Shown: positions 1-36,524 of the stretch, one piece after another
Layout: each line of letters starts with the position of its first letter
Numbering within the stretch: position 1 is the first letter of the stretch
Assembly (NCBI GenBank): GCA_017545185.1
Contig: JAFWQJ010000075.1
Span: 1 to 36,524 of the forward strand
Direction: 5' to 3'
Length of the DNA: 36,524 nucleotides
Source of the DNA: Oscillospiraceae bacterium
GTDB taxonomy: Bacteria > Bacillota > Clostridia > Oscillospirales > Ruminococcaceae
The notes under the pieces: generated by a model
What the model was told of the DNA's origin: nothing
What the model saw: only the letters and a program-made list of their open reading frames with translations
The model's database searches: none
Translations under genes and position numbers: made by a program

Positions 1-1
1 C

Positions 2-985
2 GGCCCGGCTGCTACCTCCCCGTACACCGTTGACGCAAACGGCCACGGCCCGGCATGGGTAAACTCCCTGTTCGAGGACAACGCTGAGCACGGTCTCGGT
101 ATGTATCTCGGCCAGAAGGCGATCCGTGAGCGTCTGATCGAAAAGGTCAAGGGCATTCTCGAGAGCGATAAGGCTTCCGATGAGCGCAAGGCGATCGTTC
201 AGGCTTACCTCGACACCCTCGAGGACGGCGCAAAGAATACCGCTGCTGCAGAGGCACTCGTTGCTGAGCTCGAAAAGACTGCTGACCAGTGCGAATGCTG
301 CGCAGATATCGTTGCAAACAAGCAGTACCTCGCAAAGAAGTCCGTCTGGATCTTCGGCGGCGACGGCTGGGCATATGACATCGGCTTCGGCGGTCTGGAT
401 CACGTTCTGGCAACCGGCGAGGATGTCAACATCATGGTCTTTGATACCGAGGTTTACTCCAACACCGGCGGTCAGGCTTCCAAGTCCTCCAACATCGGTC
501 AGGTCGCACAGTTCGCAGCAGCCGGTAAGGCGATCGCAAAGAAGCGCCTTGCTGATATCGCAATGAGCTACGGCTACATCTATGTTGCACAGATCGCTAT
601 GGGCGCTGACATGAACCAGACCCTCAAGGCGATCAAGGAAGCTGAAAGCTATCCGGGTCCGTCCCTCATCATCGGCTATGCACCGTGCGAAATGCACAGC
701 ATCAAGGGCGGTATGACCAACTGCCAGGCTGAGATGGAGAAGGCTGTCAAGTGCGGCTACTGGAACAACTTCCGCTATGATCCGCGTCTGGCTGCTGAGG
801 GCAAGAACCCGTTCCAGCTTGATTCCAAGGCTCCGACCGAGTCCTATCAGGACTTCATCATGGGCGAGGCTCGCTACAGCGCACTGACCCGTTCCTTCCC
901 GGAGCGTGCAAAGGCTCTGTTCGAGAAGGCGGAGAAGACCGCAGAGGATCGCTACGCTTACCTCACCAAGCTCGCAGAGAAGTAA
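2..985 (+). CDS. nifJ: Pyruvate:ferredoxin (flavodoxin) oxidoreductase, C-terminal part (5' end outside window)
   Basis: This is the C-terminal part of a single-chain PFOR, which oxidatively decarboxylates pyruvate to acetyl-CoA and passes electrons to ferredoxin in the cytoplasm. The reading frame is open from the first bases, with conserved GPAWVNSLFEDNAEHGLGM, so the gene starts upstream of the window. The thiamine diphosphate/Mg2+ signature is visible as GGDGWAYDIGFGGLDHVL followed by NTGGQASKSS. The cysteines CECC of the TPP domain lie just before it, and the tail has the usual family length. A strong terminator follows within about 30 bases, so the gene closes its transcript. A second, four-subunit 2-oxoacid oxidoreductase is encoded near 30-33 kb, so this one is the likely housekeeping pyruvate enzyme. 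Confidence 0.96.
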   Translation, partial: GPAATSPYTVDANGHGPAWVNSLFEDNAEHGLGMYLGQKAIRERLIEKVKGILESDKASDERKAIVQAYLDTLEDGAKNTAAAEALVAELEKTADQCECCADIVANKQYLAKKSVWIFGGDGWAYDIGFGGLDHVLATGEDVNIMVFDTEVYSNTGGQASKSSNIGQVAQFAAAGKAIAKKRLADIAMSYGYIYVAQIAMGADMNQTLKAIKEAESYPGPSLIIGYAPCEMHSIKGGMTNCQAEMEKAVKCGYWNNFRYDPRLAAEGKNPFQLDSKAPTESYQDFIMGEARYSALTRSFPERAKALFEKAEKTAEDRYAYLTKLAEK

Positions 986-1016
986 TTTCCTGTGATCTGA
1001 CAGAATATGCAAATCG

Positions 1017-1048
1017 AACCCCCGCACGGTGTATGCTGTGCGGGGGTT
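1017..1048 (+). terminator. Rho-independent terminator of nifJ
   Basis: An 11-bp perfect stem (AACCCCCGCAC with GTGCGGGGGTT) encloses a 10-base loop and is followed by a T-rich stretch. It sits about 30 bases after the nifJ stop codon. Confidence 0.9.
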
Positions 1049-1254
1049 ATTCTATTCTCTGTAAAAAACGGAACTTTGGTTTTCTTATTTTTACGATTGG
1101 AGAATCGCCATGCGCCAAAAACAGGATACTCCACACCGGCGGCACAAAGCCGCCCCGATTGAAAGAGCAATGCGCTGTGCAGCACAGAAAGCAGAATAAA
1201 GGCGAAGCAAAATGCCCGCGGGGGCTCCCCGCCAAAATTTTTTTCAAAAAGGGG

Positions 1255-1283
1255 TTGACAAATCGGTTTTTGTCTGCTATAAT
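1255..1283 (+). promoter_or_regulatory. Sigma-A promoter of cysK
   Basis: A consensus TTGACA box at 1255-1260 and TATAAT at 1278-1283 are separated by 17 bases. The A/T-run and AGGGG just upstream match the bases before the tRNA-Val promoter at 5457. It drives a leader of about 145 bases before the cysK start. Confidence 0.9.
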
Positions 1284-1288
1284 AATAA

Positions 1289-1307
1289 CATACCAAACAG
1301 ATAGGAG
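1289..1307 (+). promoter_or_regulatory. Putative Rrf2/CymR-type operator, cysK copy
   Basis: The element CATACCAAACAGATAGGAG begins exactly five bases after the -10 box and so covers the transcription start. Near-identical elements lie at the same spacing upstream of the 2-oxoacid oxidoreductase operon (33205-33223) and paaK (30251-30269). The core CC-N9-GG is an imperfect dyad. Rrf2-family regulators such as CymR control cysteine genes in Firmicutes, and an Rrf2 gene lies at 27203-27637. Assigning that regulator to this site is inference. Confidence 0.6.
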
Positions 1308-1435
1308 TTATGGGTAAACCTAGGAGGGCTGTCGGATATGAAACGATGTTGATCGCGGATGACTGTTCAAATACAAACCCCGCGCATATGATAATCAAGA
1401 ATCAACTGATAAAAATTGAAAAGGAGCGTATTCAC

Positions 1436-2362
1436 ATGAGCATTTACAAGAACATTACCGATCTGATCGGCGGTACGCCGCTGCTGGAGCTGGTTCACAC
1501 CGAGGAGGCGAATCAGCTGGAAGCAACCGTTCTGGGCAAGCTGGAGTATTTCAATCCGGCCGGCTCGGTCAAGGACAGAGTCGCCGCAGCAATGATCGAC
1601 GACGCAGAAGAAAAGGGACTTCTGAAGCCGGGCAGCGTCATCATTGAGCCGACATCGGGCAACACCGGTATCGGTCTGGCCTCTGTCGCAGCATCCCGCG
1701 GCTACCGCCTGATCATCACCATGCCGGAGACCATGAGCGTCGAGCGCCGCAACCTGATGAAGGCTTACGGCGCAGAGCTGGTGCTCACCGAGGGCGCCAA
1801 GGGCATGAAGGGCGCGATCGCCAGAGCAGAGGAGCTTGCCGCGGAGATCCCGGGCAGCTTCATTCCGTCGCAGTTCACGAACCCGGCGAGCCCTGCCGCA
1901 CATCAGCGGACGACCGGTCCGGAGATCTGGAAGGACACCGAGGGCAAGGTCGATATCTTCGTCTCGGGCGTCGGCACCGGCGGCACGATCAGCGGCGTCG
2001 GCGGCTATCTGAAATCGCAGAACCCGGATGTGAAGATCGTTGCAGTTGAGCCGAAGGGCTCCCCGGTGCTCTCCGAGGGCGTTGCGGGCAAGCACGGCAT
2101 TCAGGGTATCGGCGCAGGCTTTGTGCCGGAGACACTGAACACCGATATTTACGATGAGATCATCACCGTCACGAATGAGGATGCTTACGTGACCGGCAAG
2201 GCTGTTGCACGCAGCGAGGGCGTTCTGGTCGGTATTTCCTCCGGCGCGGCTGTCTGGGCAGCGATCCAGCTTGCAAAGCGTCCGGAGAACAAGGGCAAGA
2301 CCATTGTTGCGCTGCTGCCGGATACCGGCGAGCGTTACCTCTCCACCCCGATGTTTGAGTGA
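1436..2362 (+). CDS. cysK: Cysteine synthase A (O-acetylserine sulfhydrylase)
   Basis: The enzyme makes cysteine from O-acetylserine and sulfide with pyridoxal phosphate in the cytoplasm. The 308-residue length is standard. The PLP lysine lies in NPAGSVKDR, the phosphate-binding loop is [11 protein letters not shown], and the substrate loop is [13 protein letters not shown]. The chosen ATG has AAGGAG about 10 bases upstream and gives the usual N-terminus [19 protein letters not shown]. The frame stays open upstream to an ATG at 1310, but the SD there is too close and the extra 42 residues do not resemble the family. The gene is a single transcription unit with its own promoter, operator and terminator. 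The shared operator suggests sulfur- or cysteine-dependent control. A second CysK/CBS-like paralogue is at 34752-35663. Confidence 0.95.
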
Positions 2363-2404
2363 TTGGGCAGCGCGCATAGATAGTTCTGGAATTTACCTCC
2401 GTAC

Positions 2405-2454
2405 AGGCAGCGTTCTGTCTCTGATCTGCAAGAGACAGGGCGCTGCCTTTTTTT
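2405..2454 (+). terminator. Rho-independent terminator of cysK
   Basis: A long hairpin pairs AGGCAGCG and CTGTCTCT with AGAGACAG and CGCTGCCT, with a small internal mismatch, and is followed by seven T. It lies 42 bases after the cysK stop. Confidence 0.9.
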
Positions 2455-2537
2455 GGAGCGCTGCGGCCAATACTGCACAAAATCATCAATTATTGCGGTG
2501 CGTTTCTCATTTCTTGCGACAAATTTCCGGATTTCAA

Positions 2538-2566
2538 TTGACTTCCCCTGCGGATTGTGTTACAAT
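2538..2566 (+). promoter_or_regulatory. Sigma-A promoter of pfp
   Basis: TTGACT at 2538-2543 and TACAAT at 2561-2566 are separated by 17 bases. The predicted start lies about 50 bases before the pfp start codon. Confidence 0.8.
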
Positions 2567-2624
2567 ACAACTTAGGAGCCGCGATATGCGGCACATGACA
2601 ACTACCGAAAAAAGGAGTCACGGA

Positions 2625-3839
2625 ATGAATATTGCAGTCGCGCAGTCAGGCGGTCCGACCTGTGCCATCAACGCATCACTCGTCGGCGTGTTCAGAGAAT
2701 CCCTGAAGGAACCGGAGATCGACGCGATCTTCGGCTCGGTCAACGGCATCGAGGGTCTGATCCAGAATCATCTCATCGACCTGAAAACACTGATCTTCAC
2801 CAATGACGACATGGAGCTGCTCCGGCAGACGCCCTCCACGGTACTCGGTTCCTGCCGCTATAAGCTGCCGGACTGGCACGAGGACGATTCCGTCTACCGG
2901 AAGATCACGGATACGCTGAAGCAGCGGCAGATCGGCGCTTTCTTCTACATCGGCGGCAATGACTCCATGGACACCGTGCAGAAGCTTTCCGCGTATTTCC
3001 GGGAGCAGGAGATCGGCGTCAGGGTCATCGGCATCCCCAAGACCATTGACAACGACCTCTGCGTCACCGACCATACGCCGGGCTTCGGCTCCGCGGCAAA
3101 ATATGTCGCCACGACCATGCAGGAGATCATCCGCGACAGCTCCGTTTACAGCATTCCCTCCGTCACGATCGCAGAGATCATGGGCAGACACGCAGGCTGG
3201 CTGACCGCCTCCGCAGCGGTGCTGCACAAGCTCGGAGAGGCCGCCCCGCATCTGATCTATGTGCCGGAGGCGGAATTCTCGCTGGAAAAATTCATGCGGG
3301 ATGTCCGCAGCGAAATGGCCAAGCACAAGGCCGTGATCGTCGCTGTCTCCGAGGGCATCGAGGTGCCGGAGGGCGTACAGTCCGGCGTGGTCGATAACTT
3401 CGGGCACAAGTATCTGTCCGGCATCGGCAGTTATCTGGAACGGGCCGTCCGCAGCGAGATCGGCTGCAAGGTGCGCTCCATTGAGCTGAACGTCATGCAG
3501 CGCTGCTCGTCGCATCTCTGCTCCCGCACGGATATCGACGAATCCGAGGCGATCGGTGCGGCGGGTGTCCGCTGTGCGCTGCGCGGCGAGACCGGTAAGG
3601 TCATGGTATTCCGCCGCCTGCACGATATGCCGTACACCGTGATGATCGGGACGGCGGATGCGTCCGAGGTCGCAAACAAGGAGAAATCCCTGCCGCGCTC
3701 GTTTATCAATGCAGCGGGCAACAACATCACCGAGGAAGCCCTCCGCTACTTCATGCCGCTGATCCAGGGTGAGCTGGTCATCCAGATGAACCACGGCATC
3801 CCGGCACATTTCACGATCCAGGAATCTCTGCTGAAATAA
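2625..3839 (+). CDS. pfp: 6-phosphofructokinase, predicted PPi-dependent type
   Basis: This enzyme phosphorylates fructose 6-phosphate to fructose 1,6-bisphosphate in glycolysis. The 404-residue protein starts at an ATG preceded by AAAGGAG and begins MNIAVAQSGGPTCAINASL. The phosphoryl-donor site reads GGNDSMDT (ATP enzymes have GGDGS), and the next motif is PKTIDND (ATP enzymes have PGTIDND). The Asp in place of the second Gly and the Lys before Thr are the residues known to favour pyrophosphate over ATP in this family, so PPi dependence is likely. The fructose-phosphate motif MGRHAGWL is present. It is monocistronic with its own promoter and terminator. PPi-based glycolysis is common in anaerobic Clostridia. 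The donor is inferred from these residues only. Confidence 0.9.
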   Translation: MNIAVAQSGGPTCAINASLVGVFRESLKEPEIDAIFGSVNGIEGLIQNHLIDLKTLIFTNDDMELLRQTPSTVLGSCRYKLPDWHEDDSVYRKITDTLKQRQIGAFFYIGGNDSMDTVQKLSAYFREQEIGVRVIGIPKTIDNDLCVTDHTPGFGSAAKYVATTMQEIIRDSSVYSIPSVTIAEIMGRHAGWLTASAAVLHKLGEAAPHLIYVPEAEFSLEKFMRDVRSEMAKHKAVIVAVSEGIEVPEGVQSGVVDNFGHKYLSGIGSYLERAVRSEIGCKVRSIELNVMQRCSSHLCSRTDIDESEAIGAAGVRCALRGETGKVMVFRRLHDMPYTVMIGTADASEVANKEKSLPRSFINAAGNNITEEALRYFMPLIQGELVIQMNHGIPAHFTIQESLLK

Positions 3840-3842
3840 CAC

Positions 3843-3879
3843 AAAGCCCCCGTGCACTTCGCCGCTGCACGGGGGCTTT
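3843..3879 (+). terminator. Rho-independent terminator of pfp
   Basis: A 14-bp perfect stem (AAAGCCCCCGTGCA with its complement) has a 9-base loop and begins 3 bases after the pfp stop. Its symmetric A/T flanks may also let it act on transcripts arriving from the minus-strand gene at 3973. Confidence 0.88.
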
Positions 3880-3972
3880 CTTATGGTAGTGGAAAAGAGA
3901 AAGGGTAAATTCACACATCATCGGAGGCGGCAGGGGTCGCCGCCTTCGGTCAGAGGGATTCGCGAAAAAACA

Positions 3973-4902
3973 TTACAGTGCATTCACATAGCCGTCACGG
4001 ACAGTGTTGCCGTCATGGCAAAGTCCGCTGCCGGAGTAGTCGATCATGTGATCGCAGAAGATCCAGTAATCAGAACCGTTCACTTCCCCGCTGCCGTCCC
4101 AGTCTGCTGCAGCTTTGACAAAGCCCTCATTCTCATTGGAACGGAAGTGGTTGTAGCAGATTGCGGACATCTCAGCACCGTCAGCCTTGCAATCAAAGGA
4201 AACGCTGCCGGAAGCACTGGAATAATAGAAGCTGTCACCGTCCAGGGAGACATAGGAATCACCGTTTGCATCACCGGCTTTGATCGGGCGTGCTACATAC
4301 TGGAAGTACCATGCCTTACCGCTGTTGTTGAAGGACTTATTGGACACTTTGTAGGAATAGGTCTTATTGTATCTGATGTAGCCGTTTTCATCGACTTCGC
4401 AGGCCCTGATGGTGCCGTTGGTCACCTTGGTGATGAAGATGGTCTTTAAGGTACTGCCGTACTTCACAGTGACCTGATCACCGATGCGCGGGATATAACG
4501 GAAGTAGTTGTAGGCCGAGGAGCTGGTCACTTCCTTCATTTCCATAAAGTTAGAAGTGTTGTACACATATCTTGCGACCTTTCTTGCAAATGCCTTACCG
4601 TCAGACACGTTGGCACCGTGGCCGAGACCGCTGTAATTGCCCTTCTGGAAACCGGTCTTGCAGGTCTGTCCCCAGATCTCCTTGCGGGTCTCAAAGCTGT
4701 AGCTGTTCCATTTGACATTTGCCTTTGTGCCGTAGCAGCCGCTCAGGTAGGTCGTGATGTTGTTCACATACTCGTAGCCTTCGCAGGTTCTCGTCGGAAC
4801 CGATGTGTAGGTGGCTGCCGATGCCGTGATTGCCTGTGCTGCGCTGATTGCGGTGATCGCAGCCATCGCCGCTGCTGCGATCTTGGTCTTTCTGAGTTTC
4901 AT
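3973..4902 (-). CDS. Secreted protein with degenerate CHAP-like domain and C-terminal dockerin-like module
   Basis: The 309-residue protein begins MKLRKTKIAAAAMAAITAI, a classical signal peptide ending near SAA. AGGTGAAAG precedes this ATG, which is why the upstream in-frame ATG at 4932 was not used. Residues about 60-215 resemble ruminococcal CHAP-like cysteine amidohydrolase/peptidase domains in layout (RIGDQV, then TIFITKV, then IRYNKTYSY). The expected catalytic Cys before GFA is Gly in SDGKAFA, and the His before the IFITK strand is Lys, so it looks inactive. The C-terminus has two dockerin-type calcium loops, GDANGDSYVSLDGD (degenerate) and ADWDGSGEVNGSDYW (good). A cell-surface or cellulosome-type location is inferred. 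The gene stands alone with its own promoter. Confidence 0.75.
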   Translation of the reverse strand: MKLRKTKIAAAAMAAITAISAAQAITASAATYTSVPTRTCEGYEYVNNITTYLSGCYGTKANVKWNSYSFETRKEIWGQTCKTGFQKGNYSGLGHGANVSDGKAFARKVARYVYNTSNFMEMKEVTSSSAYNYFRYIPRIGDQVTVKYGSTLKTIFITKVTNGTIRACEVDENGYIRYNKTYSYKVSNKSFNNSGKAWYFQYVARPIKAGDANGDSYVSLDGDSFYYSSASGSVSFDCKADGAEMSAICYNHFRSNENEGFVKAAADWDGSGEVNGSDYWIFCDHMIDYSGSGLCHDGNTVRDGYVNAL

Positions 4903-4944
4903 TTCTTTCACCTCATCTAAATATTTGCACACCCGTCTGCGTTT

Positions 4945-4962
4945 TGCGCATCCGAATGCGCA
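4945..4962 (-). promoter_or_regulatory. Perfect hairpin at the 5' end of the dockerin-protein mRNA
   Basis: TGCGCAT and ATGCGCA form a 7-bp perfect stem around a 4-base loop. It starts essentially at the predicted transcription start set by the promoter at 4970-4998. A 5'-terminal stem-loop of this kind usually protects mRNA from decay, or it could be an operator. Its function here is inferred. Confidence 0.5.
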
Positions 4963-4969
4963 TGTTCAG

Positions 4970-4998
4970 ATTATACCACAAGTTGAAATTTGTGTCAA
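4970..4998 (-). promoter_or_regulatory. Sigma-A promoter of the dockerin-like protein gene
   Basis: On the minus strand, consensus TTGACA (4998-4993) and TATAAT (4975-4970) are separated by 17 bases. The resulting leader is about 60 bases. Confidence 0.9.
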
Positions 4999-4999
4999 T

Positions 5000-5450
5000 A
5001 TAATTGAATGTATTTTAATAATTATTTGATTATAATTTATTTGCAAAATTGAATATTGTAGGCGTGAAGCTGAAATTTCTCTTAATAATATACGTTTTGT
5101 TGTTTCCGATGCGAGAAAATATCAAAACAATCTGATTTTTCAGTGCTATGGCGATATTGCGAAATGAAACATTATTTAATCATAACATTTTCAAGCAGGG
5201 ACTAAAAAATTCAAACATAGTATGCAGGAAATTTACTGCAAAATTGCAAACAAAACAACTTTCATATCCTATGACCGAAGATGTATTGTTCGGCAGCCAT
5301 ATTATTACGAACTGTAAATTAAACATCCTTAACAATCAGCACGGAATTACGAATTGTAAATATCATGCTATTTAGCAGAACGCATCCGGTTCGGATACCG
5401 TTCCGGTTCCCGTTTTGCATCCCCGAAAGATTTTTCCGATTTTTTCAAAA
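5000..5450. other. AT-rich intergenic region with short direct repeats, no convincing gene
   Basis: This stretch is far poorer in GC than its surroundings. It holds two copies of a 16-base direct repeat, ATTACGAACTGTAAAT at 5304-5319 and ATTACGAATTGTAAAT at 5346-5361. A 75-codon frame at 5148-5375 has no ribosome binding site and no recognisable motif. The region may be decayed or transferred DNA between a surface-protein gene and a tRNA gene, or simply a long regulatory spacer. Confidence 0.6.
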
Positions 5451-5456
5451 TAGGGG

Positions 5457-5485
5457 TTGACAAACGGGAGAAAATGTGCTATAAT
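5457..5485 (+). promoter_or_regulatory. Promoter of tRNA-Val
   Basis: TTGACA at 5457-5462 and TATAAT at 5480-5485 are separated by 17 bases. The tRNA begins 12 bases after the -10 box. The T-run, CAAAA and AGGGG before the -35 box match those before the cysK promoter. Confidence 0.92.
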
Positions 5486-5497
5486 AGATTCTGTTGT

Positions 5498-5571
5498 GAG
5501 GGTGTAGCTCAGTTGGTTAGAGTACCTGCTTGACATGCAGGGGGTCATCGGTTCAAGTCCGCTCATCCTCA
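5498..5571 (+). tRNA. tRNA-Val (anticodon GAC)
   Basis: The 74-base cloverleaf has acceptor arms GAGGGTG and CATCCTC (one G-T pair), discriminator A, D arm GCTCAGTTGGTTAGAGT, and anticodon stem CCTGC/GCAGG around loop TTGACAT (anticodon GAC at 5532-5534). The T loop is TTCAAGT. The T stem ATCGG/CCGCT has a T-C mismatch at its second pair. The CCA end is not encoded. The gene has its own promoter and terminator, so it is a single-gene transcript. Confidence 0.95.
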
Positions 5572-5580
5572 TCCTAACCG

Positions 5581-5608
5581 AAAGCATCTGCTGAAAAGCA
5601 GATGCTTT
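5581..5608 (+). terminator. Terminator of tRNA-Val
   Basis: A 12-bp perfect stem AAAGCATCTGCT/AGCAGATGCTTT with a GAAA loop is followed by T residues, 9 bases after the tRNA. Confidence 0.93.
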
Positions 5609-5651
5609 TTTCATGTCTGAGAAATCCGCTTTTTCACAGCAGAAATATAAA

Positions 5652-5684
5652 ATACCCGCACAGCATCCTCAGCCGTGCGGGTAT
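5652..5684 (-). terminator. Terminator of the VanY-type gene
   Basis: On the minus strand, ATACCCGCAC pairs with GTGCGGGTAT across a 13-base loop and is followed by TTTTAT. It lies 8 bases after the stop codon of the carboxypeptidase gene. Confidence 0.85.
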
Positions 5685-5692
5685 CTTGTTGT

Positions 5693-6940
5693 TCAGCTTG
5701 CGTACTTGGAGTCGATCTGGAAGTATTCCTCCATCGTCAGGCCGCTGTCCGTGATCTTCTTCGCCCAGTCCTTGCCGACATAGCGGATATGCCACGATTC
5801 GTACTGATAGCCCGTGATGTTCTCCTTGCCCTTCGGATAACGGAGAATGAAGCCGTATTTCCAGCAGTTCTCCGCGAGCCACTTGGCTTCGGGCGTATTG
5901 TCGAAGCCGGAGCCGGCGCAGTTGATGTCGATCGCCAGACCCGTCTGGTGCTCGGAGTGACCCGGCCGCGCGGAATAGGTATCCGCAGCCGCCTGCCCGT
6001 CGCGGGCACAGTAGTTCTTGTAGAGCTGATCCTGCGTTTCGTAGGAGCGGAAATCGGAGACGGATTTCAGCGTCAGTCCGGCAGCGGCTGCATCCTTCAG
6101 CATCTCGTCATAGGCCGCCTTGGTCTCCGGCGTCATCGCACCGGGGTTGTATTCCTTCGGCAGCGGATAGCTCTTGTTGACGATCATCAGCCCCTGAATG
6201 TAGGTGATGCCGTCCTTGATCTCGATATCCGTGCGCTTGCCGTTCGCATCGACTGCGGTCGTATAGGTCACAGCCGGATCGGTGCTGCCGGGTGCGGTCG
6301 TGGGCGGTGCCGTCGTCGTGACAGCCGTGGTCGTGACCGGCGCGGTCACCTTGACCTTGACCTCCGCAAAGACAGCAGGATTATTGACCGAGGAAACCTT
6401 GATCGTGCAGTTGCCCGTTCCGACCGGCTTGATCCGGCCGAGGTCATCGACAGTCGCGACATTCTTGTCAGAGGTTTCCCATTTTTCGGAGACGTCCTTT
6501 GCGTCAGCCGGTTCCATTGTCACCAGCGGCATCACAGTGTCATCGCCGACCTTCATCACCGCTTCGTAGAACGAAAGCTTGATGCCGGTCACGGTGCCCG
6601 GTGCAAGGGTCGTTTCCGCAGTCACAGTTGTTTCGGTTTCCGTCGTCGTCACCTCCGTGACGTCGGTTCCCGCGCCGGAGATATCGGTGACCTCTGCGAC
6701 CGGCGGCGTGTTTTCGCCGGTGTTCGGCTTATCCTGCGAGAAGATCAGCCAGAGCCCGCCGCCGATTCCGGCTGCGGCGAGCAGCAGCAGACCGAGCAGC
6801 GGCGCGGATGCTGCGGATTTCTTCTTCCGTTTGTTTTGCGCAGGTCTCTGCCCGTTCGGCGCGGGTCTGCGGCCTGCATTCGGATTGCGGCTGCCGTTCG
6901 CGGGACGACCGCCGTTCGGATTGCGTTTTGCTTCAGCCAT
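5693..6940 (-). CDS. Membrane-anchored D-alanyl-D-alanine carboxypeptidase (VanY/M15B) with BIG2-like domain
   Basis: The 415-residue protein probably trims the D-Ala end of peptidoglycan stems outside the membrane. It starts MAEAKRNPNGGRPANG after AGAAAGGA. A basic Pro/Asn/Arg-rich cytoplasmic tail of about 48 residues leads to one transmembrane segment (SAAPLLGLLLLAAAGIGGG region). A Thr-rich linker, a BIG2-like domain (VTGIKLSFYEAVMKVGD to VKVKVT) and a second Thr/Pro linker (TTTAPPTTAPGSTDP) follow. The C-terminal M15 domain carries the zinc motif SEHQTGLAID and the later ESWHIRY, so the catalytic residues are intact. It has its own promoter and terminator. The Thr/Pro linkers are typical of ruminococcal surface proteins. 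Confidence 0.92.
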   Translation of the reverse strand: MAEAKRNPNGGRPANGSRNPNAGRRPAPNGQRPAQNKRKKKSAASAPLLGLLLLAAAGIGGGLWLIFSQDKPNTGENTPPVAEVTDISGAGTDVTEVTTTETETTVTAETTLAPGTVTGIKLSFYEAVMKVGDDTVMPLVTMEPADAKDVSEKWETSDKNVATVDDLGRIKPVGTGNCTIKVSSVNNPAVFAEVKVKVTAPVTTTAVTTTAPPTTAPGSTDPAVTYTTAVDANGKRTDIEIKDGITYIQGLMIVNKSYPLPKEYNPGAMTPETKAAYDEMLKDAAAAGLTLKSVSDFRSYETQDQLYKNYCARDGQAAADTYSARPGHSEHQTGLAIDINCAGSGFDNTPEAKWLAENCWKYGFILRYPKGKENITGYQYESWHIRYVGKDWAKKITDSGLTMEEYFQIDSKYAS

Positions 6941-6998
6941 TTTGTTTATCCTTTCTGTTATTATATACAGAACATGCAGTTCTGTTGCGTACTTTTTT

Positions 6999-7027
6999 AT
7001 TATAGCACACTCAGTTGAAAAATGCAA
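6999..7027 (-). promoter_or_regulatory. Promoter of the VanY-type gene (TTGCAT -35 type)
   Basis: On the minus strand, TTGCAT (7027-7022) and TATAAT (7004-6999) are separated by 17 bases. The predicted leader is about 50 bases. Confidence 0.75.
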
Positions 7028-7129
7028 CGGAATACAGAAAATTTCAACTAAATTTAATAGCAGGTAGAACCGGCACCCGTTTTTTGTACGGGCAGCAGCG
7101 GCGAAAAGGCTTTTATGCAGTTCGCCCAT

Positions 7130-7157
7130 TGTGTTTTTCGGCAGAATGTGATATAAT
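7130..7157 (+). promoter_or_regulatory. Promoter of the HD hydrolase gene
   Basis: TATAAT at 7152-7157 has a weak -35 box TTGTGT at 7130-7135, 16 bases away. The start lies near 7164, which places the ATG at 7162 at the transcript end and supports the ATG at 7192 as the real start codon. Confidence 0.65.
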
Positions 7158-7191
7158 AGCCATGAACCAAACCGATGAAGGAGGAATCCGC

Positions 7192-7797
7192 ATGACCGAT
7201 CAGGAGCTCAGCCTGAAGAAAGAGGAATTTCTCAGCATTTACAGGGAAAACATCACCCGCAAGGGCGCCGATAAGCTGCTGGAATATCTGCTTTCCGAGG
7301 AGAGCGATTTCTTCACCGCGCCCGCATCCACGCGCTATCACGGCGCATACGAGGGCGGCCTGCTGGTGCACTCGCTGAATGTGTACCACAATCTGACGGA
7401 ATATCTGGCGCGCAGCCGCTGCAGCGAGGTCTTTCACATTCCGGAGTATTCCGCGGAAAGCATCGCGATCTGTGCGCTGCTGCATGATCTCTGCAAGATG
7501 AATTTCTATACCGTCGATTACCGCAATGCCAAGAATGAAAAGGGCGTCTGGGAAAAGGTGCCCTATTACAAGATCGACGACCGCCTGCCCTACGGACACG
7601 GCGAAAAATCCGTGTTCCTGATCCAGTTCTTCATGCACCTGCGCAAGGAGGAAGCCATGGCGATCCGCTGGCACATGGGCTTCTCCGGCCCGGAGGATCA
7701 GAACACCGTCGGCAGAGCACTGGAAATGTACCCGCTGGCCTTCGCGCTGCATGTCGCGGACATGGAGGCAAGCTATTTCTTAGAGGGCACTGTCTGA
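7192..7797 (+). CDS. HD-domain metal-dependent phosphohydrolase
   Basis: This is a 201-residue cytoplasmic protein of the HD superfamily; its substrate cannot be told from sequence. The ATG has AAGGAGGA nine bases upstream, and the first residues are MTDQELSLKKEEFLSIY. The metal motif is present as GGLLVHSLNV (first His), CALLHDLCKMNFY (the HD pair), YGHGEKS and later IRWHMGF. It precedes a GH13 gene by 112 bases with no terminator between, so the two may share a transcript. The spacer holds a GAAGGCG/CGCCTTC hairpin. Related small HD proteins occur widely in Clostridia and some phages as uncharacterised hydrolases. Confidence 0.88.
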   Translation: MTDQELSLKKEEFLSIYRENITRKGADKLLEYLLSEESDFFTAPASTRYHGAYEGGLLVHSLNVYHNLTEYLARSRCSEVFHIPEYSAESIAICALLHDLCKMNFYTVDYRNAKNEKGVWEKVPYYKIDDRLPYGHGEKSVFLIQFFMHLRKEEAMAIRWHMGFSGPEDQNTVGRALEMYPLAFALHVADMEASYFLEGTV

Positions 7798-7909
7798 ACG
7801 CGCATATCTCCGGAAGAATCCGGCAAGATACATATATATGACCCGAAGGCGTGCGTCTGTCCGCCTTCCCGCACCTGACCCTCTGACAGATACAAGGAGT
7901 GTGACTGAA

Positions 7910-9616
7910 ATGTCCTGGGAACAGAATGCTTTGTTTTATCACATCTATCCGCTCGGATTGTGTGGTGCGCCGTGGGAGAATCCCGGCGGCGAGCCCGTCA
8001 GCCGGATCGACAGGATCCATGCGTGGATCCCGCACCTGAAAAAGCTGCATGTCAATGCGGTGTATTTCAGCCCGCTGTGGGAATCCGGCACGCACGGCTA
8101 CGATACGCATGATTATACGAAGCTCGACCGCCGCCTCGGCACAAATGCCGACTTCGCAAGGCTCTGCGATGCGCTCCACGCAAACGGCATCCGCGTCGTG
8201 ATCGACGGCGTGTTCAATCATGTCGGACGCGGCTTCTTCGCGTTTCAGGATGTGCTGAAAAACGGGCAGAACTCCCCCTATTGCAGCTGGTTCTGCAATC
8301 TGTGGTTCGGCGGCTCCAACCGCTTCGGCGACCCGTTCTCCTACGAATCGTGGCACGGCTGCGAGGAGCTCGTCAAGCTGAATCTGAAAAATAACGATGT
8401 GGTCAATTATCTGGAATCCGCGATCCTCGGCTGGATGGATCAGTTCCATATCGACGGCATCCGCTTTGACGCCGCGGACTGCATCGACCACGATTTCTTT
8501 CGCCGCATCCGGCATACGATCAAAAGCAAAAATCCGGACTGCTGGCTCATGGGCGAGCTGATCCACGGCAATTACGCGCAGTTCGCAAACCCGGATATGC
8601 TCGATTCCTCGACGAATTACGAATGCTGGAAGGGCATCTGGTCGTCGCATAACGACAAGAATTATTTTGAGATCAACTACGCGATAAACCGCCAGCAGGA
8701 TATCTACCGGAATCTGCTGCTCTATAATTTCGCGGATAATCACGACGTTGCGCGTCTGGCGACACAGCTGCGCGACAAGCGTCATCTGCCGCTGGTTTAC
8801 GCGCTGCTCTACGCGATGCCGGGCATCCCGTCGCTGTATTACGGCTCGGAATTCGGCATCGAGGGCGAAAAGCAGCAGGGCTCCGACGCGAATCTCCGGC
8901 CTGCGCTGGATATCGCGGAGATGCACCCCGAACAGAATCCGCTGACGCAGTTCCTGTACCGGCTGGGCGCGGCGTACATGCTGAAGCCCGCGCTGCATAC
9001 CGGCAGCTTCCGGACGGTCGAGGTGCGGAACCAGCAGCTCGTGTTCTGCCGCGGCGAGGGCGATGACGCGGTCTACTGCGTGCTGAACCTCTCCGATCAG
9101 CCGAGCGGTCTGCCGCTGCCGATCGGCGGCGACGGCTGGTGCGACCTGCTGACCGGCGCTCATGTTGAGGCGACCGGCGGCATCACGGCGCCGGCGTTCT
9201 CTGCCATGTGGATCGCGAAGGCGACGCCGGAGGAGCTGCAGCGCATGACTGCCGATGACGTATCCGCAGAGGACGCATTTGCGGCGGACGCGATCGCAGA
9301 AACGGCGCAGGATTCCGGTGATGAACCGCATCTCCCGCAGGAGCCCGAACAGCCTGCCGCTGAGCCGGAGATCCCGGCGGCACCCGCAGAAATGACTGCC
9401 GCAGAGCTGGTCTGGAAGCTGTCTCTGCTTGACCGCTGCATGACGCGGGAAAAGCTGACCGAAGCCTTCGGCAGAGAACCCGAAGATAAAAAAGAGGGCA
9501 GCAATGTCGTGTATGAATATCAGTTTGACGGCGGTGTGACGCTGCGGCTTTGGGGAGACCCGATCCTCCGCGCCGCCCTGCAGTCCGGCGACCGCGCCTT
9601 CGAGATCGTGCTGTAG
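7910..9616 (+). CDS. GH13 alpha-amylase-family enzyme with acidic/Pro linker and unknown C-terminal domain
   Basis: This intracellular alpha-glucan hydrolase or transferase (no signal peptide, 568 residues) starts MSWEQNALFYHIYPLG after AAGGAG. The four GH13 regions are intact: DGVFNH (99-104), GIRFDAAD with nucleophile Asp187, GELIHG with acid/base Glu216, and FADNHD with Asp279. The catalytic barrel and C-terminal beta domain end near residue 440. An Ala/Glu/Asp/Pro-rich linker of about 55 residues follows, then a compact segment of about 75 residues (from MTAAELVWKLSLLDRCM to the stop) that I do not recognise. It probably acts on maltodextrins from glycogen or starch with the phosphorylase and second GH13 downstream. 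Exact specificity is unknown. Confidence 0.93.
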   Translation: MSWEQNALFYHIYPLGLCGAPWENPGGEPVSRIDRIHAWIPHLKKLHVNAVYFSPLWESGTHGYDTHDYTKLDRRLGTNADFARLCDALHANGIRVVIDGVFNHVGRGFFAFQDVLKNGQNSPYCSWFCNLWFGGSNRFGDPFSYESWHGCEELVKLNLKNNDVVNYLESAILGWMDQFHIDGIRFDAADCIDHDFFRRIRHTIKSKNPDCWLMGELIHGNYAQFANPDMLDSSTNYECWKGIWSSHNDKNYFEINYAINRQQDIYRNLLLYNFADNHDVARLATQLRDKRHLPLVYALLYAMPGIPSLYYGSEFGIEGEKQQGSDANLRPALDIAEMHPEQNPLTQFLYRLGAAYMLKPALHTGSFRTVEVRNQQLVFCRGEGDDAVYCVLNLSDQPSGLPLPIGGDGWCDLLTGAHVEATGGITAPAFSAMWIAKATPEELQRMTADDVSAEDAFAADAIAETAQDSGDEPHLPQEPEQPAAEPEIPAAPAEMTAAELVWKLSLLDRCMTREKLTEAFGREPEDKKEGSNVVYEYQFDGGVTLRLWGDPILRAALQSGDRAFEIVL

Positions 9617-9703
9617 GTATCGCTTCGCGATGATTTAGAATGGGGCTCCGCCCCAAACCCTGCCAAAGGGACACTGTCCCTTTGGAATCCCGTTATGAAT
9701 AAC

Positions 9704-9739
9704 AAAAAGGACGCTGATGATGAAATCGGCGTCCTTTTT
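9704..9739 (+). terminator. Bidirectional terminator after the GH13 gene
   Basis: AAAAAGGACGC pairs with GCGTCCTTTTT, and the stem extends inward with TGAT/ATCG pairs. It is symmetric, so it can also stop the minus-strand lipoprotein transcript. It begins the repeat-like block described at 9740-9902, and a sister hairpin lies at 22046-22079. The 9617-9703 stretch before it holds two short hairpins, GGGGC/GCCCC and CCAAAGGGACA/TGTCCCTTTGG. Confidence 0.85.
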
Positions 9740-9902
9740 TCATTTTCAGTTGTGCTTGCGGCGGGCTTCAGCGCTGGGAGCGATAACTTCAAAGAAGCCG
9801 CCCCGCGGCGTGTGCTGCGATTGTTGGGAGAGCTTCGCTAACCGCCCCCGGAGGGAACTGCCCGGTTTCGCTGTGCGAAACGTGGGGCTCCCCGCCGCCC
9901 GC
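9740..9902. repeat. Dispersed intergenic repeat, copy A
   Basis: Blocks shared in order with copy B (22083-22219) are CGGCGGGCTTCAG, TGGGAG, CAAAGAAGCCGC, GCGGCGTGT, TTGGGAGAGCTTCGCT and ACCGCCCCCGGAGGGAA, then GGGGCTCCCCGC. Both copies follow a GGACGC...GCGTCC terminator and end at the 3' end of a minus-strand gene. A fragment (CCCGCGGGGGCTCCCCGCC) also lies near 1215. No coding capacity was seen. Confidence 0.75.
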
Positions 9903-10502
9903 TTATCCGAATAAAAATGCGCCGTCGGCGTTTTTCAGCACGAACATTTCGCCGTTGGTGATGATCGGCACAGCCTCCTCGTCGCCCTCATAGAGCGCAT
10001 ACAGCGTAAACAGCACATCATGCATCTCCGAAGCATCCTTCTTCGTGCTTTCAACGAACGCGTCGTCAAAGATGCCCGCCCTGGAATAGGCATTGAAGAA
10101 ATCGTCAAGATCCTCCTTCTCAGGCGGATAGTATTCGATCTGCAGCTCCGTCAGCTTCCAGCTGTCATAGCCGTCCTCATCAAACTGCGTACAGAGATCC
10201 TCGCGGAAGGTCGTTTCCGGATCCGTGCCCTGCGATTCCAGAAATTTGCCGTAGCTCTCCTGATAAGGCGGATACACGGTTTTCTGATACGCCGCATAAT
10301 CCTTGTGTTCGATCGCCTCGAAATATGCCTTCATCAGGTCGGCATATTCCTGATCCATGCCGTTTCCGCAGGTGACCTTCAGGCCGTCCGTCTGCTCTGT
10401 GCGCTCTCCTGCGGAGGAACCGCCCTGCGCCGTATTGCTGCAGGCCGTGCAGCAGAACGCCGTCACCGCCGCGCAGCAGATCCCAATGATCCGTTTCATC
10501 AT
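9903..10502 (-). CDS. Predicted lipoprotein, paralogue of the upstream gene
   Basis: This 199-residue protein has a short signal sequence MMKRIIGICCAAVTAFC and a Cys after TA (CCTAC, an imperfect lipobox) that suits lipid attachment. A Ser/Gly/Glu/Thr spacer follows, then an alpha/beta domain of about 150 residues (FEAIEHKDYAAYQKTVYPP to the C-terminal IITNGEMFVLKNADGAFLF). Size, spacing and the pattern of the last beta strands match the upstream protein at 10514-11158, so the pair looks like a tandem duplication. The start is chosen behind GGAGGG; the adjacent second ATG is equally possible. The function is unknown. It probably shares a transcript with the ABC-F gene and its paralogue. Confidence 0.8.
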   Translation of the reverse strand: MMKRIIGICCAAVTAFCCTACSNTAQGGSSAGERTEQTDGLKVTCGNGMDQEYADLMKAYFEAIEHKDYAAYQKTVYPPYQESYGKFLESQGTDPETTFREDLCTQFDEDGYDSWKLTELQIEYYPPEKEDLDDFFNAYSRAGIFDDAFVESTKKDASEMHDVLFTLYALYEGDEEAVPIITNGEMFVLKNADGAFLFG

Positions 10503-10513
10503 ACATCCCTCCG

Positions 10514-11158
10514 TCAGGTATAGATCAGATACCATGTATCCTTGTATTTCAGCGCAAACAGCCGCTCGCCCTCGATCAGCGAATCCGTCTCGCCGTGGAT
10601 GCCCGCGCCCTTGTCGCAGAAGTAGCGGTCAATTGTCAGCTCATAGAATGCCTGCAGTTCCTTCGTGACAGGCTCCTGACCGCTGTCCTCCGCAAGCTGA
10701 TCCAGCATCAGATAAAGCGCGTCGTAGTCCTCGGAAACGCCCTGTTTTGTGACCATTTCCGTGATATCAAGCAGCGCAAAATCAAATTCGCCGCCGTGGA
10801 GCGACTCCATGGCATCATGCGTATTTTTCACGACATCCGCATCGGTATACTTGCCCTCGTAGACCGTTTCCAGCTCGTAATCATGATACAGCGGAAACAG
10901 CACCGCGGAAAATTCCTCTGCATCATTCTCCTGCAATGCGTGATAATAATGGCCGAGCTTTTCCGCAAGCGCATCCTCAATGAACCGCCGGTCATACTGC
11001 AGCGGCACGGAAAACTCCGTGTTCTTGATGAGCGTTGCGCCGTAGGGCATATCGTCCTCGGTCATATTGAGGCTGCTGCTGTCTGAATTTCCGCAGCCCG
11101 TCAGCGGACAGGCCGTCAGCAGCAGGGCACCCGCAAGCGCAATGAATCTCCGTTTCAT
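10514..11158 (-). CDS. Predicted lipoprotein of unknown function
   Basis: The 214-residue protein begins MKRRFIALAGALLLTACPL and has a good lipobox LTGC followed by GNSDSSS, so the mature protein is probably tethered to the outer face of the membrane. The ATG at 11158 was chosen because AAGGAG sits 7 bases upstream; the ATG at 11164 is too close. The mature domain is acidic and mostly helical at first (IEDALAEKLGHYYHALQEN), and ends with strands around ERLFALKYKDTWYLIYT. It lies 27 bases after the ABC-F gene and 11 bases before its paralogue, so the three are probably co-transcribed. I do not recognise the family. Confidence 0.82.
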   Translation of the reverse strand: MKRRFIALAGALLLTACPLTGCGNSDSSSLNMTEDDMPYGATLIKNTEFSVPLQYDRRFIEDALAEKLGHYYHALQENDAEEFSAVLFPLYHDYELETVYEGKYTDADVVKNTHDAMESLHGGEFDFALLDITEMVTKQGVSEDYDALYLMLDQLAEDSGQEPVTKELQAFYELTIDRYFCDKGAGIHGETDSLIEGERLFALKYKDTWYLIYT

Positions 11159-11185
11159 ATTCATTCTCCTTTTTGTTCTGCCGGA

Positions 11186-13108
11186 TCATGCATCCTCCAG
11201 CATAATCAATTCCTCCAGCAGATCGTCCAGCTGCTGCCGGATCTCCTCCAGCCGCAGACAGACCTGCTGCATCTTCTCATAATCACCCGCAACGGCAGGG
11301 TCGGAAAGCGATTCCTGCAGCGTGTTCTGCTCCGCCTGCAGATCGTCCATTTCCTGCTCGATGCGCTTTTGCTCGGCGCGGCGCTTCGCTTCCAGACTGC
11401 GCTGCTCCTTGGAACGGTAGCCGGACTTTTTGTCCTCCTCGGCCTTTCTGCGCTTTTCCTCTGCCGCGGCAGTCTGCTCGGCCTCGGTTTTCCGGCGGAT
11501 CTGTTCCTGATAGGCCGTGAATCTGCCCTTGAACCGTTCCAGCGTGCCGTTCTCCATAACGAACAGATTGTCCGCGATGCGGTCAAGCAGATAGCGGTCA
11601 TGGCTGACGAACAGGATCGTGCCGTCAAAATCGCAGAGTGCCTGCTCAAGAATTTCCTTTGTCGCAAGGTCAAGGTGGTTCGTCGGCTCGTCGAGCAGCA
11701 GCACATTGCCGTGCTCCATCATCAGGATCGCAAAGCAGAGCTTGGCGCGCTCGCCGCCGGAGATCACGCCGGTCTCCTTAAAGACATTCTCGCCGGTCAG
11801 TCTGACCTGTCCGAGCAGGCTCCTGACCTCAAAATCGCTGAGCGCCGGATAGCGGTCGTGGAGCTCGTCAAAAACCGTTGCATAGGGGTTGAGGCTTTCG
11901 CTCTCCTGCTCAAAGCAGCCGAGCCGCGTGCCCGCTGCCCAGCGGACAAGTCCCTTGTGCGGCAGGATATTCCGCAGCACCTTGAGCAGCGTCGATTTGC
12001 CCGCGCCGTTCTCGCCGATAATGCCGATCTTCTCGCCGCGGCGCACCGTGAACGAGAGATTGTCCATGAGCGTTTTCTGCTGCGTCCCGCTGCCGACGGT
12101 CAGGTCAATGCCCTTGACCTCCAGCAGGTCGATCGGCGGCACGACGCTGTATGTAAACTGCAGCCGCGCCTGCTTGTTCGCCGCGTACGGCTTGTCGATG
12201 CGCTCCATTTTTTCGAGCTGCTTTTCGCGGGACTTCGCGGATTTCGCCGTCGATGCGCGCACCTTGTTCCGTGCGACATAATCCTCCAGCTTCGCGATCT
12301 CCCGCTGCTGCGCCTCGTATTCCTTCTGCTGCCGCTCCCGCGATTCCGCCCGCAGCTTCGTGAAGGCGGTGTAATTGCCCTTGTAGCGCGTCAGCTCGCC
12401 GCGTTCCAGCTCGCAGATGCTCGTGCAGAGGCGGTCGAGGAAAAAGCGGTCATGGCTGACGATCAGCAGCGCGCCGCGCCAGCCCTTGAGATAATCCTCC
12501 AGCCAGCCGACCGTCTGGAAATCGAGGTGGTTCGTCGGCTCGTCGAGGATCAGCAGATCGGGTGCTTCGAGCAGCAGCTTGCAGAGCGCGAGCCGCGTTT
12601 TCTCGCCGCCGGAAAATCCCCCGACCGTGCGGGATAAGTCCGCCTCCGAAAAGCCCATGCCGTAGAGCACGGTGCGGATGCGGACATCCGTCGTATAGCC
12701 GTCGTTGATCTCGAAATACGCGGAAAGCCGCGCATATTCGTCCAGTTCCGCATCGCTGAGGCCGCCGCTTTCCATTTTTGCTTCCAGTGCCTGCATGATC
12801 TGCTTTGCCTCGCGGAGCGGTGCAAAGGCACTGTTCATTTCCTCCTGAACGGTCTTGCTGCCGTCCAGCCCGGCATTCTGCGCCAGATAGCCGATCCGCA
12901 GATTCGGCGCCTTGGCGATCGCGGGCTCGTCGTGCTCAAAGGCATCGGGGAGCTCCTTCTCCGTCAGAATGCGCAGGAAGGTACTCTTGCCGCAGCCGTT
13001 GTCGCCGACCAGACCGATCCGGTCCTGATTTTCCACGGTCAGCGCGACCGACCGCAGAACGTGGTTATCCTGATAGAACTTGTTGATTCCGGTACATGAA
13101 ATCAGCAT
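11186..13108 (-). CDS. ABC-F family ATP-binding protein
   Basis: This 640-residue soluble protein has two ABC ATPase domains and no membrane segments, as expected for ABC-F proteins that act on ribosomes. Domain 1 has Walker A GDNGCGKST (35-43), signature FSGGEKTRLAL and LLILDEPTNHLDF. Domain 2 has GENGAGKST, ISGGERAKL and LLLDEPTNHLDL. The linker between them is long and charged (RESRERQQKEYEAQQREIAKLEDYV). The C-terminus has a Lys/Glu coiled coil (KRRAEQKRIEQEMDDLQ) like YdiF/Uup types. Some ABC-F proteins give antibiotic resistance, but nothing here proves that. It follows the GH13 gene by 62 bases without a clear promoter, so it may be read through from there. Confidence 0.93.
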   Translation of the reverse strand: MLISCTGINKFYQDNHVLRSVALTVENQDRIGLVGDNGCGKSTFLRILTEKELPDAFEHDEPAIAKAPNLRIGYLAQNAGLDGSKTVQEEMNSAFAPLREAKQIMQALEAKMESGGLSDAELDEYARLSAYFEINDGYTTDVRIRTVLYGMGFSEADLSRTVGGFSGGEKTRLALCKLLLEAPDLLILDEPTNHLDFQTVGWLEDYLKGWRGALLIVSHDRFFLDRLCTSICELERGELTRYKGNYTAFTKLRAESRERQQKEYEAQQREIAKLEDYVARNKVRASTAKSAKSREKQLEKMERIDKPYAANKQARLQFTYSVVPPIDLLEVKGIDLTVGSGTQQKTLMDNLSFTVRRGEKIGIIGENGAGKSTLLKVLRNILPHKGLVRWAAGTRLGCFEQESESLNPYATVFDELHDRYPALSDFEVRSLLGQVRLTGENVFKETGVISGGERAKLCFAILMMEHGNVLLLDEPTNHLDLATKEILEQALCDFDGTILFVSHDRYLLDRIADNLFVMENGTLERFKGRFTAYQEQIRRKTEAEQTAAAEEKRRKAEEDKKSGYRSKEQRSLEAKRRAEQKRIEQEMDDLQAEQNTLQESLSDPAVAGDYEKMQQVCLRLEEIRQQLDDLLEELIMLEDA

Positions 13109-13142
13109 ACATACTCCATAATCTTATTGTTTCGTCTTGCGA

Positions 13143-13170
13143 TTCACTCTTTACTGTTCACTGTTAACTT
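13143..13170. repeat. Short GTGAACAGTGAA-type repeat between GH13 and ABC-F genes
   Basis: TTCACT, TTCACTGTT and AACTTTT units here are the complement of GTGAACAGTGAAAAGTGAA at 15066-15084. They are partly repeated at 15146-15176 and 17870-17880. Such units flank both ends of the second GH13 gene. Confidence 0.55.
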
Positions 13171-15045
13171 TTACAGCTCCACCTTGACCGCCGCAAAGCC
13201 GTAGGGCGGCAGCTTGACGTCATTGCCGCTGATCTCGCCGTGCACGACGTCGAACATTGTATAGCGGTCGGTGAACGGGGTCTTGTCCACGTTGAAGTGG
13301 ATCTCGTGATCCGAGCGGTTCAGTGCGATGACCATGGCCTTTCTGCGGTGCTTTCTGTAGCGCGCAAACACGATATAGTCATCGTCCAGCGTGAGGAATT
13401 TCAGGTCGCCGTCCACAAAGACCTTCGAGAGATGCCGGATCCTTGCCAGCGTTCTCGTAAATTCGATCAGCTCCTGATCCTCATGCCCCCACGGATAGCA
13501 GCGGCGGTTGAACGGGTCGCCGTAGCCGTCCAGACCCGCTTCGTCGCCGTAGTAGATGCTCGGGACGCCGGGCAGGAAGAACTGCAGCACCATTGCGACC
13601 TTCAGCTTCTTCTTGCCGATGTCGTACTGCTGCGGGGTCAGGCGGCGTTCGGCTGCCCAGTCCTTGCTCTTGCCCTCGGAAGATTCCCCGCCGAGCACGG
13701 TGATCGCACGTTCAATGTCATGCGTCGAGACGAAATTCATCAGCACATCGACTGCGCATTTCGGATAGTTTTCGAGGATCGTCATGATCTGGCTGCGGAA
13801 GTCATACGGGCTGCAGCCGCCGAGATACTGCATGATCGCCGTCCGGAACGGGTAGTTCATGACAGAATCGAGCTGCGCGCCGAGCAGATACCGCCGCCGG
13901 ATGCCGTAGGCCTCCTTGGTCGTCGCATCCTCCCAGACCTCGCCGATGACGACATGCTCGCCGTCCGCGCGCTTGACGCAGTCGTGCAGCCGTTCGAGGA
14001 ACGCGTCGGGCAGCTCGTCGGCGACGTCCAGACGGAAGCCCGCCGCGCCGAGGCTCATCCAGTATTCGAGCACACCGCCCCTGCCGCAGATATAGTCGGT
14101 ATATTCCGGCTGGTTCTCGTTGACATTCGGCAGCGTGTCGATCCCCCACCAGCTCTCGTAGCTGTTCGGATACTGGTGGAAGGTATACCACTTGTAGTAA
14201 GGGCTCTCCTGCGAGTTGTACGCGCCGACCGTGTCATACCGGCAGAACTTGTTGAAGTAGATGCTGTCCGCGCCGGTGTGCGAGAATACGCCGTCAAGGA
14301 TCACGCTGATGCCGAACCGCGCCGCCTCCTTGCAGAGCCGTGCAAAATCCTGATTCGTGCCGAGCAGCGGATCGACCTGCCGGTAATTCGCCGTATTGTA
14401 GCGGTGATTCTCGTGCGCCTCGAAGATCGGGTTCAGATAAATGCAGGTGACGCCGAGGGATTCCAGATACGGAAGCTTCTGGACGATGCCCTCTAAGTCG
14501 CCGCCGAAATAGTCGTTGTTCCAGACATGCCCGTTCTGATCCGGACGGTACCACGGGGTCCCGCCCCAGTCGTCGCGGAGCACGCGGTCCTGCGGGATAT
14601 TCTCATGCGGCAGGCCGCTCTTGCAGAAGCGGTCCGGGAAGATCTGATACATGATGCCGCCCTTCAGGAAGTCGGGCGTTTCATAATGCTCATCGTAGAC
14701 CGTCAGCTGAAAGAGGTCGCCTTCCCCGATGACGCCCTCATGTGCGGCGGCCTTTTTGATGTAATACCAGCGTCCGCCTGCCATATACGAGAAGTAATAA
14801 TAATGCACGCCGGGGATCTTCGCGGAGCAGGTCGCGGAATAGAGGATCTGATCTCCGCTTTCCGTGACCGTGTTCATCGGAATGAACCGCTCCTTCATGC
14901 CCGGACGGTAAAGCACGAGCATCGGATTTGTATCCGGCTTCGTTTCCCGCGGCAGACAGACCGTAAAAGTGCAGGGCTCATTCTGCCGCAGCGCACCGAA
15001 CACGGATTTATACCGCCTGTCCCAGCTGTCATAGATTCGTTTCAT
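13171..15045 (-). CDS. GH13 neopullulanase/cyclomaltodextrinase-like alpha-glycosidase
   Basis: This 624-residue cytoplasmic enzyme hydrolyses maltodextrins or related alpha-glucans. Residues 1-120 form an N-terminal beta domain like those of the cyclomaltodextrinase/neopullulanase group (ends LFQLTVYDEHYETP). The barrel begins GGIMYQIFPDRF and contains NNDYFGGDLEGI, DGVFSHTG (251-258), GFRLDVADE with nucleophile Asp340, VIGEVWED with Glu369 and VSTHDIERA with Asp443. All catalytic residues are present. The ATG is preceded by AGAGGG. It lies between glycogen phosphorylase and the ABC-F gene on the same strand and probably debranches or shortens chains for the phosphorylase. No signal peptide is seen. 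Confidence 0.94.
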   Translation of the reverse strand: MKRIYDSWDRRYKSVFGALRQNEPCTFTVCLPRETKPDTNPMLVLYRPGMKERFIPMNTVTESGDQILYSATCSAKIPGVHYYYFSYMAGGRWYYIKKAAAHEGVIGEGDLFQLTVYDEHYETPDFLKGGIMYQIFPDRFCKSGLPHENIPQDRVLRDDWGGTPWYRPDQNGHVWNNDYFGGDLEGIVQKLPYLESLGVTCIYLNPIFEAHENHRYNTANYRQVDPLLGTNQDFARLCKEAARFGISVILDGVFSHTGADSIYFNKFCRYDTVGAYNSQESPYYKWYTFHQYPNSYESWWGIDTLPNVNENQPEYTDYICGRGGVLEYWMSLGAAGFRLDVADELPDAFLERLHDCVKRADGEHVVIGEVWEDATTKEAYGIRRRYLLGAQLDSVMNYPFRTAIMQYLGGCSPYDFRSQIMTILENYPKCAVDVLMNFVSTHDIERAITVLGGESSEGKSKDWAAERRLTPQQYDIGKKKLKVAMVLQFFLPGVPSIYYGDEAGLDGYGDPFNRRCYPWGHEDQELIEFTRTLARIRHLSKVFVDGDLKFLTLDDDYIVFARYRKHRRKAMVIALNRSDHEIHFNVDKTPFTDRYTMFDVVHGEISGNDVKLPPYGFAAVKVEL

Positions 15046-15059
15046 GCCAATCCCTCTGA

Positions 15060-15180
15060 TTCAATAGTGAACAGTGAAAAGTGAAGAATCAAGGTATCGC
15101 CTCCGGCGATGCTTTTCAGATCGTCCCCGCAGGGCACGCCGCATCTATTCACTGTTCGTTGTTCATTATTCACTTTCCGT
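15060..15180. repeat. Inverted intergenic repeat between glgP and the GH13 gene
   Basis: ATAGTGAACAGTGAAAAGTG near 15063 and its imperfect inverse around 15146-15176 (ATTCACTGTTCGTTG...) bracket about 60 bases. The core carries GGTATCGCCTCCGGCGATG, similar to GGTATCGCTTCGCGATGA at 9616. It may be a degenerate mobile-element-like repeat. Confidence 0.5.
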
Positions 15181-15248
15181 GCCGCCGGCACCGAAAGAAA
15201 AGGGGGCGATCCTCTGACCGCCCACTCCCCACACGATATATATGATCT

Positions 15249-15280
15249 CCCTCCGCTCCGTTCCCCGACGGAACGGAGGG
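15249..15280 (-). terminator. Hairpin after glgP, possible terminator or processing site
   Basis: CCCTCCGTTCCGT pairs with ACGGAGCGGAGGG (one G-T pair) around a short loop, 14 bases after the glgP stop. No T-run follows on the minus strand, so read-through into the GH13 gene is plausible and an mRNA-stabilising role is possible. Confidence 0.45.
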
Positions 15281-15293
15281 AAAATGCTTCTGC

Positions 15294-17678
15294 TTACAGA
15301 TGCCAGATGTTCTTTGCGTATTCGGTCACGGCGCGGTCTGCGGAGAACACGCCTGCGCCTGCGATATTGTTCAGGCTCATCTTTGCAAAGCGCTGCTTAT
15401 CCGCATAGCACTGTGCCGCATAGGCCTGCGCCGCACGGTAGCTGTCAAAGTCCGCGAGCACCATATACGGATCCTGCGTCCGGAGCGACTGTGCGATCTC
15501 CGGGAAGCGGTCTCCGTTGATGCCGTTGTTCATGCGGTCGATGCACGCGCGCACCATGCCGTGATTGCTGTAGATCTCCTGCGGATTGTAATGCGGCTTG
15601 CGGGAGTTGACCTCCTCGGTCTTCATGCCGAAGATGATGATGTTCTCATCGCCCGCCGCTTCCTTGATCTCAATGTTCGCGCCGTCCAGCGTACCGATCG
15701 TGACAGCGCCGTTGAGCATCAGCTTCATGTTGCCGGTACCGGAAGCCTCCGTGCCTGCCAGCGAGATCTGCTCGGAGAAGTCGGAAGCCGGCATCAGCAT
15801 CTCGGAGAGCGTCACGCAGTAGTTCTCAAGGAACACGACTGCGAGCTTCTCGCTGATCTTCGGGTTCTTCCGGATCTCCTCGGAGATGCACCAGATCATC
15901 TTGATGATCTGCTTTGCGAGGTAGTAGCCCGGTGCCGCCTTTGCCGCGAAGATATAGGTCTTCGGTGCAAAGTCCATGTCCGGATTGTCCAGCAGCATCT
16001 GATAATCCGCGAGGATATTCAGTGCATTGAGGTGCTGCCGCTTATACTCATGCAGACGCTTGACCTGCACATCGAACACGCTGTCCGGATTCAGGATGAT
16101 GCCGCTCTTAGACTTCACATACTTTGCAAATTCCGCCTTGTTCGCGCGCTTGACGGCCATGAGCTTTTTCAGCACCTTGGCGTCGTCCTGGAAGGCGCGC
16201 AGCTTTTCGAGGTCGGCTGCATTCTTCATGAAGCCGCTGCCGATCGTTTCCTTCAGCAGCGCGGTCAGTCCCGGATTGGACTGATACAGCCAGCGGCGGT
16301 ATGCAATGCCGTTCGTGACATTCGTGAACTTCTGCGGTGCCGCGCGGAACTCATTGTGGAACACGGATTCCTTGATGATCTCCGAATGCAGCTTGGAAAC
16401 GCCGTTGACGCTGTGCGAGGCCGCGACGCAGAGGGTCGCCATGTGGATCATGTTGTCCTTGATAATGGACATCTGCGTGGTCAGCTCGCTGTTCTGCGTA
16501 TGCGCAAAGAGCTCTGCGCAGTAGCGGTTGTTGATCTCAACGATAATGGAGAAGATGCGCGGGATCACTCTGCGGACGAGGTTGACGTCCCATTTTTCAA
16601 GCGCCTCCGCCATAACGGTATGGTTCGTGTAGGCGAACACGCGCGTGGTGATATCCCATGCCTTTTCCCATGTATAGCCGCAGTCATCGAGCAAAATGCG
16701 CATCAGCTCGGGGATCGCAAGCGTCGGGTGCGTATCGTTGATGTGGATCGCGACCTTGTCCGCGAGATTGTCCAGTGTGCCGTAGACCGCCATGTGGTTG
16801 TTGACGATATCGCCGACGGCTGCCGCGCAGAGGAAATACTGCTGGCGCAGGCGGAGCGATTTGCCCTCGACATGGTTGTCGTTCGGATAGAGCACCTTGG
16901 AGATCGCGTTTGCGATCGAATTCTGCGCGAGCGCTCTGGAATAATCGCCCTGATTGAACATCGCCATATCAAAGCTCGGCGCCTTTGCCGACCACAGACG
17001 CAGCACGGAGACCGCATTGCTGTTGTAGCCGGACACATACATGTCATAGGGGATCGCCGTGACGGTGCTGTAATTCACATGGGAAACATGGTGATACTGC
17101 TGATCCCAGTATTCCTCAAGGTCGCCCTCGAAGTGCACCTCAATGGACTGCTCCGGCTTCGGATCGAGCCAGACCTCGCCGCCGGGGAGCCAGTTGTCGG
17201 GCAGCTCGGTCTGCCAGCCTTCCTCCAGCTTCTGCTTGAAAATGCCGTATTCATAGCAGATCGAATGTCCGGTCGCCGGATAGCCGGTCGTTGCAAGGCC
17301 GTCCAGATAGCAGGCAGCCAGTCTGCCGAGGCCGCCGTTGCCGAGTCCCGCATCCGGCTCGTAGTCGTAGATGCGGTCCAGCTTGATATCAAACTTTTTC
17401 AGGAATTTCTCAACGTCCTCCGCCAGATCCAGATTATAAAGGCTGGTCTTTAAGGATCTGCCCATCAGAAATTCCATCGAGAGATAGAAGATCTGCTTTT
17501 CACCGGTCGAGTTGACATGATTCATGAACTTCTGGCGCTTGGTCTTCATCAGCTCCGTCACGACAGCAGAGAGTGCAAGGTAGATCTGCTTGTCGCTCGC
17601 CTCATCCGGGGAGACATTGAACTGTGTCTGGAGCCGGTTCAGGAAATCCTGCGTCACCTTTTCGGAAAATTTGGACAT
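15294..17678 (-). CDS. glgP: Glycogen/starch/maltodextrin phosphorylase
   Basis: The enzyme releases glucose 1-phosphate from alpha-1,4-glucans using phosphate and PLP. The 794-residue protein is full length. It begins MSKFSEKVTQDFLNRLQTQ behind ATGGAG; longer in-frame starts would add a basic, unlike-family extension. The family motifs are present, for example IFYLSMEFLMGRSL near the N-terminus, YEPDAGLGNGGLGRLAACYLD, and the PLP lysine in EASGTGNMKLMLNGAVTIG. It leads a minus-strand run with a GH13 enzyme. Its promoter is 130 bases upstream, and the leader carries an unusual tandem repeat. With PPi-PFK this supports energy-saving use of stored or imported glucan. Confidence 0.96.
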   Translation of the reverse strand: MSKFSEKVTQDFLNRLQTQFNVSPDEASDKQIYLALSAVVTELMKTKRQKFMNHVNSTGEKQIFYLSMEFLMGRSLKTSLYNLDLAEDVEKFLKKFDIKLDRIYDYEPDAGLGNGGLGRLAACYLDGLATTGYPATGHSICYEYGIFKQKLEEGWQTELPDNWLPGGEVWLDPKPEQSIEVHFEGDLEEYWDQQYHHVSHVNYSTVTAIPYDMYVSGYNSNAVSVLRLWSAKAPSFDMAMFNQGDYSRALAQNSIANAISKVLYPNDNHVEGKSLRLRQQYFLCAAAVGDIVNNHMAVYGTLDNLADKVAIHINDTHPTLAIPELMRILLDDCGYTWEKAWDITTRVFAYTNHTVMAEALEKWDVNLVRRVIPRIFSIIVEINNRYCAELFAHTQNSELTTQMSIIKDNMIHMATLCVAASHSVNGVSKLHSEIIKESVFHNEFRAAPQKFTNVTNGIAYRRWLYQSNPGLTALLKETIGSGFMKNAADLEKLRAFQDDAKVLKKLMAVKRANKAEFAKYVKSKSGIILNPDSVFDVQVKRLHEYKRQHLNALNILADYQMLLDNPDMDFAPKTYIFAAKAAPGYYLAKQIIKMIWCISEEIRKNPKISEKLAVVFLENYCVTLSEMLMPASDFSEQISLAGTEASGTGNMKLMLNGAVTIGTLDGANIEIKEAAGDENIIIFGMKTEEVNSRKPHYNPQEIYSNHGMVRACIDRMNNGINGDRFPEIAQSLRTQDPYMVLADFDSYRAAQAYAAQCYADKQRFAKMSLNNIAGAGVFSADRAVTEYAKNIWHL

Positions 17679-17762
17679 GCTGAACTCCATTCTCCGGCGC
17701 GTCAAAATCATCGGTCTGCCGCTGACGGCACCGCTGGCCGCTGCGCCGGTTGCGCGGCTGCG

Positions 17763-17799
17763 GCGCAGAGCCTGCAAACAGCGCAGAACCCTGCAAACA
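17763..17799 (-). repeat. Tandem 18/19-base direct repeat in the glgP leader
   Basis: On the minus strand TGTTTGCAGGGTTCTGCGC is followed directly by TGTTTGCAGGCTCTGCGC. The repeats sit from about +4 to +40 of the predicted transcript. Two copies one helical-turn multiple apart could be operator sites or protein-binding RNA elements for control of glgP. The role is inferred. Confidence 0.6.
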
Positions 17800-17809
17800 A
17801 TACCAATTT

Positions 17810-17838
17810 ATTATACCCCATTCACGCAGAAAATGCAA
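17810..17838 (-). promoter_or_regulatory. Promoter of glgP (TTGCAT -35 type)
   Basis: On the minus strand TTGCAT (17838-17833) and TATAAT (17815-17810) are separated by 17 bases. The predicted leader is about 125 bases. Confidence 0.8.
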
Positions 17839-18092
17839 TAGCTGAATTAAACAAATTCCGCAGGCGAAAACAGTGAAAAGTCAATACCGGAGCCGATTTT
17901 CGGCCCGCTGAATTATGCATATCGCACAAAGACTTTTTCTATAAAACACGGAACGCTTCGTCCGCGCCTGCCGTTTTTTGTTCAGAACCGCAAAAACCCG
18001 GGATTCAGGCGGTTTTTTCGCATTTCAGGCGGATTTCTCCGTTTTATCCGGATATCGCGGAGCGGGATGCTTCATTTTTGTGTGTTCTGATT
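17839..18092. other. Intergenic region between glgP promoter and dapL 3' end
   Basis: This stretch carries no gene. A hairpin AACCGC/GCGGTT (17986-18014) followed by T residues, and an ACGG/CCGT hairpin (about 17948-17976) also followed by six T, both point to termination on the plus strand. A weak GCGGA/TCCGT hairpin followed by GTTTTAT could serve dapL on the minus strand. The 16-mer TTTCAGGCGGATTTCT at 18023-18038 recurs at 24179-24194. Confidence 0.45.
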
Positions 18093-19322
18093 TCAGTCGT
18101 CCCCAGCATGAAGGCTGTTGACCGCCCAGAGTGCGAGCTGATCCCAGTCCATGGCCGCCAGCTTATGCGCCGCACGGCCGATCGTCTCGCGGCTGCCGAA
18201 CGACGAGAATCTGAGCCAGCCCTCGCCCTGCACGCCGAAGCCCGCGCCCGGAGAGGTCACGATGCCGTAATGCGAGAGCAGCAGCCCGAAGCAGTCCCAA
18301 GAGGCCATGTGATACGGACACTCCATCCAGACATAGGGCGCGTGCTCGCCGCCGGTCGTAAAGACGCCGCTCCGGTGCAGCGCGCTCCGGATGATATCGG
18401 CATTCTCCATGTAATACTGCACATCCTGCCGCACCTGCCGCTGACCCTCTGCCGAGAGCGCCGCCGCCGCGCCGCGCTGGACGATATACGAGGTGCCGTT
18501 GTACTTCGTGGACTGCCGCCGCATCCAGAGCTTGTGCAGAGACTGCCCGTCCTGCATCAGCGTCCGCGGCACGATGACAAAGCTGCATCGCACGCCGGTA
18601 AAGCCCGCCATTTTCGAGAACGAGTTGATCTCGATCGCGCATGTCTCCGCGCCGGCGATCTCGAAGATGCTCCGCGGGAGCGCCGCGCTGCGGATATAGG
18701 CTTCATACGCCGCATCGTAGATGATGCAGGCATTGTGTGCGCGAGCGTATCCGACCCACTGACGGAGCTGCGCCCGCGAATAGACCGCGCCGGTCGGATT
18801 GTTCGGGGAGCAGAGATAGATCAGGTCTGCGGATACGGCAGGATCGGGCATCGGCAGGAAGCCGTTTTCCTTCGTACCGTTCGCGAACAGGATCTTCCGT
18901 CCTGCCATGACGCTCGTGTCATAGAACACCGGATACACCGGGTTCGGGAGCAGCACCGCGGAATCCGGCGCGAACAGGTCGCAGAGGTTTGCGAGGTCGC
19001 TTTTTGCGCCGTCGCTGACGAACACATCCTCCGCGCCGATGCTGACATGAAAGCTGCGGTAATAGGCGGCGATCGCCTCCCGCAGGAACGGCTCACCCTG
19101 TACGTCGCCGTAGCCGTGGAACCGGCCGGCGTCCTGCATTTCCCGTGCGGCATCGGCCATTGCCGCACTGACTGCGGGTGCAAGCGGCCGCGTCACATCG
19201 TTGATGCCGAGCGAGAGGATCTCCGCCTCCGGATGCGCCTCCCGGAAATGCCGGACGCGCAGCGCGATCTCCGCAAACAGATAGTTCTGTTCAAGCTTCA
19301 GGATATTTTCATTGAGCTGCAA
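18093..19322 (-). CDS. dapL: LL-diaminopimelate aminotransferase (TTG start)
   Basis: The enzyme converts tetrahydrodipicolinate to LL-diaminopimelate in one step for lysine and peptidoglycan synthesis. The 409-residue protein matches the DapL layout: N-terminal LNENILKLEQNYLFAEIALRV, SLGINDVTRPLAPAV, HGYGDVQGEPFLREAIA, FVSDGAKSDLANL, NPVYPVFYDTSVMAGR, LCSPNNPTGAV, and the PLP lysine in NSFSKMAGFTGVRCSF. The best start is TTG at 19322, as AGGAGGG lies 5 bases upstream and the family N-terminus begins right there. It follows the GGDEF gene by 69 bases with a hairpin between, so it is probably partly co-transcribed with it. Confidence 0.93.
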   Translation of the reverse strand: MQLNENILKLEQNYLFAEIALRVRHFREAHPEAEILSLGINDVTRPLAPAVSAAMADAAREMQDAGRFHGYGDVQGEPFLREAIAAYYRSFHVSIGAEDVFVSDGAKSDLANLCDLFAPDSAVLLPNPVYPVFYDTSVMAGRKILFANGTKENGFLPMPDPAVSADLIYLCSPNNPTGAVYSRAQLRQWVGYARAHNACIIYDAAYEAYIRSAALPRSIFEIAGAETCAIEINSFSKMAGFTGVRCSFVIVPRTLMQDGQSLHKLWMRRQSTKYNGTSYIVQRGAAAALSAEGQRQVRQDVQYYMENADIIRSALHRSGVFTTGGEHAPYVWMECPYHMASWDCFGLLLSHYGIVTSPGAGFGVQGEGWLRFSSFGSRETIGRAAHKLAAMDWDQLALWAVNSLHAGDD

Positions 19323-19354
19323 GCGCGCCCTCCTTTCGTCGGAATAACAAGCAT

Positions 19355-19384
19355 ACCGCCGCAGGATCGGATCGCTGCGGCGGT
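19355..19384 (-). other. Perfect intercistronic hairpin between the GGDEF gene and dapL
   Basis: ACCGCCGCAG and CTGCGGCGGT form a 10-bp perfect stem with a 10-base loop that is itself near-palindromic (GATCGGATCG on the plus strand). There is no T-run on the minus strand. It may dampen read-through or protect mRNA ends. Confidence 0.5.
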
Positions 19385-19391
19385 TTTCGGA

Positions 19392-21350
19392 TCAGGTTTT
19401 CGGTTTGCCGATCTGTTTCAGATACTTCGACGGGTTCCGTTTCTTTTTCTCCTCATACATCTTGTTGTCGGCCAGCGTAATGAGCTGGAAGATCGTGCTG
19501 CCCTCCGGCGGCACGGTGATGCATGCACCCATGCTCAGGCTGAGCTGGTAGGGCGTGCCGGAATACGCATTGCAGATCTCGAGTCCCTTGAGGATCCTGC
19601 TGCGCAGTGCCGCAACATCCTCCTCGGTGTAATCCTCGCAGAATACAAAGAACTCATCGCCGCCGAACCGGCAGACGATCTCGCCGCGGGTGCAGGCGGT
19701 CTGCAGCAGTCCGGCAATGGAACGGAGCGCGCGGTCGCCCGCGGCGTGGCCGTAGGAATCGTTGATCGACTTCAGGCCGTCCATATCGGCGAACATGACC
19801 ATGACGGAGCGGCGCTCGCGGATGCAGCGGTCGAATACGACCTGTGCGCTGCGCTTGAATCCGTTGCGGTTGAAGATGCCGGTCAGCGAGTCGATTGCAT
19901 AGAGCTTATCCAGCTCCTCGACGATCTCATCAAGACACAGGATCTTGCGGAAATTTTCCAGCGTATTGCTGATCGTGATGCTCCACGAATGGAACATGGC
20001 ACTGTTCATCGGGAACTCGGAATTGACGATCGCAAAATAACCGAGGCAGCGTTCCCGGAAATGCAGCGGCACAAAGAACAGATTGCGCGGGCGGTCGCTG
20101 TCGATGCGGAGCCGCGGCAGGATCTCGTCGGGGCTGAAGCTCGCGTCGGTCTGCTGGAACTCGCCGTCAAAATAGGCGATCGGCATGATCATTCTGCCGG
20201 AATAGCCCTCCGTGATATAGGTATCGGGATCGAGCACACCCGCATAGCCGCCCTCCTGCCGGATCTGGCGCACATGCCAGTTGTCGTTCAGGCAGAGGTA
20301 AAATTCCTCGCAGCCGGTCTTCAGCACAAACTGCTTCAATGTTTCGATATATTCATCCAGCCGGTCGCACTCGACCAGTGCGCATGCCATCTGGTTGTTC
20401 CGGGAGATATCCCTGAGCATCGCTTCGGTGGTCTGATAGCTGCGCTTTTTATAGGCATTGATATCCTCGGTATCGGCGGGCTCGCAGCCGCAGCTCTCCG
20501 AGAAGATCGGAACGGCATTGAGCAGTGCTCGGCGTTCCAGCGTCTCGCCTGCAGCATGGCGGCAGATCATCTCGCAGGCCAGCGCGCCGGACTGGATCAG
20601 CGGACGCTCGACCGTCGTCAGCGCCGGCGAGAAGTTCCGCGCCTTATAGGTATTGTCAAAGCCGGAGACGATGACGTCCTCCGGGCAGCGGATGCCGTTT
20701 TCCTCAAGGGTCAGCACCGCGGAAACAGCCATGGCATCGTTCGCGCAGACGATCGCCTGCGGGAAGCTGAGGCCGGAGCTGAGGAAGCTTTCGATCGCGC
20801 TTCTGCCGTCTCTGGAACGGAACGAGCCGTGATACACGCGCTCCGGCTCCAGCGGGATCTGATGCTCGCGGAGCACCCTGCAGAACGCCTCGAACCGCTC
20901 GGCACTCTCGGTATTGGAATCGGGGCCGGAAATGAAGTTCAGCCGTGTGACACCGTGCTCCTCGATCATGTGGCGCGTGATCTGCTCCATGGCAGAATCG
21001 TTCTGCACGCCGATATAATAGAGGTCCTCAAGCTCGCGGTCAATGCTGACAGCAGGGATGCCCGCTGCCCTGATCCGCCGCTGCAGCTCCTCGGCGATCT
21101 CGCCGGAGAACGTATTGGACAGCAGAATCGCGCCGTCGAACAGCGAAAAGTTCGGCAGCTCAAAAATGTTATACTCGCCCTGATCATACTTCGGATTCGG
21201 GAGGCTCCCGCTGAAGGCGATAAAGTGTGCGACATTGACCTGATGCTGGGCGGCATAGCGGTGGATACCGCGCAGAATGGACTGCTGGTATTCCTCGTCT
21301 ATCCCGGATGCGATCACGGCGATCGTGAATTCGTAGCTGTATTTTGGCAT
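19392..21350 (-). CDS. Soluble LacI-type sugar-sensor / GAF-like / GGDEF diguanylate cyclase fusion
   Basis: The 652-residue protein has no signal peptide or membrane segment. Residues 1-270 look like the ligand-binding half of LacI/GalR regulators (IAVIASGIDEEYQQSILRGI, DGAILLSNTFSGE, LNFISGPDSNTES, CANDAMAVSAVLTLEENGI, DVIVSGFDNT) but without the DNA-binding helix-turn-helix. A middle GAF-like region of about 190 residues leads to a GGDEF domain (DSLTGIFNRNGFKR, ADMDGLKSINDSYGH, CRFGGDEFFVF), so c-di-GMP synthesis is likely. The inhibitory I-site RxxD is TRGE here and probably absent. The ATG follows GAGGTGAA. Its own consensus promoter is upstream. It would let a cytoplasmic ligand, perhaps a sugar, set c-di-GMP levels. 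Confidence 0.9.
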   Translation of the reverse strand: MPKYSYEFTIAVIASGIDEEYQQSILRGIHRYAAQHQVNVAHFIAFSGSLPNPKYDQGEYNIFELPNFSLFDGAILLSNTFSGEIAEELQRRIRAAGIPAVSIDRELEDLYYIGVQNDSAMEQITRHMIEEHGVTRLNFISGPDSNTESAERFEAFCRVLREHQIPLEPERVYHGSFRSRDGRSAIESFLSSGLSFPQAIVCANDAMAVSAVLTLEENGIRCPEDVIVSGFDNTYKARNFSPALTTVERPLIQSGALACEMICRHAAGETLERRALLNAVPIFSESCGCEPADTEDINAYKKRSYQTTEAMLRDISRNNQMACALVECDRLDEYIETLKQFVLKTGCEEFYLCLNDNWHVRQIRQEGGYAGVLDPDTYITEGYSGRMIMPIAYFDGEFQQTDASFSPDEILPRLRIDSDRPRNLFFVPLHFRERCLGYFAIVNSEFPMNSAMFHSWSITISNTLENFRKILCLDEIVEELDKLYAIDSLTGIFNRNGFKRSAQVVFDRCIRERRSVMVMFADMDGLKSINDSYGHAAGDRALRSIAGLLQTACTRGEIVCRFGGDEFFVFCEDYTEEDVAALRSRILKGLEICNAYSGTPYQLSLSMGACITVPPEGSTIFQLITLADNKMYEEKKKRNPSKYLKQIGKPKT

Positions 21351-21423
21351 AGGTTCACCTCATTGCATCGGAAAGCGTGCGTTCCGGTCAGAGACCCGTT
21401 TTTTACGGATTACATACAAATTC

Positions 21424-21452
21424 ATTTTAGCACACCGGCAGGATTTTGTCAA
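21424..21452 (-). promoter_or_regulatory. Promoter of the GGDEF fusion gene
   Basis: On the minus strand TTGACA (21452-21447) and TAAAAT (21429-21424) are separated by 17 bases. The leader is about 65 bases. It points away from the small RNA promoter at 21623. Confidence 0.85.
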
Positions 21453-21622
21453 GTTTCTTTATGCAGTCACGGGGGTTTTCGTCATTCTCACAGGATATCC
21501 GCATGATATTTGTGCAGGCTGACGAACGCCGGAAATATGCCGATTCCGGGGCGGTTTCCGGCCTGTACGGTCAAGCCCGGCATAATTGGCGACAAAACAA
21601 CAGTTGATCGCACAATTTCACA

Positions 21623-21651
21623 TTGCATGTACAGTATTGCTGTGCTATAAT
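21623..21651 (+). promoter_or_regulatory. Promoter of the candidate small RNA
   Basis: TTGCAT at 21623-21628 and TATAAT at 21646-21651 are separated by 17 bases. No start codon with a ribosome binding site follows before the terminator. Confidence 0.75.
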
Positions 21652-21657
21652 AAAAAT

Positions 21658-21792
21658 GCAGATAAGAACAAGACTTATCACGAGCGACACGTTGCAGCGC
21701 TTCCGTTTTCCCGGCACACCCCTCCGTCGGGAACCCTCTCCGCGCGGGCGCACTGCAATGCAAAAGCAGATGCCGGTACACATCTGCTTTTT
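21658..21792 (+). ncRNA. Candidate orphan structured small RNA, about 135 nt
   Basis: A full promoter, about 135 transcribed bases without a credible reading frame, and a strong terminator define the unit. Three paired regions can be drawn. A 5' hairpin GATAAG/CTTATC lies at 21661-21679. A long-range stem TTGCAG+CGC (21692-21700) pairs with GCG+CTGCAA (21748-21758, two-base bulge). It encloses a hairpin TCCCGGC/GTCGGGA (21709-21732) whose loop is ACACCCCTCC, followed by a C-rich single strand ACCCTCTCC. The C-rich loop could pair with Shine-Dalgarno sequences, as known for several Gram-positive regulatory RNAs. It does not match 6S, SRP, tmRNA or RNase P RNA as I know them. Confidence 0.6.
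21762..21792 (+). terminator. Terminator of the candidate small RNA
   Basis: AAAAGCAGATG pairs with CATCTGCTTTT around an 8-base loop and ends in a T-run. Confidence 0.85.
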
Positions 21793-21796
21793 CCTG

Positions 21797-21828
21797 AAAT
21801 CACTGCTTCGGCGGTGATTTTCTTTTTG
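21797..21828 (+). terminator. Second tandem terminator behind the small RNA
   Basis: AAATCACTGC/GCGGTGATTT is a 10-bp stem closed by a TTCG tetraloop and followed by TCTTTTT. Two strong terminators in tandem support real transcription from 21623. The following 21830-22045 holds no gene; it contains a CCCGGAA/TTCCGGG hairpin and GCAGAC/GTCTGC inverted repeats. Confidence 0.85.
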
Positions 21829-22045
21829 CGGCGGAAGCAGACAACTTTTCAGATCTGTACAGACAGCTGTCGGGTATACCGTACATGTCTGCGTTCTCTG
21901 CGGGAATACAAAAGCAAGCAGCCCGGAAGCGGTCAGATGCCGTTTCCGGGCGTTGTGCGCGCTGCGACGGGGACTCCGCCCCTCGACCAAAACTTTTGTG
22001 AGGCTGCAAACCGTCAGCCTACTGCCCGACCGGCATTCTGATGCA

Positions 22046-22079
22046 AAAAGGACGCCGACTGTTTCGTCAGCGTCCTTTT
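22046..22079 (-). terminator. Bidirectional terminator downstream of ychF
   Basis: AAAAGGACGC pairs with GCGTCCTTTT with a short inner GAC/GTC extension. It mirrors the hairpin at 9704-9739, and in both places it adjoins the dispersed repeat. Confidence 0.8.
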
Positions 22080-22082
22080 GTT

Positions 22083-22219
22083 TGTTTTTCAGCACTTCCG
22101 GCGGGCTTCAGTATTGGGAGAAGTGACGCCAAAGAAGCCGCTTTAGCGGCGTGTACTTCGCTAATTGGGAGAGCTTCGCTCACCGCCCCCGGAGGGAAAT
22201 GCCGGCGGGGGCTCCCCGC
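22083..22219. repeat. Dispersed intergenic repeat, copy B
   Basis: It carries the same ordered blocks as copy A at 9740-9902, including TTGGGAGAGCTTCGCT and ACCGCCCCCGGAGGGAA. It lies between the 3' end of ychF and a GGACGC hairpin. Upstream it is preceded by GGGGACTCCGCCCC, echoing GGGGCTCCGCCCC before copy A. Confidence 0.75.
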
Positions 22220-23317
22220 TTAACTCGTGAAGTGGAAGGTGATGATATCGCCGTCGGCGACCTCGTAGGTCTTGCCCTCCATGCGCACGACGCCCTTTTC
22301 CTTCGCCGCGACCATATTGCCGCCGTTCGCCATGAAATCGTCAAAGGAAATGACCTCCGCGCGGATGAATCCCTTTTCAAAATCAGAGTGGATCTTTCCG
22401 GCTGCCTGCGGAGCCTTCGTGCCCTTTTTGATCGTCCATGCGCGGCACTCGTCCGCACCGCCGGTCAGATAGGAGATCAGTCCGAGCAGCGCATAGCCCG
22501 CATGGATGATGCGCGTCAGGCCGGATTCCTCCAGACCGAGATCGGCAAGAAACATCTTCTGCTCCTCCTCGTCCATATCGGAGATCTCCGCCTCGATCTG
22601 TGCGCAGATCGGGAACACGGCAGCGTGCTCCGCCTCCGCGATCGTCTTGACCGCCTGAAAATGCGGGTTGCTGTCCAGATCACCGGAGAAATCGGCCTCG
22701 GAGAGATTCGCCGCATAAATGACCGGCTTTGCGGTCAGCAGCGGGGTCTCCAGAATGACAGCCAGCTCGTCCTCGGTGCAGTCGAAGCTGCGGGCGGGCT
22801 TGCCGTCAGAGAGATGCTCCAGCAGACGCTTCAGCAGTTCAACATCCGCAGCGTATTTCTTGTCGCCCTTGGCAAGCTTGGCGGTCTTGTCAATGCGGCG
22901 TTCGATCAGCTCGATATCCGAGAAAACCAGCTCCAGATTGATGACCTCGATATCGCGCTTGGGGTCAATGGAGCCGTCTACGTGGACGATGTTGTCGTCC
23001 TCAAAGCAGCGCACGACATGGATGATCGCATCGACCTCGCGGATATCCGCAAGGAAGCGGTTGCCGAGACCCTCGCCCTTGGACGCGCCCTTGACCAGTC
23101 CCGCGATATCGACGAACTGCAGCGTCGCGGGGGTAAACTTTTTCGGCTGATAGATCTCCGCCAGCTTTTCGAGCCGCGCATCCGGCACGGACACGATGCC
23201 GACATTCTTGTCGATCGTGCAGAACGGGTAATTTGCGGATTCCGCGCCGGCATTCGTCAGCGCGTTGAACAGGGTGCTTTTGCCGACATTCGGCAGACCG
23301 ACCATTCCGAGTTTCAT
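22220..23317 (-). CDS. ychF: Redox-regulated ribosome-binding ATPase YchF (Obg-family)
   Basis: This conserved P-loop NTPase binds ribosomes and hydrolyses ATP. At 365 residues it is full length. The G1 loop is GLPNVGKST (7-15), the switch region has [14 protein letters not shown], and G3 is [18 protein letters not shown]. The specificity position reads NLSEADF rather than NKxD, as expected for an ATPase. The C-terminal TGS domain ends [19 protein letters not shown] precedes the ATG by 11 bases. It follows the unknown membrane-anchored gene by 53 bases and may share its promoter. Confidence 0.97.
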
Positions 23318-23370
23318 GAAAAATGATTCCTCCTGATATGTATAATTGACCGGGGATTCCGGAATTTTGC

Positions 23371-24057
23371 TTATTTCCGCAGCTTTTTCTCATGCAGTGC
23401 GCGGTACAGAAGCACCGAGCCGACCGCTATACCGGCGGCTGCCGCCGTCATGCAGAGCACCTTTTTCACGGCTGCCGCAGAATCGCTGCGCGGCGCAGAA
23501 CGCTTTGCATGATTCGGATAACCGGATGCAAACACGATATTATAACGCTGCGGGCTGCCGGTTTCCGGCGGATCGGGATTGAGTGCCTCACAGGCGGCCA
23601 TGTCCATATCGGGAATGCCCGCGACCGTGCAGACCGCGCCCGCCGCTACGAACCGGAAATGCAGCTCTGCCGCGGCCTCCGGTGCCGTGAACGGGATGCC
23701 GTAAAGCAGCCAGTGATTTTTCTCGAGGATCGGCTTGGTGCGGCCGCGGTTCAGCGGAAAGCTGAGCCTGTCCTCCCAGTCGTCGCCGAAAATTTCGAGC
23801 GCACAGGTCTCGCTCTGACGGCTGTTCTCGCCGCCGTTGAGCCAGAAGCAGAAGCGGTATTCCGCGCCGGGCTCTAGCCAGCCGGTCTCAACGGGGATCA
23901 CGGAGCTGATCGCAGACCATGCCGTGCCCCAGTCTCCGAGCTGCCATGCGTCGGCTGTTTTGCCGGAGAAGCCGGTCACTTTGCGCATTTCGGCTTCGTT
24001 GCCGGAGATCATGGGATCCGGCTCCCAGCGTTCGGGACAGAAAAACAGATCGGTCAT
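23371..24057 (-). CDS. Unknown protein with C-terminal membrane anchor
   Basis: The predicted protein has about 228 residues from MTDLFFCPERWEPDP. It has a beta-rich domain (for example WLEPGAEYRFCFWLNGGEN and ELHFRFVAAGAVCTVAGIP), which resembles jelly-roll carbohydrate-binding folds in pattern only. A Ser/Arg/Ala spacer and one C-terminal transmembrane helix (AAAVKKVLCMTAAAAGIAVGSVLLY region) follow, then a basic tail, so it looks tail-anchored. Upstream, an ATG at 24084 would give a nearly leaderless message, because the promoter -10 box ends 9 bases before it. The internal ATG at 24057 is preferred but not certain. It is probably co-transcribed with ychF. Confidence 0.7.
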   Translation of the reverse strand: MTDLFFCPERWEPDPMISGNEAEMRKVTGFSGKTADAWQLGDWGTAWSAISSVIPVETGWLEPGAEYRFCFWLNGGENSRQSETCALEIFGDDWEDRLSFPLNRGRTKPILEKNHWLLYGIPFTAPEAAAELHFRFVAAGAVCTVAGIPDMDMAACEALNPDPPETGSPQRYNIVFASGYPNHAKRSAPRSDSAAAVKKVLCMTAAAAGIAVGSVLLYRALHEKKLRK

Positions 24058-24092
24058 CCCGCACACCGCCTTTCCAAAAGTCATACACTGAT

Positions 24093-24121
24093 ATTATACT
24101 CTAAACGTCATAATCTGTCAA
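24093..24121 (-). promoter_or_regulatory. Promoter of the unknown membrane-anchored gene (and probably ychF)
   Basis: On the minus strand TTGACA (24121-24116) and TATAAT (24098-24093) are separated by 17 bases. It is divergent from the XRE gene promoter. Confidence 0.85.
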
Positions 24122-24151
24122 GCACGAAGCCAGCCACATGGGCTCCGGGGC

Positions 24152-24173
24152 AAGCTCTACTGAACGTAGAGTT
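24152..24173. promoter_or_regulatory. Palindrome in the divergent promoter region, possible operator
   Basis: AGCTCTAC and GTAGAGTT form an inverted repeat with a 5-base centre, between the divergent promoters at 24093-24121 and 24207-24235. It is a reasonable binding site for the adjacent XRE regulator. This is inference. Confidence 0.35.
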
Positions 24174-24206
24174 GCAGGTTTCAGGCGGATTTCTGCGCTC
24201 CGTAGA

Positions 24207-24235
24207 TTGACAATTCCGGCAGGATGCCGTATGAT
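24207..24235 (+). promoter_or_regulatory. Promoter of the XRE-family regulator gene
   Basis: TTGACA at 24207-24212 and TATGAT at 24230-24235 are separated by 17 bases, about 32 bases before the start codon. Confidence 0.82.
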
Positions 24236-24267
24236 AAAGCTATCAAGACAGACAGGAGGTTGATCCT

Positions 24268-24909
24268 ATGGATCAGATTCAGATCGGAAAATTTATCGCA
24301 TCAGAGCGCAAGGCACACAGTCTGACACAGCAGCAGCTCGCCGACATGCTGAACATCAGCAACAAGACCGTCTCCAAATGGGAGTGCGGCAAAGGACTGC
24401 CGGATGTCTCTATGCTTCGTCCGCTTTGTCAGGCACTTGAGCTTGATCTCAACGAGCTGCTTGCAGGCGAACATCTGGACGCTTCCGTCAGACAGAAACA
24501 GGCAGAGGAAAATGTGCTCCGGCTGCTGGCAGAGCAAAAGGCACAAAAGCACTCCAAAATGCGTCTGCTGTACGGTGCGGTCGTCATGAGCGCGCTTTCC
24601 ATGGTCATTGTAATCGTGCTGATCGGTGTCTATACAGAGATCATCCCGGTACCGGTCAAGGTGTTCCTGGCAGCGTTCTTCGGCGGCACAATGGGGCTGA
24701 CGATCTTCCTGATGCTGTATCAGGAGCATGCTCTTTTGCACTATAGATGTACCAAATGCGATACAGTTTTCGCACCGAGGCTGCTGCCGCTGATGCTCGC
24801 GCCGAGAAGGGTGCGCAGTCGTTGGCTGAAATGCCCGCACTGCGGCAAAATCGTTCGCTGCGAGCCGGAATACGGCGAATCTTCTCAGAACAGTGTCAGC
24901 TGCTCCTGA
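24268..24909 (+). CDS. XRE-family HTH regulator with membrane segments and zinc ribbon
   Basis: The 213-residue protein starts after GACAGGAGGT. Residues 1-60 are an XRE helix-turn-helix (IGKFIASERKAHSLTQQQLA, SNKTVSKWECGKGLPDVSML). Two hydrophobic segments follow, around LLYGAVVMSALSMVIVIVLIG and FLAAFFGGTMGLTIFLMLY, so it is membrane-bound. The C-terminus has a zinc ribbon, CTKC and CPHC, 36 residues apart. This layout fits a one-component membrane sensor that binds DNA in the cytoplasm. Its end overlaps the end of the convergent radical SAM gene by 25 bases. The target genes are unknown. Confidence 0.88.
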   Translation: MDQIQIGKFIASERKAHSLTQQQLADMLNISNKTVSKWECGKGLPDVSMLRPLCQALELDLNELLAGEHLDASVRQKQAEENVLRLLAEQKAQKHSKMRLLYGAVVMSALSMVIVIVLIGVYTEIIPVPVKVFLAAFFGGTMGLTIFLMLYQEHALLHYRCTKCDTVFAPRLLPLMLAPRRVRSRWLKCPHCGKIVRCEPEYGESSQNSVSCS

Positions 24910-25748
24910 TCGGGCGGACATTCTTTCAGATACGCAAACACCGCATCCGGCTTGTACAGGATCCCGTGCGCCTCGCAGGTGTCCGCAAACATCCGCATCA
25001 GCCTTGCATGATTCGGGCTGACGACCTCGTAGGCGTCGCCGAAGGTCTGCTCGTAGCGGCGGCGCAGTCCGGGGAAATGCCGGTCGAGCGCCGCATAGAA
25101 ATATTCGCGGTCGCCCTGCCGGAGCGTCACGCCGATGCCGAAGCAGACGATGCCCTTCACCTGCGCGTCGACGCAGTACCGCAGAATGCCGCGCAGGTTT
25201 TCCTCGGTATCGTTGAGAAAGGGCAGCAGCGGCGTCAGCCAGACGACCGTCGGGATCTGATGCGCCCGCATCGTTTCGAGCACTTCAAACCGCCGCGCCG
25301 TCGTACAGACATGCGGCTCCAGTATCCGGCAGAGGTTTTCGTCCGCGGTCGTCAGTGTCATCTGCACGACCGCTTTTTTCTGCTCATTGATCTGTTCCAG
25401 AATATCCAGATCGCGCAAAATCAGGTCGGATTTCGTGAGCACCGCCGCCCCGAAGCCGTACCGCGCGATCAGCTCCAGACAGCGGCGCGTCAGCCGCAGG
25501 TCTTTTTCCGGCGGCATATAGGGGTCGCTCATGGAGCCTGTCCCGATCATGCATTTTCTGCGCTTGGAACGGAGTGCCTGTTCCAGCAGCTCCGGCGCAT
25601 TCTCCTTGACCTCGATATCCTCGAAATCATGCGTAAAATGATAGCATTCGCTGCGGCTGTCGCAGTAAATGCAGCCGTGCAGACACCCGCGGTAAATGTT
25701 CATGCCGTTCTGCGCGGACAGGATCGTTTTCGCTGTTACGGTATGCAT
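24885..25748 (-). CDS. SPL-like radical SAM protein
   Basis: The 287-residue protein has the radical SAM cluster motif CLHGCIYC (Cys22, Cys26, Cys29) behind GMNIYRGC, and GTGSMSDPYMPPE, which is typical of the SplB-related family often labelled spore photolyase-like. It lacks the length and N-terminal part of true spore photoproduct lyase, so the substrate is unknown. It starts 12 bases after coaBC with no good ribosome binding site, which suggests translation coupled to coaBC. Its last 25 bases overlap the convergent XRE regulator gene. Confidence 0.85.
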   Translation of the reverse strand: MHTVTAKTILSAQNGMNIYRGCLHGCIYCDSRSECYHFTHDFEDIEVKENAPELLEQALRSKRRKCMIGTGSMSDPYMPPEKDLRLTRRCLELIARYGFGAAVLTKSDLILRDLDILEQINEQKKAVVQMTLTTADENLCRILEPHVCTTARRFEVLETMRAHQIPTVVWLTPLLPFLNDTEENLRGILRYCVDAQVKGIVCFGIGVTLRQGDREYFYAALDRHFPGLRRRYEQTFGDAYEVVSPNHARLMRMFADTCEAHGILYKPDAVFAYLKECPPDQEQLTLF

Positions 25749-25760
25749 ACGATCGTTCGT

Positions 25761-27002
25761 TCAGGATTCTTCCGCAGGCGGGGAGGAAACGCTCTGTTTC
25801 TGCTGCGCCCGCTTCATCATCAGGATTATTACATCCAGAATGCGGTGCGCGGCATCCTCTTTGGACATCTTCGCCAGCTCGATCTCTCCGTCTGCCGTGA
25901 TGAGCGTCAGGATGTTCGTGTCCGTGCCGAAGCCCGCGCCCTCCTTCCGCAGACTGTTCGCGCAGATCATGTCGCAGTTCTTGGACCGCAGCTTCTTCCG
26001 CGAGTTTTCGATGACATTTTCAGTCTCCATGGAAAAGCCGCAGAGGAACTGTCCGTCCTGCTTGTGCGCGCCGAGATACTTCAGGATGTCCTCCGTGCGC
26101 TTCATCTCAATGCAGAACGTGCCGTCGGATTTCTTGATCTTCTGGTCTGCCGTTGTGACCGGCGTATAGTCCGAAACGGCAGCCGCCTTGATGATGATGT
26201 CCGTGTCCGCCGCGCGGGAAGTGACCGCCTCAAACATATCCGCAGCGGAAACGACCGGCACGACCTCCGTGAACAGCGGCGGTGCAATGTCGGTGTGTGC
26301 GGCGACCAGCGTGACCTCCGCGCCGCGGCGCATCGCAGCCTGCGCGACCGCAAAGCCCATTTTGCCGGACGAATGGTTCGTGATGAACCGCACCGGATCA
26401 AGCGCCTCCCGCGTAGCGCCCGCCGTCACGAGCACCTTTTTGCCGGCAAGATCCTTTTCGCAGGCGATCTCCTTCATAAGATACTGGAACAGCACGCCTT
26501 CCTCCGGCATTCTTCCGTCGCCGATATCGCCGTTCGCAAGTCTGCCGGTATCGGGCACGGCGATCTCATAGCCGAAGCGTGCAAGCTTCTGCAGATTGTC
26601 CTGCACGATCGGGTTGTGATACATATTGTGATTCATTGCGGGAACGATGATCTTTTTGCAGGTGCAGGCCATGACGGTCGTCGTCAGCATGTCGTCCGCA
26701 ATGCCGTTCGCGATCTTGCCGATCACATTGGCCGAGGCCGGCGCGACCATGACGACATCCGCCTGCTTGGCGAGCGCGACATGCTCGACGCTGTACTGGA
26801 AATTGCGGTCAAAGGTGTCGATCAGGCATTTGCGGCCTGTCAGCGTTTCAAAGGTGATCGGATTGATGAACTGCGTCGCGTTCTGCGTCATCAGTACCTG
26901 AACGTCACAGTGCAGCTTCGTCAGCATCCGGACAAGGTTCGGGATCTTATAGGCGGCAATGCTGCCGGTCACGGCAAGCACGGCGGTTTTACCTTTCAGC
27001 AT
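25761..27002 (-). CDS. coaBC: Bifunctional phosphopantothenoylcysteine decarboxylase / phosphopantothenate-cysteine ligase
   Basis: The protein catalyses two steps of coenzyme A synthesis from 4'-phosphopantothenate and cysteine. The 413-residue length is normal. The flavin-containing CoaC half has TGSIAAYK, active-site His74 in SVEHVALAK and the PAMNHNMY motif. The CoaB half starts near residue 184 with KKVLVTAGATREALDPVRFITNHSSGKMG. The conserved LACGDxGxGRM loop reads LANGDIGDGRM, so the catalytic Cys (Cys158 in E. coli numbering) is Asn157 here. AGGAGG lies 7 bases before the ATG, and a promoter is seen at 27049-27077. It makes the CoA used by the oxidoreductase and ligase nearby. Confidence 0.95.
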   Translation of the reverse strand: MLKGKTAVLAVTGSIAAYKIPNLVRMLTKLHCDVQVLMTQNATQFINPITFETLTGRKCLIDTFDRNFQYSVEHVALAKQADVVMVAPASANVIGKIANGIADDMLTTTVMACTCKKIIVPAMNHNMYHNPIVQDNLQKLARFGYEIAVPDTGRLANGDIGDGRMPEEGVLFQYLMKEIACEKDLAGKKVLVTAGATREALDPVRFITNHSSGKMGFAVAQAAMRRGAEVTLVAAHTDIAPPLFTEVVPVVSAADMFEAVTSRAADTDIIIKAAAVSDYTPVTTADQKIKKSDGTFCIEMKRTEDILKYLGAHKQDGQFLCGFSMETENVIENSRKKLRSKNCDMICANSLRKEGAGFGTDTNILTLITADGEIELAKMSKEDAAHRILDVIILMMKRAQQKQSVSSPPAEES

Positions 27003-27048
27003 GGGGATACCTCCTGTCAGACGGTGTTTTCGCGGTGAAACTGATTAT

Positions 27049-27077
27049 ATTATATCATGCGGCGCCGGAAAATGCAA
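27049..27077 (-). promoter_or_regulatory. Promoter of coaBC (TTGCAT -35 type)
   Basis: On the minus strand TTGCAT (27077-27072) and TATAAT (27054-27049) are separated by 17 bases, about 46 bases before the start codon. Confidence 0.75.
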
Positions 27078-27171
27078 TGATTTCAGAACGAAAAATCGAC
27101 CCGGAAAGCGTCCGGAGAGCATGACGGACACGGAGACTGCCGCGGATGCCGCATTCAGCTGCATAAGAAAA

Positions 27172-27199
27172 AAAGCACAGACCTGCCGGTCCGTGCTTT
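27172..27199 (-). terminator. Terminator of the Rrf2 gene and paaK-aminotransferase cluster
   Basis: On the minus strand AAAGCACGGACC pairs with GGTCTGTGCTTT (one G-T pair) around GGCA, followed by a T-run. It lies 3 bases after the stop codon. Confidence 0.92.
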
Positions 27200-27202
27200 G
27201 TA

Positions 27203-27637
27203 TCATATCGTATAACAGCCGTGCGATTCAAACGCATTGCACTGTGCAAGCAGCTCCGCGAGCGTCAGTCTGTCCATATACTCGCGCATGTGCCGGTTGA
27301 TCTGATCCCACAGGCAGACCTTGAGATTCATGCGGATGCCGTCCTCCGCATCCGGCTCCGATACATCGGCCAGAATACTGCTGTCCAGCGCATTGAGCAC
27401 ATCGGCGATCCGGATACCGGAAGCAGCCCGCGTCAGGGAATAGCCGCCGTTTTTTCCTTTGGAGGCAGAGATCAGATCCGAGCGGCGCAGCTGAAGCAGA
27501 ATCTGCTCCAGATATTTCGGGGAAATGCGCTGCCGCTTTGCGATCTCGGCGGTCACGGCCTTTTTGCCCTGTTCATGCTGGATCGCAATGTCCGCGATCG
27601 CCGCAAGGCCGTATTCTGCTTTCGTATTGAATCTCAT
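27203..27637 (-). CDS. Rrf2-family transcriptional regulator (CymR/IscR-like)
   Basis: The 144-residue DNA-binding protein begins MRFNTKAEYGLAAIADIAI after AGGAGG. The winged helix shows ISPKYLEQILLQLRRSDLI and SKGKNGGYSLTR, the usual Rrf2 recognition region. The cysteines (KVCLWD, AQCNAF, HGCYTI) do not form the clustered three-Cys pattern of IscR, so an Fe-S cluster is uncertain and a CymR-like cysteine-sensing role is as likely. It starts 22 bases after the aminotransferase and ends the cluster. The shared operator at cysK, paaK and the oxidoreductase operon is its most likely target, which would make it autoregulated through the paaK promoter. Target assignment is inferred. Confidence 0.92.
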   Translation of the reverse strand: MRFNTKAEYGLAAIADIAIQHEQGKKAVTAEIAKRQRISPKYLEQILLQLRRSDLISASKGKNGGYSLTRAASGIRIADVLNALDSSILADVSEPDAEDGIRMNLKVCLWDQINRHMREYMDRLTLAELLAQCNAFESHGCYTI

Positions 27638-27659
27638 TGACTGCCTCCTTTTCCGTGTT

Positions 27660-28826
27660 TTATGCGCGCGGCATTTTGGTTCTGATCGCGCTCAGGCGTT
27701 CGAGTGCCTCATTCAGTGTTTCGTTCTTCTTCGCAAAATGCAGCCGGATATACCGGTTTTCGGGCTCTTTGAAGAAGCTGGAACCCGGCACCGCGCCGAC
27801 GCCGACATGCTCCGCGAGCTTCTCGCAGAAGTCAAGGTCGCTCGCATAGCCGTACTCCGACACATCAAGCAGAATGTAATACGCGCCCTCCGGCACGGTA
27901 TGCGAAATGCCGATGCGGTCAAGTCCTTTGAGGAACAGGTCGCGCTTTTCGGTGTATTCCGCCTGCAAGCCGCGGTAGTAATCGTCGCCGAATTTCAGTC
28001 CGGTGACGGCTGCTTCCTGCAGGGGTGCCGCCGCGCCGACCGTCAGGAAGTCGTGCACCTTTTTCACGGTATCAATGATCTCCGGCGGCGCAATGACGTA
28101 GCCCAGACGCCAGCCGGTAATGGAATACGTTTTTGACAGCGACGAGCACGAGATCGTCCGCTCCCACATGCCCGGAAGCGATGCCATATAGGTATGGGTA
28201 TGCGGCGCGTAGAGGATGTGCTCGTACACCTCGTCCGTAATGACAAAGGTGTCGTATTTCTTCGCAAGATCGGCAATAATGAGCAATTCCTCACGGGTAA
28301 AGACCTTGCCGCAGGGGTTCGACGGATTACAGAGGATCAGCGCCTTCGGGTGCTGCCTGAATGCCGCTTCGAGCACATCTGCATCAAAGGTAAATGCGGG
28401 CGGCACGAGCGGCACATAGATCGGCTCCGCACCGGAAAGGATCGTATCTGCACCGTAATTCTCGTAGAACGGGGAAAAGACGATCACCTTGTCGCCGGGA
28501 TTCGTCACGCTCATCATCGCGGCCATCATCGCTTCGGTGCTGCCGCAGGTCACGACGATCTCGCCGTTCGGGTCGATCGGTCTGCCCATGAAATGCGCCT
28601 GCTTTGCGGCAAGTGCCTCGCGAAAATTCTGTGCGCCCCATGTGATCGAATACTGATGAAAGTCCTCTTTCGTTACTTCGGCAAGGCGGTCGAGGATCTC
28701 CTTCGGCGGGTCAAAATCCGGGAAGCCCTGCGAAAGATTCACCGCGCCGTACTGATTGGAGATCCTTGTCATCCGGCGGATGACGGAATCGGTGAAATTT
28801 GCGGTTCTGCTGGATAAAGTCGGCAT
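27660..28826 (-). CDS. Class I/II aminotransferase (PLP), probably aromatic or branched-chain amino acids
   Basis: The 388-residue fold-type I enzyme moves amino groups between amino acids and 2-oxo acids. Motifs include NLSQGFPDFDPPKEIL, TCGSTEAMMAAMMSV, LCNPSNPCGKVF, TDEVYEHILY and the PLP lysine in SSLSKTYSITGWRLGY, ending with the arginine in RYIRLHFAK. This is the family of kynurenine/methionine/aromatic aminotransferases, so the exact substrate is not readable from sequence. AGGAG precedes the ATG. It sits behind paaK with a hairpin between and directly before the Rrf2 gene, so its job is probably to join the 2-oxo acids handled by the adjacent ferredoxin oxidoreductase to amino acids. 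Confidence 0.92.
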   Translation of the reverse strand: MPTLSSRTANFTDSVIRRMTRISNQYGAVNLSQGFPDFDPPKEILDRLAEVTKEDFHQYSITWGAQNFREALAAKQAHFMGRPIDPNGEIVVTCGSTEAMMAAMMSVTNPGDKVIVFSPFYENYGADTILSGAEPIYVPLVPPAFTFDADVLEAAFRQHPKALILCNPSNPCGKVFTREELLIIADLAKKYDTFVITDEVYEHILYAPHTHTYMASLPGMWERTISCSSLSKTYSITGWRLGYVIAPPEIIDTVKKVHDFLTVGAAAPLQEAAVTGLKFGDDYYRGLQAEYTEKRDLFLKGLDRIGISHTVPEGAYYILLDVSEYGYASDLDFCEKLAEHVGVGAVPGSSFFKEPENRYIRLHFAKKNETLNEALERLSAIRTKMPRA

Positions 28827-28843
28827 ATTCTTCTCCTAAAACT

Positions 28844-28875
28844 CCGGTGTACCGGACAGCCGCCCGGTACACCGG
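28844..28875 (-). terminator. Hairpin between paaK and the aminotransferase, partial terminator
   Basis: CCGGTGTACCGG and CCGGTACACCGG form a 12-bp perfect stem with an 8-base loop. On the minus strand it is followed by AGTTTT and then directly by the aminotransferase ribosome binding site. It probably lowers rather than stops expression of the two downstream genes. Confidence 0.7.
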
Positions 28876-28881
28876 TTATCA

Positions 28882-30222
28882 TTATATTGTGTAGTCAAGC
28901 TTGCGCTCGTCAATGATGCGCTTGGACTTGTGCTCGGAGCGGGTGTTCAGGCCGCCGTCCGGATGCACGACCACTCTTGCGGGCTTGACGCCGATTCTGG
29001 CCTTGAGTGCTGCGGAAAGCTCTGCTGCGACGGTCTCGTCGTCCTTCGGGTTGCCGGCATTCTTCTCGACCTCGACCGCATACTTGTTCGTGAAGTCCTT
29101 TTCAAAGATGCGGATGAGGTATTCGCCGGTGATATCGTGCTGCTCGCGGATGACCGCTTCAATGTCGCTCGGGAACACATTGACGGCGGACACGATGAAC
29201 ATATCGTCCTTTCTGCCGAGAATGTGGATTCTGCCGTGGGTTCTGCCGCACTTGCACGGTGTCTGGTCAATGCGGCCGATATCGCCGGTGCGGAAGCGGA
29301 TGAGCGGTCTTGCGTGCTTGCGCAGCGTCGTGAACACCAGCTCGCCGGTCTCACCGGGCGGCAGGATCTCGCCGGTATGGAGATCAACGGTTTCCACGAG
29401 AATGTGGTTCTCTGCGATATGCAGGCCGTCGTGATATTCGCACTGTGCGGCGCACGCGCCGAAAATGTCGGACAGACCGTAGAAGTCAAAGACCTCTGCG
29501 CCCCAGATATCCTCAATGGCCTTTCTGGTCGCGTCGATCGAGCCGCCGAGCTCGCCCGCGACGATGATCTTCTTGATGTTGAAATCCTTTTTCGGGTCGT
29601 AGCCGGATTTCAGAGCCTTTTCACCGAGCTGCCATGCGTAGGACGGGGACGTCCAGATGACGGTCGGCTGATAGGTTTTCAGGATGAACAGCAGGCGTTC
29701 GCTCGGGAGCGTACCGCCCCAGATGCAGAGCGCACCGAGGTTCTGCGCACCGATGACGTCCGGGCCGCCGACATACAGCGAGAAATTCAGCGCATGCACG
29801 TAGCGGTCATTCGGCCGCATACCGATCTGCCAGAACCAGCGGCTCTCGGTCTCCTGGAACTCGTCGAAGTCCTTTTTGGTGAACGGGCTCATGGTCGGCA
29901 CGCCGGTCGAGCCGGACGAGGTCGAGATAAAGACGACGTCCTCTTCCGGAACGGCAGCGAGCTCACCGAGGAACGAGCCGACGCCCTGCGTATCGCGCTG
30001 CGTTTTCTTGTTGATGAACGGAAACTTCTGCAGATCGGAAAGCTGCTTGATGTCCGACGGCTTCACGCCTGCCTCATCGAAGCTGCGCTTATAATACGGT
30101 GCATGATCGTAAGCGAACTGCACGATCTCCTGCAGGTCGGCAAGCTGCCGCTTTTCCAGTTCTGCACGGGGGAGCGTTTCGAGCTCCTCATCCCAGTATT
30201 TGTTGTTGACATCTCTGCCCAT
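28882..30222 (-). CDS. paaK: Phenylacetate-CoA ligase family (PaaK-type) AMP-forming acyl-CoA ligase
   Basis: The enzyme activates a carboxylic acid with ATP and CoA to acyl-CoA. The 446-residue protein starts MGRDVNNKYWDEELETLPR behind TTTAGGAGG. Family signatures are SSGSTGVPTMSPFTKKD (P-loop), FDFYGLSDIFGACAAQCEY, GETGELVFTTLRKHARPLIRFRTGD and the C-terminal GRKDDMFIVSAVNVFPSDIE. The substrate may be phenylacetate, indoleacetate or a branched-chain acid. It lies 116 bases after the four-subunit 2-oxoacid oxidoreductase, has its own promoter with the shared operator, and is followed by an aminotransferase and the Rrf2 regulator. In archaea and rumen anaerobes this gene set links organic acids and amino acids. 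Confidence 0.95.
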   Translation of the reverse strand: MGRDVNNKYWDEELETLPRAELEKRQLADLQEIVQFAYDHAPYYKRSFDEAGVKPSDIKQLSDLQKFPFINKKTQRDTQGVGSFLGELAAVPEEDVVFISTSSGSTGVPTMSPFTKKDFDEFQETESRWFWQIGMRPNDRYVHALNFSLYVGGPDVIGAQNLGALCIWGGTLPSERLLFILKTYQPTVIWTSPSYAWQLGEKALKSGYDPKKDFNIKKIIVAGELGGSIDATRKAIEDIWGAEVFDFYGLSDIFGACAAQCEYHDGLHIAENHILVETVDLHTGEILPPGETGELVFTTLRKHARPLIRFRTGDIGRIDQTPCKCGRTHGRIHILGRKDDMFIVSAVNVFPSDIEAVIREQHDITGEYLIRIFEKDFTNKYAVEVEKNAGNPKDDETVAAELSAALKARIGVKPARVVVHPDGGLNTRSEHKSKRIIDERKLDYTI

Positions 30223-30250
30223 TGTTTGTATCCTCCTAAATAATCGAGTA

Positions 30251-30269
30251 ATTCTATCGGATTGGTATG
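30251..30269 (-). promoter_or_regulatory. Putative Rrf2-type operator, paaK copy
   Basis: On the minus strand the element is CATACCAATCCGATAGAAT. It starts five bases after the -10 box, as in the cysK and oxidoreductase promoters. It is the most diverged of the three copies, with one half-site GG changed to GA. Confidence 0.55.
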
Positions 30270-30274
30270 GTTTT

Positions 30275-30303
30275 ATTATACACGATTCTTTCGTGTTTGT
30301 CCA
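30275..30303 (-). promoter_or_regulatory. Promoter of the paaK-aminotransferase-rrf2 cluster
   Basis: On the minus strand TGGACA (30303-30298) and TATAAT (30280-30275) are separated by 17 bases. The stretch TTGTATTGGACAAACA around the -35 box is identical to that of the oxidoreductase operon promoter. Confidence 0.85.
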
Positions 30304-30337
30304 ATACAAGCGTTTTATCGGACGCGATAGCCTTTCC

Positions 30338-31231
30338 TTATAACTGAAAATTCTTTTCGATGAATGCCCACTTTTTGTCGCGGGATTCGATGACCGTTTT
30401 GATATCGTCCAGATCAAGATGCTTAAAGCGCCCCTGCTTTTTCAGATATGCTTCGACGCTCGTAAAATCCTTCGGCTTATGATTCAGCGTAAATGCGCCG
30501 TTTTCGTATTCCGCCAGATACCAGAGGCCGCAGTCCACGACCTCCTTCGCGATCTCGACAGTCTCATCCGGCGCAATGCCCCAGCCTGTCGGACACGGCG
30601 CAATCACATGAATATACTTTGTACCCTGGATCGACGCGGCTTTCTCGACCTTTCTGATGAAGTCCGCGAGATAGCCGACGCTGGCGGTCGCTGCATAGGG
30701 AATATCATGCGCTGCCGCGATCTCAAACATATTCTTCTTCGGCCGCAGATTGCCGTGGATATTCGCACCGGCGGGCGTCGTGGTCGTGCGCGCGCCGAAC
30801 GGCGTCAGACCGCTTTTCTGGATACCGGTGTTCATATAGGCTTCGTTGTCGTAGCAGATATAGATGATGTTGTCATTGCGGTCGATCGCGCCGGAAAGCG
30901 CCTGAATGCCGATATCCGCGGTGCCGCCGTCGCCCGCAAAGCCGACCGCGGTGAAATCGCTGTATCCTCTTGCGCGGAGCCCCGCCTCAATGCCGGTCAG
31001 CATGGATGCGGTTCCCGCAAATGTCGAGATGATCGAATTGTTCGAAAAGCAGAGCTGCGGGAAATTGAATCCGACCGCCGACATACATCCTGCCGGCAGC
31101 ACGGAGACCGCATTCTGCCCGAGCACCTTCAGTGCCGCTCTGACGGCAAGTGCGCCGCCGCAGCCTGCACATGCCTTGTGCCCGTAGAAATATTCATCGC
31201 GGGAAAGCTTTTCAGCCGTTTGATTCGCCAT
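30338..31231 (-). CDS. 2-oxoacid:ferredoxin oxidoreductase, beta subunit (TPP-binding)
   Basis: The 297-residue beta subunit holds thiamine diphosphate and probably one Fe-S cluster. The N-terminus has YFYGHKACAGCGGALAVRAAL, and the TPP motif is GFAGDGGTADIGIQALSGA followed by NEAYMNTGIQKSG. The later TPTRT-equivalent region is SGLTPFGARTTTTPAG. The ATG at 31231 is preferred because GGAGGTG is 6-7 bases upstream; a GTG nine bases earlier is less likely. It overlaps the alpha gene by 20 bases. The operon order gamma-delta-alpha-beta is that of porGDAB/vorGDAB systems. Confidence 0.95.
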   Translation of the reverse strand: MANQTAEKLSRDEYFYGHKACAGCGGALAVRAALKVLGQNAVSVLPAGCMSAVGFNFPQLCFSNNSIISTFAGTASMLTGIEAGLRARGYSDFTAVGFAGDGGTADIGIQALSGAIDRNDNIIYICYDNEAYMNTGIQKSGLTPFGARTTTTPAGANIHGNLRPKKNMFEIAAAHDIPYAATASVGYLADFIRKVEKAASIQGTKYIHVIAPCPTGWGIAPDETVEIAKEVVDCGLWYLAEYENGAFTLNHKPKDFTSVEAYLKKQGRFKHLDLDDIKTVIESRDKKWAFIEKNFQL

Positions 31232-32393
31232 TGCCGTCACCTCCGATCCCGATAAAATTCACATGCTCTGTGCCGTCCTGAATATCCGCAAACATCTGCG
31301 CAATATCGCCGGCAGAGATATTCCTGCCGCCCAGTCCCCCGATGAAGTTATAGCCGGGGATCCGGACGCCTGCCTTCTGCAGCGCGGAATTGACATTCGT
31401 ATAGACCGTGCCCTCATTGCCGAAAGAGATATCCTTTTCCAGCACGCCGAATGCCTTTGCATTTTGCAGCGCCGCGGCGATCTCCGCATTCGGGAACGGC
31501 CGCATATAGCGGATGCGGACAACGCCCGCCCGGATGCCCTGTTCGCGGAGCCGGTCGGCGGTCTCGCGGCAGAGCCCCGCAATGCTGCCGAGCGTCACGA
31601 GGATATAGTCGGCATCCTCCGTGCGGTAGCTGTCCAGCAGGCCGGAATACCGTCTGCCGAAGATCTCCGCGAATGCGTCCTCTGTTTCTGTGACAACTTC
31701 CTTTGCTGCCAGCATTCCCCGATGCGCCTTGTACTTGAAAATAAAATTGGTATCCGGTCCTGCCGAAAACGCCATGTTCTTCGGATCGTCAAAATCAATG
31801 CGGTTCCCGGTCACGTAGGGCGGCAGGAATCTGTCTGCCTGCGCCTGCTCCGGGATCTCGACCGTTTCGTAGGTATGCGTCAGGACAAAGCCGTCCAGAT
31901 TGACCATGACCGGTGTGGATACGCGGCTGTCCTCCGCGATGCGCCAGCTCATCAGCGCAAGGTCAAGTGCCTCCTGCGCATTCTCCGCGTAGACCTGGAT
32001 CCAGCCGCTGTCGAGCTGCGAAAGGCTGTCGCGCTGGTCACCGTAGATGTTCCACGGCAGCGCGGTCGAGCGGTCGGCGTTCATCATGACGATCGGGAAC
32101 CGTCCGCCGGATGCGTAATAGAGACATTCCGCCATATACAGCAGACCCTGCGAGGATGTTGCCGTAAATGCCCTTGCGCCGGATGCGCTCGCACCGATCG
32201 CACAGGACAGCGCGGAATGCTCCGATTCCACATGGATGAACTCCGATTTGAGGCTGCCGTCCTCGACCATTTCCGAGAGTCGCTCGACGACGATCGTCTG
32301 CGGCGTGATCGGATACGCGGAGATGACGTCGGGCTTTGCAAGGCGGATGCCCTCTGCAAATGCCTCGTTGCCGGATAAAAACCGTTTGCTCAT
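31212..32393 (-). CDS. 2-oxoacid:ferredoxin oxidoreductase, alpha subunit
   Basis: The 393-residue alpha subunit carries the pyrimidine-binding and transketolase C-like domains. Typical stretches are AYPITPQTIVVERLSEMV, FIHVESEHSALSCAIGAS, TATSSQGLLYMAECLYYASG, SGWIQVYAENAQEALDLAL and NLDGFVLTH. These are close to both pyruvate (PorA) and 2-ketoisovalerate (VorB) enzymes, so the substrate is not settled by sequence. The context with paaK and an aminotransferase favours branched-chain or aryl 2-oxo acids. It overlaps the delta gene by 4 bases (ATGA), so translation is coupled. Confidence 0.95.
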   Translation of the reverse strand: MSKRFLSGNEAFAEGIRLAKPDVISAYPITPQTIVVERLSEMVEDGSLKSEFIHVESEHSALSCAIGASASGARAFTATSSQGLLYMAECLYYASGGRFPIVMMNADRSTALPWNIYGDQRDSLSQLDSGWIQVYAENAQEALDLALMSWRIAEDSRVSTPVMVNLDGFVLTHTYETVEIPEQAQADRFLPPYVTGNRIDFDDPKNMAFSAGPDTNFIFKYKAHRGMLAAKEVVTETEDAFAEIFGRRYSGLLDSYRTEDADYILVTLGSIAGLCRETADRLREQGIRAGVVRIRYMRPFPNAEIAAALQNAKAFGVLEKDISFGNEGTVYTNVNSALQKAGVRIPGYNFIGGLGGRNISAGDIAQMFADIQDGTEHVNFIGIGGDGNGESNG

Positions 32394-32683
32394 TTGTGCT
32401 CCGCCTCCGTTCTGATCGCGCCGAGCCTGCAGATCTTTGCGCAGATGCCGCAGCCCTTGCAGAAATCGTAATCAATAACGGCCTTGCCGTTCCGGATCGC
32501 GATCACGCCGTCCGGACAGTACAGATAGCACTGTTCGCAGCCGACACATCGTCCGGTATCAATGACCGGCCGGATGCTCCGCCAGCCGCTGTTGACCGAT
32601 ACCAGATAGCCCGCTTCAAACGCGGTCGCCTCCGGGATCTCCGCGGCGGAAAAGGTTTTCTGTTCTCTGATGTACGGTCTCAT
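32390..32683 (-). CDS. 2-oxoacid:ferredoxin oxidoreductase, delta (ferredoxin-like) subunit
   Basis: The 97-residue subunit has two complete [4Fe-4S] motifs, CVGCEQCYLYCP and CKGCGICAKIC, and carries electrons from the catalytic subunits to ferredoxin. It overlaps its neighbours by 4 bases on each side, showing tight translational coupling. The need for two clusters fits control by an Rrf2-type regulator tied to sulfur or Fe-S supply. Confidence 0.96.
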   Translation of the reverse strand: MRPYIREQKTFSAAEIPEATAFEAGYLVSVNSGWRSIRPVIDTGRCVGCEQCYLYCPDGVIAIRNGKAVIDYDFCKGCGICAKICRLGAIRTEAEHK

Positions 32684-33195
32684 TTCTGCACCGCCTCTCT
32701 TGCCAGCTTCACCGCGCCGGTATTGCGCGCCTGAATTTTCTGCGGCATATAGCCTTCGATCGCGCTGACTGCCTGTTCCTCTGTGATGTAATCCGACAGC
32801 GCGGACACGATGCCGAGCATCACGGTATTGACCGTCGGCAGATGATATTCCGCCGCGACCGCTTCGCCGTCAAAGGTGAAGGTATCGGGGATCGGCGTTT
32901 TGGAATTGACGATGATCCTGCCGCCTTCTTTCAGCTGTGCCTGCAAAGCCGGTGCATACAGCGTATCATCGAGCACGACGATGAAATCTGCTTTTTCGGT
33001 CTGACTGCGGTCAAGCACGGGCTTTTCATCGAGCTTCGTGAATGCCCTGACCGGTGCGCCGCGGCGTTCCGGACCGAAGGACGGAAAGCTGAGCGCATAA
33101 TGTGCATCATCGTTCGCGGTATATGCCGCACCGAACAGCTTTGCTGCCGTAAATGCGCCCTGTCCGCCGCGTCCGAGCCAAAGGATCTCTTTCAT
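32680..33195 (-). CDS. 2-oxoacid:ferredoxin oxidoreductase, gamma subunit
   Basis: The 171-residue gamma subunit binds CoA in this enzyme family. The N-terminus MKEILWLGRGGQGAFTAAKLFG and the stretch YALSFPSFGPERRGAPVRAFTK are diagnostic. It is the first gene of the four-gene operon. Its ribosome binding site AGGAG overlaps the end of the shared operator, so a bound repressor would cover both the transcription start and the leader DNA. Confidence 0.96.
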   Translation of the reverse strand: MKEILWLGRGGQGAFTAAKLFGAAYTANDDAHYALSFPSFGPERRGAPVRAFTKLDEKPVLDRSQTEKADFIVVLDDTLYAPALQAQLKEGGRIIVNSKTPIPDTFTFDGEAVAAEYHLPTVNTVMLGIVSALSDYITEEQAVSAIEGYMPQKIQARNTGAVKLAREAVQK

Positions 33196-33204
33196 AGTCT
33201 CAAT

Positions 33205-33223
33205 CTCCTACCTGTTTGGTATG
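33205..33223 (-). promoter_or_regulatory. Putative Rrf2-type operator, oxidoreductase operon copy
   Basis: On the minus strand the element is CATACCAAACAGGTAGGAG, one base different from the cysK copy, and again starts five bases after the -10 box. Its final AGGAG doubles as the ribosome binding site here, but not at cysK, so the likeness is not explained by translation signals. Confidence 0.6.
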
Positions 33224-33228
33224 TTTCT

Positions 33229-33257
33229 ATGATACACCGTTTTCCGCTGTTTGTCCA
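33229..33257 (-). promoter_or_regulatory. Promoter of the 2-oxoacid oxidoreductase operon
   Basis: On the minus strand TGGACA (33257-33252) and TATCAT (33234-33229) are separated by 17 bases. The surrounding TTGTATTGGACAAACA is shared with the paaK promoter. Confidence 0.82.
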
Positions 33258-33294
33258 ATACAAAAGAACGATCGTCAGCTATCAGAAAAAGCTA

Positions 33295-33813
33295 TCAGAG
33301 CATGTGCAGCTTCGGGACATGTCTGCGGAGCACCTCATACAGCGTGACAGAAACCGCCGCGCCGAATACGCCCTGCACGATGTTCTCCGGAACGGACAGC
33401 AGTGCCGTGGAAACAGAGCCGTACAGCAGCCCCGCAAACACCGCGTAGCCGAAAATCATCACGGTCTCCGCGGCGGCAGCACCGGCAAGCAGTGCCCAAA
33501 ACGATTTCCGCTTTCCGGAAAGCCGTTTGTATACGAAATACGATACGGCTGCCATGCCCGCCTTGATGATCAGCGTGGCCGGCGCATAGACCGTATAGCC
33601 CGAGATCAGGTCGGCAAGCGCGGAGCCGATGCCCGCCGCCGCACTGCCGTACAGCGGCCCTAAAACCCATGCAGACAGATTGACAAGAACGTCGCCCGTA
33701 TTGATATAGCCCTTTGTCGGCGACGGGATCTGGATCAGCAGTGTGGCAACAGCCGTCAGTGCCGCGAGCGCACCTGCAAGCGTCAGTTTCTGAATGCGGT
33801 CCGATTTCATCAT
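33295..33813 (-). CDS. ECF transporter S component (substrate unknown)
   Basis: The 172-residue membrane protein has about five to six hydrophobic segments (LAGALAALTAVATLLIQIP, LSAWVLGPLYGSAAAGIGSALADL, ALLAGAAAAETVMIFGYAVFAG and others) and the loop SPTKGYINTGDVLV. This is typical of substrate-binding S components for vitamins or small precursors. The energising EcfAA'T module must lie elsewhere. Its start overlaps the LysR stop by 4 bases (ATGA). The company of ahcY, a CysK/CBS-like gene and LysR hints at a substrate linked to sulfur amino acids or a cofactor, but that is only context. Confidence 0.85.
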   Translation of the reverse strand: MMKSDRIQKLTLAGALAALTAVATLLIQIPSPTKGYINTGDVLVNLSAWVLGPLYGSAAAGIGSALADLISGYTVYAPATLIIKAGMAAVSYFVYKRLSGKRKSFWALLAGAAAAETVMIFGYAVFAGLLYGSVSTALLSVPENIVQGVFGAAVSVTLYEVLRRHVPKLHML

Positions 33814-34739
33814 TCTTCATCCTTTCCTTCCGGAATACCGAGATAGCGTTTCAGCTCCCCGATATAGATCGTCCCCGCCTTGCTGCGGAGTGTTTTTTTC
33901 AGTGTGATAAAGCCGATCTCCATGGCATCCTCATCCGCTGTTTCAAACGGCACGGCGATATAATCGCTGCCGTTCAGTTCCTCGCAGATGATGCCGGAGC
34001 AGAGCGTATAGCCGTTCAGGCCGACCATCAGATTGAGCATGGTCGCGCGGTCATTCGCCTTGATCGTCCGCGGATATTCCGCCGTGCTGAGGATCTCCTC
34101 TGCATAGTAGAACGAGCTGTTCGCGCCCTGCTCAAAGGATAAGCACGGATACTCCGCAAGATCGTCAAAGGTGATCTTCTCCTGCTTTGCCAGCGGATGC
34201 CCCTTCCAGAGATACACAAACGGACGGCATTTCGTCAGCGGCGTAAATTCCAGACCGTTCGCGTGCAGCAGCTTCGTGATCGCCTTGCGGTTGAAATCGC
34301 TCATGTACAGAATGCCGATCTCGCTGCGCAGGTTTGCCACATCGCTGATGACCTCGGCGGTTTTTGTCTCGCGGATCGCAAACTCATATTTTGCCGTATC
34401 AAACCGCTTGACCATATCGACAAACGCCTTGACCGCAAAGGAATAATGCTGCGTGGAGACGCCGAATTTCTTTTTGATGCTGCTTTTTGCGCTGTATTTT
34501 TCGGTCAGCACATCGAACTGCCCGACGACCTGATGCGCATACTGCAAAAACTCCGCGCCGTCATTCGTGACGGTCACGCCGCGGCCGCTGCGGTTGAAGA
34601 TCCGGATGCCGGTCTCCTTTTCGAGCTCCTGCACGGACGCCGTCAGCGAGGGCTGCGAGACATAAAGCTGCTCCGCCGCCTTGTTCATCGAGCCGGTCTC
34701 CGCGATCGTCAGCGCGTATTTGAGCTGCTGCAATGTCAT
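33810..34739 (-). CDS. LysR-family transcriptional regulator
   Basis: The 309-residue regulator has the N-terminal winged helix MTLQQLKYALTIAETGSMNKAAEQLYVSQPSLTASVQELE, a long linker helix, and an effector-binding domain of about 200 residues (KKFGVSTQHYSFAVKAFVDMV onward). GAGGTGA precedes the ATG. It starts 12 bases after the CysK/CBS-like gene and overlaps the ECF gene by 4 bases, so it is within the operon. Control of sulfur amino-acid genes by LysR proteins such as CysB, YtlI and HomR is known; that role here is inferred. Confidence 0.93.
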   Translation of the reverse strand: MTLQQLKYALTIAETGSMNKAAEQLYVSQPSLTASVQELEKETGIRIFNRSGRGVTVTNDGAEFLQYAHQVVGQFDVLTEKYSAKSSIKKKFGVSTQHYSFAVKAFVDMVKRFDTAKYEFAIRETKTAEVISDVANLRSEIGILYMSDFNRKAITKLLHANGLEFTPLTKCRPFVYLWKGHPLAKQEKITFDDLAEYPCLSFEQGANSSFYYAEEILSTAEYPRTIKANDRATMLNLMVGLNGYTLCSGIICEELNGSDYIAVPFETADEDAMEIGFITLKKTLRSKAGTIYIGELKRYLGIPEGKDEE

Positions 34740-34751
34740 AAAATCACCTCA

Positions 34752-35663
34752 TTATCCGAATAATCCCGTGCTGAAATAGCGGTCGCCGCGGTCGGGAAAT
34801 ACTGTGACGATATTGCCGCCGCCGACACGCTCTGTCAGCTTCAGTACCGCAGCCATTGCCGCACCGGAGGACGAACCCGCAAAGATGCCCTCTGTTTTTG
34901 CCAGCAGACGGGCCGTCGAGAAGGCTTCGTCGTCCGTGATCTTTATCACATCATCGACCAGCTTCATATCCATCGTATCTGCGATGAAATCATTGCCGAT
35001 GCCCTCGATGTTGTAGTCGCTGTGTTCGCCGCCGCCCATTGTCGAGCCGACCGGGTCAGCGAGGATGCCGCGGATACCGGGATTGCGCTCCTTCAGATAG
35101 CGCAGAATGCCGGTATACGTTCCGCCGCTGCCCGCGCCCGCGACGACATAGTCTATTTTTCCGTCCAGCGATTCATAGATCTCTCTGCCGGTCGTTTCGT
35201 AATGCGCCAGCGGATTGCTCTGATTTTTGAACTGTTCCAGCGAAATTGAGCCGGGGATCCCCGCCTTGATCTCCTCTGCCTTTTCGACCGCGCCGAGCAT
35301 TCCCTTTTCGCGCGGCGTATTGACGACCTCTGCGCCGAGTGCGCGCATCAGCGCCTGCTTTTCCGCGGAAAACTTCGTCGGTACGACAAAAATGATGCGG
35401 TAGCCGCGGTTCAGCGCCGCAAATGCGATGCCGAGGCCGGTGTTTCCGGCAGTCGCTTCCACGATCGTGCCGCCCGCTTTGAGCAGACCGCGCTTCTCAG
35501 CATCATTGACCATATAAAGCCCGGTTCTGTCCTTGACGCTGCCGGAGGGGTTCCACAGTTCCAGCTTTGCAAAGACGTTCACGCCCTGTTTTTGTACGAT
35601 ATTGCCAAGCCTGACCAGCGGCGTATGCCCGATCAGTGCCTGCATCGAATCATAATACTGCAT
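34752..35663 (-). CDS. CysK/cystathionine beta-synthase-like PLP enzyme (possible MccA)
   Basis: The 303-residue enzyme has the PLP lysine in NPSGSVKDRTGLYM, the phosphate loop EATAGNTGLGIAFA and GAGSGGTYTGILRYLKE. The ATG at 35663 gives MQYYDSMQALIGHTPLVRL and has GGAG 9 bases upstream; earlier starts run into the ahcY reading frame. It overlaps the end of ahcY by 14 bases. Because AHCY releases homocysteine, the enzyme may be the MccA/CBS type that joins homocysteine and O-acetylserine to cystathionine rather than a plain cysteine synthase. Sequence alone does not decide this. Confidence 0.92.
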   Translation of the reverse strand: MQYYDSMQALIGHTPLVRLGNIVQKQGVNVFAKLELWNPSGSVKDRTGLYMVNDAEKRGLLKAGGTIVEATAGNTGLGIAFAALNRGYRIIFVVPTKFSAEKQALMRALGAEVVNTPREKGMLGAVEKAEEIKAGIPGSISLEQFKNQSNPLAHYETTGREIYESLDGKIDYVVAGAGSGGTYTGILRYLKERNPGIRGILADPVGSTMGGGEHSDYNIEGIGNDFIADTMDMKLVDDVIKITDDEAFSTARLLAKTEGIFAGSSSGAAMAAVLKLTERVGGGNIVTVFPDRGDRYFSTGLFG

Positions 35664-36390
35664 GTTTCTCATCTCCGTATAGATATGCACGCTGTTCATC
35701 GGTCAGCGTGTCAATTTCGATCTGCATACTCGCAAGCTTCTGCCGTGCGACCGCTTCATCGACCGCACGCGGCACATTGTTCAGCACCGATGTGACCGTA
35801 TCGCGGTTGGCGATCAGCCACTCGGCACTGCGCGCCTGGATCGCAAAGCTCATGTCCATGATCTCCGCCGGATGCCCGTCACCCGCCGCAAGATTGACCA
35901 AACGCCCCTCCGCGATCACATAGACCGTCACGCCGTTCGGGAGCGTGTAGCCGGTGATATTCTGCCGCGCTTCAAACGATCTGACCGCAAGCTTTTTCAG
36001 CCCCGCCATATCGACCTCCACATCAAAATGGCCGGCATTGGAGAGGATCGCGCCCTCGTGCATCTTCAAAAAGCTGTTTTCGGTGATGACGCGGCTGCAT
36101 CCCGTGACCGTGACGAAGAAATCGCCGAGCGGTGCGGCGTCCTCCATTTTCATGACCGTGAAGCCGTCCATGACCGCTTCGATCGCCTTGACGGGATCGA
36201 CCTCGGTGACAATGACCTTTGCGCCGAGCCCCTTTGCGCGCATCGCCGCGCCCTTGCCGCACCAGCCGTAGCCCGCGATCACGACCGTTTTGCCCGCGAC
36301 GATCAGATTCGTCGTGCGGTTGATGCCGTCCCAGACGGACTGCCCCGTGCCGTAACGGTTATCGAATAAATGCTTGCAGTCGGCGTCATT
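35650..36390 (-). pseudogene. ahcY: S-adenosylhomocysteinase, 5'-truncated by unrelated AT-rich sequence
   Basis: About 246 C-terminal residues of a protein that normally has over 400 are present. The frame reads NDADCKHLFDNRYGTGQS, IVAGKTVVIAGYGWCGKG (NAD-binding), NAGHFDVEVDM and MDMSFAIQARSAEWLI, all typical. Upstream of the Asn codon at 36390-36388 the homology stops. The frame continues as Phe-Tyr-Ala and then meets a TGA stop about three codons upstream, in clearly AT-rich DNA. The N-terminal adenosine-binding part is missing, so this copy cannot work as it stands. Either an insertion or rearrangement interrupts the gene, or the sequence is misjoined here. AHCY would hydrolyse S-adenosylhomocysteine to adenosine and homocysteine. 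Confidence 0.85.
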
Positions 36391-36524
36391 GAAATATGCT
36401 CAAAAAAACACCATACATCAGCCACAATTTGATTAAAAGACCAATCTTTTGATGAAGACATGACATTATTCATGCCTATTATTATATATAATGTGTATTT
36501 GAAATATCTTTTGAAATGACCGAC
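36391..36524. other. AT-rich sequence of unknown origin joined to ahcY
   Basis: The 134 bases are much richer in A and T than the rest and bear no likeness to ahcY. They hold a palindrome AAAAGACCAATCTTTT (36436-36451) and a run TATTATTATATATAATG. No reading frame or known insertion-sequence end is recognised. It may be the edge of a mobile element or an assembly artefact. Confidence 0.7.

Follow-up and report, generated by a model that had tools for sequence, protein, structure and literature searches.

A conserved operator-like element before cysK, porC and paaK in Ruminococcus and its likely Rrf2-type reader

According to PMC3828012 and PMC4845359, the CymR regulon is known from Bacillus subtilis and Staphylococcus and was proposed in Clostridium acetobutylicum, where CAC2236 stands beside cysK (CAC2235). 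The B. subtilis protein is described in PMC3828012 as forming a complex with CysK and sensing O-acetylserine. The Ruminococcus system reported here shares with CymR an Rrf2 protein, an rrf2 gene next to cysK, and the targets cysK, O-acetylhomoserine sulfhydrylase, cystathionine-type genes and transporters, which in Ruminococcus are predicted from sites. It differs in adding porCDAB and paaK-aminotransferase as predicted targets, and in an Rrf2 protein with an Fe-S-type cysteine triad, which in the alignment is missing from the CymR chains 2y75 and 3t8r. In IscR and NsrR a spaced cysteine triad of this kind binds an Fe-S cluster. The Ruminococcus protein resembles these two, by its sequence, in three spaced cysteines that follow the winged helix; however, its gene lies outside the suf operon in the genome studied here and its predicted targets are sulfur amino acid and 2-oxoacid genes. 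No paper joining Rrf2/CymR cysteine control with ferredoxin-linked 2-oxoacid metabolism was found in the open PMC literature, and the excerpted text of PMC4845359 tags no 2-oxoacid oxidoreductase as part of the CymR regulon.

The window (the whole 36,524-nt stretch of DNA analysed) carries three 19-bp operator-like sites (Table 1). They lie exactly where the earlier note had placed them, each beginning five bases downstream of its -10 box (TATAAT for cysK, TATCAT for porC, TATAAT for paaK), and the -35 sequence said to be common to the porC and paaK promoters is an identical 16-mer, TTGTATTGGACAAACA. The 19-bp pattern has 4 matches in the window at ≤ 3 mismatches, with 0.47 expected. Apart from these three sites the 3.6 Mb genome holds no exact match, and its 6 matches at ≤ 2 mismatches compare with 0 for the reversed pattern. 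The pattern was derived from these same three sites, so enrichment in their own genome is not independent, and the independent evidence is that of other species. Dyad symmetry is modest, with 6/17 (paaK), 8/17 (cysK) and 10/17 (porC) self-complementary positions; CATACCAAACAGATATG, of paaK relatives, has 10/17.

Table 1. Location of genes, promoters and sites in the window
Feature	Position	Strand	Evidence or remark
cysK promoter	1255..1283	+	-35 TTGACA, -10 TATAAT; sequence and relatives
cysK -10 TATAAT	1278-1283	+	
Operator-like site CATACCAAACAGATAGGAG at predicted cysK transcription start	1289..1307	+	
Short leader ORF ATG AAA CGA TGT TGA (MKRC*)	1338..1352	+	Shine-Dalgarno about 1322-1328; Arg-Cys-ending ORFs in relatives
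cysK, cysteine synthase A	1436..2362	+	TIGR01139 456 bits, cut-off 351
Rrf2 paralog, SUF-like clade, no cysteine triad	27203..27637	-	PF02082 101 bits; lineage-specific final gene of paaK operon
Class I/II aminotransferase	27660..28826	-	PF00155 221 bits
paaK-like phenylacetate/arylacetate--CoA ligase	28882..30222	-	AMP-binding and AMP-binding_C_2; TIGR02155 285 bits, under cut-off 646
Operator-like site CATACCAATCCGATAGAAT before paaK	30251..30269	-	
paaK promoter	30275..30343	-	
paaK promoter, -10 TATAAT	30280-30275	-	
paaK promoter, TTGTATTGGACAAACA	30309-30294	-	
paaK promoter, upstream element TTATAAGGAAAGGCTATCGC	30343-30324	-	
porB-like beta subunit (TPP)	30338..31231	-	TPP_enzyme_C; PorB/VorB-type NCBIfam matches below cut-off
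porA-like alpha subunit	31212..32393	-	POR_N and PFOR_II
porD-like 2x[4Fe-4S] ferredoxin subunit	32390..32683	-	TIGR02179 87.9 bits, cut-off 60
porC-like gamma subunit, 2-oxoacid:ferredoxin oxidoreductase	32680..33195	-	TIGR02175 130.7 bits, cut-off 81
Operator-like site CATACCAAACAGGTAGGAG before porC	33205..33223	-	Right end overlaps Shine-Dalgarno
porC promoter	33229..33297	-	High information in corresponding blocks of 49 aligned porC promoters
porC promoter, -10 TATCAT	33234-33229	-	
porC promoter, -35 region TTGTATTGGACAAACA	33263-33248	-	
porC promoter, upstream TGATAG...CTGATAG pair	33297-33269	-	
LysR regulator	33810..34739	-	
Second cysK-like gene (cysK2)	34752..35699	-	PF00291 256 bits

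The site is kept in orthologous promoters. With at most one mismatch to CATAYYAANNNGATAKG, it was found in 44 of 76 porC promoters and 35 of 60 paaK promoters of Ruminococcus species (shuffled sequences, 0% and 0.25%), in 17 of 21 cysK promoters of the genus, the window's own counted (shuffles 0%), and at 25 of 30 cysK loci from additional genomes. The porC and paaK rows derive from 80 loci and the 21 cysK rows from loci L084-L109, rows with too little upstream sequence, runs of N or identity below the floor being left out. No site within 3 mismatches, a level that shuffled sequences reach in 8-12%, was seen in 23/76 porC and 11/60 paaK promoters, some of them from R. flavefaciens strains. Among the sites found at that level, 48 of 53 before porC and 47 of 49 before paaK begin at exactly 5 nt past the -10 box. 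The identical position claimed for all three promoters therefore holds for these two but not for cysK, where the five-base spacing occurs in 8/21 promoters of the window's genus and 12 of the remaining 13 sites lie 11-18 bases after the -10. A script placed 14 of 25 further cysK sites at five bases and 11 at zero; both fit TATAATATAAT, the sequence in those viewed by eye, and this split is given no weight. In the information profile of the aligned promoters the site columns mostly hold 1-2 bits and the -35/-10 spacer mostly ≤ 0.8. That near-perfect sites recur across species while the spacer drifts supports the 19-bp element as a conserved, functional operator-like site.

An element at the transcription start could also be a feature of the start or of the 5'-UTR (initial transcribed sequence, Shine-Dalgarno or RNA element) rather than an operator. 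The right end of the porC site, TAGGAG, doubles as the porC Shine-Dalgarno, so translation may account for some of the conservation of the right half at this gene, and G016, an assembly 96% complete, keeps a cysK site at 1 mismatch while giving no Rrf2 match. This explanation is nevertheless very unlikely to account for the element, given that the window's cysK and paaK sites end about 130 and about 30 bases ahead of their start codons, clear of the Shine-Dalgarnos, and that the element is a partial dyad which singles out a set of sulfur genes and seldom occurs elsewhere. When six loci were compared with Rfam, four weak matches came up, every one under the gathering threshold and away from the site.

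A scan of 50 named genomes returned 42 matches in 27 of them (reversed controls, 0); 30 of these matches were inspected for their loci, and stand before porC (14), paaK (9), cysK (4) and transport binding proteins (3: one NlpA/MetQ-like, two NMT1-like). The corresponding scan of 30 genus genomes gave 28 matches in 21 genomes (reversed controls, 3), and 23 of the 28 precede cysK, paaK, porC, metY or a cystathionine-lyase operon. These positions support a predicted sulfur regulon of cysK, metY, the cystathionine-lyase operon and the MetQ-like and NMT1-like binding proteins, plus the ferredoxin-linked 2-oxoacid operons.

The earlier note had assigned the three promoters to one Rrf2 repressor, whose gene closes the paaK cluster. 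Its operator-like site and joint gene set stand, and the most probable reader is of the Rrf2 type; the choice of that gene as the (sole) regulator does not. The gene sits in an operon whose promoter bears the site, its product belongs to the Rrf2 superfamily, and a relative from its clade adjoins cysK in G084. It was nevertheless rejected as main regulator on distribution: at ≥ 80% identity it occurs in 3/30 genus genomes, its own included, and of 53 named loci that extend past the aminotransferase gene only 2 have an ortholog behind it, against sites in dozens of species. Sites are kept in genomes such as G028, G010, G073, G074 and G088, whose sole Rrf2 above the Pfam cut-off is another one (the triad type in G028 and G010). 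Because the ortholog after the cluster is so rare, the window Rrf2 is unlikely as main regulator, and as repressor of all three promoters it is an improbable candidate. It is 63% identical to the SUF-operon Rrf2, falls in the SUF-like clade of the tree, and misses the NCBIfam equivalogs CymR (73.7 of 195 bits) and IscR (93.9 of 207.55 bits). It may be an accessory protein, itself controlled by the 19-bp operator.

A second Rrf2 protein of this genome, encoded on contig C28 outside the window, has a C-X7-C-X5-C triad. Judged by score, this type occurs in 23/30 genus genomes, including all 16 with porC, and in 49/50 named genomes. A C-X6-8-C-X5-C triad is present in 48/48 distinct sequences of its clade versus 0/19 of the SUF-like clade, the tree splitting the two clades at 100/100. 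The triad rrf2 gene is a convergent neighbour of cysK in 21/29 genomes and a divergent neighbour of porC in four loci (gaps 259-264 bp), in one of which, L204, the porC promoter reads TATAAT-5 nt-CATATTAAACATATATG. Since it is found in all 16 porC-bearing genus genomes and adjoins cysK and porC, the triad type appears to fit the element better than the window copy. It scores 141.7 bits with PF02082 and 137 with TIGR00738 (cut-off 73), and misses the cut-offs of the CymR model NF047409 (120.3 of 195 bits) and the IscR equivalog (124.4 of 207.55 bits). Its best PDB match, 4cic, is named only BadM/Rrf2 family, with IscR chains also among the matches; the protein resembles clostridial CymR. The left half CMTANYAAAC lies between -35 and -10 in 16/49 promoters of triad rrf2 genes (shuffles 0.2%) and is missing from 33/49; that of this genome showed no clear site by eye.

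G084, which with G016 is an exception to the pairing of sites and triad Rrf2, has porC and paaK sites and no triad-type Rrf2 in its assembly. There an Rrf2 of the SUF-like clade adjoins cysK, and others lie beside a second cysK copy in G075, G078, G079 and G087 (coordinates and score only), so this clade may share the site. More broadly, a single operator family might be recognised by both the triad and the SUF/window clades, with the regulon shared or divided between them and with feedback added by the window copy as a recent duplicate. This is conceivable, at a confidence clearly short of even: both clades carry YLEQI in the helix-turn-helix region and include cysK neighbours, G084 keeps its sites, and dyads at the genome's own metY (CCTACTTAACCGATAGG) and sufC (CCTATTTATTCGATAGG) give gap-free alignments with the cysK site; but each of those dyads differs from it at ≥ 4 positions, and several site-bearing genomes yielded no Rrf2 other than the triad type.

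The preferred reading, considered rather likely, takes the 19-bp element as the operator through which Ruminococcus controls a CymR-like sulfur regulon, and the triad Rrf2 carried by most of these species as its reader. The operator, located at the transcription start or slightly downstream of it, would have imperfect dyad symmetry, roughly CATAYY-AAnnn-GATAKG. Binding, repression and signal of the triad protein are inferred from sequence: with sufficient sulfur/cysteine or Fe-S supply, an Rrf2 dimer on the site would block RNA polymerase at the start, and on limitation it would leave, so that cysK, porCDAB and paaK-aminotransferase would be expressed together, joined in some species by metY, cystathionine lyase or metQ. 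Cysteine-synthesis genes and those of an iron-sulfur 2-oxoacid enzyme are thus probably tuned by one regulator, which is probably not the product of the neighbouring rrf2 gene.

Phenylacetate and branched acids are long-known growth factors of fibre-degrading rumen ruminococci, which, in work attributed to Allison (1962, 1965), reportedly make amino acids from isovalerate and phenylacetate. The gene set of CoA ligase, 2-oxoacid:ferredoxin oxidoreductase and aminotransferase fits such synthesis, and probably provides a route from rumen acids to amino acids in which an aryl- or branched acetic acid would be converted by reductive carboxylation. If the preferred reading is true, sulfur assimilation would be linked to the making of amino acids from phenylacetate or branched acids by means of ferredoxin, and the triad Rrf2 would be a testable regulator, with sites and targets named as well, for cultured strains, e.g. 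R. flavefaciens FD-1 and 007c. A wider proposal is held only tentatively: the Fe-S Rrf2 would act as a joint sulfur/Fe-S gauge co-controlling sulfide assimilation (cysK, metY) and the route from rumen acids to amino acids, low-potential and CO2-fixing (porCDAB, paaK, aminotransferase), with cysteine-coding leader ORFs attenuating the same sulfur genes as a second layer.

The LysR protein of the cluster was also considered as reader of the site at +1. Of 67 loci with > 2.5 kb before porC, 43 have a LysR relative (≥ 55%) in the neighbourhood of the cluster, and in G067 a 64% identical LysR adjoins the triad rrf2-cysK pair. LysR activators have their binding sites upstream of the -35 box. Separate conserved blocks do lie in that region of porC and paaK promoters, whereas cysK promoters keep the +1 site and showed no such blocks by eye; LysR was rejected on these positions, and a role at +1 is hardly credible. 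The upstream dyad may be suggested as a LysR box, a suggestion it stays because its pattern fits few promoters (19/49 porC, 8/44 paaK).

Leader ORFs before cysK that end in Arg-Cys were counted by script at 29/47, an underestimate since the leader was cut at the last TATAAT-like hexamer, more being readable by eye. The leader-ORF and rrf2-promoter count left out one locus without upstream sequence, and the metY dyad set likewise dropped one row. Cysteine-coding leader ORFs stand before both cysK (ending Arg-Cys) and metY (...NYRFGRM..C). Relatives of cysK2 (≥ 70%) occur in 48 of 80 loci.

The three copies of the site, in the cysK, porC and paaK promoters, were confirmed where the earlier note had placed them, each starting 5 bases past the -10 box, and the -35 16-mer common to the porC and paaK promoters is an exact match. 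A search of the whole assembly (3,606,466 bases, 94 contigs) found exact matches to CATACCAANCNGRTAGRA at these three places only. Six matches are present at ≤2 mismatches and none for the reversed pattern; one of the three extra matches (contig C27) precedes two genes, one methyltransferase-like and one cystathionine gamma-lyase-like, the families being taken from G009 relatives. When related genomes were compared, sites recurred in porC, paaK and cysK promoters. In a pattern search at ≤1 mismatch, 19 of 61 genomes had matches (reversed pattern, 4 matches); cysK, porC, paaK and metY promoters are among the loci fetched, and matches also occurred inside or before some unrelated genes. A one-genome-per-species scan gave 80 named porA loci, mainly from Ruminococcus flavefaciens and rumen Ruminococcus MAGs. 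CATAYYAANNNGATAKG was detected at ≤1 mismatch in 44/76 porC promoters (shuffled promoters, 0%), 35/60 paaK promoters (0.25%) and 17/21 cysK promoters within the genus, that of the window genome among them (0%). The cysK loci of 30 further genomes, a set without shuffle control, carry a site at ≤1 mismatch in 25 cases. No site within 3 mismatches was found in 23/76 porC and 11/60 paaK promoters. The identical placement reported for the window extends to porC (48/53) and paaK (47/49), but not to the cysK promoters of the genus (8/21); these counts use sites at ≤3 mismatches, a similarity attained by 8-12% of shuffles as well.

CATANNANNCNGATAGG and CATACYAAANNGATAKG were derived from the porC, paaK and cysK sites, and their informative part is the scarcity of other matches. 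Without mismatch, CATANNANNCNGATAGG gave 28 matches in 21/30 genus genomes (reversed control, 3), assigned by place and context to the upstream regions of cysK (18), paaK (2), porC, metY and a methyltransferase/cystathionine-lyase operon (1 each), with 5 elsewhere. CATACYAAANNGATAKG gave 42 matches in 27/50 named genomes (control, 0); the 30 loci fetched comprise 14 porC, 9 paaK, 4 cysK and 3 transporter substrate-binding proteins (1 NlpA/MetQ-like, 2 NMT1-like). The suf and metY dyads of the window genome are related to the cysK site in a gap-free alignment. A further site was observed upstream of a cysteine-rich protein in genome G003. In the information profile of 49 porC and 44 paaK aligned promoters (sites at ≤2 mismatches), the site columns mostly hold 1-2 bits and the -35/-10 spacer mostly ≤0.8. 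Two further blocks are conserved, GGTATTGGACA at -38 to -29 counted from the site start and TATAG...CTATAAC...ATAA around -73 to -46; the latter lies where a LysR activator would bind, and blocks of this type are the probable target of the LysR protein whose gene is in the window.

Features of the window and of fetched loci
Feature	Location	Strand	Remark
TATAG/CTATAAC-type block, porC	window 33297-33269	minus	upstream of -35
TATAG/CTATAAC-type block, paaK	window 30343-30324	minus	upstream of -35
porC, porD, porA, porB		minus	2-oxoacid:ferredoxin oxidoreductase, Por/Vor type
PaaK-like CoA ligase, class I/II aminotransferase, Rrf2 protein		minus	rest of cluster
ECF S component			upstream of minus-strand cluster
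LysR regulator	window 33810-34739		upstream of minus-strand cluster
Second cysK-like gene (cysK2)	window 34752-35699		upstream of minus-strand cluster
cysK leader ORF	window 1338-1352		MKRC*
suf dyad CCTATTTATTCGATAGG	L034 13091-13075	minus	sufC promoter, contig C48
metY dyad CCTACTTAACCGATAGG	L324 1332-1348	plus	metY promoter, contig C18
Site before cysteine-rich protein MSTEHDKICRSCADCG...	L217 (G003 C34:72589-72605)		right behind TATAAT

The window genome has three Rrf2 genes, located on contig C28, in the window and on C48, the last within the suf cluster ahead of mnmA. A tree of 67 distinct sequences separates two clades (split 100/100), and a C-X6-8-C-X5-C triad is present in 48/48 C28-type and 0/19 window/SUF-type sequences. 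For the Rrf2 closing the paaK cluster, proposed earlier as the regulator, ≥80% orthologs were found in 3/30 genus genomes, itself included, and an ortholog lies behind the aminotransferase in 2/53 named loci with sequence past that gene. By Pfam score, the C28 type is present in 23/30 genus genomes, including all 16 with porC, and in 49/50 named genomes. It is the sole Rrf2 match in G028, G010, G073, G074, G076, G085 and G088; every one of these genomes carries sites at cysK, porC or paaK. C28-type rrf2 and cysK are convergent neighbours in 21/29 genomes with both genes (2 same contig but apart, 6 separate contigs), and in L197, L204, L206 and L207 the gene adjoins porC divergently (gaps 259-264 bp). 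In G100, a long-branched member of this clade precedes a gene resembling serine acetyltransferase and also lies upstream of a site-bearing MetQ-like gene. Of 49 C28-type rrf2 promoters, 16 carry the half-site CMTANYAAAC in the stretch from -35 to -10 (shuffles, 0.2%), pointing to autoregulation in the species concerned; the other 33 are without it, and the C28 promoter of the window genome has no clear site. Two genomes depart from this pattern: G016 (96% complete) has the cysK site and no Rrf2 match, and the G084 assembly has sites and lacks the C28 type, its cysK being adjoined by a window/SUF-type Rrf2. The window/SUF type may therefore read the same site in some species.

Judging from its position and from CymR, IscR and NsrR, the site is most likely one at which an Rrf2-family repressor covers the transcription start. 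A fall in sulfur, cysteine or Fe-S supply, the signal suggested by position and known relatives, would release the repressor, and cysteine synthesis would rise together with an amino-acid route that is Fe-S-rich and uses ferredoxin. The closest known system is the CymR regulon, which was also proposed in Clostridium acetobutylicum with rrf2 adjoining cysK (PMC3828012, PMC4845359); sulfur genes as targets and the pairing of rrf2 with cysK are common to both. Since the NCBIfam equivalog cut-offs for CymR and IscR are both missed, the regulator is classed as a CymR-like variant, neither CymR nor IscR. As far as the literature searched (open PMC) tells, the porCDAB and paaK operons as regulon members and a cysteine-triad protein in a CymR-like role are new.

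The cysK product scores above the cut-off for cysteine synthase A. The gene set of the cluster would fit a route in which an arylacetic or branched acid is activated as its CoA thioester, reductively carboxylated and transaminated; Allison's work reportedly described amino-acid synthesis from isovalerate and phenylacetate in rumen ruminococci. Relatives of cysK2 (≥70% identity) lie close to the por cluster in 48/80 loci (L130-L209). The metY (O-acetylhomoserine sulfhydrylase) loci L310-L328, own copy included, have a conserved leader ORF upstream, e.g. MSIRFPDLNRGNYRFGRMYRCFHI. RFGRM is present in 14/19 loci with upstream sequence and variants in 4 more; L328 has neither, and a literature search for the string gave no related work, judged by titles. 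The window and L084-L104 and L340-L365 likewise have a short ORF past the site and upstream of cysK; it has a Shine-Dalgarno sequence and ends Arg-Cys(-Cys), with MSGKKRCCG*, MDYLFSKRC* and MMMNKRRCC* in relatives. By script, which missed some, such ORFs occur in 29/47 cysK leaders versus 0.5% of shuffles, and the ORF looks like a cysteine-codon leader peptide of an attenuator.
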